DNA from: Paraburkholderia sabiae
GTDB taxonomy: Bacteria > Pseudomonadota > Gammaproteobacteria > Burkholderiales > Burkholderiaceae
Direction: 5' to 3'
Assembly: GCF_030412785.1 (NCBI RefSeq)
Contig: NZ_CP125296.1
Span: 930,001 to 994,000, forward strand
DNA: 64,000 nucleotides
Position 1 is the first letter of the stretch. Each line of letters starts with the position of its first letter. Below, one piece after another: positions 1 to 64,000 of the stretch. Below the pieces are notes generated by a model. The model worked only from the letters and a program-made list of their open reading frames with translations, ran no database searches and was not told the DNA's origin. The translations under genes were made by a program, and so were the position numbers.

Positions 1-1671
1 CCGCCCGGTGTGTTCGCGTGCGGCCGCGTCAACGGCGTGTACACGCTCGGCCACAAGTTGCAGGACGGCGAGCGCGCCGGCATGCAGGCCGCGGCGCACT
101 GCGGTCTGGGCCCGGACGGCGAGGTCAGCGCGATGCAGACGCGCATCGAGGAACGCGAATCGCCGTCGCATCCGTGGCCGATCGTCGGCCATACGTCGGG
201 CAAGAATTTCGTCGATTTCGACGAAGACCTGCAACTGAAGGATTTCGAAAACGCCGTGCAGGAAGGCTTCGACAACATCGAACTGCTGAAGCGTTTTTCG
301 ACCAACGGCATGGGCCCGAGCCAGGGCAAGCATTCGAACATGAACGGCTTGCGCATCCTCGCGCGGCTGACGGGCAAGGAGCCGCAGCAGGTCGGCACGA
401 CGACGGCGCGGCCGTTCTTCCATCCCGTGCCGATGTCGCATCTCGCCGGACGTGGCTTCAACCCGGAACGGCGCACGCCGCTGCATGCACAGCACCAGTT
501 GCTGAACGCAGTGTGGATGCCGGCGGGCGTCTGGCAGCGTCCCGAGTATTACGCGATCGCGGGCAAGGCGCGCGCGACGTGCATCGAAGAAGAAGCGCTC
601 GCCGTGCGCAACGGCGTGGGCATCATCGACGTGGGCACGCTCGGCAAGATCGAAGTGCGCGGACCGCAGGCCGCCGAGTTTCTCGAGCGCGTGTACGTGT
701 CGAAGTACGCGGGCCTGAAGGCGGGCATGACGCGCTACGCGGTGATGTGCGACGAGTCCGGTGTCGTGATCGACGACGGCGTGATCGCGCGTCTCGCCGA
801 CGATCACTTCTACTTCACGACCACGACGTCGGGCGCGGCCGCCATCTATCGCGAGCTGTCCCGCCTCAACACGATCTGGCAGCTCGACTGCGGCATCGTC
901 AACGTGACAGGCGCATTCGCCGCCGTGAATCTGGCGGGACCGGCGTCGCGCGCGGTGCTCAGCAAGCTCGTCGATCTCGATCTGTCGTCTACAGCCTTTC
1001 CGTATCTCGGCGTGCGCGTGACGGGCGTCGCGCTCGGGCAGAACCGCGTGCCCGCGCGTCTGATGCGAGTGGGTTTCGTCGGCGAATGGGGTTACGAAAT
1101 CCATATTCCCGCCGAGTACGGCGCGGCGCTCTGGCGCGCGCTGCTCGAAACGGGCAAGGAGTACGGCGTGCGGCCGTTCGGCGTCGAAGCGCAGCGTCTG
1201 CTGCGGCTGGAGAAAGGTCACGTGATCGTGAGCCAGGACACCGACGGTCTGACGACGCCGCGCGACGCCGGCATGGCCTGGGCCGTGAAGATGGACAAGC
1301 CGTTCTTCGTCGGCAAGCGCAGTTTGCAGATCATCGACAAGGCGCCGGCCAAACAGTGTCTCGTCGGCTTCGCGCTCGATGCAGGTGTACGCGACAGCAC
1401 TCTGCGCGAGTGTCATCTCGTGATCGAAGGTGGCGAGATCGCGGGGCGCGTCACGAGCGTCGCGTGGAGCGCGACGCTGCAAAAGACCATCGGCCTCGCG
1501 TTCGTGCGTCCCGCGCAGGCCGAGCCCGGCTCCCGCATCACATTCCGTTCGGGCGGCGGCCGCATGGTGTCCGCGACCGTCGTCCCGACACCGTTCTACG
1601 ACCCTGAGAGCGAGCGTCAGAAAGACGCCGTAACGATACAAGCTGCTGCGCCGAGGAAGGAGACAGCATGA
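1..1671 (+). CDS. mgdC: N-methylglutamate dehydrogenase, alpha-type subunit (partial, 5' end outside window)
   Basis: This is the C-terminal part of a sarcosine-oxidase-alpha-like subunit; the reading frame is open from base 1, so the N-terminal FAD and Fe-S region lies upstream of the window. The segment starting VFACGRVNGV is the end of the dinucleotide-binding half. From about residue 150 onward it is a GcvT/aminomethyltransferase-type folate-binding domain. On sequence alone it could be sarcosine oxidase alpha, but linkage to a gamma subunit, gmaS and mgsABC marks it as N-methylglutamate dehydrogenase. That enzyme oxidises N-methylglutamate and passes the methyl carbon to H4F or releases formaldehyde. 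It overlaps mgdD by an ATGA junction, implying translational coupling. Confidence 0.88.
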   Translation, partial: PPGVFACGRVNGVYTLGHKLQDGERAGMQAAAHCGLGPDGEVSAMQTRIEERESPSHPWPIVGHTSGKNFVDFDEDLQLKDFENAVQEGFDNIELLKRFSTNGMGPSQGKHSNMNGLRILARLTGKEPQQVGTTTARPFFHPVPMSHLAGRGFNPERRTPLHAQHQLLNAVWMPAGVWQRPEYYAIAGKARATCIEEEALAVRNGVGIIDVGTLGKIEVRGPQAAEFLERVYVSKYAGLKAGMTRYAVMCDESGVVIDDGVIARLADDHFYFTTTTSGAAAIYRELSRLNTIWQLDCGIVNVTGAFAAVNLAGPASRAVLSKLVDLDLSSTAFPYLGVRVTGVALGQNRVPARLMRVGFVGEWGYEIHIPAEYGAALWRALLETGKEYGVRPFGVEAQRLLRLEKGHVIVSQDTDGLTTPRDAGMAWAVKMDKPFFVGKRSLQIIDKAPAKQCLVGFALDAGVRDSTLRECHLVIEGGEIAGRVTSVAWSATLQKTIGLAFVRPAQAEPGSRITFRSGGGRMVSATVVPTPFYDPESERQKDAVTIQAAAPRKETA

Positions 1672-2327
1672 ACGCGCCACTTCGAATGAGCCCGGTGTGC
1701 GATGCATGGAAAGCGCCCAGCCTGCGATCGGGCGTGCGCGAAGGCATGCGCGTCGAGGAGCAGGTCGATGCCGCCGACAGCATGCGCGCCGCGACGCTCG
1801 GCATCGCCGATGTGTCCTTCCTGTCTCGCACCGGCTTCAAGGGCAAGGGCGCGGCAGCGTGGCTGCAGGCGCAGGACATTCCCGTGCCGGAACTGCCGAA
1901 CAGCTGGGCGCCGCTTGCGGGCGGCGGCGCGGTGCTGCGGCTCGGCATTTCCGAGTACCTGATCGAAGACGGTCTTACGCAAGGCAGTTCGGCAACGGTG
2001 GCGCATCTCGATACGCCCGTGCATGTGTATCCCGTGCTGCATCAGGATGTCGCGCTCGTGTTGTGCGGCGACGCCGTGCAAGAGCTGCTGCTGCAAACCT
2101 GCAACGTCAATTTCGCCGCGCTGGATCTGGCGGCCCGGCCAGTCGTGCTGACTTCGATGGCGGGCGTCGCCGTCACCGTCATGCCGGGCATCCGGGCAGG
2201 CAGGCCTTACTACCGGATCTGGGCCGACGGCACCTATGGCCTGTATCTGTGGGAATGCCTTGCCGGCATCGCCCGGGAGCTGGGCGGCGGCCCTGTTGGA
2301 GTCGCCGCAATCACGGATATCGACTAG
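1668..2327 (+). CDS. mgdD: N-methylglutamate dehydrogenase, gamma-type subunit
   Basis: A 219-residue protein resembling the sarcosine oxidase gamma (SoxG) family, a small folate-fold structural subunit of the heterotetramer. It begins inside the stop codon of the alpha subunit (ATGA) and ends about 95 bases before gmaS. The order alpha-gamma-gmaS-mgsABC matches the N-methylglutamate clusters of other methylamine users, so the assignment rests on family plus context. Gamma subunits diverge quickly and carry no catalytic motif to check. Confidence 0.82.
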   Translation: MNAPLRMSPVCDAWKAPSLRSGVREGMRVEEQVDAADSMRAATLGIADVSFLSRTGFKGKGAAAWLQAQDIPVPELPNSWAPLAGGGAVLRLGISEYLIEDGLTQGSSATVAHLDTPVHVYPVLHQDVALVLCGDAVQELLLQTCNVNFAALDLAARPVVLTSMAGVAVTVMPGIRAGRPYYRIWADGTYGLYLWECLAGIARELGGGPVGVAAITDID

Positions 2328-2422
2328 CCGGCTATCCGGCAGTGAGCAAGCAGTCGACGCGGGCGCGATGACGGGCCGGCGTTTTTCGAAACCCTGGACT
2401 TATCACGTTTGAGGACATTCAC

Positions 2423-3751
2423 ATGACCCCCGAAGACGCCCGGAAGTTTCTCAAAGACAACGAGGTGAAGTACATCCTTGCGCAGTTCGTCGACATTCAC
2501 GGAGTCGCGAAGACGAAGTCCGTGCCCGCCGCGCACCTCGACAGCATCCTCACGGCAGGCGCCGGTTTCGCTGGCTTCGCCGTGTGGGGACTCGGTATCG
2601 ATCCGCAAGGGCCCGACTTCATGGCTGTCGGCGATATCAATACCCTGCAGCTGGTGCCCTGGCAGCCGGGCTATGCGCGCGTCGTCTGCGACGGGCATGT
2701 GAAGCGCGAGCCCTGGCCGTTCGAAAGCCGCGTGACGCTGAAGAAGCAGGTCAGCCGCCTCGAAGATCGCGGCTGGATTCTGAACACGGGTCTCGAGCCG
2801 GAATTCTCGCTGCTGCGCAAAGGCCCCGATGGCGCGATCGTGCCGTGCGATCACACCGACGCACTGCCCAAGCCGTGCTACGACTACAAGGGCCTGTCGC
2901 GTTCGCGCGTGTTCCTCGAAAAGCTGACGGATGCGCTGATCAAGGCGGGCATCGACGTCTATCAGATCGATCACGAAGACGCGAACGGCCAGTTCGAAAT
3001 CAACTACACGTACACCGATTGCCTGAAGTCCTGCGATCACTACGTGTTCTTCAAGATGGCGGCCGCGGAGATCGCGAACGAACTGGGACTCGTCTGCTCG
3101 TTCATGCCGAAGCCGTTCGCGAATCGCCCCGGCAACGGCATGCACATGCACATGTCGATTTCCGACGGCAAGAAGAACCTGTTCGCCGACGATCACGACG
3201 AGAACGGCCTCGGCCTGTCGAAGCTCGCGTATCACTGGACGGCGGGGATTCTCAAGCACGCGGCCGCGCTCACGGCGATCTGCGCGCCGACCGTCAATTC
3301 GTACAAGCGCCTCGTGGTCGGACGTTCGCTCACGGGCGCGACGTGGGCGCCCGCGTATGTCAGCTATGGCGACAACAACCGTTCGTCGATGGTGCGCATT
3401 CCCGGCGGGCGGATCGAACTGCGCCTGCCCGACGCGGCATGCAACGCGTACCTCGCGACAGCGGCGGTGATCGCGGCGGGTCTCGATGGTGTCGAGAACC
3501 GGCTGGAGCCCGGCAAGCCATGCAACGCCAATCTCTACGAGATGTCGCCCGAACAGCTCAAGGAAAACGGCATCAGCATCCTGCCGCAAAACCTCGAAGC
3601 CGCGTTGTGCGCGCTGGAACGCGACGAAGTGATGCTCGAAGCGCTCGGACCGGCAGGCGGCGAATTCCTGCGTCTGAAGCACATGGAGTGGATCGAGTAC
3701 ATGCGCCATGTGTCGGACTGGGAACAGAAGACCTACCTCGAATTTTTCTGA
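2423..3751 (+). CDS. gmaS: gamma-glutamylmethylamide synthetase (glutamine-synthetase family)
   Basis: A 442-residue glutamine-synthetase-fold enzyme predicted to ligate monomethylamine to glutamate using ATP, the entry step of the N-methylglutamate pathway. Visible family features are the N-terminal beta-grasp start ([11 protein letters not shown]), the catalytic stretch GNGMHMHMS near residue 235, and the C-terminal [10 protein letters not shown] and RIELRLPD blocks. Length and type fit GmaS rather than the longer housekeeping GlnA. Its position between mgd and mgs genes makes this the preferred reading. The start has an upstream GAGGA ribosome-binding site. Confidence 0.93.
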
Positions 3752-3800
3752 TCGAAAAACCGAACAGCTTTCCGCTTGATAAGAGCGCGAGGAGATAACG

Positions 3801-4709
3801 ATGTGTGGAATTGTCGGACTACTCGTCAAGAAGCCGGCGTTGCGTGAACGGCTCGGCGAATTGATGGTGCCCATGTTGCTGGGCATGACGGAGCGCGGCC
3901 CCGACTCGGCCGGACTTGCCGTGTTCACGGAGCCCGTCGCCGACGGCGTGCGCAAGATCAGCCTGTACTCGGGTCTGACGGAAGAGGGCGCCGACTTCAA
4001 CTGGCAGGGCCTCGTGCACGAACTGAACCAGCATCTCGGCGCGAAGGCGTCGGTGCAGGTCAAGGACAACCACGCCGTGCTGAGCGTGGCCATCGACGCC
4101 GAGACCGTCAAGCACTGGATTCGCGAAACACATCCGGGGCTGCACGTGCTGTCGACGGGCCGCATGATCGACCTCTACAAGGACACGGGCACGCCCGGCC
4201 AGGTCGCCGACCGCTACGCGTTCAGCGGACTGACGGGCACGCATCTGGTCGGCCACACGCGGATGGCGACGGAGTCCGCCGTGACGCCCGACCGTGCGCA
4301 CCCGTTCACGGCAGGCGAAGACTTCTGCCTCGTGCACAACGGCTCGCTGTCGAATCCGAACGGCGTGCGGCGCATGCTGGAACCGCACGGCATCCGCTTC
4401 GATACCGACAACGACACGGAAGCCGCATGCCGCTTCCTCGAATACCGGCTGCGCGAAGGCGACGATCTCGAAGTCGCGCTGCAAAAGGGCTTCGAGCAGC
4501 TCGACGGCTTCTACACGTTCCTGATGGGCACGCCCGACAAGCTCGCGCTGATCCGCGATCCGTTCGCCTGCAAGCCGGCCGTGGTGGCCGAGACGGACGA
4601 TCTCGTCGCGATCGCTTCCGAGTTCCGCTCGCTCGCGCATCTGCCCGACATCAAGCACGCGCGCGTTTTCGAACCGGCACCTGAGGAGATGTACGTATGG
4701 ACAGTGTGA
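3801..4709 (+). CDS. mgsA: N-methylglutamate synthase subunit A (class II glutamine amidotransferase-like)
   Basis: A 302-residue protein starting MCGIVGLL, so Cys2 becomes the N-terminal nucleophile of a class II glutaminase domain after Met removal. In the N-methylglutamate pathway this subunit is thought to release methylamine from gamma-glutamylmethylamide for transfer to 2-oxoglutarate. The NGSLSNP segment near residue 180 is typical of the Ntn-amidotransferase fold. It is preceded by a strong GAGGAGAT ribosome-binding site and overlaps mgsB by 13 bases. Confidence 0.92.
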   Translation: MCGIVGLLVKKPALRERLGELMVPMLLGMTERGPDSAGLAVFTEPVADGVRKISLYSGLTEEGADFNWQGLVHELNQHLGAKASVQVKDNHAVLSVAIDAETVKHWIRETHPGLHVLSTGRMIDLYKDTGTPGQVADRYAFSGLTGTHLVGHTRMATESAVTPDRAHPFTAGEDFCLVHNGSLSNPNGVRRMLEPHGIRFDTDNDTEAACRFLEYRLREGDDLEVALQKGFEQLDGFYTFLMGTPDKLALIRDPFACKPAVVAETDDLVAIASEFRSLAHLPDIKHARVFEPAPEEMYVWTV

Positions 4710-5395
4710 ACTTCGACCTGACGTCCGCCTCGGTGACGGACGTGAACGGCTTCCTGCACCGCGAGGCCGCGAAAGCGGGCACGCGCCGCGTGCTGATCTC
4801 GAATCCCGATGGCGCGCACAACATCGCGGTGGGGATCGATCTTCCCATCGACGTCGAGATCGACGGCCACGCGGGCTACTACGCGGCCGGCATGAACAAG
4901 GAAGCGAAGGTGACGATCTCGGGCAGCGCCAGCACGGGCGTGGCCGAGAACATGATGAGCGGACGCGTGCACGTAAAAGGCTTCGCGTCCAACGCGGCGG
5001 GCGCGTCGGCGCATGGCGGGCTGCTCGTCATCGAAGGCGATGCGGGTCTGCGTTGCGGCATCTCGCTCAAAGGCGCGGACATCGTGGTGAAGGGATCGGT
5101 CGGCAGCTTCTCGGCGTTCATGGCGCAGGCGGGGCGGATCGTGATCTGCGGCGATGCCGGCGATGCGCTCGGCGATTCGCTGTACGAAGCGGTGATCTAT
5201 GTGCGCGGCAAGGTCAAGTCGCTCGGCGCCGACGCGCGCGAAGAGCCGATGCAGCCCGCCGACGTGGAAGCCGTTGCGCAGTTGCTGCGCGCGGCGGGGC
5301 CGGCCTTCGCGGAGATCGATCCCAAGGAATTCAGACGCATTGCATCGGCCCGCTCGCTGTATCACTGGAATGCCGACGCGAATCAGGAATATTGA
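4697..5395 (+). CDS. mgsB: N-methylglutamate synthase subunit B (GXGXG domain protein)
   Basis: A 232-residue protein homologous to the C-terminal beta-helix (GXGXG) domain of glutamate synthase. Repeated glycine-rich turns run through residues 60-160 (for example GHAGYYAAGMN and VEGDAG-type turns). In the Mgs complex this domain is probably structural, linking the amidotransferase and synthase modules. It starts inside mgsA, so the two are translationally coupled. The same fold appears in FhcC at 20180-21004, a distant relationship rather than a recent duplication. Confidence 0.9.
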   Translation: MDSVNFDLTSASVTDVNGFLHREAAKAGTRRVLISNPDGAHNIAVGIDLPIDVEIDGHAGYYAAGMNKEAKVTISGSASTGVAENMMSGRVHVKGFASNAAGASAHGGLLVIEGDAGLRCGISLKGADIVVKGSVGSFSAFMAQAGRIVICGDAGDALGDSLYEAVIYVRGKVKSLGADAREEPMQPADVEAVAQLLRAAGPAFAEIDPKEFRRIASARSLYHWNADANQEY

Positions 5396-5409
5396 ACCGG
5401 GGAGCCGTC

Positions 5410-6777
5410 ATGGAAATCAAGCCCGTACACATGAAACACATCGCCACTGAAGAGTCCTGGGGCTTCGACCGCAAGACCATCGACTACATCCAGAACGCCG
5501 CGGCCCACGGACTGTACGAGATCCGCGGCCTCGGCGCGAAGCGGCGCGTGCCGCATTTCGACGACCTGCTGTTTCTCGGCGCGTCGCTGTCACGTTATCC
5601 GCTCGAAGGCTACCGCGAGAAATGCGTGACGAAGACCGTGCTCGGCACGCGCTTCGCGAAGAAGCCGATCGAACTTGCCATTCCCATCACCGTCGCGGGC
5701 ATGAGCTTCGGCGCGCTGTCGGCGAACGTGAAGGAGTCGCTCGGCCGCGCGGCCACGGAACTCGGCACGTCGACCACGACGGGCGACGGCGGCATGACGC
5801 CGGAAGAGCGACGCTCGTCGAAGACGCTCGTGTATCAATGCCTGCCGTCGCGCTACGGCTTCAATCCCGATGACGTGCGCAAGGCCGACGCGATCGAAGT
5901 CGTGATCGGGCAGGGCGCGAAACCGGGCGGCGGCGGCATGCTGCTCGGCCAGAAGATTTCGCCGCGCGTCGCGAAGATGCGCACGCTGCCGGAAGGTATC
6001 GACCAGCGTTCAGCGTCGCGCCATCCCGACTGGACGGGCCCCGACGATCTGCAGATCAAGATTCTCGAACTGCGCGAGATAACCGACTGGCAGACGCCGA
6101 TCTACGTGAAGGTCGGCGCGACGCGCACGTTCAACGACGTCAAGCTCGCGGTGCATGCGGGCGCGGACGTGATCGTGGTCGACGGCATGCAGGGCGGCAC
6201 GGCGGCGACGCAGACCTGTTTCATCGAGAACGTCGGCATTCCGACGCTCGCCGCGCTGCGCCAGGCCGTCGACGCGCTCGAAGACCTGAACATGAAAGGC
6301 CAGGTGCAGCTGATCATTTCGGGCGGCATCCGCAGCGGCGCCGACGTCGCGAAGGCGCTGGCAATGGGTGCCGATGCCGTGGCGATCGGCCAGGGCGTGC
6401 TGGTGTCGCTGGGCTGCAATAGCGGCTCGTATATCGACAACGGCCAGCATGTGCCCGCGCTCGACGACTACGCGCGCCTCGGCACTGCGCCGGGCTTCTG
6501 CCATCACTGCCACACGGGCAAGTGCCCCGTCGGCATCACGACGCAGGACGCGGTGCTGCAGGAGCGCCTGAAGCCCGATGTCGGCGCGCAGCGTCTGAAG
6601 AACTATCTGAAGACGGTGAACATGGAGCTGACGACGATTGCGCGTGCATGCGGCAAGCAGAACGTCCATCATCTGGAGCCGGAAGACCTCGTTGCGCTGA
6701 CCGTCGAAGCGGCCGCGATGGCGCGCGTGCCGCTTGCCGGGACCAACTGGATTCCTGGCTTGAACGGCGCACGATGA
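5410..6777 (+). CDS. mgsC: N-methylglutamate synthase subunit C (glutamate synthase large-subunit-like)
   Basis: A 455-residue FMN-dependent TIM-barrel protein like the synthase domain of GltB. It carries the phosphate-binding and substrate segments GMSFGALS, GDGGMTPEER and GGIRSGADVAKALAMGADAV. A cysteine cluster, FCHHCHTGKCPVG near residue 365, is the expected [3Fe-4S] site. It should perform the reductive transfer of methylamine to 2-oxoglutarate, giving N-methylglutamate. The ATG at 5410 is chosen over upstream in-frame codons because it lies just after mgsB and begins the family-typical MEIKPVH. Its stop overlaps the folD start. Confidence 0.93.
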   Translation: MEIKPVHMKHIATEESWGFDRKTIDYIQNAAAHGLYEIRGLGAKRRVPHFDDLLFLGASLSRYPLEGYREKCVTKTVLGTRFAKKPIELAIPITVAGMSFGALSANVKESLGRAATELGTSTTTGDGGMTPEERRSSKTLVYQCLPSRYGFNPDDVRKADAIEVVIGQGAKPGGGGMLLGQKISPRVAKMRTLPEGIDQRSASRHPDWTGPDDLQIKILELREITDWQTPIYVKVGATRTFNDVKLAVHAGADVIVVDGMQGGTAATQTCFIENVGIPTLAALRQAVDALEDLNMKGQVQLIISGGIRSGADVAKALAMGADAVAIGQGVLVSLGCNSGSYIDNGQHVPALDDYARLGTAPGFCHHCHTGKCPVGITTQDAVLQERLKPDVGAQRLKNYLKTVNMELTTIARACGKQNVHHLEPEDLVALTVEAAAMARVPLAGTNWIPGLNGAR

Positions 6778-7673
6778 CCGCGCAACTGATCGATGGCCGG
6801 CATCTCGCGCGGCGTCTGCGCGCGCGCTTTCGCGAGCGCGTCGCAGCACTGTCCGCGCGCGGTGTCGTGCCGGGTCTCGCCGTGGTGCTGGTCGGCGACA
6901 ATCCCGCGTCCGAACTGTACGTCGCGAACAAGGTGAAAGCCTGTGCGGAGAGCGGCGTGCGCTCGTTCATGCACCGCTTTCATGCGGACTGCCGCGAGAC
7001 GGAACTCCTCGACCGCATCGCCGCGCTCAACGTCGAGCGCGGCACGCACGGCATTCTGGTGCAATTGCCGTTGCCGCCGCAGATCAATGCGCGGCGCGTG
7101 CTGGAGAGCATCGTCGTCGACAAGGACGTGGATGGTTTTCATCTGTACAACGTCGGCGCGCTGGTGGTCGGCAATTCGATCTTTCCGCCTTGCACGCCAT
7201 ACGGAGTTCAGTTGCTGCTGGAAACTACGGGCATCGACGTGGCGGGCAAGAACGTCGTGGTGGTCGGCGCGAGCAATATCGTCGGCAAGCCGATGGCGCT
7301 GATGCTGTTGCAGCGGGAAGCGACCGTCACGGTGTGTCACGTGAAGACACGCGACCTCGCGCAGCACACGATCCATGCCGACATCCTCGTCGTCGCCGCA
7401 GGCAAGCCGGGGCTCATCAAGGCGGAGATGGTCAAGGAAGGCGCGATCGTGATCGACGTCGGCATCAATCGCATGGCGGATGGGCGGATCGTCGGCGATG
7501 TCGATTTCGAGCCCGTGCGCGAGCGGGCGTCGTGGATCACGCCGGTGCCGGGCGGCGTCGGACCGATGACGGTCACGATGCTGATCGAGAACACACTGCG
7601 TTCCGCCGAGCGTTTCGCAAACGGCGAAGCGTTTCATCCGCCGCAGCCTTTCTGGCAGGTGCCGGCAGGCTAG
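6774..7673 (+). CDS. folD: bifunctional methylene-H4F dehydrogenase / methenyl-H4F cyclohydrolase
   Basis: A 299-residue FolD. The N-terminal catalytic domain carries ASELYVANKVKAC with the catalytic lysine and the GILVQLPLP block near residue 95. The Rossmann part has GASNIVGKP near residue 165 and ends PGGVGPMTVTML. It interconverts methylene-, methenyl- and formyl-H4F. Coupling to mgsC through an ATGA overlap suggests a dedicated copy that handles methylene-H4F from N-methylglutamate oxidation. No mtdA or fch gene is present in the serine-cycle operon, so FolD may replace them. Confidence 0.93.
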   Translation: MTAQLIDGRHLARRLRARFRERVAALSARGVVPGLAVVLVGDNPASELYVANKVKACAESGVRSFMHRFHADCRETELLDRIAALNVERGTHGILVQLPLPPQINARRVLESIVVDKDVDGFHLYNVGALVVGNSIFPPCTPYGVQLLLETTGIDVAGKNVVVVGASNIVGKPMALMLLQREATVTVCHVKTRDLAQHTIHADILVVAAGKPGLIKAEMVKEGAIVIDVGINRMADGRIVGDVDFEPVRERASWITPVPGGVGPMTVTMLIENTLRSAERFANGEAFHPPQPFWQVPAG

Positions 7674-7700
7674 GACAAGCATCGTTGCAGGAGACCTTCG

Positions 7701-9152
7701 ATGGCTGACGATACACGCAACGCACTCGAAACAGCCGCGCAACTCGCGCTCGCTTTCCATGACGCGCGCGGGTCGCGTCCGACCGGTCCCGTGGCGAGCT
7801 TCGCGGAATTACGCGCGGCCTTCGGCGGCCCGACGCCGGAACAGGGCGAACCCGCCGACGCCGTCATCGCGCGGCTCGCGGCCATCGCGCAGCCTGGGCT
7901 GCTTGGCACGGCGGGGCCGCGCTTCTTCGGCTGGGTCGCGGGCGGCTCGCATCCCGCGGGCGTCGCGGCGGACTGGCTCACGAGCGTCTGGGGGCAGAAT
8001 GCCGCGACCTACGACGGCGCGCCCGCTGCCGCTGTCGCCGAACAGGTGGTGGCGCAATGGCTGCTCGATCTGCTCGATTTGCCGCGCGAATGCTCGGTCG
8101 GTTTCACGACGGGCGCGACCATGAGCAACTTCGTGTGTCTTGCGGCCGCCCGCGATGCCGTATTGCGACGTGCGGGCTGGGACGTCGAAGCCGACGGCCT
8201 GTGCGGGGCGCCGCGTATTTCCGTCTGTCTCGGCGAAGGTGCGCATGTGAGTGTGCGCGCCGCGCTGCGCTATCTGGGCATCGGCGAGCGGTCCGTGATC
8301 GAGATCGCCGCCGACGAAGCAGGGCGCATGCAACCCTCCGCGTTGCGCGAGGCGCTCGCGCAGCACGAAGGACCGCTGATCGTCATCGCGCAGGCGGGCC
8401 ACATGATGACGGGCGCGTTCGACCCCGTGGGCGAGATCGCCGCGTGTGCGCATGAGCATGGCGCATGGGTTCACGTCGATGCCGCGTTCGGCCTGTGGGC
8501 GAGAGCGTGTCCCGAGCGCATGCATCTCGCGGCGGGCATCGAGCACGCCGACTCGTGGGCAACCGACGCTCACAAATGGCTGCAAGCGCCGTACGAAACG
8601 GGCTGCGCATTCGTGCGCGACGCCGACGCGCACCGTCGCGCGATGTCGATCCACGCGAGCTATCTGCCGCAAGCGGACGATGGCGTGCGCGATCCCGCGC
8701 ACTACACGCCGGAGCTTTCCCGGCGCGCTCGCGGTTTTGCGCTGTGGACGCTGCTGCGCACGTTCGGACGCGAGGGGATCGCGGCGATGATCGCGCGTCA
8801 TTGCGAGCTGGCGTGCCGCATCGCACGTCGGCTTGCGCGCGGGCCGGGCGTCGCGCTGCTCAACGAAGTCGAACTGAACCAGGTGCTCGTGCGATTCGGC
8901 TCGGCCTACGACGGCACGCTCGCCGACGAACTGACGTTGCGCACGGTCGAGCGCATCCGGGCGCAGGGCGTGTGCGATGTGCGCGAGGCAAGCTGGCAGG
9001 GACGCAAGGTGATGCGTCTGTCGGTGATTTCATGGGCGACGACCGAGCATGACGCCGATTGCGCAGCCGATGCGATCCTGTCGGTATGGGATCAGGTTCA
9101 TGGCGAGTATCTGTGTCAGGAACGCGAGGCGATGGCGCTGGCGTTTGGTTGA
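7701..9152 (+). CDS. PLP-dependent decarboxylase (group II fold), substrate unknown
   Basis: A 483-residue fold-type I PLP enzyme of the aromatic-amino-acid/glutamate decarboxylase group. The HVDAAFGLW segment carries the aspartate that contacts the pyridine nitrogen. The Schiff-base lysine is in TDAHKWLQ near residue 295. It lies 27 bases after folD and is the last gene before a bidirectional terminator, so it probably belongs to the methylamine operon. No residue identifies the substrate. Tyrosine decarboxylation for the furan cofactor is conceivable but unsupported; a general amino-acid decarboxylase is equally possible. Confidence 0.7.
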   Translation: MADDTRNALETAAQLALAFHDARGSRPTGPVASFAELRAAFGGPTPEQGEPADAVIARLAAIAQPGLLGTAGPRFFGWVAGGSHPAGVAADWLTSVWGQNAATYDGAPAAAVAEQVVAQWLLDLLDLPRECSVGFTTGATMSNFVCLAAARDAVLRRAGWDVEADGLCGAPRISVCLGEGAHVSVRAALRYLGIGERSVIEIAADEAGRMQPSALREALAQHEGPLIVIAQAGHMMTGAFDPVGEIAACAHEHGAWVHVDAAFGLWARACPERMHLAAGIEHADSWATDAHKWLQAPYETGCAFVRDADAHRRAMSIHASYLPQADDGVRDPAHYTPELSRRARGFALWTLLRTFGREGIAAMIARHCELACRIARRLARGPGVALLNEVELNQVLVRFGSAYDGTLADELTLRTVERIRAQGVCDVREASWQGRKVMRLSVISWATTEHDADCAADAILSVWDQVHGEYLCQEREAMALAFG

Positions 9153-9170
9153 TTGCTTCGTTGTTTCGCT

Positions 9171-9209
9171 AGCCGAACGCAGTAGCCGAACGCAGTAGCC
9201 GAACGCAGA
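9171..9209. repeat. three tandem copies of a 13-bp unit
   Basis: The unit AGCCGAACGCAGT occurs three times head to tail at 9171-9183, 9184-9196 and 9197-9209; the last copy ends in A instead of T. It lies between the decarboxylase stop and the terminator, in the 3' untranslated region. It looks like a slippage-prone short tandem repeat with no evident function. Confidence 0.9.
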
Positions 9210-9217
9210 AGAGAACA

Positions 9218-9240
9218 GGGCGGCCCTCGGGCCGCCCTTC
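9218..9240. terminator. bidirectional intrinsic terminator between convergent operons
   Basis: A perfect 9-bp inverted repeat, GGGCGGCCC at 9218-9226 and GGGCCGCCC at 9229-9237, is followed by TTC on the plus strand. It sits between the plus-strand methylamine operon and the minus-strand mcl stop, so it can serve both. The T-tract is very short. Confidence 0.7.
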
Positions 9241-9256
9241 GCATTACTGCAATCTG

Positions 9257-10234
9257 CTACCTGCTATTCCCGATCGCATCCGCCGTCGCGAGCAGCGCCT
9301 CGGCCATGCGGATGCTCGCGGCGTCGATCAGCCTGCCATCCAGCGACACGGCGCCTTTGCCTTCCTTCGCGGCCTGCGCCATCGCGTCCATGATGCGGCG
9401 CGCCTTGGTGACTTCGGCGTCGGCGGGCGTGAACACGCGATTGGCGTGCTCGATCTGCGACGGATGAATCGCCCACTTGCCCTCATAGCCCAGCACGGCG
9501 GCACGGCGCGCGGCGGCATCGTAGCCATCGGGATCGCTGAAATCGCCGAACGGGCCGTCGATGGGACGCAGTCCATACGCGCGGCACGCCACCATCATCC
9601 GCGTTTGCGCGGCGTGCCACTGGTCGCCCCAGAAGTAGTCGCGCTCGCCGCGTTCGTTCTTGTCGGTGAGCACGCCGTAGTCGCGATTCACGCCGCCGAT
9701 CACCGTCGTGCGCGCGCGCGTCGACGCCGCATAGTCCGCGACGCCGAACGACATCGCCTCCAGCCGGCGGCTCGATTGCGCGATGCCCTCGACGTTCGCC
9801 ATGCCGAGCGCGGTTTCGATCAGCACTTCGAAGCCGATCTTTTTCGTGCGGCGGCGCGCGGCCTCGATCTGCGTGACGAGCATGTCGACGGCATAGACGT
9901 CGGCGGCCACGCCGACCTTCGGAATCAGGATCATGTCGAGACGGGGGCACGCTTCGACGATATCCACGACGTCGCGATACATGTAATGCGTATCGAGCCC
10001 GTTGATGCGGACCATCATCGTCTTGTTTCCCCAGTCGATCTCGTTGAGCCCGACGACGATGTTCTTGCGCGCCTGCTCCTTGTCGTCCGGCGCGACGGCG
10101 TCTTCGCAATCGAGAAAGATGATGTCGGCCGCCGAGCGCGCGGCCTTCTCGAACATCGCGGTATTCGAGCCGGGGACGGCCAGCTCGGATCGATGCAGCC
10201 GCGCTTTGGCCGGCTCGATGACAGTGAAGCTCAT
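9257..10234 (-). CDS. mcl: malyl-CoA lyase (CitE/HpcH family)
   Basis: A 325-residue CitE-like TIM barrel. It shows IIFLDCEDAVAPDDKEQ (Mg and CoA site) near residue 40, the VRINGLDT strand, ILIPKVG and the GFEVLIET glutamate. As the last gene of the mtkA-mtkB-ppc cluster it should split malyl-CoA into acetyl-CoA and glyoxylate, the final serine-cycle step. The malyl-CoA assignment over citramalyl-CoA or beta-methylmalyl-CoA lyase rests on length and on malate thiokinase in the same operon. It has a good AGGAGA ribosome-binding site. Confidence 0.9.
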   Translation of the reverse strand: MSFTVIEPAKARLHRSELAVPGSNTAMFEKAARSAADIIFLDCEDAVAPDDKEQARKNIVVGLNEIDWGNKTMMVRINGLDTHYMYRDVVDIVEACPRLDMILIPKVGVAADVYAVDMLVTQIEAARRRTKKIGFEVLIETALGMANVEGIAQSSRRLEAMSFGVADYAASTRARTTVIGGVNRDYGVLTDKNERGERDYFWGDQWHAAQTRMMVACRAYGLRPIDGPFGDFSDPDGYDAAARRAAVLGYEGKWAIHPSQIEHANRVFTPADAEVTKARRIMDAMAQAAKEGKGAVSLDGRLIDAASIRMAEALLATADAIGNSR

Positions 10235-10279
10235 AGACGTTCTCCTGTAGGCAATCGTTGAGGGTGTCGGCGCGGGCGC

Positions 10280-13192
10280 TTAGCCCGTCGCACCGAACCC
10301 GGATGCAATGCAGTTGATGGACAGCAGCAGCGGCACCTGATACGCGCGCCGCTGCCGTTCCGTCTGCGCCGAACGGTAGAGGCGCAGCAGTTCGATCTGC
10401 TGCCGGCTGATCAGGTCGATGGCGGGCAACCGGCGCGCGAGGCGGGCACTGAACTTCGGAAAACGCGTGCTCAGCCCCTGTGAACCCGTGACGGTCTGCA
10501 TCATCTTCACGGTCAGCCGGTATTCGGCTTCGATCTGCGTAAAGATCGAATCGCGAATCTGTTCATCGGGAACGAGGTTCGCGTATTCGCGTGCAATGTC
10601 AAGGTTGACCTGCGCGAGCGTTTTCTCCACTTCGTCGATGACGAGCCTGAAGAGCCGCGATTCGTTGAACATGCGCCGCAACAGATCGAGTCCGCGTTCC
10701 TGCCGAACGGCGAGAAAGCCCTCGATCGCGCTGCCGACGCCATACCAGCCCGTCAGTGCGTGACGGTTCTGCGCCCATGCGAACACCCAGGGAATCGCGC
10801 GCAGATCCTGCAGACTCTTTGCGCCGAAACGGCGTGCAGGACGCGAACCCATGTTGAGCATCGACAGTTCTTCGAGCGGGCTCGCCGCCTGGAAATACGC
10901 GAGCATGCCGGGCTGCTCGATGAACTTCGCATACGCGGCCCGCGACGCGCCCGACAGCGCTTCCATCGCCTCGTCGAATTCGCCCTTGGGCAGCAACGCG
11001 TCTTCGCGCTCGGACTTCAGCGTATGTTCGAGCACGCTCGACGCCAGCAACTCCACGTGATACTGCGCCGTGCCGCGATTCGCGTACTTGAACGACACCA
11101 CTTCGCCCTGTTCGGTCACGCGGAAACGTCCGTTGACCGAGCCGGCGGGCAACGCGGCAATCGCGCGGCCGGCCGCGATGCCGCCGCGGCTCACCGAGCC
11201 GCCCCGGCCATGGAAGAACGCGATCGCGATGCCCAGTTCGTCGCCGAGCCGCCTGATCTTCGTCTGCGCCTTCGACAGCTCCCAGTTGCTCGCGAAGAAT
11301 CCGCCGTCCTTGTTCGAATCGGAATAGCCGATCATGATTTCCTGCACGCCGCCTTGCGCGCGGATGCTGCGCCGGACCATCGGCACGGCCAGCAGTTCGC
11401 GCAGGATTTCAGGCGCGCGGCGCAGGTCGTCGATAGTTTCCAGCAGCGGCACGACGGGCAGCGTGCAGCTTTCGGTGCCCGCCGCGTCGGAAAAGAGACC
11501 GGCTTCCTTCGCAAGCAGATAGACGCCGAGCACGTCGCTCGCGCGATGCGTCATGCTGAGAATGAACGCGCCGAATGCGTTGCGATCCACCTGTTGACGC
11601 ATCTCCCGAACCGTGCGGAAAATCTGCAGCGTCTGGGCCTCGTCGGGCGGCAGCGACTGGAAACGGCGCTCGCGGTCGGCTTCGCTGTCCGAAGGCTGGG
11701 CCAGTTCGCTCAGCAGCCACGCCTTCCATTCGGGCGAGTCGCTTGCGGGCGGCTCACCCGACGTGCCGCAGGTCGCGCGCCACAGCGCGTGCAGCGCCTG
11801 TTCGATCACGGTCGTGTTCTGACGCAGATCGAGCTGCACGGTGCTGAAGCGGAACGTCTCTACTTCGTGGCGCAGCGGGCGGATCAGCATGCGCGCGAGC
11901 TGGGCGCTATCCGTCGCGAGCAACGTCTGCTCGATAACGAGCAGGTCGGCGGCCAGTTCGTCGGCGCTGGTGTAGCCGCCCTGCACGGGCGCGGCGTCGG
12001 CGGGACGGCTCGCGTTGGCGAGCGACGCGTCGAGCCGTCGCAGGATGCACGTCAGATATTGACGGAACAGTTCGCCCGGATTGCGCGACGCAATCGACGT
12101 CGGTTCGCCGCTCGCCATCAGCGCGCGCGCAAGCGCTTCGTGGAAAGTGTCGGGTGCAGGCAGCGCCTCCGATGTAATGCTCAGCGTCTGCGCCAGTTCG
12201 ACGAGACGCAGCCGGTAACGCTTCAGGCACGCGAGCCTGTTTTCGTGCAGCGTCGCCCGCGTGACGCTGTCGTCGACGAATGGATTGCCGTCGCGATCGC
12301 CGCCTATCCACGAGCCGAACTGGAAGAAGCGCGGCAGGTCGAAGCGCTCGCCCGGATAGTGACGCTCGAGCGCGCTCTCCAGCTTGTCGAACAGCAGCGG
12401 CACCGCTTCGAACAGCGTCTCGCCGAAAAAGTGCAGACCCCACGCGACTTCCTGTGCGACGGTGGGCTTTTCGAGCCGCAGTTCGCCGCTCATCCACAAC
12501 AGCTCGATGTCGTTTCTCAGCGCGAGCACGAGCGTGTAACGTTCGCGCGGCGTCCAGCGCGGCGATTCGAGTTCCATCAGACGCCGGTAGATGCGCCGGT
12601 GGATTTCGAGCACGGTGACGCGCTTCGCTTCCGTCGGATGCGCGGTCAGCACGGGCCGCACTTTCATATGACCCAGCACGTCGCGCACTTCGCTGGCGGG
12701 CACGCCCGCTTCCGCGACTTCGGCGATCACGCGCGCGAACGAATCGGGCAGCCTGTCATAGCCGCCTTCGATTTCGATCTCGCGACGCCTGCGCATCGCC
12801 GTGCTCTGTTCCGCGATGCTGAGCAACTGAAACCACATGCCCTGCGCCTGCAGCATGCGCCGCAGCACGACGCGCGCGGTGCGGTCGTCCATCCGCTCGC
12901 GCATCAGTTCGCTCATCGATTCGTGCGCGGACTCGCCGCGCAGCGTGCGTTCCACTTCCGGCTGACGGGCGTGCGCGATATCGCGCAGCAGTTCCGACAG
13001 CAGGTCGATCACAGCGTGTTCGTATTCGTCCGCACTGAGCGCGGGCAGGGACGCCGACGCGGCGGCGAGCTTGTGCAGCCCGTCGACGGCAGCGTGTCTG
13101 CCCGCATGGAGGGGGCGCACAGCCTCGACGCGCGGCGAGTCGGGCTGTGTGTCGATGCCGTAGCCCCAGTCAGGCAACGCGGCGCGTGACAT
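10280..13192 (-). CDS. ppc: phosphoenolpyruvate carboxylase
   Basis: A 970-residue bacterial-type PEPC. The catalytic histidine lies in VLTAHPTEAKR near residue 190. A glycine-rich catalytic loop, FHGRGGSVSRGG, occurs near residue 665. The C-terminus ends SINCIASGFGATG, shifted from the usual RNTG ending. It fixes CO2 onto PEP to give oxaloacetate in the serine cycle. The ATG at 13192 is chosen because upstream in-frame sequence lies inside mtkB and is low-complexity shadow; this leaves a 23-base overlap with the mtkB end. Serine-cycle PEPCs are often insensitive to acetyl-CoA, which cannot be judged here. Confidence 0.94.
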   Translation of the reverse strand: MSRAALPDWGYGIDTQPDSPRVEAVRPLHAGRHAAVDGLHKLAAASASLPALSADEYEHAVIDLLSELLRDIAHARQPEVERTLRGESAHESMSELMRERMDDRTARVVLRRMLQAQGMWFQLLSIAEQSTAMRRRREIEIEGGYDRLPDSFARVIAEVAEAGVPASEVRDVLGHMKVRPVLTAHPTEAKRVTVLEIHRRIYRRLMELESPRWTPRERYTLVLALRNDIELLWMSGELRLEKPTVAQEVAWGLHFFGETLFEAVPLLFDKLESALERHYPGERFDLPRFFQFGSWIGGDRDGNPFVDDSVTRATLHENRLACLKRYRLRLVELAQTLSITSEALPAPDTFHEALARALMASGEPTSIASRNPGELFRQYLTCILRRLDASLANASRPADAAPVQGGYTSADELAADLLVIEQTLLATDSAQLARMLIRPLRHEVETFRFSTVQLDLRQNTTVIEQALHALWRATCGTSGEPPASDSPEWKAWLLSELAQPSDSEADRERRFQSLPPDEAQTLQIFRTVREMRQQVDRNAFGAFILSMTHRASDVLGVYLLAKEAGLFSDAAGTESCTLPVVPLLETIDDLRRAPEILRELLAVPMVRRSIRAQGGVQEIMIGYSDSNKDGGFFASNWELSKAQTKIRRLGDELGIAIAFFHGRGGSVSRGGIAAGRAIAALPAGSVNGRFRVTEQGEVVSFKYANRGTAQYHVELLASSVLEHTLKSEREDALLPKGEFDEAMEALSGASRAAYAKFIEQPGMLAYFQAASPLEELSMLNMGSRPARRFGAKSLQDLRAIPWVFAWAQNRHALTGWYGVGSAIEGFLAVRQERGLDLLRRMFNESRLFRLVIDEVEKTLAQVNLDIAREYANLVPDEQIRDSIFTQIEAEYRLTVKMMQTVTGSQGLSTRFPKFSARLARRLPAIDLISRQQIELLRLYRSAQTERQRRAYQVPLLLSINCIASGFGATG

Positions 13193-14075
13193 AGCTTTCG
13201 AGCACGGAGGCAACGGTGGAACCCAGTTCGGACGCGCTGGGGGCGACGGCGAGACCGTACGACTGCATGATCTGCGCTTTCTCGGCCGCGCTGTCTCCCG
13301 CCGCCGAGATGATGGCGCCCGCATGTCCCATGCGTCGACCCTTCGGCGCAGTGAGACCCGCGACGTAACCGACGACGGGCTTCGTCATGTGCTCGCTGAC
13401 CCATTTCGCGGCTTCCGCTTCCTGCGGGCCGCCGATCTCGCCGATCATCACGACGGCTTCCGTTTCGGGGTCCTGCTCGAACAGCTTCAGATGATCGAGG
13501 AACGAGCTGCCGTTGATGGGATCGCCGCCGATGCCCACGCTCGTCGTCACGCCGAGTCCGAGCGCGTTGAGTTGCGCGGCGGCTTCGTAGCCGAGCGTGC
13601 CCGAGCGCGACACGATGCCGATGTTGCCGCGCCGGTAGATATGGCCCGGCATGATGCCGAGCATCGCGCGTCCGGCGCTGATGATGCCCGCGCAGTTCGG
13701 GCCGACCACCATCGTGCGTGCTTCCTTCGGGTAGCGCAGCAGATAGCGCTTGACGCGCATCATGTCTTGAGCCGGAATGCCGTCGGTGATCACGCAGACG
13801 AGTTTCAGGCCGGCGTCGGCGGCTTCCATGATGGCGTCGGCGCAGTAGGGCGGCGGCACGAACACGAGGCTCGCGCTCGCGCCCGTTTCGCGCACGGCGT
13901 CTTTCACGGTGTCGAACACGGGACGTTCGAGGTGATGCTTGCCGCCCTTGCCGGGCGTCACGCCGCCGACCACATTGGTGCCGTAGGCGATCATTTCCTT
14001 TGCGTGGAACGAGGCCTTGTCGCCCGTGAAGCCCTGCACGATGACGCGGGTGGTTTCGTCGATCAGGATGCTCAT
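13170..14075 (-). CDS. mtkB: malate thiokinase (malate-CoA ligase), small/alpha subunit
   Basis: A 301-residue SucD-like protein with an N-terminal CoA-binding Rossmann domain ([18 protein letters not shown]) and the phosphohistidine segment [17 protein letters not shown] near residue 250. It is paired with an SucC-like subunit and flanked by ppc and mcl, so the substrate is malate rather than succinate. The start at 14075 follows a good AAGGAGAA site, 11 bases after the mtkA stop. Sequence alone does not exclude succinyl-CoA synthetase. Confidence 0.91.
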
Positions 14076-14086
14076 GTCCGTTCTCC

Positions 14087-15274
14087 TTAGCGGTGGTTGC
14101 CGGCCTGGCGCGCGCGGTGCGCCTTGGAGGCCTCGACGGCCTTTTGCGCCGCTTCCAGCAGCGAGTCCGCCGCGATAATCGGCAGACCGCTTTCCTTGAT
14201 GATGCGTCGTCCCTCTTCGACGTTCGTGCCCGCCAGCCGCACGACGAGCGGCACCCTCAGCCCGCGCGCAGCCTGCACGACGCCTTCCGCGACCCAGTCG
14301 CAGCGGTTGATGCCCGCGAAAATATTGACGAGCACGGCCGACACGTTCTGGTCCGACAGCACGAGGCGGAACGCAGCCGCCACGCGTTCGGGCGAGGCGC
14401 CGCCGCCGACGTCGAGAAAGTTGGCAGGCTCGCCGCCCGCGTACTTGATCGTGTCCATCGTGGCCATCGCGAGACCGGCGCCGTTGATGATGCAGCCGAT
14501 ATCGCCGTCGAGCCCCACGTAGTTCAGGCCGAACTGGGCCGCCTCCGCTTCGCGCGGATCTTCCTGCGCGGCGTCGCGCATCTCGGACACGTGCGGGTGA
14601 CGGAACAGGCCGTTGTCGTCGAAGGAAATCTTGGCGTCGAGCGCGATCACGCGTTCGTCCGTCGTCACGACGAGGGGATTGATCTCGACCATCGTCGCGT
14701 CGAGATCGCGGAACGCGCGGTACGCGCCCATGATCGTGGAGACGGCGCGGCTCACCTGCTTGATGTTCAGGCCGAGACCGAAGGCGATCTCGCGCGCCTG
14801 GAAGGGCTGCAGGCCGACGGCGGGTTCGACCACGATCTGATGCACGGCGTCGGGATTCGTGTGCACGATGTCCTCGATGTCCATGCCGCCCTGCGCCGAG
14901 GCGATCACGCGCACGCGTTCGGCCTTCCGGTCGAGCACGATGCCGAGATAGATTTCGCGCTCGAACTTCTCCGCGACTTCCACGTACACGCGCTCGACGA
15001 CCTTGCCTTCGGGTCCCGTCTGCGTCGTCACGAGGTGCTTGCCGAACAGCGAAGTCGCCGCTTCGTGCACGTCGTGATAGGTCTCGCACAGCTTGATGCC
15101 GCCCGCCTTGCCGCGCGCGCCCGAGTGGATCTGCGCCTTGACGGCCCAGTGCCAGCCGCCGAGTTCGGTGGCGCAGTACACCGCCTGATCCGGCGTGTAG
15201 GCGACCGCGCCGCGCTGGATCGGCACGCCGAAACCGGCCAGCAGGTCTTTGGCCTGATACTCGTGAATGTCCAT
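14087..15274 (-). CDS. mtkA: malate thiokinase, large/beta subunit (ATP-grasp)
   Basis: A 395-residue SucC-like ATP-grasp protein starting [18 protein letters not shown]. It has the nucleotide-binding [18 protein letters not shown] segment near residue 45 and the C-terminal [17 protein letters not shown]. With MtkB it forms malyl-CoA from malate, ATP and CoA. The operon order sga-hpr-mtkA-mtkB-ppc-mcl is the classical serine-cycle arrangement minus mtdA-fch. A strong AAGGAGAT site precedes the start. Confidence 0.92.
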
Positions 15275-15321
15275 GTCGATATCTCCTTGGTATTGCGTAG
15301 GTTTCGCTGATTCCCGCGCCG

Positions 15322-16278
15322 TCAGATCACGAGATTGCGAGGCTCGCCGCGTGCGAATGCCTCGATGTTTTCGATCAGCTGGTCGGCGAGCGACTGCATG
15401 GCGTCGTCGGACGCCCACGCGACGTGCGGGGTCAGGATGAAGTTGGGCAGATCGAGTTCGAGCAGCGGATTGCCCGCGACGGGCGGTTCCTGGCTCAGCA
15501 CGTCGAAACCCGCGCCGGCGATCACACCTTCCTTCAGCGCTGTCGCAAGCGAGGCTTCGCACACGAGCCCGCCGCGCGCCGTGTTGATCAGCAGGCAGCT
15601 GGGCTTCATCATGCGCAGCTGGTCGAGACCGATCAGGTTGCGGGTCGCGGGCGTGAGCGGCGCGTGCAGCGAGATCACGTCGGAGGTGCGCAGCAGCGTG
15701 TCGAGCGGCACGTACTCGGCGCCGGGCACGCGCGTGCGCTGCGTGTCATGCTCCGCGAAGATCACGCGCATGCCGAAGCCGCGCGCGATCTGCGCCGTGC
15801 CCTGGCCGAGCGCACCGCCGCCGATGATGCCGAGCGTCGCGCCATGCAGATCGGCGATCGGGTGATCGAAGAAGCAGAACTGCCGCGCCTGTTGCCAGCG
15901 TCCGCGCTGCACGTCGTTGCGATAGGCGAGCAGGTTGCGCCGCAACGCCAGCATCAGCGCGAACGTGTGCTCGGGCACCGTGTGCGTCGCGTAGCCGCGG
16001 ATGTTCGCCACGGCGATGCCGCGCTCGCGGCAGTACGCGGTGTCGACGCAGTCGTAGCCCGTCGCCGCCACCGCGATCATCCTGATCGACGGATGCCGGT
16101 CGAGCACGTTGGCACGCAGCGGCACCTTGTTCGTGATCGCGATGGTGGCGCCGTCGAGCCGCTGCTCGACTTCGTGTGCCGTCGTCGATGCGTACTGGAC
16201 CCAGTGGTGATCGAACGCGGGGCGCCGCACATCGGCATTCAGCGTCGAACGGTCGAGAAAGACGATTTCGTGTTGCAT
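15322..16278 (-). CDS. hprA: hydroxypyruvate reductase / glycerate dehydrogenase
   Basis: A 318-residue D-2-hydroxyacid dehydrogenase. The NAD-binding loop is [11 protein letters not shown] near residue 150. The catalytic Arg is in NTARGGLV, the Glu near EPPV and the His in LTPHVAWAS. It reduces hydroxypyruvate, made by SgaA, to glycerate. The ATG at 16278 (MQHEIVFLD) is preferred to an upstream start that would run through the palindrome at 16313-16340. Confidence 0.92.
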
Positions 16279-16312
16279 GGTGTCGTGGGTGCCGTGAGGT
16301 GAGCGGGAAGCG

Positions 16313-16340
16313 CGCGTCCGATGCATATGCACCGGACGCG
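16313..16340. repeat. 28-bp inverted repeat in the sgaA-hprA spacer
   Basis: CGCGTCCG at 16313-16320 pairs with CGGACGCG at 16333-16340; the centre contains the palindrome TGCATATGCA, so nearly the whole 28 bp is self-complementary. It lies immediately 3' of the sgaA stop in the operon mRNA and has no following U-tract. It is more likely an mRNA-stabilising or processing hairpin, or a protein site, than a full terminator. Confidence 0.75.
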
Positions 16341-16344
16341 GCAC

Positions 16345-17610
16345 TCAGGCTGCGGCGGCGCGGCGCCGGACGTGTTCGACGGCCGGCTGCTCGCCCGCAG
16401 GCGCCGCCTGCGCGCCCGGCGTGTGTGTGCGCCAGTACTGGCCAGCCGCGCCGACGCCGCTGCCTGGACACACGTCGATACCGGCGTCGAGCATCGCCAT
16501 TTCCGCGCCTGCAATCGCGCTCATCAGCATCAGTTCGTTCAGGTCGCCGAGGTGGCCGATGCGGAACACCTTGCCCGCGACCTTCGACAACCCGGCGCCG
16601 AGCGCGAGGTTGTAGCGGCGATACGCGGTGTCGATCACCTGCGCGCCGTTGACGCCTTCGGGGACGACGATCGCGGACACGGTATCCGAATGCCACCTGG
16701 GCGCCTTCGCGCACAGCGACAGCCCCCAGCCTTCCGTAACGGCCGCGCGCACGCCCGAAGCAAGATAGTGATGCCGCGCGAACACGTTCTCGAGCCCTTC
16801 CTCGAACAGCAGGTCGAGCGCGGCGCGCAACCCGTAGAGCAGCGACAGCGCGGGCGTGTACGGGAAATAGCCGGTCGCGTTGGTGCGCACCATGTCGGCG
16901 AGATCGAAGTAGCAGCGACGCGATTTCGCGTGGCTGATTGCCTTCATCGCCTTCTGGCTCACGCACAGGATGCCGAGACCCGCAGGCAGCATCAGGCCTT
17001 TCTGCGAGCCCGTCACGGCAAGATCGACGCCCCATTCGTCCATGCGGAAGTCGATGCAGCCGATCGAACTCACGCCGTCGACGAACAGCAGCGCCGGGTG
17101 ATCCGCTGCGTCCATCGCGCGGCGCAGCGCGCCGATGTCGCTCGTCACGCCCGTCGCTGTCTCGTTGTGGCACGCGAGGATGCCCTTGATCGTGTGCTGC
17201 CCGTCCGCCTTGAGAATCTCCGCGATCCGTTCGACGGGCACGCCTTCGCCCCAGTCGACGTCGAGAATCTCCACATCGAAGCCGAGGCGCTGCGCCATGT
17301 CCGCCCACAGATGGCTGAACTGGCCGAAGCGCGGCACCAGCACGCGGTCGCCGGGCGACAGCGTGTTGGTGAGGGCCGCTTCCCATGCGCCCGTGCCCGA
17401 CGACGGGAAAATGAACGGCTGGCCGTCCGCCGTCCGATAGATTTTCTTCAGGTCGGACAGCAGGCCGTGCGCGAGTTCGGGGAATTTCGTCGAGCGGTGG
17501 TCTTCCATCGAGACCACCATCGCGCGCAGCACGGCGTCGGGAATGTTCGTCGGGCCGGGGACGGCGAGAATGTTGCGTCCGGCAATGCGCGAGCCTGAGG
17601 TGTTCGACAT
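16345..17610 (-). CDS. sgaA: serine-glyoxylate aminotransferase
   Basis: A 421-residue class V PLP aminotransferase. It has the N-terminal VPGPTNIPDAVLRAM motif of the alanine/serine-glyoxylate group. The PLP lysine is in VTGSQKGLMLPAGLG near residue 200, with DGVSSIG just upstream. It transfers the amino group of serine to glyoxylate, giving hydroxypyruvate and glycine, which links GlyA and HprA in the same operon. The roughly 25-residue Ala/Arg-rich C-terminal tail looks dispensable. An AAGGAGACA site precedes the start. Confidence 0.93.
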   Translation of the reverse strand: MSNTSGSRIAGRNILAVPGPTNIPDAVLRAMVVSMEDHRSTKFPELAHGLLSDLKKIYRTADGQPFIFPSSGTGAWEAALTNTLSPGDRVLVPRFGQFSHLWADMAQRLGFDVEILDVDWGEGVPVERIAEILKADGQHTIKGILACHNETATGVTSDIGALRRAMDAADHPALLFVDGVSSIGCIDFRMDEWGVDLAVTGSQKGLMLPAGLGILCVSQKAMKAISHAKSRRCYFDLADMVRTNATGYFPYTPALSLLYGLRAALDLLFEEGLENVFARHHYLASGVRAAVTEGWGLSLCAKAPRWHSDTVSAIVVPEGVNGAQVIDTAYRRYNLALGAGLSKVAGKVFRIGHLGDLNELMLMSAIAGAEMAMLDAGIDVCPGSGVGAAGQYWRTHTPGAQAAPAGEQPAVEHVRRRAAAA

Positions 17611-17669
17611 GGTTTGTCTCCTTGATTGAAGGCTTGATCGATTGCTTTGAAAAAGTCGTACGAAGGGTG

Positions 17670-18992
17670 TCAATGCGCGCTGTGACCAGCGGCTGCCCGC
17701 TCGTCGCGCGCTGCCGATGCGTCGTTGCTCAATGCGTCGGGCCCGTCGCGATACACGGGAAACTTCGCGGTGAGCGCGAGCACGGCGTCGGCGGTGCGGC
17801 GGATCACGAGATCGTTCGCGGGCGCGTCGAGCACGTCGGCGATCAGATGCGCGAGCTGCTCCGCTTCGGCTTCGCACAGGCCGCGCGTCGTGATGGCGGG
17901 TGAACCGATACGCACGCCGCTCGTGACGAAGGGCTTTTGCGGATCGTTCGGAATCGCGTTCTTGTTGACCGTGATGAACGCGCGGCCGAGTGCGGCTTCC
18001 GCTTCCTTGCCCGTCACGTTCTTCGCGCGCAGATCGACGAGGAACACGTGAGAATCGGTGCGTCCCGACACGATCCGCAAGCCGCGCTGCTGCAGCGTTT
18101 GCGCGATGGTGCGTGCGTTGACGAGCACCTGCTGCTGGTACTGGCGGAATTCGTCCGTCATCGCTTCGCGCAGCGCCGCCGCCTTGCCCGCGATCACATG
18201 CATCAGCGGGCCGCCCTGGATGCCGGGGAAGATCGTCGAATCGATCGCCTTCGCGGTGTCGGCGCGCGTGAGGATCAGGCCGCCGCGCGGACCGCGCAGC
18301 GTCTTGTGCGTGGTGGTCGTCACGTAGTCGGCGATGCCGACCGGGCTCGGATAGAGGCCTGCCGCGACGAGGCCGGCGTAGTGCGCCATATCGACAAGCA
18401 GCGTCGCGCCGACGCTATCGGCGATCGCGCGAAAACGCTGCCAGTCGATCACCAGCGAATACGCGGACGCGCCCGCGACGATCATGCGCGGCCGATGTTC
18501 GTGCGCAAGCCGCTCGGCCGCGTCATAGTCGATTTCTTCTGTCTTTTCATCGAGCCCGTACGACACCGCGTTGAACAGCTTGCCGCTCACGTTCACCGAC
18601 GCGCCATGCGTGAGGTGCCCGCCATGCGCGAGCGACATGCCGAGTATCGTGTCGCCCGGCTTGAGCGCCGACAGATACACGGCCTGATTCGCCTGCGATC
18701 CCGAATGCGGCTGCACGTTCGCGTGTTCCGCGTTGAACAGCTGCTTCGCGCGATCGATCGCAAGCTGCTCGACCACATCGACGTGTTCGCATCCGCCGTA
18801 GTAGCGCTTGCCGGGATAGCCTTCCGCGTACTTGTTCGTGAGCTGCGATCCCTGCGCTTCGAGCACGGCGGGCGACGTGTAGTTTTCCGATGCAATCAGC
18901 TCGATGTGATCCTGCTGGCGCTGCGTTTCTGCCGCGATCGCGTGCTGCAGTTCCGGGTCGGTGACGGCGAGCGTGTTTTTGTAGCTGAACAT
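17670..18992 (-). CDS. glyA: serine hydroxymethyltransferase
   Basis: A 440-residue SHMT with [21 protein letters not shown] near residue 30, [13 protein letters not shown], and the PLP lysine in [14 protein letters not shown] near residue 230. It condenses methylene-H4F with glycine to make serine, the C1 entry point of the serine cycle. About 25 residues at the C-terminus extend past the usual end of the family. It is first in the serine-cycle operon, and its upstream region carries a LysR-type box and a NarL-like site. Confidence 0.94.
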
Positions 18993-19104
18993 GGATGAAC
19001 CTCTCTTGTGTGGACGGGACAGGCCAGGCGTGTTGCGCGTCCCCTTCGCATTCCTGTTGAAACGATGGTAGTGGCGTGCCGCGCAAAACACTCATTCGGG
19101 TTAC

Positions 19105-19119
19105 TTATCCGACCCATAA
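19105..19119. promoter_or_regulatory. candidate LysR-type operator in the glyA-lysR divergent region
   Basis: The sequence TTATCCGACCCATAA is an inverted repeat (TTAT-N7-ATAA) containing the T-N11-A core of LysR-regulator sites. It lies 113 bases upstream of glyA and 141 bases upstream of the divergent LysR gene. Likely ligand: the regulator at 19260. Found by eye; not tested. Confidence 0.5.
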
Positions 19120-19163
19120 CCACGCGTGCGAGCCTTGCCACGCGGGCTTGACGCCTCGCGGAG

Positions 19164-19179
19164 TACTCCCTCATGGGCA
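19164..19179. promoter_or_regulatory. candidate NarL-type 7-2-7 site upstream of glyA
   Basis: TACTCCC-TC-ATGGGCA fits the NarL heptamer pattern TACYNMT-NN-AKNRGTA, with mismatches at the last base of the left arm and one core base of the right arm. The heptamer TACTCCC recurs at 54733 and, inverted, in the site at 44201-44216. It is the weakest of the four proposed sites. Confidence 0.4.
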
Positions 19180-19259
19180 TTGCGGGCGTAGCCCCGGCTG
19201 GTAGAGTTGAGACGTGAAATCGAGCGGTTCCGGCTGCATTCAGGAGGGTAGGGAGCGAG

Positions 19260-20183
19260 ATGCTGCATCTCACTTTGCGTCAGCTGCGCGTGTTCGAAGC
19301 GAGTGCGCGCCATCTGAGTTTTTCGCGCGCTGCGGAAGAGCTTCATCTGACGCAACCCGGCGTTTCGTCACAACTGAAGCAGCTCGAAACGAGTATCGGC
19401 ATGCCGCTGTTCGAGCAGGTCGGGCGGCGCGTGTTCCTGACGGCGGCGGGCAAGGAGCTATACAGCCACACACGTCTGCTTCAGCAGCAGTTGTCCGTGC
19501 TCGAAACGTCGCTCGACCAGTTGCGGGACATGAAGCAGGGCAAGCTGAAGGTATCGGTGGTGAGCGGCACGGCCAATCCGCTTGCGCTCCAGCTGATCGC
19601 AAAGTTCACGCGAGCGTTTCCCGGCGTGAGAGTGAGTCTCTCGGTGGGGAACAGGGAGTGCGTGCTGAACGAACTGGCGAGCAACGAGACCGATCTCGCG
19701 ATCATGGGGCTGCCGCCTGAAGGCCAAGGTCTCGCGGCCGTGCGTGTCGCGAGGAATCCGCTCGTGATCATCGCGCCGCCCGATCATGCCCTCGTGCGCG
19801 AGCGCCGTATCGCACTCGAAGCGCTGGAGCGCGAGACCTTTCTCGTGCGCGAATCGGGTTCCGGCACGCGTCGCGCGATGGAGCGATTCTTCGCGGAGCA
19901 CCGTGTGAGCTTTCGGCCCGGCATGGAAGTGAGCAACAACGAAGCGATCAAGTGGGCCGTGCAGGCGGGCATGGGTTTGTCGGTCGTGCCTCTTGCAACG
20001 GTCATGGCCGAACTCGAAACGCTGCGGCTCAAGGTGCTCGATGTCGAGCATTTCCCCATCGTGCGGTATCTGTATCTCGTGCATCGCGAGAGCAAGCAGC
20101 TTTCGACCGCGGCGTCGGCATTCAGGGACAGCCTCGTGAGCGGCGCACACGAGGCGGGCGAGCGGGTGGCGATGGAAGTCTAG
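19260..20183 (+). CDS. LysR-family regulator, probably of the serine-cycle operon (QscR/CbbR-like)
   Basis: A 307-residue LysR protein. The N-terminal winged HTH reads LRQLRVFEASARHLSFSRAAEEL, with QPGVSSQLKQLE as recognition helix; an effector-binding domain follows from about residue 90. It is transcribed divergently from glyA across 267 bases that hold a T-N11-A box. By analogy with QscR of Methylobacterium it probably activates the serine-cycle genes; that role is inferred from position. Its TAG stop is interleaved with the fhcC TAG in a CTAG palindrome. An AGGAGGGTAGGGAG stretch precedes the start. Confidence 0.83.
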   Translation: MLHLTLRQLRVFEASARHLSFSRAAEELHLTQPGVSSQLKQLETSIGMPLFEQVGRRVFLTAAGKELYSHTRLLQQQLSVLETSLDQLRDMKQGKLKVSVVSGTANPLALQLIAKFTRAFPGVRVSLSVGNRECVLNELASNETDLAIMGLPPEGQGLAAVRVARNPLVIIAPPDHALVRERRIALEALERETFLVRESGSGTRRAMERFFAEHRVSFRPGMEVSNNEAIKWAVQAGMGLSVVPLATVMAELETLRLKVLDVEHFPIVRYLYLVHRESKQLSTAASAFRDSLVSGAHEAGERVAMEV

Positions 20184-21004
20184 GCGGGCAGGAGGATCTC
20201 GCCCTTGCCCTGAACCGATACGTCGCCGCGCAGGCGCGCGGGCGCACGCTCGCGCGACAGCATTGCGAATGCACCGCCTTCGCGCGCGAGCGTCGGTACG
20301 AGCAGCCGCCAGAATACGTCGATATCGCTGCTGTTTTCGGCGAAGCGTTGCGTTGTCGGCCAGGCGCGATCGAGCAGCACGAGCGAGCCGCGCCGCATGC
20401 CGAATGCGGGATGTTCTCCGACGCTGCCTGCAATCGCGATGGTGCCCGCGACCATCCGCGACGCGACGAATGCGCCCGCCGAACCGAACACCGCGATCGT
20501 GCCGCGACGCATGCGATCGCCGAGGCGTGCGCCCGCGTCGCCGTGAATCACGAGCGTGCCGCCGCGCATGCCGTCCATGTCGCCCGGCAGCGCGGCGCCC
20601 GCGAAATCGCCCGTATTGCCGCGAATCTCGATACGTCCGCCTGCAAGCTCGCATCCCGCAAAACTGCCGCAGTCGCCCGCGACAAGCAGCGTTCCCGAAT
20701 CCATCTGCAAGCCTACGAAATCGCCCGCGTTGCCGTCGACGAGAATGTGGCCCGCATGCATGCGCGCGCCGATCCGGTCGAAGCGTTGCATGTCGCCTTC
20801 GAACACGAGTTGCGGAGCGTCGCGCGCGCTTTCTTGAACCTCAACCGCGAACAGGTCGCCGACGCTGATCCGTTCTGCGCCATGCCACATCGGGATCGCG
20901 CAGATGTCCCGCGCGTCGAGTTCCGTGAGCCGTGCGGGCAGCAATTCGCGCGCATCGATGCGCAGCGCGGGCGCCTGCTTCAGACGTAACGTGATGCGCT
21001 TCAT
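20180..21004 (-). CDS. fhcC: formyltransferase/hydrolase complex subunit C (FwdC-like)
   Basis: A 274-residue protein with the glutamate-synthase-type GXGXG beta-helix, visible as repeated turns from residue 85 to 200 (DGNAGDFVG, GDCGSFAGCE, RGNTGDFAG). It is a structural subunit of the Fhc complex, which moves formyl groups from formyl-H4MPT via methylofuran to formate. It is last in fhcBADC and overlaps fhcD by ATGA. Its stop shares CTAG with the convergent LysR gene. Confidence 0.92.
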   Translation of the reverse strand: MKRITLRLKQAPALRIDARELLPARLTELDARDICAIPMWHGAERISVGDLFAVEVQESARDAPQLVFEGDMQRFDRIGARMHAGHILVDGNAGDFVGLQMDSGTLLVAGDCGSFAGCELAGGRIEIRGNTGDFAGAALPGDMDGMRGGTLVIHGDAGARLGDRMRRGTIAVFGSAGAFVASRMVAGTIAIAGSVGEHPAFGMRRGSLVLLDRAWPTTQRFAENSSDIDVFWRLLVPTLAREGGAFAMLSRERAPARLRGDVSVQGKGEILLPA

Positions 21005-21966
21005 CGGCCCTCCGGCGCTTCGTGCAATTGATCATGCGATGGATCGCACAATTGATGCAGATGGAAATGGAACGGCCCGAGCTTGCCGCCGTAGTTGCCC
21101 GCCGAAATCCGCACGAGGCCATGTGCAACGCCCGCGTCGTCTCCCGTCGCGGCGTCGATGCCGACGCGCATCGCCTCGGCCACATCTGCTTCGCTCAATC
21201 CGTCGATCACGATCTCCAGCACGCTACGCACATCGCCGTGCAGTTCGGTGCGCAACGCAAGTTCGGCAAGGCCGGGACAGAATGCATCGTTGGTCGAAGC
21301 GGGCAGCGCGGCATACTTCGAGCCGACTTTCGAGCCCGAGCGCACGACGCCGCCGGGAAACGGCATGATCACGTTCGGCACGTCGCGCATCGCGCGCACG
21401 GCCGTCTGCGCGGCACGAAGCGCCGCATCGGTATCGCGCGCAAGAAAGAGCAGATTGCCGCCACCCACGCCCTTGACGACGGAAGTGGTCTCCTCGGCGA
21501 CGAACTCGCCGTCCATCACAGGCACGCGCCAGAAGCGCTTGCCGTTGATCATCTTCGCGATCTGCCAGCCGTCGCCGAAGAAGCGCAGATTCTTGCCGAG
21601 CGCGATCGGCTCGCCATGCTCGATGCCGCCGAACACGGCCGTCGTCGGGCAGGTCAGCACGCACTGTCCGACGCGGCGCTCGACCTGTTTCGCGAGTTCC
21701 TTGCCGGACATCGCAAACAGCAGCAGCGCGACGCCGGGCCGGCCGTCGGGTGTCTCGTCGGGCGACAGCTCGCGTTCGATGCCCGCTTCACAGCCGCAGG
21801 CGATCACCGAAGTCGCAAAGCCCGTTGCCGCGAGCGCCGCGTTGCGCGCCCACGTTGCATCGCGTGCGGTGACGATGAGACGCGTCGCCTTCATCGGGAA
21901 GGCTTCGGCGAAGGTGTCGTCGATCGACACGCCGCGTACGTTGCGTGGCGAAGTGGTCGCGCTCAT
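21001..21966 (-). CDS. fhcD: formylmethanofuran-H4MPT formyltransferase, Fhc subunit D
   Basis: A 321-residue protein of the Ftr/FhcD family; the conserved glycine-rich block GGVVRSGSKVGSKY lies near residue 210 and CPTTAVFGGIEHGE near residue 105. It transfers the formyl group from formyl-H4MPT to methylofuran. The ATG at 21966 is chosen because it makes an ATGA overlap with fhcA, the same junction used between the other fhc genes. Upstream codons would lie within fhcA. Confidence 0.94.
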   Translation of the reverse strand: MSATTSPRNVRGVSIDDTFAEAFPMKATRLIVTARDATWARNAALAATGFATSVIACGCEAGIERELSPDETPDGRPGVALLLFAMSGKELAKQVERRVGQCVLTCPTTAVFGGIEHGEPIALGKNLRFFGDGWQIAKMINGKRFWRVPVMDGEFVAEETTSVVKGVGGGNLLFLARDTDAALRAAQTAVRAMRDVPNVIMPFPGGVVRSGSKVGSKYAALPASTNDAFCPGLAELALRTELHGDVRSVLEIVIDGLSEADVAEAMRVGIDAATGDDAGVAHGLVRISAGNYGGKLGPFHFHLHQLCDPSHDQLHEAPEGR

Positions 21967-23654
21967 GATGCCGACTCCGCATGCGATTGACGATGGATGC
22001 CGCACGCAGCGCGCAGAAGACGTCCGCCGTTGCCGCACAGGCAGAGTTCGTCGCGGCTGATGGGCGCGCGCCGCATGTTGGTCGCGAGATAAGCGTCGCC
22101 GTACTCCTCGACGACCTTTTCGATCGAGCGGTCGAACTCCGGTTCGACGTAGTGCGTGCCGCCCACGGGCGTCGCGACGATGCGGCCTTCGCGCGCGACC
22201 AGCTCACCGTCCTTGAACACCCAGACGGGCGCGCGGAACATCGCTTCGCGGTCGGGGTGCTCGCGGTACACGGCGATATCGGCGGCAGCGCCTGCATCGA
22301 GCCGGCCGCGATCGGCGAGTCCGAGCAGCCGCGCGGGTGCCGCCCGCGTGAGAATCGCGATCTCGTTGAAGTCGAGTTCGCGCGTAAGGCTCGCCAGCGG
22401 CGATTGCGCGGCGACATCGGGATGCAGCTTCGCCAGTTGTTCGTCGCGGAACGATTTGTCCATCAGCAGGCGGATCAGATGCGGGTAGCTCGTGAAGGGG
22501 CCGCCGTTCGGATGATCGGTGGTGAGCGTGATCTGCCAGGGGTTCTTCACGAGCAGAAACAGTTCGAGGCCGATGGTCCATTGCAGCGCGTTGACATAGC
22601 TCGTTTCGCGATAACGGAACGGCACCACGCCGCAGCCCGCGTCGCATTCGATATCGCCCGCGATCCACTTGCGCGGCGAAGCAAACGCGGCCTGTCTGAC
22701 CTGCTTCATCGTGTCGCCCGAAGCCGTCACCGTCTGACCAAACATGATCTGGCCGACATCGATCGAGATATTCGGATTCGCGTTGACGGCATCGGCAATG
22801 CGATGCGCCGCCGACGAAAATTTCTTCGGCCCGTCGTTGCCGTAGCTATGGAACTGGATATGCGTGAGGTGGCCGGGCAGACCTTCGAGCGCGTCGATGG
22901 TGGCGAGCGTCGAATCGATATTGCCGGGCACGCCGAGATTGCTCGCGTGAATATGCAGCGGATGCGGCACGCCGAGATCGGTCAGCGCGCGCGCGAGCAC
23001 GTGCAGCACATTGCGTGGCGTGATGCCGTAATGCGTGTGATGCTCGTCGACGTCGAGGCTGCGCTGGTTGAACTTGAACGCCGAAATGCCGCCGGGATTG
23101 ACGACCTTCACTCCGAGCGCGCGGCTCGCATTGATCGACCAGCCGACGTAATCGCGCAGACGCTCGTAGTCGGTGTGCTCCGCGAGCATGCGCAGAAACA
23201 GTTCGTCGTTGCCGAGCATCACGTAGGCGCCGTGGTCGATGATCGGCGTGTCGCCCATTTCGAGGTGCGTGTGGCGCGCGTTCGACGCGATCATCGCGGG
23301 TTCGAATGCGGCCGTATAGCCCATCTCGGCATAGCGGTAGCCGGTTGCAAATGTACCCGGCGTGCAGTCGCCGCATGACGCGAGTTCGAGCGGATTGTCG
23401 GGTGCGGGGCGGTTGCGGTGATCTTCCGGCATCAGCAGGCGCGCAAGATTCACCTTGCCGCCGCCGATATGCGAATGCATGTCGATGCCGCCCGCCATCA
23501 CGATCATGCCCGACGCGTCGTATTCGCAATCGACGGGTTCCCGTTCGTGCAGCGCGACGACCCTGCCGTCGCGCACGCAGACGTCTGCAATCTGCCCGTC
23601 GATACGTGACGCGGGATCGTACACGCGGCCACCGCGCAAGCGGAACGTGCTCAT
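21963..23654 (-). CDS. fhcA: formylmethanofuran dehydrogenase-like subunit A, hydrolase of the Fhc complex
   Basis: A 563-residue amidohydrolase with the metal-binding HxH in GGIDMHSHIGGG near residue 60, further histidines in PLHIHASN, and the aspartate of LTTDHPNGG near residue 400. It hydrolyses formylmethylofuran to formate. The start at 23654 (MSTFRLRGGRVYDP) overlaps the fhcB stop by ATGA. The C-terminal CLCGNGGRLLRAACG segment contributes three cysteines of unclear role. Confidence 0.94.
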   Translation of the reverse strand: MSTFRLRGGRVYDPASRIDGQIADVCVRDGRVVALHEREPVDCEYDASGMIVMAGGIDMHSHIGGGKVNLARLLMPEDHRNRPAPDNPLELASCGDCTPGTFATGYRYAEMGYTAAFEPAMIASNARHTHLEMGDTPIIDHGAYVMLGNDELFLRMLAEHTDYERLRDYVGWSINASRALGVKVVNPGGISAFKFNQRSLDVDEHHTHYGITPRNVLHVLARALTDLGVPHPLHIHASNLGVPGNIDSTLATIDALEGLPGHLTHIQFHSYGNDGPKKFSSAAHRIADAVNANPNISIDVGQIMFGQTVTASGDTMKQVRQAAFASPRKWIAGDIECDAGCGVVPFRYRETSYVNALQWTIGLELFLLVKNPWQITLTTDHPNGGPFTSYPHLIRLLMDKSFRDEQLAKLHPDVAAQSPLASLTRELDFNEIAILTRAAPARLLGLADRGRLDAGAAADIAVYREHPDREAMFRAPVWVFKDGELVAREGRIVATPVGGTHYVEPEFDRSIEKVVEEYGDAYLATNMRRAPISRDELCLCGNGGRLLRAACGIHRQSHAESAS

Positions 23655-24979
23655 CGGGCGGCCTCCGTTGGCGTGCATGTCGTCCGCAATGCTTCGAGCG
23701 ACTGTGCGATCTGTGCGGCTACCTGCGCGACGCCGGGCAATGTGTCTTCGTAGATGGGCACGAGCGGCAGCACGATTCCGCCGTCCACGCGGAACAGATG
23801 GCCCGTCGAACCGATGCCGGGCGTCGACACGGGAATGAACAGCGTGGGCGTCTGCCGATCCGCGCATTGCGGCGCGAGGCCGGGATGACCGAGCACGATG
23901 GTCGGCGCGTTGCTTGTCGGCGGTGGCAGGTCGGCGCCGAAGCTCGCGACCCAGACGAGCGCATCGACCGCCTCTTCATCGAGCAGACGCGCCGTGTCGT
24001 AGCGATGCGGATCATGTTCGAGGCCGCTGCGATGTACGCCTGTGCGCAGCGGCAGACCCGACATCCACGTCAGCGTCTGGTTGACGGTGGCCGCGCCATC
24101 GTCGCCGCCGAGTGCGAGACAGCCCGCGCGGGTCGTGAGGTTGAGCGACTTGGTCAGACGGTCGAGCCCTTCGACGAGCAGCGCCGCATGCTCTCCCGGC
24201 AGGTCGGCCGTATTCCACACGAGCGTGACGTAACGCGCTTCCAGCATTCGAGTTGCGAGCGAGTCGATCGCGGGCGCGATGCCCGGCATCGGCTTGCCGC
24301 GCAGAAGCGGATCGACACGTGTGTTCAGCAGCGCAATCGTCTCGTACAGATCGCCTTGCAAGGGCACGGCACGCTGGATGACCGTATCCGCGTGCGCGCT
24401 GCGTTCGAGGTCGGCATCGACCGCACTGCCGACGAAGATCACTTCGCGCTGAGCGGGGCTCGCTGCATCGCGCGGCATCACGCCGACGCCGCAGCGGGTG
24501 AAAAACGCCGGATAGCGCGTCGACGGCGTCGGTCCGAAACAGACGATCAGGTCGGCGCGCGCGCGCACTTCGGAGAGCGTGGTCGTGAATGCGCCGCGAT
24601 CCTGCATCGCCGTGAGACTGCGCATCAGCGAGCGCCCATGCGCATGATCGATGATCGCGGCGCTCGCGTTGGCGAGCCGATACAGCGCGCGCGTGCCCGC
24701 GACGTCGGTGGCCATGCCCGCGAACAGCGGCTGCCTCGCTTGCGCGAGCCATTGAGCCGCGACGCCGATGGCATCGGCGAATCCGAGCGGCTGGCCGTTG
24801 AGATGCGGCTGCGTTTGCGCGGGACGCGGGCCGAACTGTGCGAGCGCGCGCGACGCACGAGGACAGTCGGTGCCGCTCAGCGTCAAGGCCGTGTCCTTGT
24901 CCGTGCCGATCGAAAGACGATCGCATAACAGCGGGCAGAACGGGCACGTCCACGAAGTGGGGGAAGTGTTCGAGGTCAT
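23651..24979 (-). CDS. fhcB: formylmethanofuran dehydrogenase-like subunit B, Fhc complex
   Basis: A 442-residue molybdopterin-oxidoreductase-fold protein, first in the fhcBADC operon. The N-terminus TCPFCPLLCD retains part of an Fe-S-type cysteine motif. No obvious Mo-coordinating Cys or Sec region is visible, in line with bacterial FhcB being a non-redox relic of archaeal FwdB. It is divergent from the cofactor-biosynthesis operon at 25226, with 246 bases between starts; I found no convincing promoter motif there. Confidence 0.9.
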   Translation of the reverse strand: MTSNTSPTSWTCPFCPLLCDRLSIGTDKDTALTLSGTDCPRASRALAQFGPRPAQTQPHLNGQPLGFADAIGVAAQWLAQARQPLFAGMATDVAGTRALYRLANASAAIIDHAHGRSLMRSLTAMQDRGAFTTTLSEVRARADLIVCFGPTPSTRYPAFFTRCGVGVMPRDAASPAQREVIFVGSAVDADLERSAHADTVIQRAVPLQGDLYETIALLNTRVDPLLRGKPMPGIAPAIDSLATRMLEARYVTLVWNTADLPGEHAALLVEGLDRLTKSLNLTTRAGCLALGGDDGAATVNQTLTWMSGLPLRTGVHRSGLEHDPHRYDTARLLDEEAVDALVWVASFGADLPPPTSNAPTIVLGHPGLAPQCADRQTPTLFIPVSTPGIGSTGHLFRVDGGIVLPLVPIYEDTLPGVAQVAAQIAQSLEALRTTCTPTEAAR

Positions 24980-25225
24980 GCGCGTCCTTCAGCAACTCAC
25001 ATGCCATTTTCGTGAAAGCGCCGTGGCGGCTTCCGTTGCGCGAGTCGAGCCGCGATGCTTCCGCGCGATTGCGTCACCATCGCTCGATGTGATTTGCGCC
25101 GTGCGCGATGCAGACTGTCACGCATCGTGTGCAGGCGATCCCGCACGCAGCCAGCGCGTGAGCCGGTGGCATGGAACATGAATGTGGCAGACGCGACGCG
25201 CAACGATCCGCAAGGGGACCACGCG

Positions 25226-26224
25226 ATGAAAAAGATCCTGCTCTACGAATATCTCAGCGCCAACGGCAACGCGAATGGATGTGTGTCCGAGGACTTGCGC
25301 ATGCAGGGCAGGACGATGCGCGATGCCGTCGCACGCGATCTCGCTCGTTGCGGCGACGTTGTGCTCACGTGCGTCGCGGGACATGACGAGGCGCGCGACG
25401 CAATGCCCACGACGCTCGCGAGCGACTGGTGTTTCGCGCCGTTTGCGATTCCGCCGACGCGCTTTCTCGCCGCCGAAGCCCGCCGTCACGACGCCGTGTG
25501 GGTCATCGCGCCGGAAACGCGCGGCGTGCTCGGCGCGCTATGCGATGCCGTCGATCCTGAGCGCTGGATCGGTTGCGACGCGGCGACGCTGCGGATTGCG
25601 AGCAGCAAGCGCGCGACGGCTCGACATCTCGCGCTGGCAGGCATCGCGACGCCGCGTGCGTGGTCGGCCGATGCACCGCTCGACGTTGCGCGTGACGCGA
25701 GCGCATGGGTCGTCAAACCCGACGACGGCGCGGGCTGCGTCGATACCTGTCGCTTCGACGACTATCGACTCGCTGAATACGCCTTCCGGCGCCGGTCCGC
25801 TGCGCAGGAGCGCGTGACGCTCGAGGAATGGATCGACGGAGACGCGCTCAGTCTGTCGCTGCTGTGCAGCTACGGCCACGCGCAACTGCTTGGCATCAAC
25901 CGGCAGCATATCGGCATCGATGAAGGGCAGGTGAGCTACGAAGGCTTGACGGCCAACGTAATCCCGCTATCCGATGAAAAAGCGACAACATGCCGCGCGC
26001 TCGCCACACGCGTAGCCCGCGCGCTGCCGGGGCTGGCGGGCTTCGTCGGCATCGACCTCGTGTGGCATCCGCAACGCGGGCCCGTCGTGATCGAAATCAA
26101 TCCGCGCGTGACGTGCGCGTATCCGGCGCTCGCGGGCAGCTTCGATGTCAACATGGCCGCATGCGTGACTGCGGAACACTTCGCGTCGGTAGGCGATGTG
26201 AACGGGAGGCGCCATGCCGCATGA
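25226..26224 (+). CDS. ATP-grasp ligase, probable methylofuran biosynthesis (MfnD-like)
   Basis: A 332-residue ATP-grasp protein. ATP-binding segments AWVVKPDDGAGCVDT near residue 160, VTLEEWIDGDALSL and VVIEINPRVTC near residue 290 are visible. It resembles the tyramine/tyrosine-glutamate ligase family of furan cofactor synthesis and heads an operon with mfnF- and mfnE-like genes, divergent from fhcBADC. The start at 25226 (MKKILLYEYLSANGN) has an AAGGGGA site. The exact amino-acid substrate is uncertain. It overlaps the next gene by 11 bases. Confidence 0.8.
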   Translation: MKKILLYEYLSANGNANGCVSEDLRMQGRTMRDAVARDLARCGDVVLTCVAGHDEARDAMPTTLASDWCFAPFAIPPTRFLAAEARRHDAVWVIAPETRGVLGALCDAVDPERWIGCDAATLRIASSKRATARHLALAGIATPRAWSADAPLDVARDASAWVVKPDDGAGCVDTCRFDDYRLAEYAFRRRSAAQERVTLEEWIDGDALSLSLLCSYGHAQLLGINRQHIGIDEGQVSYEGLTANVIPLSDEKATTCRALATRVARALPGLAGFVGIDLVWHPQRGPVVIEINPRVTCAYPALAGSFDVNMAACVTAEHFASVGDVNGRRHAA

Positions 26225-27290
26225 TCTCGTGATCGGTTGGGACATTGGCGGCGCGCACGTGAAGGCGGCGCGGATCGAAGCGGGTCACGTGTGCGACGTG
26301 ATGCAGTGGGTCTGTCCGCTGTGGCAAGGCGTTGCGCATCTCGACGCGGTATTCGAAGCGGCGGCGCAGCGCTGGCCCGATCACGGCGACGCCGAGCATG
26401 CGGTCACGATGAGCGGCGAAATGGCCGACATCTTCGAGGATCGCGAGACGGGCGTCGCCGCTCTGGCGTCGCGGCTCGCGAGCCGTTTCGGCGAGCGCGC
26501 TTCGTTCTATGCCGGGCACGCGGGATGGCAGCCGCACGAAGCCGTCGCGGGCAACTGGGCCGACATCGCGTCCGCAAACTGGCACGCGACGGCCGCCCTC
26601 ATTGCCGCGCGCATGCCTGCCGCGGTGCTCGTCGATATCGGCAGCACCACCACCGATTTCATCGCAATCCGCGACGGTGTGCTGGTTTCGCGCGGGACGG
26701 ACGACGCAGCGCGGCTGCGCTCGGGCGAACTCGTGTATCAGGGTGTCGTGCGCACGCCATTGTGCGCGCTCGCGCCGCGCGTCCGTTTTCGTGGCGAGCC
26801 GCACAACGTGATGAACGAACTGTTCGCGACGACAGCCGATGTCTACCGCCTGACGGGCGAACTCGATCCGCTGCACGACCAGCATCCCGCCGCCGATGGC
26901 GGGGCAAAAGACGGCATCGCCAGTTGCCGGCGTCTCGCGCGGATGATCGGCCGCGATGCACGCGATGCGTCGATGGCCGAATGGCAAGGCTTCGCCCGCG
27001 AGTGGCGCAAGGCGCAGCTCGCGCATCTGTCGACGAATCTTGCGCAGGTGCTGGGCCGTGTCGGTCTCGGGCATGACGTCGTGCTCGTATCGGCGGGCTG
27101 CGGCGCGTTTCTCGCGGACGATCTCGCCGCGCAGTTCGGGCGTGACGTGCTTCCTTTTGCATCGCTCGTCGATGCCGATGCGTCCGCCGCCCACTGGACG
27201 CAGGTCTGCGCGCCCGCCGTCGCCGTCGCGTTGCTGCGTGCGGATGAACGGTGCGAGGCCGAATGGTCCGCAGCCGATGCAACCGTTTGA
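26214..27290 (+). CDS. mfnF: H4MPT-linked C1 transfer pathway protein, MfnF-like furan-cofactor synthase
   Basis: A 358-residue protein with an actin/hydantoinase-like ATPase start, DLVIGWDIGGAHVKAARIE, and a second phosphate loop VLVDIGSTTTDFIA near residue 140. This family occurs with H4MPT genes in methylotrophs; the archaeal homologue MfnF joins the aminomethylfuran and tyramine-glutamate moieties. Position between the MfnD-like and MfnE-like genes supports a methylofuran role. The bacterial reaction is inferred. Confidence 0.83.
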   Translation: MPHDLVIGWDIGGAHVKAARIEAGHVCDVMQWVCPLWQGVAHLDAVFEAAAQRWPDHGDAEHAVTMSGEMADIFEDRETGVAALASRLASRFGERASFYAGHAGWQPHEAVAGNWADIASANWHATAALIAARMPAAVLVDIGSTTTDFIAIRDGVLVSRGTDDAARLRSGELVYQGVVRTPLCALAPRVRFRGEPHNVMNELFATTADVYRLTGELDPLHDQHPAADGGAKDGIASCRRLARMIGRDARDASMAEWQGFAREWRKAQLAHLSTNLAQVLGRVGLGHDVVLVSAGCGAFLADDLAAQFGRDVLPFASLVDADASAAHWTQVCAPAVAVALLRADERCEAEWSAADATV

Positions 27291-27320
27291 TTCCCTGCAA
27301 TCTCCGCACTTGAGGCGTCT

Positions 27321-27911
27321 ATGTGGGTAGTGAAGATTGGCGGCAGTCTGAGCCGCGATCCGATGCTCGAAGAGTGGCTTGCGCAACTGACCGACTTCGG
27401 CGGCGGCCGGGTCGTGATCGTGCCGGGCGGCGGCGACTTCGCGGAGCAGGCCCGCGAGCATCAGGCGATCTGGCGTTTCGGCGATGTCGCCGCGCACAAC
27501 ATGGCCGTGCTCGCGATGGCCCAATACGCGTTGATGATGCAGGGCCTGTCGCGGCGGCTAGTGATTGCCGCGACGGATGCGCAGATACGCGCCGCGCTGC
27601 ACGCGGGGCGCGTCGCGGTCTGGGCGCCGCTCGACCTGCTGTTTCAGGAAGCCAACCGACTGACCAGTTGGGAGGTCACGTCCGATAGCCTCGCCGCGTG
27701 GCTCGCGAACCGCTTGAACGCGGAACGTCTGGTGATCGTGAAGTCGTGCGAGATCGGGCAGGAGCGATCGATCGACGAGTACGCGGCGCTCGGCATCGTC
27801 GACAGTTCATTTGCCGGGTTCACGCACGACGCGCCGTATCCCGTGGATTTACTGAACAGGGACGACGCTTCGCGCGTGCGCGACCTGCTGTTTCAGGCGA
27901 CGACGGGCTGA
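27321..27911 (+). CDS. mfnE: amino-acid-kinase-family protein, MfnE-like aminomethylfuran phosphate kinase
   Basis: A 196-residue kinase-fold protein starting MWVVKIGGSLSRD and carrying the glycine loop VIVPGGGDFAEQ near residue 36, both typical of the amino acid kinase superfamily. With MfnB-like and MfnF-like neighbours it fits the kinase that activates the furan intermediate. Its last 19 bases overlap the convergent 3' end of mfnB, so the two transcripts are antisense there. Confidence 0.82.
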   Translation: MWVVKIGGSLSRDPMLEEWLAQLTDFGGGRVVIVPGGGDFAEQAREHQAIWRFGDVAAHNMAVLAMAQYALMMQGLSRRLVIAATDAQIRAALHAGRVAVWAPLDLLFQEANRLTSWEVTSDSLAAWLANRLNAERLVIVKSCEIGQERSIDEYAALGIVDSSFAGFTHDAPYPVDLLNRDDASRVRDLLFQATTG

Positions 27912-28660
27912 AGAACGGCTTCGATGCCGCTCGCTTCGACGGCACGAGTTTCAGCGCGTGCCGTTGCTGCCGGTCCCGCAAGCTGCGCACGCATCTCGCG
28001 CACCCGCGCGGCGTTGAGCCGCCCCGTGCGCGCGCCGTCGCACAGCGCCGTGCGGAAACCGGCGATATCCGGACCGAGCGCACGGATCAGCGGCACGTGT
28101 CCACTGAGCAGCGAGCCCGCGAGTCCCGCCATCACGTCGTGTACCCGCGCGATCTGAACCATGCTGTCGAGCACGGCCAGCGGCACGCAGTGAAAGAGGT
28201 TGCCGCGCTTCTTCGTGGCCGTGTCGACCATCACGGCGGGGAACCGCAGTTCGGACGCGCGTTCGACAATCCGCAAGTCGAGCCCGTTGTCGACCAGCAG
28301 CACGGGCACCATGTTCCAGTGCAGGTCGCGCATCGTGGCGAGCGTCCGGCACGCGATATCGAACGAGCCGCTGTCGGCGGGCACGCCTGCCTTCACATAG
28401 TCGACGCCGCCGCGTCCCGCCTGCGACGCGCGAAACACCAGTTCCGCGTCGTCGCCCGGCCGCAGATCGCCGATCGCCGCGCTGATGGGCAGGTGCGGGT
28501 AGTCGGCGCGCAGCGACTGCACGATATCCGCGATGCGAGGCGCAGCGACGGCCCCGAGCGCGCCCGCGCCGGGCTCTTTGAGATCGATCAGATCGGCGCC
28601 GGCGCGTGCGGCATCGCGCGCCTCGTCGAGATTGCGCACACTGGCGAGCATACGGATCAT
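27893..28660 (-). CDS. mfnB: (5-formylfuran-3-yl)methyl phosphate synthase
   Basis: A 255-residue TIM-barrel protein of the former DUF556 family. It shows the Schiff-base lysine in LIDLKEPGAGALG near residue 28, VDYVKAGV and MVDTATKKRGNLF near residue 155. It condenses two triose phosphates to the furan precursor of methanofuran/methylofuran. It overlaps the upstream DUF447 gene by ATGA. Conservation of DLKEPGAGALG makes this one of the firmer cofactor-gene calls. Confidence 0.9.
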   Translation of the reverse strand: MIRMLASVRNLDEARDAARAGADLIDLKEPGAGALGAVAAPRIADIVQSLRADYPHLPISAAIGDLRPGDDAELVFRASQAGRGGVDYVKAGVPADSGSFDIACRTLATMRDLHWNMVPVLLVDNGLDLRIVERASELRFPAVMVDTATKKRGNLFHCVPLAVLDSMVQIARVHDVMAGLAGSLLSGHVPLIRALGPDIAGFRTALCDGARTGRLNAARVREMRAQLAGPAATARAETRAVEASGIEAVLQPVVA

Positions 28661-29250
28661 ATGGCCTCCTCGTTCAGAACACGAGCGGCCACAGCCGGTC
28701 TCGCGAAGAAATCATTCACGGCGTCCATCAGCCACTGCCACGCCTGCTGTTCGCGCGGCCCGGCTGTCTTGTCGATGGCGATGGACAGATACGCCACCTC
28801 TGCCTCGATCTTCTCGCGCGGCAGCATCGCGAGACGGCTGACGAGCACCGCGCCTTCGATGACGGCCGCCTGCGCGCGGTTGAGTCCCGCGAACGGCGCA
28901 TCGTTGCAACGGGCGACGCACTCCATCACGAGCGTCGGGCGCTGCGCGTCGACGTGAACCGAGGCGAGGCGCAGTTCGGCGTGCGCGAGCGTATCGGCGA
29001 GCCGCACGCCACGCACGCGATCGACGGCAACCGTGGGCCACTCGCGCCGGCCCGTGACGCAACCGGCGAATACCCGCACGTCCGTCGTGAAGTTGACGAC
29101 GGCGCAGCCGGTCGAGATCACGTTGTCGTAAGTCGCCGACGGCAGGAACGGCATCAGCAGAAACGTGCCGTCCGTCTCGCGCACGCCCATCGGCGCGATG
29201 TGCGGCTTGCCCTCGGATGTGATGGTCGTGACGACGGTTTCGTAGATCAT
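28657..29250 (-). CDS. DUF447 family protein of the H4MPT gene set
   Basis: A 197-residue protein with a split-barrel, flavin-reductase-like look (MIYETVVTTITSEGKPHIAPMG and NVISTGCAVVNFTTDVRVF). Members occur in methanogens and H4MPT-using bacteria; no reaction is established to my knowledge. The start at 29250 follows an AGGAAG site 2 bases after the upstream gene's stop, and the stop overlaps mfnB by ATGA. An FMN-binding role in cofactor synthesis is conceivable. Confidence 0.8.
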   Translation of the reverse strand: MIYETVVTTITSEGKPHIAPMGVRETDGTFLLMPFLPSATYDNVISTGCAVVNFTTDVRVFAGCVTGRREWPTVAVDRVRGVRLADTLAHAELRLASVHVDAQRPTLVMECVARCNDAPFAGLNRAQAAVIEGAVLVSRLAMLPREKIEAEVAYLSIAIDKTAGPREQQAWQWLMDAVNDFFARPAVAARVLNEEAI

Positions 29251-29252
29251 GG

Positions 29253-30638
29253 TCAGGCTTCCTTTCTGCGAGTCGCGCCGGGCGCGCATTGCACGAGCAG
29301 GTCGGTCGGCTCGGGCGGGAGCGCGCATCCCCAGTCGAGCGGCTGGTCCTGGCTGTAGCGCTTGCCGAGCCGCCACGCGAGTTCCGCGCGCGCGAGTTCG
29401 ACACCCATGTAGAACGCGTGTGCGCCGTCCGCTTCGAGACGCAGATGCGGCCAGAGCGCAAACGCATCGGCGGCGAGGTGATGGCCGTCGCGGTTGTACG
29501 CGTGAATGCCATCCGTCGAGACCTGAACTCGAAAATTCGGATCGCGAATCGCGGCGGCGGTGGCGGCGATCTCGTCGGGCGTATCGGGAAACGGATGCTT
29601 CGCGTGCGTCGTCATCAACTGCGCGGTGAAGCCCTTGGGGAGCGTCTGCGCTTCGCGGGCCGCGTACATCATGCGGCGCGCGACATCGGCTTCGCGTATC
29701 GCGCTGCGCGCATGACCGCTCACCTGCGTCGTGAGAATGCCCGCGATGCCCAGTTCGACGCCGATGCCGAGCAGCAATGCGTGCATGCCGCTCGTGTCCG
29801 CTTCCGTGAGTTCCGTGACGTTGCCCGTGCCCATCAGGATCGGCGCGTCGGCATAGCGCTCGCGCAGGCGCTGATAGCGCGTGAGCGATTTCAGCAGGCC
29901 GAAGGGCAGCGGATCGAGGATCGGATCGGCGAGAAAGGGCCGGCCCTGCTGCTGCATCGTATCGATGGCTTCGTATAACGACGCTTCATCACCGGGCTGG
30001 CGCGGAATCAGCACGGGCGTCGAGTCGATCTCGTTGAGCACCCAGAGCGTATCGGCCGTCAGGCTCAACAGATAATCCGCACCCGCACGGCCGCCGCGCA
30101 CCAGTTCCTTCACGTCCATCGAATCGACGCTGACCTTGTGCCCTTGCGACTTCAACGCGCGGATCGTATCGGCGAGATGCGGAAACGGCGTCGCGGGCAG
30201 GCAACCGAGGTCGATCACATCGGCGCCGTCGGCTGCGAGTGTCGCCGCCCGCGCGCAAATCGCATCGACGCTGAGATGCGGCGCATCGACGATCTCCGCG
30301 AAGATTGCGATATCGTGCTTCGTCAGATCGACGGCGCGCTCCTCGCAGTCGAACCACGCAGGCAAATCCTTGAGTTCCTCGGGGCCGCGCTGGACGGGAA
30401 TGCCGTAGTGTGCCGAGAGCGCATCGAGGTCGCCGCGGCATCGGCCGGGCACGATCACGCGATCGGCCGCGATGGGCGCTACGACACGTCGCCGGATCAT
30501 GTCCGCCGTCATCAGCGCCGCGACCTGCAGGCCGATTTCGCGAATCTCCCAACTGAACGGCGCAGGCGCGAGACCGTGCAGCACGCGTTCGAGCGCGGGC
30601 TGGGCAAGGCGGCCGGTGAGGAAAACGATATGTTCCAT
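29253..30638 (-). CDS. dihydropteroate-synthase-like protein of H4MPT synthesis
   Basis: A 461-residue protein whose central region has a pterin-binding TIM-barrel pattern (GADVIDLGCLP, VSVDSMDVKELVRGGRAGADYLLSL split across strands, and PILDPLPFG). An N-terminal extension of about 150 residues and a C-terminal domain flank it. Such proteins accompany H4MPT genes in methylotrophs and archaea. They may substitute for the unusual dihydropteroate-synthase step that couples the pterin to beta-RFAP; that is inference. Its ATG overlaps the dmrB stop in TGATG. Confidence 0.8.
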   Translation of the reverse strand: MEHIVFLTGRLAQPALERVLHGLAPAPFSWEIREIGLQVAALMTADMIRRRVVAPIAADRVIVPGRCRGDLDALSAHYGIPVQRGPEELKDLPAWFDCEERAVDLTKHDIAIFAEIVDAPHLSVDAICARAATLAADGADVIDLGCLPATPFPHLADTIRALKSQGHKVSVDSMDVKELVRGGRAGADYLLSLTADTLWVLNEIDSTPVLIPRQPGDEASLYEAIDTMQQQGRPFLADPILDPLPFGLLKSLTRYQRLRERYADAPILMGTGNVTELTEADTSGMHALLLGIGVELGIAGILTTQVSGHARSAIREADVARRMMYAAREAQTLPKGFTAQLMTTHAKHPFPDTPDEIAATAAAIRDPNFRVQVSTDGIHAYNRDGHHLAADAFALWPHLRLEADGAHAFYMGVELARAELAWRLGKRYSQDQPLDWGCALPPEPTDLLVQCAPGATRRKEA

Positions 30639-31252
30639 CAGGCGCTCGCACAGGACGTCATGGCCGCTTCCGCGACGCGCGTATCGAGCGCCGCGCGCAA
30701 CTCGGCCAGCGAGCACACCACACGGCAGTGATCGATCTGCTTCAGGCGCTCGACATTTTCGAGTTCGATGCGACGCGGACGCAACTCGACCCAGTCGAGC
30801 GGACTCTTCGTGACAACGACGGGCTGCGTGTCGCACGCGAACACGATGCCGGGAATGCCGAGCTTGCCCGCCTGCGCAAACATGTTGGTGGGCAGCGTAT
30901 CCGAGATGCCGAACGCGCATTTGGCGACGGTATTGCTGGTGGCGGGCGCGATGACGACGGTGTGATAACGGTTCGCGTCGTACAGCATGCCGACGGGCAC
31001 CGCGCTCGCGCTGTTGTCGCGGAACACCCGGAAGCGGGCCTTGAGTTGCGCGAGGTCGATCTTGTACAGCGGCAGCACTTCTTCGGCGGCACGCGACAGA
31101 AACAGATCGACGTGAGGCAGCAGCGTCGCTGCGAGATCGAGCGACTCGACCAGTCCGTGTCCGGAGCCCGTGATCGTCCAGGCGAAGCGCGGCGCGGCTT
31201 CGACGGCATCGGTGGCAGCGTGATACGTGTGAGTAGTCGTCATCGTCGGCAT
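30638..31252 (-). CDS. dmrB: dihydromethanopterin reductase, flavoprotein type
   Basis: A 204-residue flavoprotein of the HFCD/archaeoflavoprotein family. FMN-site features are the N-terminal WTITGSGHGLVES loop and VIAPATSNTVAKCAFGISDTLP near residue 105. DmrB of Paraburkholderia xenovorans belongs to this family and carries out the last reduction in H4MPT synthesis; that comparison is from memory. Two ATG codons, at 31252 and 31243, are possible and neither has a strong ribosome-binding site. It is divergent from the FolB-like gene at 31457. Confidence 0.82.
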   Translation of the reverse strand: MPTMTTTHTYHAATDAVEAAPRFAWTITGSGHGLVESLDLAATLLPHVDLFLSRAAEEVLPLYKIDLAQLKARFRVFRDNSASAVPVGMLYDANRYHTVVIAPATSNTVAKCAFGISDTLPTNMFAQAGKLGIPGIVFACDTQPVVVTKSPLDWVELRPRRIELENVERLKQIDHCRVVCSLAELRAALDTRVAEAAMTSCASA

Positions 31253-31456
31253 GCAGCCAGGTTGTTCAGTTTGCGATACACAATGCGACGCGTCGCGATC
31301 GGCCGGTTGAGTGTCGATTGAGCCTGCATGCGATGCACACGGCCTGCGCAGGAGCGTTCGTCTCCAGCGCTTGCGACATTCGTGCCTGGGCCGCTTCTTG
31401 CATGAGAGCGCATCACGGAGAGACGGGATCAACGGGATAGACCATAAGGAACCCAG

Positions 31457-31870
31457 ATGAACGTGATCGACAGGAAGGTGCTCGAGCGGCCGAATCTCGC
31501 CGCATCGGAGATGGATCTGATTTTTATCGAAGGCTTCGAGGGCGATACGGTGATCGGCATCGACCCGGACGAGCTGACGAATCTTCAGCCGGTGCGGATC
31601 GATCTGTGGGCGGGCGTGCCGCACAGTCACGCGTGCGATACCGATCTGATCGGCGACACCATCGATTACAGCAAGGTGCATGCGGCGCTCGCGTCGCTGC
31701 TCGCGACGCACAAGATGCAGTTGCTGGAAGCGCTGGCGGAGTCGGTTGCGCAGATGTTGATCGTCGACTTCGGCGCGCACTGGGTGCGTGTGTCGCTAAC
31801 GAAGCCCGCGAAGTTCGCGAACGTGAAGGCGGTGGGTGTGACGATCGAGCGGACGGTGCGCTGGCCGTGA
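31457..31870 (+). CDS. dihydroneopterin-aldolase (FolB) family protein
   Basis: A 137-residue protein with FolB features: DLIFIEGFEGDTVIGI near residue 20, and DLIGDTIDYSKVHAAL followed by LLEALAESVAQ. In H4MPT-using bacteria such a gene supplies the 7,8-dihydroneopterin aldolase step of pterin formation, separate from the folate copy. It stands alone on the plus strand between two minus-strand cofactor operons and has an AAGGA site. A housekeeping folate role cannot be excluded. Confidence 0.83.
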   Translation: MNVIDRKVLERPNLAASEMDLIFIEGFEGDTVIGIDPDELTNLQPVRIDLWAGVPHSHACDTDLIGDTIDYSKVHAALASLLATHKMQLLEALAESVAQMLIVDFGAHWVRVSLTKPAKFANVKAVGVTIERTVRWP

Positions 31871-31889
31871 CACGCGATGTACGCGCAGT

Positions 31890-32819
31890 TCAGTATTCGG
31901 CTGCGATCTCGAAGCTGGCTGCGTGTGCTGCGTTTTCCATGCAACGCACGCGCAGCAGCGAAGGATCGAGACACGCCGCCGCGAACAGCGTCGCCACTGT
32001 CAGGTCCGCCGTCGTGCCGGGATTGATGCCGTCGCGCTTCATCGCCTGGTCCCATGCCGCGAGCCGGTCGAAGTCGAGTACGGTTTGCATGTGCCACTTG
32101 CGGGCATCGAGCGTCACCTTGCGCGCCACGTCGATACCGTGCTTCCGCGCGATATGCGAGTCGGGCCAGTGGGACAGAAACGCAAGCCACGTTTTCAGCA
32201 CCGCTCGCAGCAGACGCGGCTGATCGGCGGGACGAAGGGGAGTCGGGCCTAACGCGGCGCGCATCTGGATCACACCATAGTTGAGCACGTCGATGAAGCC
32301 GCTCGCATACTGACGGGCGATGCTGTCACGGTCTCTCGCCAGCGTCATTGCGCTGAGCAGATCGACGGTCGGCGCGCTGCCTACGTTCTGGCTGGGGGCT
32401 TCGCCGAGCCCGCCTGGATTGGCCAGTGCGATTGCGCGATACGCGGCGCACGCATCGGCCACATCAAGGCGCGATAGTGTCGCGCGCACGGCGATATGCG
32501 CTTCGTGTGCGGTCGGCGCGCGGTGCGTGGCGTGCAGACGTTCGAACGCATGCGCGAGCGGCGCGCACAGCAGCAGGATACCCAGATTCGTATTGCAGCC
32601 GGCCGCCTGCATCGACAGGCTCACCGCGCGTTCGATGCGTTCGCCCACGCTTGCGCCACGCGCGGTCACGGCGGGACAGGCCGCCTGCGCGCTGGCGATG
32701 AAAAGATCGGCCGTCATCCGATGCCCCGGCCCGCCGAAGCTGACGTTGCCCGGCTTCGCGCACAGCACGTCGAGCGCGCATGCCCACTCGAAGGCATCGG
32801 AAATCGTAGCGGCGCTCAT
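31890..32819 (-). CDS. CitG-like (triphosphoribosyl-dephospho-CoA synthase family) H4MPT-associated protein
   Basis: A 309-residue CitG-family protein: ALDVLCAKPGNVSFGG near the N-terminus, GCNTNLGILLLCAPLAHA near residue 77, and a late GINPGTTADLTVATLF. CitG homologues recur in bacterial H4MPT clusters, where citrate lyase is absent, so they probably use a triphosphoribosyl transfer for cofactor synthesis; the reaction is unproven. ATG at 32819 overlaps the preceding stop as TGATG; a GTG one codon earlier is the alternative. Confidence 0.82.
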   Translation of the reverse strand: MSAATISDAFEWACALDVLCAKPGNVSFGGPGHRMTADLFIASAQAACPAVTARGASVGERIERAVSLSMQAAGCNTNLGILLLCAPLAHAFERLHATHRAPTAHEAHIAVRATLSRLDVADACAAYRAIALANPGGLGEAPSQNVGSAPTVDLLSAMTLARDRDSIARQYASGFIDVLNYGVIQMRAALGPTPLRPADQPRLLRAVLKTWLAFLSHWPDSHIARKHGIDVARKVTLDARKWHMQTVLDFDRLAAWDQAMKRDGINPGTTADLTVATLFAAACLDPSLLRVRCMENAAHAASFEIAAEY

Positions 32820-33772
32820 CACGCGACTTCCTTGATGCCGCCGTCACGCAGTCCCAGAGCCATGCGCCGACTCAACAGATCGTCGACGATGCAGCCCGCG
32901 ATATCGAACGGCGTCACCGATTGCAGCCCGCGCCACGCGGCCACGCCATTCACCTCGATCACGGTCGCGCCGAACGGATTGTCGTCGCAAGGAATCAGGT
33001 CGACGCCTGCGTAGTCGAGTCCGAGCGCGGCGCTCGCACGTTCGGCGATCGTGGCGAGCGGCGCGCTCAATTCCGCCGCCTCGCAGCGCGCGCCTTGCGC
33101 GACGTTGTGCACCCAATGCTCGCTGATCCTTCGCATGGCCGTCACCGCCTTGCCGCCGATCACCATCACGCGCCAGTCATAGCCCGGCTCGCTCACGGGC
33201 CTGACGAAGCGCTGCATATAGGCGAGCTGTCCATACGCCTTCAGCGCAGGCAGCGGTTCGCAACCTTCGCCGCTCGCGCCGATTCGCATCACGCCTTTGC
33301 CTTGCGAACCGAACAGCGGCTTGATCACCACGTCGTGACCTTTCGCGCCTTCGCGCATCAGCACGCGCTGCGCGAACGGCGCGGATTCGCACACCCAGGT
33401 CGGCGGCGTCGGAATGCCCGCGCGATGCAGCAGAAAACTGGTCATCGATTTGTCGACGCTGCGTTCGATCGCGCGGGCGTCGTTGTAGACGGGCACGCCG
33501 AGTTCGCGCAACGCATGCAGGATGCCGAGACGCACGGTGACCTGCTCGAAGGTGCCGCCCGCGATGCCGCGCACGATCACGGCATCGGGCAGTCCGCGTC
33601 CGTAGCCGGGAATCGCGAGTCCGTGCGGCGCATGTGTGGTGTCGAAGCGGCACTCGGCGAGATCGACGCAGCGGCCCTGCGCGCCGCGCTCGCGCAGCGC
33701 GCGCTTGAGACGCGATGTATGCCAGCCGGTTTCGTCCGTCATGATCGCGACGGCGAGCGGGGTGCCTGTCAT
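32819..33772 (-). CDS. RimK-like ATP-grasp alpha-L-glutamate ligase, possibly MptN-like
   Basis: A 317-residue ATP-grasp ligase with VVIKPLFGSQGKGVMRIG near residue 150, the QRFVRPVSEPGYDWRVMVIGG segment and GVDLIPCDDNPFG followed by VIEVNGVAAWRGLQ near residue 270. Its position directly after mch, one base past the stop, suggests it adds glutamate to a tetrahydromethanopterin-type or methylofuran cofactor. The family also modifies ribosomal protein S6, which fits this context less well. Confidence 0.83.
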   Translation of the reverse strand: MTGTPLAVAIMTDETGWHTSRLKRALRERGAQGRCVDLAECRFDTTHAPHGLAIPGYGRGLPDAVIVRGIAGGTFEQVTVRLGILHALRELGVPVYNDARAIERSVDKSMTSFLLHRAGIPTPPTWVCESAPFAQRVLMREGAKGHDVVIKPLFGSQGKGVMRIGASGEGCEPLPALKAYGQLAYMQRFVRPVSEPGYDWRVMVIGGKAVTAMRRISEHWVHNVAQGARCEAAELSAPLATIAERASAALGLDYAGVDLIPCDDNPFGATVIEVNGVAAWRGLQSVTPFDIAGCIVDDLLSRRMALGLRDGGIKEVA

Positions 33773-33773
33773 C

Positions 33774-34802
33774 TCAGACCTCGTCGAGCCAGAGCGGGCG
33801 CAGCAGGTCGAAACGGGTTGCGCCCGCGTGGAAGGTGCGTCCCGTGGTCAGATTGCTGACCCACACTTCGGCGGGTGCAAAGAGCGCCGGGTCGATCTTG
33901 TAGAAGTCGTATTCGTATTCCTTGAACACGTCGGCGAACGGGCGGCCAAAGTCTTTCGACGCCGACGAAGGAAGGCGTCGAGCGAGATCGCGTGCGTCGT
34001 CGTCGCTGCCCGTCACGCTCAGATGCACGCGGCCGCCGTACAGGATGGCGTCGTTGGTGCGGCCCATCGCCTCGACGCCGTCCTGCGCGGGCGGCGGCAA
34101 TGGCGCGCTCGCCGAGCCTTCGTGAATCGCATCGAGCGCGAAGCCGAGTTCATGCGCCTTGTGCAGCGCGACTTCGAGCGCGCGCGCGACGACTTGCGTG
34201 GTGCCCGCGCGGCTCGACGTCGGCGTGAGGATCAGCGTGAGATTGCGCGGCTGCAACTTGCAGTCGCGCAGAATCTTGTCGATCACGACAGCGGGCGGCG
34301 CGCGGTCCACTTCGAGCACGAGGCAGCCCGTCGATACGACGTCGCGATACTCCAGTTCGTCGAACAGCGGCTCCTTGCACGCGAGCGAACGCGCCGGCCC
34401 CGAGCCGAGCGCAAAGAACTTCTTGCCGCCCGTTTCCTCCTTGCTCGCCGCGAGACTCCAGCCCGCGTACTGCGACGCGAGGCAGGCCAGCACCGGCTGC
34501 GCGCTGGCAATGTCGACGAAGGTCGGCCATTCTTCCGTCGCGTTGCGTGACGCAGCGGCGCGCAACGCAACGCGTCCCAACCCGCCCATGCAGATTTCGC
34601 CGATCGATAAACCCGCCGCGACGCTGCCTGGCGACTCGATGCCCGCATCGACGATCATGACGCCGCGCTCGTCGCGCTTCGCATCGATGCCGAGTTCCAC
34701 GTGACGTTCGAGCAGGTCGGCGATCAACGGCTGAACCAGCGTGTTGACGCTCAGAAACGAAGGCGACGGCGAAACATCAGCGAGAGAGGGGGAGGTCTGC
34801 AT
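33774..34802 (-). CDS. mch: methenyl-H4MPT cyclohydrolase
   Basis: A 342-residue Mch. Family segments include SVAAGLSIGEICMGGLGRV near residue 75, SKEETGGKKFFALGSGPARSLA near residue 135 and the C-terminal VWVSNLTTGRTFHAG. It converts methenyl-H4MPT to N5-formyl-H4MPT between MtdB and Fhc. The ATG at 34802 (MQTSPSLADV) places its first 26 bases inside the upstream ATP-grasp gene. It is followed after one base by the RimK-like gene. Confidence 0.94.
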   Translation of the reverse strand: MQTSPSLADVSPSPSFLSVNTLVQPLIADLLERHVELGIDAKRDERGVMIVDAGIESPGSVAAGLSIGEICMGGLGRVALRAAASRNATEEWPTFVDIASAQPVLACLASQYAGWSLAASKEETGGKKFFALGSGPARSLACKEPLFDELEYRDVVSTGCLVLEVDRAPPAVVIDKILRDCKLQPRNLTLILTPTSSRAGTTQVVARALEVALHKAHELGFALDAIHEGSASAPLPPPAQDGVEAMGRTNDAILYGGRVHLSVTGSDDDARDLARRLPSSASKDFGRPFADVFKEYEYDFYKIDPALFAPAEVWVSNLTTGRTFHAGATRFDLLRPLWLDEV

Positions 34803-35961
34803 GGCCTGATTTCCGGATGGTGTCGATGGAAAGAAGGGTCGCCGCGCGGGCGGCGAGTTCCGCGCGCAGCGTGGCCGGCGGCGTGCCGTGCGCGCACGCA
34901 GCCGATACGCTGCACAACGGTGCGCCCGCGGCGACGACACTGCCTGTGACGGGAATGTCGTGACACCAGCCGAGATTCAACGCGCGCTGAACGAACTCCG
35001 GCGATATCTTGCGTTCGCGTTCGGCGAAGACGATCAGTTCGCCGCGCATCGGTGATGTAGGGTCGAGCGGATTCGACATGACGTCATCGAGCGGCGCGCC
35101 CGCGCATAACCGCGTATGCAGCGCCAGCAGCGACATGGCGCCGTCGCGCTCGTGAAGCGACAGCGTGGCCGAGGGCCGCGCGTTGACTTCGAGCACGAAG
35201 CAACGCTCGCCGTCGACAATGAAGTCGAGACTGTTGAGGCCTCGGAGTCCCGTGCGCGACACGATCGCATTCACCGCGCGGGCGATCTGTTCGCGCAGCG
35301 ACGCAGGCACGTCGATGTTTCCCAGCGCGCCGCCATAGACGAACGGATGCGTGCCGTGCGAAACGATCAGCTGCTCGTTGAAGCCGATGATCGCGGCTCG
35401 ACGCGTATCCGCGACGAACAGCGCCGACATCGAACGGCCCGCTTGATGCCGCTGAAAATAGTCATCGCGATTCGCTACGGCAGCCTTCGCTGCGTGACGG
35501 ATGTGAACGCCGCCCGTTCCGCTCGCGCGCTTGACGAGCCAACCCGCTGTGTCGGCGGGCGCGTGCGTTTGCGTATCTGGATGAGCGATGCCCGCGTCGT
35601 CCAGCAACGCGAAGAAGCGCGCCGGGTCGCGCGCGGCGTCGCAGGCGTCGCGCGTGTTGCCGATTGGCGCGAGCGCGATGGTCTTGTCGTCGAGCAGATC
35701 GCGATGCGCTTCGAAGCCGCTGCCTGCAATCCAGCCGATCACGTTCGGGAAGCGGCTGGCCGCATCGAGTGCCTCGCGCACGCGGTGCGGATCGATCGAC
35801 AGCGACGCGGCATCGCCGATCGGATACCACATGCCCGACGCGCGACGCGTGTCCGTGTCGCCGAACAGATCGAGCACGATCACGCGCCAGCCGGCACGCC
35901 GCGCCGACTCGGCCAGCATGCGGGCGGACAACGCGGCAACGACGACGACGGGCGGCGACAT
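34777..35961 (-). CDS. ATP-grasp protein of the H4MPT cluster, function unassigned
   Basis: A 394-residue ATP-grasp protein: N-terminal Rossmann-like VVVVAALSARMLAESARRAGW, WLVKRASGTGGVHIRHA near residue 140, and LNSLDFIVDGERCFVLEVNARPSATL near residue 245. It lies 8 bases after mtdB and overlaps mch by 26 bases. ATP-grasp genes next to mch are common in methylotrophs and are presumed to help build H4MPT, but I know of no defined reaction. Confidence 0.82.
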   Translation of the reverse strand: MSPPVVVVAALSARMLAESARRAGWRVIVLDLFGDTDTRRASGMWYPIGDAASLSIDPHRVREALDAASRFPNVIGWIAGSGFEAHRDLLDDKTIALAPIGNTRDACDAARDPARFFALLDDAGIAHPDTQTHAPADTAGWLVKRASGTGGVHIRHAAKAAVANRDDYFQRHQAGRSMSALFVADTRRAAIIGFNEQLIVSHGTHPFVYGGALGNIDVPASLREQIARAVNAIVSRTGLRGLNSLDFIVDGERCFVLEVNARPSATLSLHERDGAMSLLALHTRLCAGAPLDDVMSNPLDPTSPMRGELIVFAERERKISPEFVQRALNLGWCHDIPVTGSVVAAGAPLCSVSAACAHGTPPATLRAELAARAATLLSIDTIRKSGHADLPLSR

Positions 35962-35968
35962 GACGGCC

Positions 35969-36889
35969 TCAGGCTGCCGCGAGCGAGGAGCGTTCGGCCA
36001 CCACGCGGCGGGCCATCTCCATCGCGTCTTCGAAGCCGAGATAGACCTTTTGCTTCGCCGCGAGCATCTGCATGAACAGCCGCTGCTGCACCTCGTATTT
36101 GACGTTGCCGATCGCGAGTGCGCCGATGCCGAGCGCGCCGTGCGAGCCGACGCGCTTGCCGTTGTCCATCACGCCGACACCCGCGATGCCTGCTGGCGGC
36201 ACGGCGTTCACATCGGCGGCGACGAGCAGGCGGGCCGCATCGTTCACCTGCTGCGCGCTCATCACTTCGACACCGGCAGCCGCCGTCGCGAACACGACGT
36301 CGACGGACTTCAAGGTTTCGTCCAGCGCCTCCGCGCTGCTCGCGTCGGCGCCTTCGAGCGCGGCACCGAAACGCGCCGTGGCGCGCTCGCAGGCTTCGCG
36401 TGCGGCGTCGAGCCCGCGGCTGCTCGCCAGCGACACGCGCGCCCCCGCCTGCGCCGCCAGCACGCCCGCGATCAGTCCAACGGGCCCGGTTCCGCCGAAC
36501 ACGAGCACGCGCTTGCCGTCGAGGCTCGTGTCGGATGTGTGACGCAGTTGCCATTCGACGCAGGCAACGAGTGCCGCCGCCGTCGTGAACGAACCGCTCG
36601 GATCGGCGAATACGGACACTTCGAACGGCGGCACCATCGCTTCGCGCGAGAGGCGCAGCATGTCCGTCGCGAGCATCACGTCGCGTCCGCCGATGAAGAT
36701 GCCCGTATGCGCGACACCTTTAGGCCCGCGCGAAAAGATCGCGTCCTGGGTCAGCGGCCCGATCAGTTTGGCATCGACATCGGTGTAGGGCACGACGACC
36801 TGATAGCCGGCATCGACGGCCATGTTCACGTCGAACGGGCTCATCTGCCGTCCCGGCGTGAACATGTGGAGAATGTGTTGGCGTTCCAT
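35969..36889 (-). CDS. mtdB: methylene-H4MPT dehydrogenase, NAD(P)-dependent
   Basis: A 306-residue protein. The N-terminal FTPGRQMSPFDVNMAVDAGYQ segment is characteristic of MtdA/MtdB and the Rossmann loop is VLVFGGTGPVGLIAG near residue 128. It oxidises methylene-H4MPT, the first dehydrogenation after formaldehyde capture. MtdB rather than MtdA is favoured by the surrounding H4MPT genes; cofactor preference is not decided by sequence inspection. An AGGAAAC site precedes the start. Confidence 0.92.
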   Translation of the reverse strand: MERQHILHMFTPGRQMSPFDVNMAVDAGYQVVVPYTDVDAKLIGPLTQDAIFSRGPKGVAHTGIFIGGRDVMLATDMLRLSREAMVPPFEVSVFADPSGSFTTAAALVACVEWQLRHTSDTSLDGKRVLVFGGTGPVGLIAGVLAAQAGARVSLASSRGLDAAREACERATARFGAALEGADASSAEALDETLKSVDVVFATAAAGVEVMSAQQVNDAARLLVAADVNAVPPAGIAGVGVMDNGKRVGSHGALGIGALAIGNVKYEVQQRLFMQMLAAKQKVYLGFEDAMEMARRVVAERSSLAAA

Positions 36890-36912
36890 GTTTCCTCGGT
36901 AAACAGGGTGGA

Positions 36913-37932
36913 TCAGTCCTGGGCCGACGCCCAGGTGACGGTAGCGCCCGCGTTGAGTCCTCTGACGATCTCGACTCGCAGTCCGGGCCCGATCGCTTGC
37001 GCGTCGCGTGCCGAACGCAACGCGTGTTCCGCTTCTTCCTGCGACTCCATGATCGCGAAGCCGGTCGGCCCCCACGAACTCTGACCGATGCCTGCGCAAT
37101 AGCGCGCGCCGATCCAGTCGAGCACGCGCCCGACGTCGGCACTCGTATAGATGCCGCCTTGCGACGCCGCGAAGTAGCGGCCGATGCCGTCTTGCAGCGC
37201 GCTCACGCCCTGCGCGAAAGGCGCGAACTCGTGTTCCGCGACGGCGGGAAGAATCTGCATCAAGGTCAGGTGGCACGCGTGCGCGGCGAGCGTCTGCGGG
37301 AACGGCGGCAGCGCGGCGAGCGCCTGGCGTTCGGCCGGGCCGGAGAGCCCTGTCCGCGAATCGTCGAACACGAGCATCACGCGCCATGCGGACGGGAAGT
37401 CGAAGCGCGACAGCACGGGCGGCAACACGCCGGGCCCACGCGGACCGCCATCGACGATCAGTCCGCCGCGCTCGAATCCGGCGATGCCGACACCCGAACG
37501 CGCACCGCGCGCGAGCGCCGGTGCGAGTTGCGCCGCGCTCAGATCGAGACCGTGCAGGCGGGCGAACGCATGGCCGACGGTCAGCGCGAGTTGCGTACCG
37601 GAGCCGAGACCGGCGTGAGACGGCAAGGTGCGGCGCAAGCGGATATCGACGGGCGCGTCGTGGCCCGTCAGGTTGCGCAGCGTATCGATATGCGCCTTCA
37701 CGCGCGGCAACTCGTCGTGCGCCGAAGGTACGGCGCTGTAGTGGTCCTCGTCATCGGGTGAAAGGCGTGCATCGAGCGTCGTGCTGATGCCGTCGATCAC
37801 GAGTCCGAGACTGCCGAAGCGCCGTCCAAGCGACGCGCCGGGATCGAGGAATCCCAGATGCAAACGCCCGGGTGCGTTCACGGTGACGATGCTGGTGTGC
37901 TTCGTCGATTCAGCTGTGCCATGCAGGCTCAT
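36913..37932 (-). CDS. mptG: beta-ribofuranosylaminobenzene 5'-phosphate synthase
   Basis: A 339-residue GHMP-kinase-superfamily protein with the motif LPSHAGLGSGTQLALTVGHAF near residue 100, N-terminal APGRLHLGFLDPGASLGRRFG and C-terminal GIGQSSWGPTGFAI. It makes the committed arylamine intermediate of H4MPT synthesis from p-aminobenzoate-type substrate and PRPP. It is first in the mptG-mtdB-ATPgrasp-mch-rimK-citG run on the minus strand. The 193 bases upstream, to the cbbR stop, contain no clear promoter motif. Confidence 0.9.
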   Translation of the reverse strand: MSLHGTAESTKHTSIVTVNAPGRLHLGFLDPGASLGRRFGSLGLVIDGISTTLDARLSPDDEDHYSAVPSAHDELPRVKAHIDTLRNLTGHDAPVDIRLRRTLPSHAGLGSGTQLALTVGHAFARLHGLDLSAAQLAPALARGARSGVGIAGFERGGLIVDGGPRGPGVLPPVLSRFDFPSAWRVMLVFDDSRTGLSGPAERQALAALPPFPQTLAAHACHLTLMQILPAVAEHEFAPFAQGVSALQDGIGRYFAASQGGIYTSADVGRVLDWIGARYCAGIGQSSWGPTGFAIMESQEEAEHALRSARDAQAIGPGLRVEIVRGLNAGATVTWASAQD

Positions 37933-38125
37933 AGGCGCGTTCCCCAATCCCTCGACGGGTGATCGTTGTCGGGGGCAACAAACGCAAGCGCTATGCCATG
38001 CGAGCCGTTCACACGCGTCGATGCCTGTGAAGCGGCATGCGCGCGCGGCGAAGATTTTCAGCGGGACGTGCGTCGGCGACGCAGGTGTGCAAGCGGAGCC
38101 TGTGCAGAATCGGTGACATTTTGCT

Positions 38126-39097
38126 TCATGTCTGCACGAACGGACTCGCGACCTGGGCAGACGGCGTGAGGTCCGCGAACTGGCCTTCGAGCCACGCACC
38201 CGTCTTCTCGATCAGAAAGCGCCGGAACGCCGCGCACGCAGGCGACAGCTGCTTCGCGTTCATGTGAACCACGTGCCACACGCGATCGATGGGCGTGCCG
38301 TTCACATGCAGGATCGACACCTCGCGCGCGAGCAGTTCGAGCCGCAGCGTATGCAGCGGCAGCAGGCTCACGCCCATGCCCGCCACCACCGCCTGCTTGA
38401 CGGTCTCGTGGCTGTCGAGCGCGAGCGTGCGCGCGGGCGTGAACAGATGCTGCCGGAACATCTCGTTCGCGACGGCGGCCGTGCCGGAGCCCGGCTCGCG
38501 CATCAGGAAAGTGTCATGGCGCAGTTCGTGCAAGTCGAAATGCGCTGCATCGACGAAGGGATGCGTCGTGCTCGCGGCGATCACATGCGGGTTGTACGCA
38601 AGTGGCTCGCAATGCGCGTCGAGTTCGACGGATGGCCGACCCATCACGGCGAGATCGATCGCGTTGTCCTGCAACTGACGCAGCAGCGTGTCGCGGTTGG
38701 CGATCGAAAAGTGGATGTCGACTTTCGGATGCCGCTCTGCATAGCGCGAAATCTGTCGCGGCACGAAGTAGCGGGCCGTGCTGACGAGTCCGACGGACAC
38801 GGTGCCGCCGTCGGCCGAAGAGAGGGCGCGCATCGCGTCGTCGGCATCGCGGATGTCGCCAAGAATGCGCTTCGCGTGATGCGACAGCGTCGCGCCCGCC
38901 TCGGTGAGCGCGATCCGACGCCCGACGCGTTCGAAAAGCGCGAGCCCGATCGCCTCTTCGAGCTGCTTGATCTGCATCGAGACGGCGGGCTGCGTCAGAT
39001 GCAGCACCTCCGCGGCGCGCGCGAAGCTCCCGTATTGCGCGGCGGCCGCGAAGATCTGCAACTGGCGCAGCGTGAGATTGCGAAGCAGGTTGAGCAT
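38126..39097 (-). CDS. cbbR: LysR-family regulator CbbR
   Basis: A 323-residue LysR protein: HTH segment LRQLQIFAAAAQYGSFARAAEVLHL with QPAVSMQIKQLEEA, followed by an effector domain. It is divergent from the cbbF-P-Z genes, the standard position of CbbR, and the 133-base gap contains a TNA-N7-TNA box. It resembles the LysR protein at 19260 in the HTH, so the two may have overlapping sites. The last 30 residues are less conserved. Confidence 0.85.
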   Translation of the reverse strand: MLNLLRNLTLRQLQIFAAAAQYGSFARAAEVLHLTQPAVSMQIKQLEEAIGLALFERVGRRIALTEAGATLSHHAKRILGDIRDADDAMRALSSADGGTVSVGLVSTARYFVPRQISRYAERHPKVDIHFSIANRDTLLRQLQDNAIDLAVMGRPSVELDAHCEPLAYNPHVIAASTTHPFVDAAHFDLHELRHDTFLMREPGSGTAAVANEMFRQHLFTPARTLALDSHETVKQAVVAGMGVSLLPLHTLRLELLAREVSILHVNGTPIDRVWHVVHMNAKQLSPACAAFRRFLIEKTGAWLEGQFADLTPSAQVASPFVQT

Positions 39098-39122
39098 GAC
39101 GGTGTCTCCATGCAGCGGCAGA

Positions 39123-39135
39123 TAAGCATCGCTTA
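39123..39135. promoter_or_regulatory. candidate CbbR operator
   Basis: TAAGCATCGCTTA is a perfect inverted repeat (TAAGC-ATC-GCTTA), matching both T-N11-A and the CbbR pattern TNA-N7-TNA. It lies 26 bases upstream of cbbR and about 96 bases upstream of cbbF. A second A/T-rich half-site follows at 39135-39147. Confidence 0.65.
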
Positions 39136-39230
39136 AAGCGCAAATAAGAATCTCTGAATTTTTCTCCAGAGCCCGCTGGCTTACTGTGTTTGTCAGCGGT
39201 CAACGCAAGCAACGGACGATCGAGGTCACG

Positions 39231-40373
39231 ATGAACGCACGAATTGAACCAGGCGAGCAGGCGCAGTCCGCCGGCATCGCGAACGGCCGCTGCATCGACA
39301 TGGATGGCGCTCAACCGGCGCTGTCGGACTTTCTCGTTGACCATCTGGCGCCGCGACGTGCGCAGGCGCCGGGTGTCGTGCATGCCGCCGACGCCGAAGG
39401 ACTGTGCGCGGTGATTGACGACATCGCCGCTACGGTGAAGCGCATTGCCGCGCGCATCGCGCAGGGCGCGATCGGCGCAACGCAGCATGCGCAGGCAGCG
39501 TCGGGTGACAGTGCGTTGAGCGCGGCAGTGAAGGACATGCTGATCGCGATGTGCGAGCGCAGCGCCGGGATCGCGGGCCTCGTCCTGCCCGGCATGGCGT
39601 CCGCGCGCGCGACGTCGGCGGGCCGCTATGTGCTCTTTGCCGATTCGCTCGACGGCGTGGCGAATGCCGAATCGAACGTTGCGCTCGGCACGGTGTTCTC
39701 GATACGCCACGCGGGCGCAGCAAGCGCCGATGGCGGCTGCGTGATCGCGGGTTCGCGGCAGCTTGCGGCGGGCTACGCGCTGTATGGTCCCGCGACGATG
39801 CTCGTGATCACAGTCGGACGCGGTACACACGGGTTCACCCTGTGCCGCGAACGCGGCGAGTTCGTGCTGACGCACCGCGCGCTGCGTATTCCCGAGCAGG
39901 GCGCGGAACTGGCCGTCAACGGCGGCAGCGAGCGCTTCTGGGAGCCGCCCGTGCAGCGTTATGTGAGCGAGTGCCGCGACGGCAGCGCGGGCGTGCGTCA
40001 GCGTGACTTCGAAACGCGCTGGATCGCATCGCTGGTCGCCGATACGCACCGTACCGTTATGCGAGGCGGCGTGTGCCTGCTTCCGCGCGAGAGCCGCTGT
40101 GCGCCGCGCACCGCGCGTCTGCCGCTGCTGTATCAGGCGCAGGCGCTCGCGTGGCTCGTCGAGCAGGCGGGCGGGCTCGCCAGCACGGGGCGCGCGCGTC
40201 TTCTCGATGTCGCCGGCGACACGCACGCGCCGACGCCGATGTGTATCGGCACGCGCTGCGAGGTCGAGCGCATCGAGCGTTATCACTGTGAACACGAACG
40301 CGGCGAAGACGCGCCGTTCACGTCGCCGCTCTTCAACGAGCGGTCGCTGTTTCGTCCCGAAGCGCGCGTGTAA
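39231..40373 (+). CDS. cbbF: fructose-1,6-bisphosphatase class I-like, with degenerate metal site
   Basis: A 380-residue class I FBPase homologue. Retained features are [45 protein letters not shown] and LVEQAGG, whose Glu is a metal ligand in the family. The signature DPLDGSSN reads DSLDGVAN, and the acidic pair expected in the SEE loop appears as MASARAT, so at least one metal-binding glutamate seems lost. It lies 15 bases before phosphoribulokinase in a CbbR-controlled unit. It may be a weak, altered or regulatory FBPase; activity is doubtful. Confidence 0.8.
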
Positions 40374-40387
40374 TCGGGAGCGAGAGC

Positions 40388-41260
40388 ATGTCGATCGAAC
40401 ATCCGATTGTCGCGGTGACGGGCTCGAGCGGCGCGGGCACCACCACGGTCATGAACAGTTTTCAGCACATCTTCCGGCGCGAAAAGCTCAATGCGCAGAT
40501 CGTCGAAGGCGACGCGTTTCATCGCTTCGACCGCCAGGCGATGCGCGCCGAGATGAAAGAAGCGGAAGAAACGCAGCGTCAGTTCAGTCACTTCGGACCC
40601 GAGGCAAACCTGCTCGAAGAACTTGCCGCGCTGTTCGCCGAATACGCGGCAACGGGGCGCGGGCGGGTGCGCCAGTATCTGCACGATGAAGCCGAGGCCG
40701 CGCAGTACGGCCTCGAAGCCGGCATGTTCTCGCCGTGGATGGATCTCCAGCCGCACACGGATCTGCTCTTCTACGAAGGGCTGCACGGCGGCTTTGTCGG
40801 GCGCGGGATCGACGTGGCGCAGCACGCGGATCTGCTGGTGGGCGTCGTGCCCATCATCAATCTCGAGTGGATCCAGAAGCTGCATCGCGACAAGACGCTG
40901 CGCGGCTATTCGCAGGAAGCCGTGATGGACACGATCCTGCGCCGCATGCCCGACTACGCGCATCACATCTGTCCGCAGTTCAGCCGCACGCATGTGAACT
41001 TCCAGCGCGTGCCGACCGTGGATACGTCGAATCCGTTCACCGCGCGCGACATTCCGAGCGCCGACGAAAGTTTCGTCGTGATCCGCTTCACGAACCCGAA
41101 GGGAATCGACTTTCCGTATCTGCTCACGATGCTGCACGACTCCTTCATGAGCCGCCCCAATGTGATCGTCGTGCCGGGCGGCAAGATGGGGCTCGCGATG
41201 CAGCTGATATTCACACCCATGATCCTGCAGATGATCGACCGCCAGCGACGCGCGGCCTGA
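40388..41260 (+). CDS. cbbP: phosphoribulokinase
   Basis: A 290-residue proteobacterial-type PRK. The P-loop is VTGSSGAGTTTV near residue 10, with IVEGDAFHRFDRQAMR near residue 40 and LLFYEGLHGGF near residue 128. It phosphorylates ribulose 5-phosphate to ribulose 1,5-bisphosphate, so it has no use without RuBisCO, which is not in this window. All motifs look intact, unlike its neighbour cbbF. A GGGAGCGAGAG site precedes the start. Confidence 0.94.
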   Translation: MSIEHPIVAVTGSSGAGTTTVMNSFQHIFRREKLNAQIVEGDAFHRFDRQAMRAEMKEAEETQRQFSHFGPEANLLEELAALFAEYAATGRGRVRQYLHDEAEAAQYGLEAGMFSPWMDLQPHTDLLFYEGLHGGFVGRGIDVAQHADLLVGVVPIINLEWIQKLHRDKTLRGYSQEAVMDTILRRMPDYAHHICPQFSRTHVNFQRVPTVDTSNPFTARDIPSADESFVVIRFTNPKGIDFPYLLTMLHDSFMSRPNVIVVPGGKMGLAMQLIFTPMILQMIDRQRRAA

Positions 41261-41307
41261 TCGCTCTGCACGAACGAACGTCCTCATCGTCAACAGGAGA
41301 CACAGAC

Positions 41308-42075
41308 ATGCAAGTCATGCCGCGCAATCTGCCCATCGATGCCGTGCTGTTCGATCTCGACGGCACGCTGTTGCACACGTCGCCGGATATCGGCAATGCG
41401 CTCAACCGCGCGCTCGCAGAAAACGGTCTGCCGCTGCTCGCGCCCGGCGTCGCACAAACGCTGATCGGCGGCGGCTCCGAGATTCTCGTCGACCGCGCGC
41501 TGACGCTGCTGGGCGTCGAATCGCGCCCCGCGACGCTCGATCTCGTGCTGCGCCGCTACGAGACCTGCTACCACCAGATCTGCCGCGACGACGAACTGTT
41601 GACGCAGCCGTATCCGGGCGCCGAGGCGACGCTCGACAGTCTGCGCGGCATGGGGCTCAAGCTCGGCCTCGTCACCAACAAGGAGACGCGTTTCGTCGAT
41701 CCGCTGATGTGGCGCTTCGGTTTGCAGGCATGGTTCGACATGGTCGTCGACGGCAACGCGCGGTTGCCGCGCAAGCCGGACCCGGAACCGCTGCTGCACG
41801 CATGCGAAGCGCTCGGCGTCGATCCCGCGCATACGCTGTTCGTCGGCGATTCCGTGACGGATGCGCTTGCGGCGCAGGCGGCAGGCATGCCGATGGTGTG
41901 CGTCAGCTATGGCTACAGCAGCGACCATCCCGTGAGCGAACTGCCGTGCATGCGCGTGATCGACAGCATCGGCGAATTGACGGAGCTGATCGGCGGGCCG
42001 CGCAAATGGCATCGCGCGACACGTGGCGAACATGCTGCGTCGGGCCTCGACATGCCGATGCCCATGCCGAACTGA
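41308..42075 (+). CDS. cbbZ: phosphoglycolate phosphatase
   Basis: A 255-residue HAD hydrolase with motif I DAVLFDLDGTLLHTSPDI, motif II GLVTNKE near residue 115 and the C-terminal VGDSVTDALAAQAAGM. Its place after cbbP and its family suggest it removes phosphoglycolate formed by RuBisCO oxygenation. The ATG at 41308 (MQVMPRNLPIDAV) has an AGGAGA site. About 25 residues rich in Met and Pro at the C-terminus look non-essential. Confidence 0.9.
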   Translation: MQVMPRNLPIDAVLFDLDGTLLHTSPDIGNALNRALAENGLPLLAPGVAQTLIGGGSEILVDRALTLLGVESRPATLDLVLRRYETCYHQICRDDELLTQPYPGAEATLDSLRGMGLKLGLVTNKETRFVDPLMWRFGLQAWFDMVVDGNARLPRKPDPEPLLHACEALGVDPAHTLFVGDSVTDALAAQAAGMPMVCVSYGYSSDHPVSELPCMRVIDSIGELTELIGGPRKWHRATRGEHAASGLDMPMPMPN

Positions 42076-42084
42076 GTGTCTTCA

Positions 42085-42117
42085 GAGGCGCGTCATGTCT
42101 TGATGTGCACGCGCCTC
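42085..42117. terminator. candidate terminator hairpin at the cbbZ-regulator convergence
   Basis: GAGGCGCGT at 42085-42093 pairs perfectly with ACGCGCCTC at 42109-42117, with a 15-base loop, followed by ATCTTT on the plus strand. Most of it overlaps the last codons of the convergent regulator gene, so it could act on the cbb transcript. The loop is long and the T-tract short. Confidence 0.45.
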
Positions 42118-44093
42118 ATCTTTCGGTAAAGCGTATTGCGCGTGATGCCGAGTGCGAGCGCAACCTGACTCACGTTCCAGCGATGCTTGTCGAGCAGTGC
42201 GAGCAGCGCTTCGCGTTCCGCTTGCAGGATCGCGTTGAGCGGCGCGTTAGATGTCTCTTCGGCATCGGCGGATTCGTCGGTATCGGCGAGTGCCGTGGAT
42301 GCGCCTGCCGTTTGCGGGCGATTCAGATTCTTTTCGCGCTGTACGAGCCACGCGGGCAGATGCGCGGTGGTGAGTTCGTCGCCGTCGCAGAGCGCAGTCG
42401 CCGTGCGCAGCACGTTGCGCAACTGGCGGATATTCCCGGGCCAGTCGCTGTCGAGCAGAATCTGCCGCACGTCCGCCGACAGCCGTGGCGCGGGCGTGCG
42501 CTCCTTCTCCAGCAGGTGGCGGATCAGCGCGAGCTTGTCCTTGCGTGCGCGCAGCGGAGGCAACTCCAGCATCACGCCATTGAGCCGGTAGTACAGGTCT
42601 TCACGGAACTGCCCGCTTTCGACGAGTTCGTTCAGATCGCGATGGCTCGCGCTGACGAGCTGAAAATCGACCTTGACGACGGCTTCCGAACCGAGCGGCG
42701 TGACTTCGCGCTCTTCGAGCACGCGCAACAGCCGCGCTTGCAACGCGAGCGGCATGTCGCCGATTTCATCGAGAAACAGCGTGCCGCCGTCGGCCTGCAG
42801 GATCTTGCCGCGCCGTCCTTCGCGCTGCGCGCCCGTAAACGCGCCCGCGCGATAGCCGAACAGTTCGCTCTCGATCAGATGTTCGGGCAGCGAAGCGCAG
42901 TTGACCGCGACGAACGGCCCGTTGCTGCGTTCGCTCGCCGCATGCAGTGCATTGGCGAAGACTTCTTTGCCGCTGCCCGTTTCGCCGTGAACAAGCACAG
43001 CGATGCCGCGATCGATCACGCGTGCGCCGAGATCGAACTGACTGGCGATCTGCGCATCGCCGAATTCGACGCGCGTCGTGCTGGAACGCAACGGGTTCGT
43101 GCTGCGTGTTGCGCGAGCGGGACGCCGCGCGAGCGACGACGCGTCATGGTTCGATGCATCGGCGCGATCGCGCGGCTCCTGAGCGACGACGAAGAAGCGG
43201 CTCGATGCGTGCGTGCGGTAGATCGCGACGGGATAGAACGAACTGCGCGTGCTGCGCGCGACGATCTCTTCCAGCGACGCGTTGAAGATTTCGGTGACGG
43301 GCTTGCCCGCGATCTCGTCGAGCGTCACGAAGCCCAGTTGTGCGAGCGCGCTGCGGTTCGCGCCGAGGATCGTGCCGTCGTCGTCGACGGTGAGCTTGCC
43401 CGCATGCAAGGTACCCACGAACTCGGGTCTGCTATGAAACTGGATACGGAAGGCGTGCGTGTGGCGAGCGTCGAGCAGACGGTTTTCGATCATCTGACGC
43501 GACATGCCGACCAGCACGAGCGAATGCTGCTGCAATAGCGGCGAACGGCTGGTGACGTCGAGCACGCCCGCGATCGATCCGCCTTCGTCGAACACGGGAA
43601 CGGCTGCGCAGGTGAGCGACGTATAGCGATGATAGAAGTGTTCGTGCTGACGCACGGCGATCGCTTCGCCTTCCGCGAGACAGGTGCCCATGCCGTTCGT
43701 GCCCGCTTCGCGTTCGTTCCAGACGGCGCCCGCGCACAGTCCCCAGTCCTCGACTTCACCCGCGAATTCAGGCGACGACGCGAGATGCAGGATCACGCCA
43801 TCGCTATCCGTGAGCACGACGGCAAGCTCGCCGTCGCCGAGCTGCTGATAGAGCGTCGCCATCTCCAGCTTCGCGCAATCGACCAGACCGGCGTTCTGCT
43901 CGCGGCGCAACGCGAGTTCGGCGCTCGTCATCACGGGCGGCGGCAGGCACACGTCGGGATCGAGTCCGTAGTCTTCGATGCAGCGCGTCCATGAGCGGAC
44001 CACGGGCGCGCTCGGTGCGAATCCGCCAGGGCGCGTACGCATGATGGCTTCGACACGGCTGGCTTGTCCCGCGAGCGGCTGGCATGACGACAT
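42093..44093 (-). CDS. sigma-54-dependent transcriptional activator, AcoR-like (GAF-PAS-AAA+-Fis)
   Basis: A 666-residue enhancer-binding protein. An N-terminal sensory region (GAF-like, residues about 70-220) is followed by a PAS-like segment (about 230-290). The AAA+ domain has Walker A VHGETGSGKEV, an intact GAFTGA sigma-54 contact loop and Walker B GTLFLDEIGD. The C-terminal Fis-type HTH is NVSQVALALGITRNTLYRKM. The start at 44093 (MSSCQPLAGQAS) is a judgement. It sits between the cbb genes and the tmd operon; its inducer and targets are unknown, and I found no convincing -24/-12 promoter nearby. Confidence 0.85.
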   Translation of the reverse strand: MSSCQPLAGQASRVEAIMRTRPGGFAPSAPVVRSWTRCIEDYGLDPDVCLPPPVMTSAELALRREQNAGLVDCAKLEMATLYQQLGDGELAVVLTDSDGVILHLASSPEFAGEVEDWGLCAGAVWNEREAGTNGMGTCLAEGEAIAVRQHEHFYHRYTSLTCAAVPVFDEGGSIAGVLDVTSRSPLLQQHSLVLVGMSRQMIENRLLDARHTHAFRIQFHSRPEFVGTLHAGKLTVDDDGTILGANRSALAQLGFVTLDEIAGKPVTEIFNASLEEIVARSTRSSFYPVAIYRTHASSRFFVVAQEPRDRADASNHDASSLARRPARATRSTNPLRSSTTRVEFGDAQIASQFDLGARVIDRGIAVLVHGETGSGKEVFANALHAASERSNGPFVAVNCASLPEHLIESELFGYRAGAFTGAQREGRRGKILQADGGTLFLDEIGDMPLALQARLLRVLEEREVTPLGSEAVVKVDFQLVSASHRDLNELVESGQFREDLYYRLNGVMLELPPLRARKDKLALIRHLLEKERTPAPRLSADVRQILLDSDWPGNIRQLRNVLRTATALCDGDELTTAHLPAWLVQREKNLNRPQTAGASTALADTDESADAEETSNAPLNAILQAEREALLALLDKHRWNVSQVALALGITRNTLYRKMRRVHIKT

Positions 44094-44200
44094 GTGAACA
44101 TCTCCGAGTAGTCGCTGACGCGCGTGCATGCGCACAGATGCGCCACGTTGAAGCCCATTATTGGCAATCGGATTTCACGTGACAATCGGCCATGATGGGC

Positions 44201-44216
44201 TACCTCTCGGGGAGTA
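44201..44216. promoter_or_regulatory. candidate NarL-type 7-2-7 site upstream of the sigma-54 activator gene
   Basis: TACCTCT-CG-GGGAGTA agrees with the NarL/NarP 7-2-7 pattern TACYNMT-NN-AKNRGTA except for one outer base of the right arm. It is centred about 115 bases upstream of the activator start and 120 bases downstream of the response-regulator stop. It matches the site at 54465-54480 in 13 of 16 positions. Confidence 0.6.
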
Positions 44217-44329
44217 GAGGTTAACCAGAGCGAGCGCAGCGCGCACCGCGTGCGCAGCAGAACGCCGCCGCGTGGATGGCGCGGCGTCGAAGAGGAACGC
44301 GGGGAAAGCGGCACAGGCGCGCCGCGATG

Positions 44330-44977
44330 TCAGTGATGTGAGCGCGAGCCGTGTTCCTGCTGCCACAGCACGGCTTCGAGTCGCGAGTGGAGATCGAGCT
44401 TGCGCAGCACGTGCTTGACGTGCACCTTGACCGTGCCCACGCTGATATCGAGCTTGCGCGCGATGGCCTTGTTGCACAGGCCCGCCACCAGATAGTCGAA
44501 CACCTCGACTTCGCGCGCCGTCAGATCGTTCTGTGCAGCGGGAATGCGCTGGCCGCCCGAGAGCGCGTGAACGAGACTGCCCGTGACGGATTCGCTCAGC
44601 ACGGCCGTGCCCTTGAGCGCCTTCTGCAGCGACACGCACAGATCCTCGGGGTCCATATCCTTCAGCAGATACCCGTGTGCGCCCGCGCGCAAGGCGGCAA
44701 CCACGTCGCGCTCGTTGTCCGACACCGTCAGCATGATGAAGCGCGCGTCGACGCCCGCCTGGCGCATGCCTTCGAGCGTCTCGATGCCGTTCATGCGCGG
44801 CATGTTCAGGTCGATCAGGACGACGTCCGGCTTGAGTCGCACGGCCATGTCGATGCCATCCTGACCCGAGGTGGCTTCACCCGTGACCTCGAAGGCCGGG
44901 TTCATCTGGATCAGTTGCGCGACGCCCTTGCGAAACAACGCGTGATCGTCGATCAGAAGTACTGTGTGAGGGACCAT
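44330..44977 (-). CDS. NarL/FixJ-family response regulator
   Basis: A 215-residue two-domain regulator. The receiver has the acidic pair LLIDDHALFRKG, the phospho-acceptor aspartate in DVVLIDLNMP near residue 54 and the lysine in GYLLKDMD near residue 104. The LuxR-type HTH reads LTAREVEVFDYLVAGLCNKAIARKLDISVGTVKVHVKHVLRKL. It closely resembles NarL. No kinase is adjacent; the only NarX-type kinase in the window is at 60634. It probably binds the 7-2-7 repeats noted nearby. Confidence 0.9.
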   Translation of the reverse strand: MVPHTVLLIDDHALFRKGVAQLIQMNPAFEVTGEATSGQDGIDMAVRLKPDVVLIDLNMPRMNGIETLEGMRQAGVDARFIMLTVSDNERDVVAALRAGAHGYLLKDMDPEDLCVSLQKALKGTAVLSESVTGSLVHALSGGQRIPAAQNDLTAREVEVFDYLVAGLCNKAIARKLDISVGTVKVHVKHVLRKLDLHSRLEAVLWQQEHGSRSHH

Positions 44978-45152
44978 CTGCTCTTCCTGAACTCATTGAC
45001 CCGACCGATCGGCTTCGTCGGTCCGGCTGGCATGACTGCGTCTTGCGGCGCAGGGCGATGTCGTGAAGCTGTGAGCGGTGGCTTATTGTTTCTGTTGCCG
45101 AAGTGTTGCGTCGCTGAGTTTAACAATTAACCACATTTGAAAAAATAGTGTG

Positions 45153-45180
45153 AACCCGGAATGCGTGCGCGTTCCGGGTT
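45153..45180 (-). terminator. intrinsic terminator downstream of etfA
   Basis: AACCCGGAA at 45153-45161 pairs perfectly with TTCCGGGTT at 45172-45180. It lies 16 bases after the etfA stop in the minus-strand transcript, which then reads into a T-rich run (CACACTATTTTTTC). It probably ends the tmd-etf operon. The plus strand also has TTTT after the stem. Confidence 0.7.
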
Positions 45181-45195
45181 TTCCATGATGCCCGC

Positions 45196-46146
45196 TCAGA
45201 AGTGGCCGCGAAGCTCTTCCGCAATGTCGAAGATGTCGCCGACGATGCCGTACTTCGCGATCGAGAAGATCGACGCCTCGGGATCGGTGTTCACGGCGAT
45301 GATGTTCTCGACGTGCTTCATGCCCGCCATGTGCTGGACCGAGCCCGAAATGCCCATGGCGATGTACAGCTTGCAGGCGGCTGCCGTCTTGCCGGACTGG
45401 CCGACCTGATGCGCCTTCGGCAGCCAGCCCGAGTCCGCGATGGGACGCGAGCAGCCGAGCGTCGCGCCGAGCGAGCCGGCGAGTTCGCGGAACTGCTCGA
45501 CATTGGTTTCCTCGCCGATGCCACGGCCGATCGACATGATGAAGTCCGCGCCGACAATATCCACGTCGCCGCTCGCAGCGGGTTCTTCGAACGACACGTG
45601 AGCGCTGCGCGGCGTCACGGCGGGGGCGTCGAACGTGCTGATTTCAGGCGTGCCCGCCGCGTCGGGCGCCTTGAATGCGCCCGGCCGCACGGTGACGACG
45701 ACGGTCGTGCGCTCCGGAAACTCGATCTCCATGTTGACCTTCTGCCCGTAGCCCGAGCGCGTGGCGATCCAGCCTTCGCCGTCGCGCGCGAGCCCGAACG
45801 CGTCGGTGGTGAAGCCGTAGTTCCCCTTGACCGCGAGCGGCGCGGCGTAACCGAGCGTGTCGATCGTATGCGGCAGCAGGACGAGCGAAGGCTGGCGCGC
45901 TTCGATCAGCGCCTGCGTCACCGCCTGATACGTGTCGGGATCGAACGCATCGTTCGCGGTCTGCACGGTGACGATTTCGTCGACACCCGCCAGCTTGAGT
46001 GCATCGACGAATGCAGCGGGCGTTGCGCCCAGCACGGCGACCGTCACGCGCTCGCCGCCCGCTTCGCGCGCCGCGCCGATCAGTTCGGTGCTCACAGGGC
46101 GCAGTTGCCCCTGACGATGTTCAGCAATAACCAGAATCCCGCTCAT
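45196..46146 (-). CDS. etfA: electron transfer flavoprotein, alpha subunit
   Basis: A 316-residue EtfA. The FAD-binding C-terminal domain is clear: LGCSRPIADSGWLPKAHQVGQSGK near residue 225, LYIAMGISGSVQHMAGM and IIAVNTDPEASIF. With EtfB it carries electrons from trimethylamine dehydrogenase, whose natural acceptor is an ETF, to the quinone pool. It is last in the operon and its start overlaps the etfB stop as TAATG. The linkage to tmd suggests a dedicated ETF. Confidence 0.94.
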   Translation of the reverse strand: MSGILVIAEHRQGQLRPVSTELIGAAREAGGERVTVAVLGATPAAFVDALKLAGVDEIVTVQTANDAFDPDTYQAVTQALIEARQPSLVLLPHTIDTLGYAAPLAVKGNYGFTTDAFGLARDGEGWIATRSGYGQKVNMEIEFPERTTVVVTVRPGAFKAPDAAGTPEISTFDAPAVTPRSAHVSFEEPAASGDVDIVGADFIMSIGRGIGEETNVEQFRELAGSLGATLGCSRPIADSGWLPKAHQVGQSGKTAAACKLYIAMGISGSVQHMAGMKHVENIIAVNTDPEASIFSIAKYGIVGDIFDIAEELRGHF

Positions 46147-46946
46147 TACGCTTCTCCCCGAAGTTCCTTGATGATGCCCGCGAGGCGGGCGGCCTGTTCG
46201 GCGGGCGTGCCGTCGATCATCTGCGCGCGGCCGAGTTCGGGCACATACACGCGCCGGATACGCGACAGCGAGCCGCGTGCTCCCGTTTGCTCGGCAGGCA
46301 GGCCGAGTGCGTCCGGCGTCACGGCTTCGATGGGCCGCGACGCGGCCTGCTTGATGCCGCGCAGCGACGCGTAGCGCGGCGTGTTGATGCCCAGTTGCAG
46401 CGTGAGCACGGCGGGGCATTGCACGGTGACGTTCGCATAGGCGCCGCCTTCCAGTTCGCGGCGCGCGCTCGCCGTGCCCGCGCCGGGCGCGTATTCGAGA
46501 CCCGCGACGACGGCCGCGTGCGGCCAGTCGAGCAGACCCGCGAGCGCCATCCCCGTTGCGCCGTACGCGTGGTCGGACGCCTGCACGCCGGCGAAGATCA
46601 TGTCGGGCGCTTCGCGGCGTGCAAGCGCGGCGAGCGCGCGCGCGACGCCGACGGGGTCGGCGTCTTCCAGTTCGTCGCTCCAGATGCGGATCGCGCGGTC
46701 GGCGCCTTTGGCGAGGCACTTGCGCAGTTCTTCGTCGGCGTGCTCCGGGCCGACGGTGACGACGACGACTTCGATGCCGTCGCCATTGGCGCCTTCCTTG
46801 AGCCGCAGCGCTTCTTCGAGCGCGTAGTGATCCCATTCGTTGAGGTCGAAGACATGAAAGTCCGCTTCGACATCGCGATCGTCATCACGCAGCTCGAAAT
46901 CTTCGTCGAGCGACGTGACCTGCTTGATGGTGACGAGTATCTTCAT
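46146..46946 (-). CDS. etfB: electron transfer flavoprotein, beta subunit
   Basis: A 266-residue EtfB starting MKILVTIKQVTSLDEDFE, with LNEWDHYALEEALRLKE and the segment PDMIFAGVQASDHAYGATG, typical of the AMP-binding beta subunit. It partners EtfA. It is translationally coupled on both sides: ATGA overlap with the repeat-protein gene upstream and TAATG with etfA downstream. That suggests the repeat protein is made in step with the ETF. Confidence 0.94.
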   Translation of the reverse strand: MKILVTIKQVTSLDEDFELRDDDRDVEADFHVFDLNEWDHYALEEALRLKEGANGDGIEVVVVTVGPEHADEELRKCLAKGADRAIRIWSDELEDADPVGVARALAALARREAPDMIFAGVQASDHAYGATGMALAGLLDWPHAAVVAGLEYAPGAGTASARRELEGGAYANVTVQCPAVLTLQLGINTPRYASLRGIKQAASRPIEAVTPDALGLPAEQTGARGSLSRIRRVYVPELGRAQMIDGTPAEQAARLAGIIKELRGEA

Positions 46947-48499
46947 CCTGCCTCCTCCACTGATGTGGTCAGTTGATGTGTGTCTGGTTCAGGTGATGCC
47001 GCGTCGTCAGCGGCGCGCCGTTGCTGGCGCTCCCGCTCGCGCGCGGCGGCGAGCGTCCCGGCGAGATGACCGACCATGCGGGCGCGCGCTTCCATGTCCG
47101 GCTCGAAGCGCATGCGCCAGCGGTCCGCGTCGGTCAGGCTTTGATGCATGAACACCAGCACGCGATGCAGCGGATACGACTCGTCGCGCAACGGCAGCAA
47201 CACGCGCCGCTGCGCATGACGATTGAGGATGACGGCGCGCCGCACATCGGGCGATGCATGTTGTGCGAGGCGCGCGAGCGTCGCCTGCGGCGTGCAGCGA
47301 TGGCGCGCGACGGCCGCCAGCACGTCGATATCGGCGTCCTGCAAGAGCCGGTGCAGCACGGCGCCGGGCAGTTCGTCGCGCAACGCGACGCCTGCGCGGA
47401 CCCACGCTACCGCGTCGTTTGCCAGCAGCGTGACGAGCGTCATCGGACAAGCCGGATGTCGCGTGACCGAGCGGCGCACGTCGGCCTCGCGGTCGCGGGC
47501 GAGCCGGTCGAGCCAGCTGCGCGGACAGGCGCGGTTGCGCGCGAGACTGCTGCGCACCCACACGTCGCCGTCGCTGGCGAGCCACTCCACGACCTTGAGG
47601 GGAAGATCGTCGCGCACGGCGACCGCGCGCCTGACGAGCGTATCCGCGTCGAAGCACAGCAGGATCAGCGCGCCTGCGGGTGTCGCCGGATTGGTGGCGG
47701 CCGCGCGACGCACGACCGGGTCGTCGTCGCGTGCGAGCGCGGTCAGGATTTCGCCCGTCGTGCGCACGTTCGAAGCAAGGCTGCGCCGCTCCGCGCCCGA
47801 CGCCGGGACCGTGCGCAACAGTTCGTTCGGACACGCGCGATGACGCAGCACCTGAGCGCGCACGGCGCTTTCGTGCGTGTTTTGCCAAAGCTGGTGCAGC
47901 GTGCGGGCGTCGGTTGCGAAGTGAATCGCGAGCAGCCGTTGTAATGGCGCGATGCCACGGCCCGCCAGTTGCGCCAGCAAATCGGCTTGTACGCCGACGT
48001 TTTCGCACAGCGAGCGCAAAGTTTCGAGGCTGTCGGTGTGCGCTGCGATCTTCGCCAGCAGCGCGGGCGGCGCAAGCGGGTGTCGCGCGATCAGTTGCGC
48101 GAAGCGTTGCGCGTTCTGTTCGGGCATGGCCGCTTCGAGCGATGCCGCGAGCGTTTGCAGCCCTTCGGCGGGCGTGGCGGCATTGCGGGCGAGACGCGTC
48201 GCGAGCGTGCTGTCCGCGTCGGCGGTGGCGAGCGTGCAAAGCCGCGCGAGCACGGCAGGCGGCGCATACGGGCACGCCGCGAGCGCGAGCCGCTCGCTGC
48301 GCGCCCCGAACATGCGCGCTTCGAGCCGTTTGCGTTCCGCGCCGCCTGCGTGCGGATAGAGCATCGCGCACGCGAGTGCGTCGGGCGCGTCGAGTGCGAG
48401 CCGCACGAGTTCCCGCCAGTGGCGACGCAGCCGCGCGCCGTCGCGCGCAGCATTCGCTGCGTGCGGCGGGCTGTCGGCGTGACGGGCGGGGTTCGTCAT
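46943..48499 (-). CDS. LRV/HEAT-like repeat protein of unknown function in the tmd-etf operon
   Basis: A 518-residue alpha-repeat protein. From about residue 60 to 450 it contains repeats of roughly 24 residues with the pattern D-x-x-VRRAVA-x-x-P-x-x-P-x-x-x-L-x-x-LA, as in VRRAAATNPATPAGAL and VRSSLARNRACPRSW. This resembles leucine-rich-repeat-variant or HEAT proteins. No signal peptide or membrane segment and no N-terminal Fe-S cysteine cluster is evident. It overlaps etfB by ATGA and lies 21 bases after the Fe-S oxidoreductase gene. A chaperone or assembly role for the ETF or flavoprotein is a guess. Confidence 0.75.
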   Translation of the reverse strand: MTNPARHADSPPHAANAARDGARLRRHWRELVRLALDAPDALACAMLYPHAGGAERKRLEARMFGARSERLALAACPYAPPAVLARLCTLATADADSTLATRLARNAATPAEGLQTLAASLEAAMPEQNAQRFAQLIARHPLAPPALLAKIAAHTDSLETLRSLCENVGVQADLLAQLAGRGIAPLQRLLAIHFATDARTLHQLWQNTHESAVRAQVLRHRACPNELLRTVPASGAERRSLASNVRTTGEILTALARDDDPVVRRAAATNPATPAGALILLCFDADTLVRRAVAVRDDLPLKVVEWLASDGDVWVRSSLARNRACPRSWLDRLARDREADVRRSVTRHPACPMTLVTLLANDAVAWVRAGVALRDELPGAVLHRLLQDADIDVLAAVARHRCTPQATLARLAQHASPDVRRAVILNRHAQRRVLLPLRDESYPLHRVLVFMHQSLTDADRWRMRFEPDMEARARMVGHLAGTLAAARERERQQRRAADDAASPEPDTHQLTTSVEEAG

Positions 48500-48520
48500 G
48501 GCGCTTATAGGTAGTGTTGC

Positions 48521-50683
48521 TCAGGCGTCGGCCGTGACGCGGACATCGTCCGCGGGCGGCGCGTCGCCATCGACATCGACGAGGCTCTCGGCGATCAGCT
48601 CGATCAGCTCGCGCACGACGAAGCGTCCTTCGTAGCCGCTCGTCTTCAGCGCGTCTTCGAACATCGTCAGGTCTTTCGGGCAGGACACGACGAACACTTC
48701 CAGACCTTCGATGCCCGCCGCTTCCTTCATGCGGTTCTGCGACGGCTTTTCCTGTCCGACGGGATCGTTCATCCAGATACGGCCGCCGCCCGCGCCGCAG
48801 CAGAACGAGTTGTCGCGCGAGCGCTTCATGTCGACCAGTTCGCAGCCGAGCGCTTCGATGATCTGGCGCGGCGCGTCGTAGCCCTTGTTGAAGCGTCCGA
48901 GGTGACACGGATCGTGGAAGGTCACGCGATAGCCGAGCTTGCGCTTCGGGCGCAACCGGCCATCGGCGAGCATGCGAGCGACAAGACTCGTGTAGTGCTC
49001 GATCTCGAAGTGGCCGCCGAAGTCCGGGTACTCGTTGCGGATCGTGTTGTACGAGTGCGGGTCGGTGGTGACGATGCGGCGGAATTGCGACGAGCCGAGC
49101 GTCGCGATGTTCTGCGTCGCGAGCACTTCGTACAGGCCTTCTTCGCCGACGCGCCGCACATCGTTGCCCGCGTTCGCTTCGCCTTCGAACAGCAGGCCGA
49201 AATCGACATCCATATCGTGCAGCAGCGTCGCGAACGTCTGCGTGACACGCTGGTTGCGCGGATCGAACGATGCATAGTCGCCGACGAACCACAGCAGATC
49301 GACGGGCTCCTTGCGCGCATCCTTGATCGGGAAGGGCAGCGACTTGGTCCACGCGGCGCGCTTGCGCTTCGATTCGTTGAACGAGTTGCCGTTCTTGTGA
49401 ATGGCCTGCAAGGTCTTTTGCACCTGCGGCTCCATCTGGCCATCTTCGACGAGATTGCGGCGCAGCTGCACGATGATGGGCACGTGCTCGACGGCGACGG
49501 GGCAAATCTCCACGCACGCCATGCAGGTCCGGCACGACCAGACCGTTTCCATGAAGACCTGGCCGATATCCTTGCCGTGCACGTCGAGCTTGACCTCTTC
49601 GGGCAGCGTGTTTTTTTCCAGCGCATCGTTGGCGAATTCGCGCAGCGACAGAATCACGTCGCGCGGCGACAGCGGCGCGCCGACCGCGCGGGCGGGGCAC
49701 GCCTCATGGCAGCGGCCGCATTTCGTGCAGGCGTCGAGATTGAGCAAGTGCTTCCACGTGAAGTCGGTGATCGTCTTGTAGCCGGCGCGCGGCGCGTCGG
49801 CGTCGACTTTCGGCAGGCGCTGCGCCGCGAGCGGATCGCGCATCAGCAGCGAGCCGCTTGCCGTGAAGATGTGCTTGACCTTCGTGTACGGAATCAGCGC
49901 GATGAACGTCAGTGCGAGCGCGCCGTGAAACCACCACAGGCCCGTGCGCAACACGTACGCGGCCGATGCCGTGAGTCCCGCGCCGCGCAGGATTTCGGCG
50001 AGCAGCGCAGCGACAGGCGACCACCAGCGCGTATCCCAGACCACGGCGCGGTCCTGCAACCACACGAGGCGCAATCCGCTCAGCACGAAGCCTGTGATGC
50101 CGATCAGCACGAGCGACCACAGGAACGCCCAGTCTTCGCGCCGATAACCGCTGCGGTCGTAGTCGGGGTCGCCGGGCTTGCGATCGGGGCGCGCGTAATC
50201 GAGCTTCGGCGGCTTGATCCAGCCGCGCCGCACCATCATGTAGATCAGGCCGCCCACCAGCGACAGACCGGCGAGGTTCATCGCCAGCTTGAAGAACAGA
50301 TAGAAGTTGCCGTTCCAGAAGTGGAAGCCGAGAAAGCGCGCGGTGATGTCGTAGTCGACGGTGACGGTCGCCGTGCCGAGGAACAGCACTGCGAAGCCAT
50401 AGAAAATGAAGCGGTGCGCGCGACCGGCGGCCGGATCGCGACGCGCGATCGTGCGATGGCTCAGCACGACCTGCACCATCGCGCCGATTTGCTTGCGCAG
50501 ATCGATCGGGCCCGCCACGGGCTTGCCGCGCCGGTACTTGCGCACCTGAATGTAGACGCCCCACGCGAACGCGGCCATCGCGCCGACGCCTGCCAGATAG
50601 AACAGTACGATCGCGAACGTGGGGAAGCCCTCGAAGAGGATCCGGGTGACGTTGACGGGGTCGAAGTTCGCTGCGCTCGACAT
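48521..50683 (-). CDS. membrane Fe-S oxidoreductase, DgcB/EMO-like (probable ETF:quinone oxidoreductase)
   Basis: A 720-residue protein. The N-terminal 280 residues hold several hydrophobic segments (around 20-45, 90-110, 130-155, 190-215, 255-280) with histidines, as in NarI-type cytochrome b domains. Two [4Fe-4S] motifs follow, CTKCGRCHEACP and CRTCMACVEICP, then cysteine-rich CCG domains (HDPCHLG and FCCGAGGG). Such proteins (DgcB, EMO) are proposed to take electrons from ETF to quinone. Next to tmd and etfBA it likely completes the chain from trimethylamine. The start at 50683 begins MSSAANFDP. Confidence 0.85.
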   Translation of the reverse strand: MSSAANFDPVNVTRILFEGFPTFAIVLFYLAGVGAMAAFAWGVYIQVRKYRRGKPVAGPIDLRKQIGAMVQVVLSHRTIARRDPAAGRAHRFIFYGFAVLFLGTATVTVDYDITARFLGFHFWNGNFYLFFKLAMNLAGLSLVGGLIYMMVRRGWIKPPKLDYARPDRKPGDPDYDRSGYRREDWAFLWSLVLIGITGFVLSGLRLVWLQDRAVVWDTRWWSPVAALLAEILRGAGLTASAAYVLRTGLWWFHGALALTFIALIPYTKVKHIFTASGSLLMRDPLAAQRLPKVDADAPRAGYKTITDFTWKHLLNLDACTKCGRCHEACPARAVGAPLSPRDVILSLREFANDALEKNTLPEEVKLDVHGKDIGQVFMETVWSCRTCMACVEICPVAVEHVPIIVQLRRNLVEDGQMEPQVQKTLQAIHKNGNSFNESKRKRAAWTKSLPFPIKDARKEPVDLLWFVGDYASFDPRNQRVTQTFATLLHDMDVDFGLLFEGEANAGNDVRRVGEEGLYEVLATQNIATLGSSQFRRIVTTDPHSYNTIRNEYPDFGGHFEIEHYTSLVARMLADGRLRPKRKLGYRVTFHDPCHLGRFNKGYDAPRQIIEALGCELVDMKRSRDNSFCCGAGGGRIWMNDPVGQEKPSQNRMKEAAGIEGLEVFVVSCPKDLTMFEDALKTSGYEGRFVVRELIELIAESLVDVDGDAPPADDVRVTADA

Positions 50684-50765
50684 GGGCTCGTCCGTTGAAT
50701 GAGTAAAAAGGGGCCCCCGCCGCGGCATCTGCGATGCGCGTGGCGTCCTGCTTGCAGGGAAGGGC

Positions 50766-50820
50766 GGAGGAAGCCGGCGGGCTCGCCGGCCTCCGTGCCT
50801 GCGGGTGCGGCTTCGGCCGC
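50766..50820. repeat. two consecutive stable hairpins in the tmd-dgcB spacer
   Basis: The first has GGAGG at 50766-50770 pairing with CCTCC at 50790-50794 around CCGGCG-GGCT-CGCCGG at 50774-50789. The second is GCGGC-TTCG-GCCGC at 50807-50820, starting right after the tmd stop in the transcript. Neither is followed by a U-tract. They could stabilise the tmd mRNA or reduce read-through into the downstream genes. Confidence 0.65.
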
Positions 50821-50821
50821 G

Positions 50822-53038
<2,217 letters not shown>

Positions 53039-53129
53039 CTACCGGGACAAAGGCGGGGGCCGGTCATCGACCGTCGAACCCCGGACAGTTCTTGTACTTC
53101 GCTCTGCCTTTGTCTTTCTCGTGGTGACG

Positions 53130-53157
53130 GCACGCGCGCTTTTGTTTGCGCGTGCCG
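53130..53157. repeat. hairpin in the spacer between the GcvT-like gene and tmd
   Basis: GGCACGCGC at 53130-53138 pairs with GCGCGTGCC at 53149-53157 around a 10-base loop. It lies in the 188-base spacer on the 5' side of tmd in the operon transcript. No T-tract follows on the minus strand. Likely an mRNA processing or stability element. Confidence 0.6.
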
Positions 53158-53202
53158 CCGTATCGTGGGTAATGCGATAACGAATGCGGTAAGGACTGCG
53201 GG

Positions 53203-54315
53203 TCAGGCGGCGACGCGGGTGCGCAGGCGCATCGGGTCGTAGAACGGCGTCTTGCTGACGACGCCGCTGAACTTGCCGGCCGCGTCGCGAATCTCGACCT
53301 TGGTGCCGAGCGCCGTGTGATACGGCTTCAGGTGCACCATCGCGAGCGATTGCATCAGATAGCGGCTGAAAATCGAACTCGTCACGACGCCGACCTGCTC
53401 GTCGCCGATATAGATCGGCGAACCGGCGCTCACAGCCGCGTCGTGCTTGACCACCACGCCTGCCTGCTTCACGCGTTCCTTGCCGCGCGCCGCGAGCAAG
53501 GCCTGCTTGCCGACGTAGTCGCCTGCCTTGTCGACGTCGACCATCCAGTCGAGATTCAGCTCCCACGGCGTGGTGTCGCCTTCGGGCATGTCGAACGGAT
53601 AGAACAGCAGCGCGGCTTCGATGCGTGCGATTTCCAGCGACATCCACGACGCAGGCACGGCGCCGTGCGGCTTGCCCGCTTCGAGAATGCCGTCCCACAG
53701 CGCGACGGCGTCGGCGGCGGCGCACGACACTTCGAAGCCCTGTTCACCCGAATAGCCGCCGCGCGACACGATGATCTTGCGGCCGAACAGTTGCGTCTCG
53801 ACGTGCGCGAAGTAGGGCAGCTTGTTCAGTTCGATGCCGATGTGCGGCTGGAGAATGTCGGTCGAACGCGGACCTTGCAGCGACAGCATGTGAACGTCGA
53901 AGTCCTGGCGCCATTCGACGTTGCGCTTGTGCGCGGCGCGTTCGAGCAGCGTCTGCGTGGTGCCGCCGCCATGCGAAAGCCTGAAATGCTGCGGAGCGTC
54001 GTAGATCACCATCAGGTCGTCGCAGACGCCGCCGCGCTCGTCGACTTCGGCGGCGAGCCGCGCGGTGCCCGGCTTCATGCGGCTCACGTCGACGGCGCAG
54101 ATGCTGTCGATCACGGCGGCCGCATCGGGGCCCGACACGCGCACGATGTTGAGCGCGCTGATGTCGTAGAGGCCCGCTGCCGTGCGCACGGCCACCACGT
54201 CGTCATACGGATCGCCCGAGTAGTACCAGGGAATCGGCATGTCGTTCCAGGAGTCGCCATCGAGCTTCGAACCGAGCTCGCGATGACGGGCGTTGAGAAT
54301 GGATTGCCTTGTCAT
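53203..54315 (-). CDS. GcvT-like folate-dependent protein of the tmd/dmm cluster
   Basis: A 370-residue aminomethyltransferase-family protein: AGLYDISALNIVRVSGPDAAAVID near residue 50, FDVHMLSLQGPRS near residue 140, SRGGYSGEQGFEVSC near residue 200, and the C-terminal GVVTSSIFSRYLMQSLAMVHL. The fold binds H4F and captures methylene units from N-demethylation. A GcvT-type protein is part of the four-gene dimethylamine monooxygenase (dmmDABC/HODM) set, so this may be that subunit. It is, however, transcribed with tmd and could serve Tmd. The start at 54315 gives the usual family N-terminus. Confidence 0.82.
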   Translation of the reverse strand: MTRQSILNARHRELGSKLDGDSWNDMPIPWYYSGDPYDDVVAVRTAAGLYDISALNIVRVSGPDAAAVIDSICAVDVSRMKPGTARLAAEVDERGGVCDDLMVIYDAPQHFRLSHGGGTTQTLLERAAHKRNVEWRQDFDVHMLSLQGPRSTDILQPHIGIELNKLPYFAHVETQLFGRKIIVSRGGYSGEQGFEVSCAAADAVALWDGILEAGKPHGAVPASWMSLEIARIEAALLFYPFDMPEGDTTPWELNLDWMVDVDKAGDYVGKQALLAARGKERVKQAGVVVKHDAAVSAGSPIYIGDEQVGVVTSSIFSRYLMQSLAMVHLKPYHTALGTKVEIRDAAGKFSGVVSKTPFYDPMRLRTRVAA

Positions 54316-54464
54316 GATGTTTTCCCGAAAGTAGGACCCTTTGCTGGGCAATGACTGCGCGTCTGGTGATGCGAAGGCGGTGATATCGGACGGACTGGGT
54401 GCACCAGCGTCGATGAGCGCAAGTCTCTGCCGTTCAATTTCGCCCCACAATCGCCCGGTGGCAC

Positions 54465-54480
54465 TACCTCCCGGTGGGTA
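54465..54480. promoter_or_regulatory. candidate NarL-type 7-2-7 site, tmd-operon side
   Basis: TACCTCC-CG-GTGGGTA fits TACYNMT-NN-AKNRGTA with mismatches only at one arm-end base on each side. It starts 150 bases upstream of the GcvT-like start. It shares 13 of 16 bases with the site at 44201-44216. Confidence 0.6.
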
Positions 54481-54674
54481 GGCGCGGGTACTCCGGCTGC
54501 GCCGGCGTGAGAAGAAATCGAAGCCCGCGAGGGCCGATGCGAGACTGTACGTTTGCCGAAAGGCGTCGGTAAAAGAGGCGGGAGCGCCAATGCCGGCGCG
54601 GCTCGCGGCTGCGCGAGCGAGGCCTTTGCGAAGCGCGGAATGACGTGGCGGGCAGCGTCGTGCGCGCCAACCAT

Positions 54675-54690
54675 TACTGCCGGGGGACTA
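54675..54690. promoter_or_regulatory. candidate NarL-type 7-2-7 site, dmm-operon side
   Basis: TACTGCC-GG-GGGACTA has the 7-2-7 layout with a changed core base (CTA instead of GTA) in the right arm. It ends 127 bases upstream of the reductase start at 54817. Another heptamer, TACCCAC, overlaps its right end. Confidence 0.45.
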
Positions 54691-54816
54691 CCCACACCGA
54701 ATCATTGATAAGCGTTTTTTGCAGGCCGATGCTACTCCCATGAATGCAACGACGCGAAGGACAGGCAGCGCCTGTCACTCACGCCCACAGCTGAGACTCA
54801 TGGAGGTGTCGACGGC

Positions 54817-55773
54817 ATGAATGCTTCGAGAACGATCCCCGTGCGAGTCGCACGCGTCGAACCGGTGACGCAGGATGTGCGACGCTTTACGCTCGAATGC
54901 GCGAATGGAGGACGGCTTCCCGCGTATTCGGCGGGCAGCCATGTCGTCGTGACGATGCGCGGCAAGGAGCGCGTCTGGCGCAACGCCTATTCGCTCACGA
55001 CGCCCGCCGGTGCGCGCGACGCGTATCAGATCATGGTGCGGCGCGTGCCCCAGTCGCGCGGCGGTTCGGCCTTCATGCACAGCGAAGTGCGCGAAGGCAG
55101 CGAACTCGACATTTCGATGCCGTCGAACTTCTTCCCGATCGCGCGACGCGGCGCGAAGCACGTGATGATCGCGGGCGGCATCGGCCTCACGCCGTTCCTG
55201 TCGATGCTGCCCGAGCTGGCGCAGACGGGCGCGCGCGTCGAGATGCATCTGTGCTGCCGTCCTGAAGACGAGGCGTCGTTCGGCGAACTGGTCGCCAATC
55301 GTACGACGGGCGGTATCGCCATCTACACCGACCTGTGCGACGCGAACGAGCGCTTCGGCGCGATGCTCGCCGCGCAGCCGGCGGGCACGCATCTCTATAC
55401 CTGCGGACCGGAAGGCCTGATGAGCGGCGTCGCGAGCACGGCCCGCGCGCTGGGCTGGCCCGCGAGTCATTTCCATCAGGAGAGCTTCGGCGGCGGCTCG
55501 CACGGCGCGCCCTTTACGGCCGTGCTCGCGCAAAGCGGGCGCGAGGTCAAGGTGCGCAGCGACGAAAGCCTGCTCGAAGCGCTGGAGCGCGAAGGCGTGG
55601 ACGCCCCGTACATGTGCCGCGGCGGCGCATGCGGCACCTGCGCGCTCGACGTGCTCGAAGGCGAGCCCGATCATCGCGACTTCTGTCTCGGCGAGGCCGA
55701 GCGGGCCACGGGTTGTCAGATGCTGCCCTGTGTGTCGCGTGCGCGGGGCGAACGCCTCGTGCTGAACATCTAA
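54817..55773 (+). CDS. reductase component of dimethylamine monooxygenase (FMN/2Fe-2S, PDR/VanB family)
   Basis: A 318-residue phthalate-dioxygenase-reductase-type protein. The flavin-binding barrel carries WRNAYSLTTPAG near residue 55, the nicotinamide domain has MIAGGIGLTPFLSML near residue 115, and the C-terminal plant-type ferredoxin has CRGGACGTC plus a distal Cys (LPCVS). It should pass NAD(P)H electrons to the heme subunit encoded 15 bases downstream. It opens the plus-strand dmm operon, facing away from the GcvT-like gene. Confidence 0.88.
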   Translation: MNASRTIPVRVARVEPVTQDVRRFTLECANGGRLPAYSAGSHVVVTMRGKERVWRNAYSLTTPAGARDAYQIMVRRVPQSRGGSAFMHSEVREGSELDISMPSNFFPIARRGAKHVMIAGGIGLTPFLSMLPELAQTGARVEMHLCCRPEDEASFGELVANRTTGGIAIYTDLCDANERFGAMLAAQPAGTHLYTCGPEGLMSGVASTARALGWPASHFHQESFGGGSHGAPFTAVLAQSGREVKVRSDESLLEALEREGVDAPYMCRGGACGTCALDVLEGEPDHRDFCLGEAERATGCQMLPCVSRARGERLVLNI

Positions 55774-55788
55774 CACTAGGGGGACCTC

Positions 55789-56859
55789 ATGGCAATCGAC
55801 TTCAAGACGGATGAAACCTTCCGCGACACCTTCACGTTTCGCAACAGCGACGAGGCGATCCTGCGTTTTCCGTTTCCGTTCCCCGAAGACGCGTACATGT
55901 ACTCGATCAATATCGAGCCGCATGTGAAGGAAGGCAACTCGCCCGTGTTCCTGTCGACTTTCGACATCGACGAGCACTACGTGGCCGAGTGCCGCGACCG
56001 CGCGCTGACGCTCGAACGCGATCCGTTGCGCTGTCAGGTGCTGGACCACATGGGGCCGGCGCAATGGGACACGCTCGAACTGATCATGGAAAGTCTCGCG
56101 GAAGACTACCCCGAGCATTTTTCGCTGACACGTAACGGCGATCAATGGACGTGGATCAACCGTCCGCTCGGTCTCGAACAGACCTTCACGTTCGGCGATG
56201 CGAGCACGCTGCCGTGTTCACCGTTCGAATATGTCACGCGTCAGGCGCAGGGCGACTACGTGCTGATCGATCAGCGCGACGACAACCTGTTCATGGACGG
56301 CGGCATGGTCACGACCCAGGCGGACTGGTCGCTCGACTTCGATCTCGGCATGAACTTCATGGAATGGCACGGCCCGGTGCCCCTCGCGCATCAGGCAGGC
56401 ATCTTCGAGCGCGCGCTGAAGTTCCTGCTGCGCCTGCAACTGGGCGCGCCCGTGCGCCGCCTGAACTGGACGATGACGGTGAATCCGCGCCTCGATACGT
56501 CGCCTGAGCATTACCACGAATGGGGCCGCGACCGCGCGAGCGTGACGCCGGAGAACGTCGGCGACAAGCTGCATCTGCGCGTGGAATTGCAGACGCTGTT
56601 CCGCCTGCCGCGCAGCAACGCAATTCTCTTTTGCGTGCGCTGCTATCTGATCGGTGTCGGCGAACTGGCGCGCGTGCCGAAGTGGGGCAAGCGCCTGCAT
56701 CGTGTGCTGTCGACGCTGCCGCCGGAGCTTGCCGATTACAAGGGCATCACGCGCTACCGGCAGACGGCCATCGAATACCTTGCGCCGCTCGACGATGGCA
56801 GCGCGCTGTCGAAGGGCACGCATCCCGAGGTCGAGCGGCTCGGGGTGGAAGTCGACTAG
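55789..56859 (+). CDS. heme-dependent oxidative N-demethylase, alpha-type subunit (former DUF3445)
   Basis: A 356-residue protein of the HODM alpha-subunit family, a PAS-like heme protein in which the heme activates O2 to demethylate secondary amines. Visible stretches are LRFPFPFPEDAYMYSINIEPH near the N-terminus and RLNWTMTVNPRLDTSPEHYHEWGRD near residue 225, split here only for description. With the reductase, GcvT-like protein and DmmA it forms the dimethylamine monooxygenase that converts dimethylamine to methylamine. An AGGGGGA site precedes the start. Confidence 0.87.
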   Translation: MAIDFKTDETFRDTFTFRNSDEAILRFPFPFPEDAYMYSINIEPHVKEGNSPVFLSTFDIDEHYVAECRDRALTLERDPLRCQVLDHMGPAQWDTLELIMESLAEDYPEHFSLTRNGDQWTWINRPLGLEQTFTFGDASTLPCSPFEYVTRQAQGDYVLIDQRDDNLFMDGGMVTTQADWSLDFDLGMNFMEWHGPVPLAHQAGIFERALKFLLRLQLGAPVRRLNWTMTVNPRLDTSPEHYHEWGRDRASVTPENVGDKLHLRVELQTLFRLPRSNAILFCVRCYLIGVGELARVPKWGKRLHRVLSTLPPELADYKGITRYRQTAIEYLAPLDDGSALSKGTHPEVERLGVEVD

Positions 56860-56913
56860 ACGAAGTTTGCGAGGGGCATACGCGTTAAACGATCTACGCC
56901 GTTAAACAAGCAA

Positions 56914-56937
56914 AAAGCAACCACAAAAGCAACCACA
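56914..56937. repeat. tandem duplication of a 12-bp unit upstream of the permease
   Basis: AAAGCAACCACA occurs twice without a gap (56914-56925 and 56926-56937). Just upstream CGTTAAAC is repeated at 56883 and 56900, 17 bases apart. Both lie in the 188-base gap between the HODM gene and the permease. They may be operator half-sites or chance duplications. Confidence 0.7.
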
Positions 56938-57047
56938 AGCTGTTGCAGTGTTTCCTTCCCGCGTTCGCGCCGTCGAGGCGCGGGGCGGGTGCTTTCACGC
57001 GGAACGATTCCCACAATCGGTATTCCACCGGAAAAAGGACGACAGTT

Positions 57048-58727
57048 ATGAGTGCGGTTTCCGAAGACTACGTTGCCGAGGCAGCGGACGGTACCTTGCA
57101 TCGAAAGATCAGCTGGACGGGTGCATTCTGGGTGGCGAGCGGCGTGCCCGCGCTCGTGCTCTTTTCGATCGGCTCGATCGCGGCGACGGTCGGCAAGCTG
57201 TCGTGGGCGGTGTGGATCGTCTCGATCGGTCTGGGCTTCATCCAGTCGTTCTCGTATGCCGAGATCGCCGGTCTCTTTCCTCACAAGTCGGGTGGGGCGT
57301 CGGTGTACGGCGCGATCGCGTGGGTTCGCTATTCGAAGCTGTTCGCGCCCCTGTCGGTCTGGTGCAACTGGTTCGCGTGGTCGCCCGTGCTGGCGATCGG
57401 ATCGGGGCTCGCGGCGGGCTACATTCTCTCCGTGCTGTTCCCCGCCGACGCCGCGATCAACACATGGCAGGTCACGCTGGTGAGTCTCGACTGGATCCGT
57501 TCGGGCCTGAGCCTGCGGATCAATTCGACCTTCATACTCGGCGCGGTCGTGTTGCTGATCACGTTCGCGATCCAGCACCGCGGCATTCTGAATGCGGCGC
57601 GCATCCAGACGATACTCGGCGTGGCCGCACTGGTGCCGCTGATTCTCGTCGGCACGGTGCCGCTCTTCAGTGGTGATCTGCCGCTGCACAATCTGTTTCC
57701 GCTCGTGCCGTTCGCGAAGGACAGCGCCGGACAGATCGTCGACGGCACCTGGGATCGCGCAGGCATCACGCTGATGGCGGGCGGGCTGTTCATTGCGGCG
57801 TGGTCCACGTACGGTTTCGAAACGGCCGTCTGCTACACGCGTGAATTCCGCGATCCGAAGGTCGATACGTTCAAGGCGATTCTGTATTCCGGGCTTCTGT
57901 GCATCTTCGTGTTCACGATCGTGCCGCTGGCGTTCCAGGGCGTGCTGGGTCTCGGCCACATGGTCACGCCCGCCGTCAAGGATGCTGCGGGCAATATCGT
58001 CACGCCCGCCGTGTACGACGGCATGCTGTCGCCCGATATCTACAGCGGCATGGGCGTCGCGAAAGCGATGGCGCCGATGATCCACGGCGGCCTGCTGGTC
58101 GAGCGCGTGCTGATCGTGATGCTGGTGCTGGCGCTCGTGCTGGCCATCATGACGTCGATGGCGGGTTCGTCGCGCACGCTGTATCAGGCGTCCGTCGACG
58201 GCTGGCTGCCGAAGTACCTGTCGCACGTCAACGAACACGGCGCGCCGACCCGCGCGATGTGGACGGACCTGTGCTTCAACCTGGTCCTGCTGTTGATGTC
58301 CGACTATGTGTTCGTGCTGGCGATGTCGAATGTCGGCTACATCATCTTCAACTTCCTGAACCTGAATTCAGCGTGGATTCACCGCATGGACCGCCCGGAC
58401 TGGAGCCGGCCGTTCCGCGCGCCGAACTGGCTGCTCGCGCTCGGTACGCTGTTCTCGTTCGTCAATCTGGCGCTGCTCGGCATGGGTGCGGATATCTGGG
58501 GTTCCGGCACGCTGATCTCGGGCCTGTGCTTCGCGGCGCTGATCCTGCCCGTGTTCCTGTTCCGCCACTACGTGACCGACAAGGGGCATTTCCCCGATGC
58601 GATGAAGGAAGACATGCAGCTCGTCGGCTCGCAACGCGTCGCGCGGCGCGCAGGCATCCTGCCTTACGTGACGGTCGCGGCGGGCATCATGGTGGTTGCG
58701 GTCACGCATAGTCTCGCCATCTACTGA
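57048..58727 (+). CDS. APC-superfamily permease, probable methylated-amine transporter
   Basis: A 559-residue polytopic membrane protein with about 12 hydrophobic segments. The N-terminal core starts GAFWVASGVPALVLFSIGSIAA and is followed by a loop SYAEIAGLFPHKSGGASVYG, typical of amino acid/polyamine/organocation transporters. It lies inside the dmm gene run, between the heme subunit and DmmA, so it probably imports dimethylamine or another methylated amine. Substrate is inferred from context. An AAAAAGGA site precedes the start. Confidence 0.83.
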   Translation: MSAVSEDYVAEAADGTLHRKISWTGAFWVASGVPALVLFSIGSIAATVGKLSWAVWIVSIGLGFIQSFSYAEIAGLFPHKSGGASVYGAIAWVRYSKLFAPLSVWCNWFAWSPVLAIGSGLAAGYILSVLFPADAAINTWQVTLVSLDWIRSGLSLRINSTFILGAVVLLITFAIQHRGILNAARIQTILGVAALVPLILVGTVPLFSGDLPLHNLFPLVPFAKDSAGQIVDGTWDRAGITLMAGGLFIAAWSTYGFETAVCYTREFRDPKVDTFKAILYSGLLCIFVFTIVPLAFQGVLGLGHMVTPAVKDAAGNIVTPAVYDGMLSPDIYSGMGVAKAMAPMIHGGLLVERVLIVMLVLALVLAIMTSMAGSSRTLYQASVDGWLPKYLSHVNEHGAPTRAMWTDLCFNLVLLLMSDYVFVLAMSNVGYIIFNFLNLNSAWIHRMDRPDWSRPFRAPNWLLALGTLFSFVNLALLGMGADIWGSGTLISGLCFAALILPVFLFRHYVTDKGHFPDAMKEDMQLVGSQRVARRAGILPYVTVAAGIMVVAVTHSLAIY

Positions 58728-58747
58728 ACCTCGGAACCTCGCATCGA

Positions 58748-59356
58748 ATGGATGAAACTACCATGATGTCGACCAACAAGAGCCGGCCCGAGTACGTGCG
58801 GCTGGCTCCCGATCTGCACGGCACGCGCCACTGGTTCATCACGAACGGCGCGAGCGCCGAGGATTGCGTCCGCGCGAGCCTCGCGCTCGCCGGGCTCGCG
58901 CCGATGGAAGTGTGGGAGGTGCAGGATCCAAAGCGGCACGGCGCGGGTGTCACGTTCCACGAGGCGAGAGAACGCACCTTCGCCGACGACGCCTCACTGT
59001 TTGCCGCGCTCGACGAGGCGTTGCGCGATCCCGCCGTGGCGACCGTCGGCCTGCGTCTCTACGTGCTCGGCAGCGAGCCGTTCATCTGGTCGGTCCGGCG
59101 CATCGCGGATCATTACGCGCTCGCGTCGGAAGCCGTCCAGGTGCAGCACAGCGGCACGCTGCAGCGCCGCGTCTACTGCATTCACTGTCACGCGTTCAAT
59201 GATGCCGTGACACGGAACGTCGTGACGTGCAACGGTTGCGGACTGCAACTCCTCGTGCGCGATCATTTTTCACGGCGCCTCGCGGCGTTCATGGGCGTGC
59301 AGGCGGATGCCGAAGTAGCCGGCGAACTGCCTGCCATCTCACAGCCCTATCTGTAG
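58748..59356 (+). CDS. dmmA: dimethylamine monooxygenase subunit DmmA-like
   Basis: A 202-residue protein with an alpha/beta N-terminal half and a C-terminal cysteine cluster of two CxxC pairs (YCIHCHAF and TCNGCGLQL, about residues 140-165). The cluster looks like a small metal-binding ribbon or rubredoxin-like site that could relay electrons within the monooxygenase. It matches the DmmA family in size and end pattern. It is separated from the other subunits by the permease. The start could also be the Met at residue 6 or 7. Confidence 0.82.
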   Translation: MDETTMMSTNKSRPEYVRLAPDLHGTRHWFITNGASAEDCVRASLALAGLAPMEVWEVQDPKRHGAGVTFHEARERTFADDASLFAALDEALRDPAVATVGLRLYVLGSEPFIWSVRRIADHYALASEAVQVQHSGTLQRRVYCIHCHAFNDAVTRNVVTCNGCGLQLLVRDHFSRRLAAFMGVQADAEVAGELPAISQPYL

Positions 59357-59491
59357 TTCGCTGTCGTTCTTCCCACGAGTCTGATCGAGACGCTCATCGC
59401 GCTGCTTCCGCGGCGCGGTGAGTACGCGCGCATCGCGGCGTTCTGCGCGATGTCCCGTCACATCACTGCCAGCCAATACAAAGAGACTTCG

Positions 59492-60637
59492 ATGAATGAC
59501 TTACCTCGCTATGCAGCGCTTATGGCCTTGTGCCTGTGTGGAACCAGCGGAACCAGCTATGCGCAAAGCTCCGTCACGCTCTACGGCGTGCTCGACGACG
59601 GCCTGAACTACACCAGCAACGCCGGCGGCCACCATGCTTTCGCGATGGTCAGCGGCGATACGGCCGAAACGAGCTTCGGACTGAAGGGAACGGAAGATCT
59701 CGGCGGCGGACTGAGCGCGATCTTCACGCTCGAAAACGGTGTCAACCTGAACAACGGCCAGCTCAACGAAGGCGGCCGGCTGTTCGGGCGGCAAGCCTTC
59801 GTCGGCCTGTCGTCGGAACCGGCGGGCACGCTCACGTTCGGGCGGCAATACGACGCAACGATCGACATGTGGAGTCCGTTCACCGCCGCAGGAAGCTCGA
59901 TCGGCGATCTGGCCGCGCATCCGTTCGATAACGACAACGCGGACTTCGACTTCCGGCTCAACAACTCGGTGAAGTACGTCTCGCCGACACTGGCCGGCTT
60001 CCAGCTCGAAGGCGTGTATGGCTTCAGCAACGCGACCAACTTCTCGTCGAACCGCGCGTACAGCGCGGGCGTGACTTACAGTACGGGTCCGTTGTCCGTG
60101 GCGGTTGCCTATCTGCATCTGAACGGTGCGGGCAGCGGCACGGACGGCGCCGTGACCTCCGATGCCGTGTTCGTTGCGACGAGGCAGCAGAACATCGACG
60201 CGGGCGTGAAATGGACGTTCTCCAACAACGCCAATATTGCGCTCGCGTATTCGCACGTCGACGTCAGGTCGCCCACGGGTAACGGCTACGCGCCGGACAT
60301 CGGCACGCAGACCTGGACGTCATGGAAATTCGACAACATCGAGGTCAACGGACAGTATTATTTCCAACCCGATCTCTCGCTGATCGGCGCCTACACGTTC
60401 ACGCACGGCAAGCTCGAATCCACCGCCGGCAGCGACAGCCCGAACTGGCATCAGGTTGCGCTGATGCTGAACTACAGCCTCAGCAAGCGAACCTCGGTCT
60501 ACGTGCAGGGCGCGTGGCAACACACCAATGCGAATACGGGCACCGATCTCGATGGCGCGCATATCGTCGGGTCGAGCGGGCTGTCGTCGAGCGGAAACCA
60601 GGTCGTTGCGCGCCTGGCGATGTCGCACAAGTTCTAG
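59492..60637 (+). CDS. outer-membrane general porin
   Basis: A 381-residue Gram-negative porin. A signal peptide with hydrophobic core LMALCLCG ends at SYAQ, probably cleaved before SSVTLYGVLDDGLNY, the usual first beta-strand of Burkholderia-type OmpC-like porins. Later features are FGRQAFVGLSSEPAGTLTFGRQYD near residue 95 and the C-terminal strand ending in Phe (RLAMSHKF). It may supply outer-membrane passage for amines. Its stop is interleaved with that of the convergent kinase gene in CTAG. Confidence 0.9.
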   Translation: MNDLPRYAALMALCLCGTSGTSYAQSSVTLYGVLDDGLNYTSNAGGHHAFAMVSGDTAETSFGLKGTEDLGGGLSAIFTLENGVNLNNGQLNEGGRLFGRQAFVGLSSEPAGTLTFGRQYDATIDMWSPFTAAGSSIGDLAAHPFDNDNADFDFRLNNSVKYVSPTLAGFQLEGVYGFSNATNFSSNRAYSAGVTYSTGPLSVAVAYLHLNGAGSGTDGAVTSDAVFVATRQQNIDAGVKWTFSNNANIALAYSHVDVRSPTGNGYAPDIGTQTWTSWKFDNIEVNGQYYFQPDLSLIGAYTFTHGKLESTAGSDSPNWHQVALMLNYSLSKRTSVYVQGAWQHTNANTGTDLDGAHIVGSSGLSSSGNQVVARLAMSHKF

Positions 60638-62475
60638 CGCACGCCGGCCCCGCTGGTCGCGCGCGCCTTGTATCCGGCGAGCGCGGAGGGCACGAATGTG
60701 AGCACCACGCGCGAGCCCCGTTCGGCCGGTTTCACTTCGAGCCGTCCGCCGAGGCTGCGGGCGCGCTCGCGCATGATCGACAGGCCGAAGTGATGTTCGT
60801 CGCCCTCGGTGCGGCTGATGCCGCGGCCGTCGTCGTCGATCGACACGGTCATCGTGTGGCCGTCCGACATCAGTTGCACCTGGGCCGTCGTCGCGCGCGC
60901 GTGACGGAGGACATTGGTCAACGCCTCGCGCACGATCTGCGCGACGTGCATTTCCTCGTTGACGGACAGACGCATGCGCGGCACCCGGTTGTCGATCGAG
61001 ATCTGCACTTCGCTGCGCGAGCCGAACTCCTCGGCGAGTTCTTCGAGCGTCGACGCGAGGCCGTGTGCGTGCATCGGCGAACGGAACGTGGTGAGCAGTT
61101 CGCGCAACTGCCGGTACGCGCTGTCGATACCTTCGCGAATGCCGCGCGCGATTTCGGCGATGTCGCTCTGCGAGAGTTCGGGCGGCAGCACGGCCTGAAG
61201 GCGCGCCAGCTGGATCTTCATGTACGACAGCGATTGCGCGAGCGAGTCGTGCAGTTCGCGCGCGATGGCATTGCGCTCTTCGAACAGCGCCATGCGCCGG
61301 TCGCGCACGTCGCGGCTCAGGTTGGAGATCGCGTGGGCCAGCACGCTCGCGATGGTCTCCATCAGATACAGGTGACGCAGCTCGAAGCGCGTCTCCGGCT
61401 CGCCTTCCGCGATCAGCACGCCGTAGCTCGCAAGCGGCACGCGCACGGGCGCGGCCAGCACGGGCGGCGGCACCTGGCCGTCGTCGAGCCGCGAGAACGT
61501 GTGTATGCCGGCGAGCGTCATCAGTTCGTTCGTCACGCGTGCGCGCACGATGGACGGCACGTCGCCATTGGGCGACACGACGGGATCGATGTCGAGCAGC
61601 TGGGCCGTCGATTCCGTGACCACCAGCGCGATACGCCGCGCGCGCAGCACACCGACGAGGCGTTGCAGCAGCGCTTCGAGCGTGCGGCCGGACGGTTCTT
61701 CCTCGGCAAGCTGCGCGCAGATGTGATGCAGCAGTTCGAGCGACTGGTCGGCGAACGTAATGTAGTCCTCGACGATGCGCTTGAGCCGCACGGACTCGTC
61801 TTGCTCCGTGCGCAGCCGCACGGCGAGCTGGGCTTGCAGCTTCAGCAGCCGGTCGATTTCGTCGCGGCCTTGCGGCGCCATCAGTCCCGTTTCGACGAGC
61901 GCCTGCAATGCCGCGTTCGGCCGCGCGACGAGCGTGCGCCGCGTGCCCCATGCGAGCGACACCACGCCGAAGATCAGCAGACACACGGTGCAGGCCTGCA
62001 GCAGCCCGAGCACGGCGGCGTGCACCTCGCTCTGATACGCGACCTGCGAGCGCAGCGCGCCGAGCGCCGCGAGCTTCGTATCGGGTTTTACACCGACGCT
62101 CGCGTCCGGTTTTGCCGTGCGTTCCGTGGCAGCGGACGCACTCGCTGCCGCCAGTGCGCCGCCGATTTCCGGCGTGGGCGCACCGCGTTGCCTCCAGTCC
62201 ATCAGTAGCGTATCGTTGCGGACAAGCGAGTCGGCCAGTTCCCTCAGGGCCCGCGCGGTATCGGGCGAATCTGCCTGCAGGCTCGCCGCCTTGTGTTCCA
62301 GCCGCATGGCTTCGTCGAGGGAGAACAGCGTCTGCCGGAAGCCTTCGCTGCCTCGTGTCTGCATGAACGCGCCCAGATAAAGCACGGTGATCAGGGCGAC
62401 GATACAGGCGAGCAGCAAACAGACTTTCGCGTACAGCGGATAGCGGTGAATGCGCGCAGACTGGTTGATGTTCAT
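60634..62475 (-). CDS. NarX-type sensor histidine kinase
   Basis: A 613-residue sensor kinase. Two membrane segments (about 14-34 and 161-182) bound a periplasmic domain of roughly 125 residues. A cytoplasmic GAF-like linker follows (about 235-395). The HisKA_3 motif ERNAIARELHDSLAQSLSYMKIQL holds the phospho-histidine near residue 410, and an HATPase domain ends the protein (REALTNVLRHA, DDGRGI, HFGLSIMRERA). The layout is that of NarX. No response regulator is adjacent; the NarL-like regulator at 44330 is the obvious partner. The ligand is unknown; a nitrate-sensing P-box was not recognised. Confidence 0.88.
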   Translation of the reverse strand: MNINQSARIHRYPLYAKVCLLLACIVALITVLYLGAFMQTRGSEGFRQTLFSLDEAMRLEHKAASLQADSPDTARALRELADSLVRNDTLLMDWRQRGAPTPEIGGALAAASASAATERTAKPDASVGVKPDTKLAALGALRSQVAYQSEVHAAVLGLLQACTVCLLIFGVVSLAWGTRRTLVARPNAALQALVETGLMAPQGRDEIDRLLKLQAQLAVRLRTEQDESVRLKRIVEDYITFADQSLELLHHICAQLAEEEPSGRTLEALLQRLVGVLRARRIALVVTESTAQLLDIDPVVSPNGDVPSIVRARVTNELMTLAGIHTFSRLDDGQVPPPVLAAPVRVPLASYGVLIAEGEPETRFELRHLYLMETIASVLAHAISNLSRDVRDRRMALFEERNAIARELHDSLAQSLSYMKIQLARLQAVLPPELSQSDIAEIARGIREGIDSAYRQLRELLTTFRSPMHAHGLASTLEELAEEFGSRSEVQISIDNRVPRMRLSVNEEMHVAQIVREALTNVLRHARATTAQVQLMSDGHTMTVSIDDDGRGISRTEGDEHHFGLSIMRERARSLGGRLEVKPAERGSRVVLTFVPSALAGYKARATSGAGVR

Positions 62476-62541
62476 GAGCGGGTAGTGTGAGTTCGCGCGG
62501 CGTTGGCGATCAGTTATCCTGTTTTTTGAAGCGAGAACGTC

Positions 62542-64000
62542 ATGTCGGTTTATCTGTTCGCCACGGTGCTGCTGGCTGCAGTGGCTGCACTGGTGATTCC
62601 CAGACTCGGATACAGCCCTGACAACAATGATCTATTGTATGTCTCGATCGGGCTGGCAGGGTGCCTTGCGACATTTCTGCTCAGCATGGCCTACGGCGCG
62701 CGCCGCACGGCGCCGCGCATCGTGCGCGCGGCCGAGTCGCCGGAGCTGGGCGCATTCGCCGCCAATCTTTCCACACCCGCCGTGCTGCTCGACAACGACG
62801 CCCTCGTGTTCGTCAACAGCGCGTTTCTCAAGCACGCGCGCTGGGAGTCGTACGCCGATGAAATCGTCGGAATGCCGTTCAGCAATCTCGTTCATCCGCA
62901 GTCGCTGCTCGATCTGACGGCATTGCTCACGCAATCGCGCGACGGCGAAGAGCGGACCGCCGGGTCGCTGCGCATCGCGTATGGCGACGGCAGTTTCCGC
63001 CTGCATCCCGTCACGGCGTTGCGCGCGCGCGGCTCGCGCATGACGCTGCTGCAATTTCCCGCGCCTCATACCAGCGTCGATGCGCAGCGCAGCGAGCTTC
63101 AACTGATGCAACACTGCAAGGACGCCGTGCTGCAATTGCCTCAGGCGCTGTTCCGCGTCGACCGCGAGTTACGTCTGATCTTTTCGAATCCTGCATGGCG
63201 CAACCTGATGCGCGCGGTCGGCAGCGATGCCGAGCTTCGGCCGTTCTCGTCGTTCTTTCATCCCGAAGACGCCGAGACGCTGAATGCACGCCTGAAGGCG
63301 CTGCTCGACGGGCAACTGAGCGAACTGGTGACGGAAGCACGTCTCATCCGCGCCGACAACACGACGGCACACGTCGAACTGCGCCTCGATGCCGTGACCG
63401 ACGACGAAGGTGTTCTGGACGGCGCGGTCGGTCTCGCGACGGACATCTCCAATCGCCGCCGCAACGAAGAAGCGCTGCGCGCGAGCCGGCGCAGTCTGCG
63501 CACGTTGTTGTCCAACCTGCGGGCGATGATCTATCGCGGGCAGAACAACCGCGACTGGTCGATGGAGTTCGTCAGCGAAGGGTGCTTCGATCTGACGGGC
63601 TACGAGGCGTTCGAACTGATCGACGAAAGCCGCCTCGCATTCCGCTCGCTGATCCACCCCGACGATCGCGAGTTTGTCTGGAACGAAGTGCAGGCGCGTA
63701 TCGTCGCCCGTGAGCCCTATGAACTGACCTATCGGATCGTCGATCGCTCGGGACAGACCAAGTGGGTCTGGGATCAGGGCTGCGGCGTCTATTCGGCGCG
63801 CGACGAGCTGATGGGCCTCGAAGGCTTCATCGTCGAAGTGGCGCGCAGGCAGATGGTCGAGGAAAACGCCCGCCGCAGGCTGTCGTTCGAACATTCGACA
63901 GGGCTTGCGAGCGCGTCGACCTTTATCGACCGGATGGAGTTTTCGGCGGCCATCTCGGCGCGGACCGCGCTGCCGTGCGCGATCTTCGCGATCAACGTGG
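62542..64000 (+). CDS. membrane-anchored multi-PAS signalling protein, start of a GGDEF-type domain (partial, 3' end outside window)
   Basis: A reading frame open to the window end (486 codons). Two hydrophobic N-terminal segments (about 2-20 and 33-50) are followed by three PAS-like units (around 70-150, 195-305 and 325-435); the last shows FVSEGCFDLTGYEAFEL and WVWDQGCGVYSARDE. The final residues, HSTGLASASTFIDRM, look like the start of a degenerate GGDEF domain, so an EAL or other output domain may follow. It is divergent from the sensor kinase gene by 66 bases. Confidence 0.75.
   Translation, partial: MSVYLFATVLLAAVAALVIPRLGYSPDNNDLLYVSIGLAGCLATFLLSMAYGARRTAPRIVRAAESPELGAFAANLSTPAVLLDNDALVFVNSAFLKHARWESYADEIVGMPFSNLVHPQSLLDLTALLTQSRDGEERTAGSLRIAYGDGSFRLHPVTALRARGSRMTLLQFPAPHTSVDAQRSELQLMQHCKDAVLQLPQALFRVDRELRLIFSNPAWRNLMRAVGSDAELRPFSSFFHPEDAETLNARLKALLDGQLSELVTEARLIRADNTTAHVELRLDAVTDDEGVLDGAVGLATDISNRRRNEEALRASRRSLRTLLSNLRAMIYRGQNNRDWSMEFVSEGCFDLTGYEAFELIDESRLAFRSLIHPDDREFVWNEVQARIVAREPYELTYRIVDRSGQTKWVWDQGCGVYSARDELMGLEGFIVEVARRQMVEENARRRLSFEHSTGLASASTFIDRMEFSAAISARTALPCAIFAINV

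Follow-up and report, generated by a model that had tools for sequence, protein, structure and literature searches.

The window, a 64,000-bp stretch of Paraburkholderia sabiae DNA, falls within a block of 78.7 kb with sharp borders (from about window -7050 to 71631; 67 ORFs according to the ORF caller). To judge from its genes, this block is probably (we put it at roughly 70%) a discrete island for growth on tri-, di- and monomethylamine, with the carbon flow and evolution proposed below. The borders come from comparison with other carriers. An earlier sequence-only reading had taken the unit to be positions 1-59356 (~59 kb), which is too small: the block extends beyond the window on both sides. 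On the left it takes in mgdA, mgdB, purU, two regulators and the greater part of mgdC, and on the right two permeases and a GcvT-like gene. That reading also proposed comparing the GC profile with related genomes that lack the block; relative to its own flanks, the block is higher in GC, at 65.0% vs 61.8/62.2%. The right end falls at the identical base (window 71631) in five of ten other blocks and lies upstream of an inward-reading gene. A terminator-like hairpin sits at the left end, and no known RNA family matches this edge at gathering score (best weak match, E 0.21). The ends are possibly limits of function rather than attachment sites.

Genes were identified by NCBIfam, Pfam and PDB sequence matches, which confirm every module that the sequence-only reading named: tmd, the dmm set, gmaS-mgs-mgd, H4MPT/methylofuran and a serine-cycle operon. 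Several matches fall below the curated family cut-off (e.g., MfnD-, MfnE-, MptN- and BhcA-like), so their names are kept as "-like".

Trimethylamine dehydrogenase (TMADH) is encoded by tmd (50822-53014, minus strand). Its product aligns with residues 2-728 of the solved enzyme 1djn (E=0), has the flavin Cys30, where 1djq has Ala, and matches 1djn in the stretches which we take to hold the 4Fe-4S and aromatic substrate-bowl residues. This near full-length alignment rules out a mere DgcA/OYE relative, and the best segment is 83% identical to a Methylophilus methylotrophus protein. On the same strand follow a Fe-S/CCG-domain protein (48521-50683; domain matches), proposed to be the ETF:quinone oxidoreductase for TMADH, a leucine-rich-repeat-variant (LRV) protein (46943-48499) and the electron-transfer flavoprotein genes etfA and etfB (45196-46946). 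The Fe-S/CCG protein has a relative, at 45% at least, in 53 of 54 full-flank Tmd loci, and the two plasmids described below, from Azoarcus and Cupriavidus, each have a homologue of the LRV protein in the corresponding position.

The dimethylamine genes are clustered next to tmd: a GcvT-like folate protein, proposed as the HODM delta subunit (53203-54315, minus; Pfam GCV_T, GCV_T_C), the flavin/2Fe-2S HODM/Dmm reductase (54817-55773, plus), the haem-PAS alpha subunit (55789-56859, plus; PF11927, E 1.5e-150 to 5lte) and, after a transporter, dmmA (58763-59356, DmmA domains; together 57048-59356, plus). The transporter exceeds the cut-off of the TMAO-permease family (NF053774, 862.9 bits vs 690), which makes TMAO a further possible substrate. 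The GcvT-like block proteins match Tdm in the C-terminal part only, far below cut-off, and the block has tmd instead of Tmm/Tdm. A porin, a histidine kinase and a further gene (62542-64413) occupy 59522-64000, still inside the conserved block.

The N-methylglutamate pathway set for monomethylamine is complete (gmaS, mgsABC, mgdABCD), with mgdA, mgdB and mgdD named by position. The SoxA-like dehydrogenase subunit mgdC starts at window -1295, and its C-terminal part, with a folate-binding GcvT domain, fills 1-1671 (plus); the full ORF of 988 aa has a partial, below-cut-off NCBIfam soxA-type match and Pfam GCV_T, GCV_T_C and SO_alpha_A3. Downstream on the plus strand are mgdD (1668-2327; no family match), gmaS (2423-3751), mgsA, mgsB and mgsC (3801-6777) and folD (6774-7673; methylene-H4F dehydrogenase/cyclohydrolase, NF010786, 435.5 bits vs cut-off 421). 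For mgdA and mgdB, size also supports the naming. GmaS, gamma-glutamylmethylamide synthetase, belongs to the type III glutamine synthetase family (TIGR03105, 625.2 bits vs cut-off 469.6) and takes its specific name from context; the N-methylglutamate synthase genes (amidotransferase, FwdC/GltS-like, glutamate synthase-like) are below cut-offs and named by order.

Between these amine modules lie the C1 genes, assigned by family matches. The serine-cycle operon (9257-18992, minus) runs glyA, sgaA (a BhcA-like aminotransferase), hprA, mtkA, mtkB, ppc and a malyl-CoA lyase-like gene of the CitE family (mcl), giving seven serine-cycle genes. Next come a CbbR/QscR-like LysR regulator (19260-20183, plus; CbbR family best match, below cut-off) and the formyltransferase/hydrolase genes fhcB, fhcA, fhcD and fhcC (20180-24979, minus). 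Methylofuran synthesis is represented by MfnD-, MfnF- and MfnE-like genes (25226-27911, plus), an MfnB-like gene with a DUF447 protein (27893-29250, minus) and a PLP-dependent decarboxylase (7701-9152, plus; Pyridoxal_deC, weak MfnA match). This last gene is a proposed tyrosine decarboxylase in the MfnA role, and it is present in 9/9 other fetched blocks with the H4MPT set and 0/3 without it. The H4MPT set itself (29253-37932, minus) holds DUF6513/DHPS-like, DmrB/AfpA-like flavoprotein, CitG-like and MptN-like ligase genes, mch, an ATP-grasp protein, mtdB and beta-RFAP synthase, with a folB-like gene on the plus strand (31457-31870). A second CbbR-like LysR regulator (38126-39097, minus) precedes three cbb-type genes in mid-block, fbp, prk and a HAD phosphatase (39231-42075, plus), which we read as the remnant of a Calvin-cycle operon. 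A sigma54-dependent regulator and a NarL-type response regulator (42093-44977, minus) separate these from etfAB. The window genes scanned include no gck, formate dehydrogenase or methanol dehydrogenase.

The sequence-only reading called the island near-complete, and this is overstated: the modules are there, but the block has no Fae and no formate-H4F ligase (FtfL) was found in the genome. H4MPT oxidation is thus split between units, with mtdB, mch and fhcABCD in the block and the one copy of fae at C2:692971. A second H4MPT cluster, with RuBisCO, Fae and PQQ-synthesis-like genes, lies at C2:660-700 kb, ~230 kb from the block. FtfL (PF01268) was found, at the sensitivity used, in 0/28 genomes, P. 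sabiae included, and in 4/14 control genomes. Since the 28 comprise carriers and non-carriers, its absence is a trait of the sampled genomes and not of the island.

These two absences suggest that di- and monomethylamine supply methylene-H4F directly to the serine cycle, while H4MPT burns the formaldehyde from TMADH. In this scheme, TMADH would demethylate trimethylamine with release of free formaldehyde, its electrons going to ETF and the linked Fe-S protein. Dimethylamine would be demethylated by HODM, and monomethylamine by GmaS-Mgs-Mgd, which would also free ammonium. HODM and Mgd are predicted to deliver methylene-H4F directly, through the folate domains of the GcvT-like protein and MgdC, to GlyA and so to the serine cycle, and any excess would be oxidised by FolD and PurU. 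Free formaldehyde would go to formate via H4MPT, with Fae supplied from the second cluster, and, with no formate-H4F ligase found in the genome, this formate could not re-enter by the usual route. A stricter form of the scheme, "substrate-locked methylotrophy", is one that we hold tentatively, at somewhat under even odds. In it, only demethylase-made methylene-H4F feeds the ligase-free serine cycle, the island-specific H4MPT set serves solely for formaldehyde from TMADH, and a block with genes from trimethylamine to ammonium changes replicon and locus without recognisable mobility genes in the parts scanned. The proposed scheme leaves unexplained genome G008, whose single Fae match is of a weaker type and outside the island. 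If the scheme holds, a serine cycle fed without formate re-assimilation would be of interest for engineering C1 growth.

The block could also serve to scavenge nitrogen and detoxify formaldehyde instead of supporting growth on the amines as carbon source, with amines giving ammonium, H4MPT removing formaldehyde and the serine genes used for glycine/C2 metabolism. Such use would suit the wide occurrence of relatives that are not of island type: gmaS relatives occur in 62/144 genus genomes (44 not island type), HODM alpha relatives in 31/144 (15 not island type) and FhcD in 73/144 (58 without island type), and among 25 genomes tested, Fae is in all 6 without island genes. The serine genes argue against it. 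Of the 12 other blocks, 11 retain the full operon-like set of serine-cycle genes, from glyA to mcl and including mtkAB, and island-type mtkA is confined to 17/144 genomes, every one of which also has island-type gmaS. We therefore regard this alternative as rather unlikely and favour growth on methylated amines as the function of the island.

Other carriers show which parts of the block stay together. In a gene matrix of the 12 other blocks, the 17 listed H4MPT/methylofuran genes are complete in all nine that have both tmd and serine genes. G143 and G072 have reduced blocks that lack tmd, HODM alpha, fhc, mch and mtdB and keep 7/7 serine genes and gma; each has another FhcD elsewhere, so neither is free of H4MPT. 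Instead of arising by deletion, the G143 block may be an earlier form. G077 has the amine genes only, with the serine linkage broken. Such reduced natural forms would help to test which C1 modules depend on each other.

The sequence-only reading also suggested that the island is transferable, and stated that finding the block at one and the same locus across the genus would refute recent transfer. That pattern is not seen. Island-type TMADH is patchy (16/144 genomes), and the adjoining flanks differ in most of the 15 carriers compared; shared adjoining flanks are limited to G047/G134, G023/G034 (1.4-2.6 kb) and, on one side each, G008/G086 (3.3 kb) and G077/G078 (0.9 kb). Gene order within the block is identical in G011, G134, G047, G106 and G070 (the last short of the final five genes), and G011 and G070 are 90-94% identical to P. 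sabiae in nucleotide sequence over long segments. Immediately outside these same blocks, gene order is shared by G047/G134 only, and nine clade-A genomes show seven contexts. For example, the DNA flanking the G011 island maps to P. sabiae C2:554-580 kb, ~340 kb from the P. sabiae island, on the strength of ~5 kb of matches from one side and one 375-base match from the other. The P. sabiae left flank matches backbone in G011, G047, G053, G021 and G134, and the right flank was not found in the ~12-13 kb fetched beyond those matches, which means that both sides of the P. sabiae locus are rearranged. No relative yielded an exact empty site for the P. sabiae island, and the empty site for the G008 island in G007 matches on one side only.

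Trees of two modules also conflict with our species tree, which is built from a single locus, rpoBC. Eight island genes reject the rpoBC topology (AU p 1.1e-37), as do 12 genes of the gma/serine set (p 1.0e-88). The amine module of G077 falls with the sacchari clade; the alternative placement is rejected at AU p 8.8e-9, and rpoBC rejects the reverse constraint at p 5.3e-52. The module of G143 falls with or within clade A, and a tree that places it beside its species relatives is rejected (p 5.6e-80). Patchy distribution, differing flanks and these two conflicts together support a horizontally moved island, as does the difference in composition. The suggestion of transferability is supported in part, by a single, strongly linked block with higher GC and two module trees at odds with rpoBC. 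Recent transfer into this strain is rejected, because the relatives G011 and G070 carry the block and P. sabiae and G011 pair in both the island and rpoBC trees; self-mobility is dealt with below.

An old, vertically inherited cluster, ancestral in these Paraburkholderia, lost in most species and with flanks scrambled by secondary-replicon rearrangement, would be consistent with several observations. Six clade-A pairs among the 15 lowest island/rpoBC distance ratios fall at 0.99-1.23, the close pairs G047/G134 and G023/G034 share a locus, and left-over mfnE-, mfnB- and dmmA-like genes in G072 indicate that loss does happen. Flanks of P. sabiae and G011 also map to each other's contig, so their islands seem to be on related replicons. 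Vertical inheritance is nevertheless unlikely given the G077 and G143 placements and the block's position on a 1.44-Mb contig in G106 vs 3.27-Mb (G047) and 3.00-Mb (G134) contigs. In a related account, the block may be static, with secondary replicons merely shuffled around it.

An element of the integrative and conjugative or transposon-like kind, carrying genes for its own transfer, would fit the sharp, repeatable ends, differing surroundings and higher GC, but is very improbable, since no mobility family was matched among the window and block genes scanned (several of the small ORFs in the block lack a family), since 14 flanking ORFs (10 scanned of 83 listed, and 4 of P. sabiae; one in each set has no family) gave no integrase or transposase and 40 loci scanned gave no tRNA, and since the ends lie at a hairpin and an inward-reading gene as described above. 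Self-mobility is therefore unsupported and no vehicle was identified in the parts scanned; for the horizontally moved island that we prefer, any mechanism of movement is a matter of inference.

Compact linkage of this kind was thought unusual in the sequence-only reading, which overstates the case: comparable clusters are known, and tmd, HODM and mgs genes lie within ~22 kb at 5 loci outside Paraburkholderia/Caballeronia. Methylobacterium extorquens has a 49.3-kb methylotrophy cluster in which, as here, most serine-cycle enzymes adjoin H4MPT reactions and biosynthesis; it differs in having PQQ genes and XoxF, in full synteny between the two strains compared and in a separate mau methylamine island, according to the part of that account drawn on here (PMC2680597). 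Paracoccus sp. N5 and Roseobacters have compact islands, plasmid or chromosomal, for which the authors proposed transfer. These likewise link tri-, di- and monomethylamine oxidation, methylene-H4F oxidation and serine-cycle genes, but use Tmm/Tdm (via TMAO) rather than TMADH, and the sections consulted mention no H4MPT set, whereas the Paraburkholderia block has an H4MPT/methylofuran set and Calvin-cycle remnants; P. aminophilus, the strain on which that work was done, also encodes FtfL, which was not found in our 28 genomes (PMC4543880). In the portions consulted of the open-licence PubMed Central literature (including PMC4543880, PMC5748707, PMC5023235 and PMC2680597), we recognised no account of the island in Paraburkholderia. 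The block is thus a new version of an already known type of methylotrophy island.

Two plasmids typed as mobilizable suggest stepwise assembly. Azoarcus sp. KH32C pAZKH (NC_020548, annotated record) has TMADH, the Fe-S protein, the LRV homologue, ETF, a GcvT-like gene and fhc within 49 kb, but with a RuBisCO operon and fae, while HODM, gma and serine genes are missing from that stretch. In Cupriavidus oxalaticus X32 NZ_CP038636 (tblastn, unannotated stretch), the same trimethylamine/dimethylamine genes precede the H4MPT set, in an order resembling that of the island, but the 49 kb examined gave no gma/mgd, serine-gene or RuBisCO match. A trimethylamine-H4MPT-Calvin cluster of this type (the Cupriavidus one without RuBisCO in the stretch seen) may have joined an N-methylglutamate/serine-cycle module, after which the block or parts of it would have moved between replicons and between Paraburkholderia lineages. 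RuBisCO and Fae would have been shed in a lineage holding the second H4MPT cluster. RuBisCO and cbbX still lie inside the same island in G008 and G086, in G008 between the LysR gene and fbp. The G078 and G133 islands lack RuBisCO though each genome has only one FhcD match, so a second H4MPT cluster does not always make up for its loss.

If our reading is right, plant-associated and soil Paraburkholderia would have a complete methylated-amine diet. One example is the legume symbiont P. phymatum, which carries the same block as the window on pBPHY01.

The methylated-amine block of Paraburkholderia sabiae is real, larger than first reported, evolutionarily movable and not recent in this strain, and it is a previously undescribed variant of known methylotrophy islands. 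The genome (G000) comprises 9.9 Mb in four contigs, with the block on the 2.31-Mb contig C2, where the window spans positions 930001-994000. Using NCBIfam and Pfam for most window genes and a PDB sequence search for two key enzymes, we confirmed the amine, H4MPT/methylofuran and serine-cycle modules named in the sequence-only reading. By family assignment, the window encodes trimethylamine dehydrogenase (TMADH, tmd), dimethylamine demethylase (HODM), the N-methylglutamate pathway (gma/mgs/mgd), FolD and seven serine-cycle genes, together with fhcCDAB, mch, mtdB and other H4MPT/methylofuran genes.

We called ORFs in a 184-kb region containing the window and looked for their counterparts in 10 other carriers. 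The extent first proposed (window 1..59356) does belong to one conserved block, but gene order and nucleotide match make the true unit larger, about -7050 to 71631 in window coordinates. This gene order is common to P. sabiae and genomes G011, G134, G047 and G106; G070 matches it up to 68036, and the block edges are rearranged in G008 and G078. The nucleotide match has its right limit at 71631 in five of the ten other blocks (G011, G047, G134, G106, G072) and at 71614 in G143. Beyond the window, the block holds purU, mgdA, mgdB (the latter two named by position) and regulators on the left, and two transporters of the amino-acid-permease family plus a GcvT-like protein on the right. G134 has a 9.1-kb insertion (C2:2211344-2220452, 57.9% GC) between folB and a CitG-like gene, and Fae occupies the equivalent position in G078.

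The left end of the block starts with a terminator-like hairpin with an A-run. A putative structured RNA, closed by a terminator, lies here (left-edge locus L103:12953-13072, window about -7047 to -6928, minus strand), with one copy per island edge. Its core of about 60 bases is almost invariant in nine related blocks (clade A), and one exchange in its main stem is preserved as a pair. It had no Rfam match at gathering score, and two model searches of 92 sources gave good scores at the four included edges only.

Among 144 genus genomes, TMADH (at least 92%) occurs in 16, with 41-44% relatives in four more. Those 16 also carry HODM alpha at 78% or more, and matches at E 1e-60 extend to 31 genomes. 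GmaS reaches at least 85% in 18, out of 62 that have a match at E 1e-140. MtkA occurs in 17 genomes and FhcD in 73; 15 of the latter reach at least 523 bits and represent the island type. Island-type FhcD and tmd share a contig in 14 of these 15, and the distance between gmaS and HODM is 51-61 kb in 14 of 16 genomes and 15.5 kb in G077; both pairs are on separate contigs in the fragmented G062.

Flanks were compared in 15 carriers over 5-53 kb per side (four bases at one end of the G072 block), which leaves room for homology at greater distance. Adjoining flanks are common on both sides to G047/G134 and to G023/G034 (1.4 and 2.6 kb), and on one side to G008/G086 (3.3 kb) and G077/G078 (0.9 kb). 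The nine clade-A genomes therefore represent seven contexts: P. sabiae, G070, G011, G047+G134, G106, G023+G034 and G072. Non-adjoining homology exists farther out (P. sabiae/G070, 2.9 kb; G011/G070, 2.0 kb), as do shorter or weaker matches among the compared carriers. The G011 island flank corresponds to P. sabiae C2:554-580 kb, one side well (about 5 kb of matches) and the other by a single 375-base match, whereas the P. sabiae island is at C2:923-1002 kb. The P. sabiae left flank corresponds to G011 C5:594-602 kb, except that the 1.1 kb adjoining the island corresponds to C5:994-995 kb. In G023 (C56:35003) and G034 (C13:86857), one end of the island is followed, after about 2 kb, by a Fae gene of the second type.

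We compared trees of eight island genes with rpoBC, a one-locus reference, from 40 genomes. The island genes reject the rpoBC topology (AU p 1.1e-37) and also a grouping of G077 with G008 and G086 (8.8e-9); conversely, the island grouping of G077 was rejected for rpoBC (5.3e-52). Within side B of the island tree, support varies: one G077 node has 60% with proteins and 99% with nucleotides. In a second tree (twelve gma/serine genes, 13 genomes), G143 groups with clade A, and grouping it with its species relatives was rejected (5.6e-80); whether it nests inside that clade is settled only weakly (AU p 0.02 and SH p 0.42 in tests against a clade A that excludes it). These rejections support at least two module transfers, in G077 and G143.

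Block GC is 65.0%, with flanks at 61.8% and 62.2%, and median GC3 is 0.823 in 67 block ORFs versus 0.782 in 93 flank ORFs (p 1.6e-7). Because a second C1 cluster (C2:660-700 kb) also has 64.2% GC, function and expression may contribute to the high GC of the block. The suggestion of a transferable island stands for movement in evolution, given differing flanks and tree conflicts, but recent arrival in this strain is not borne out.

The pathway had also been called near-complete. The remaining H4MPT genes are present, but the P. sabiae block has no Fae, and formate-H4F ligase (FtfL) was found in none of 28 genomes, carriers and non-carriers, while 4 of 14 control genomes match. Fae occurs in all 25 genomes tested: P. 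sabiae has three copies, all outside the block and one within the second cluster, and Fae is inside the block in G078, G133 and G086 and within the island span in G046. The HODM delta subunit has a role involving folate. From the lack of FtfL we infer that dimethylamine and monomethylamine carbon would be assimilated directly, and that formaldehyde from trimethylamine, formed by TMADH, would be burned via H4MPT. Two reduced blocks (G143, G072) agree with this flow: both are without tmd, HODM alpha and fhc/mch/mtdB and keep all gma/mgs/mgd and 7/7 serine genes, although an additional FhcD elsewhere in each genome and the retained folB temper a strong reading. G072 has left-overs (two of four methylofuran genes, one dmmA relative). 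The G077 island has amine genes only, with FhcD elsewhere in the genome. In 12/12 other blocks, the presence of the decarboxylase found at window position 7701 tracks that of the H4MPT set.

Each of the 18 island fhc/methylofuran/H4MPT genes has a relative in the second cluster, which also holds PQQ-synthesis-like genes (PqqB/C/E-like by Pfam domains), RuBisCO large subunit, CbbX, fbp, prk and Fae. Judged by these genes, this region about 220 kb from the island (G000:C2:660001-700000; loci L159, L160) is possibly a methanol/autotrophy cluster. Nine clade-A genomes have two FhcD genes; in P. sabiae, the one genome examined for this, RuBisCO lies beside the second. A table of the transcriptome study PMC5748707 lists values of 1.9 and 3.9 for P. 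phymatum Bphy_6505 and Bphy_6506 (FhcA and FhcD, of either the island or the second cluster). In the window itself, an fbp-prk-HAD trio (NCBIfam/Pfam) separates the H4MPT set from the regulators. Since RuBisCO and CbbX lie inside the island in G008 (between a LysR gene and fbp) and G086, the trio is best read as a putative residue of a Calvin operon.

Beyond the genus, we kept 80 of 135 Tmd relatives, 54 of them with full flanks. Full-flank loci carry the Fe-S protein in 53/54, ETF in 54/54, HODM in 31/54, gma/mgs genes in 8/54 and HODM with mgs in 6/54; five of those six (L034, L055, L062, L066, L075) are outside Paraburkholderia/Caballeronia. Five fhc/mch/mtkA/glyA genes, searched at a 55% threshold in the available DNA around the 80 loci, were found at none (0/80). 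Azoarcus and Cupriavidus plasmids, like the island, have TMADH with H4MPT genes nearby. The near-constant neighbourhood with tmd suggests that TMADH normally uses the Fe-S/CCG protein (window 48521-50683) as its ETF:quinone link. Between etfB and this protein lies an LRV-repeat protein (46943-48499), with homologues (at a 45% identity threshold) in 12 of the 80 Tmd loci, from Paraburkholderia, Caballeronia and Cupriavidus only, and also on the Azoarcus plasmid; it is a possible partner in TMADH electron transfer.
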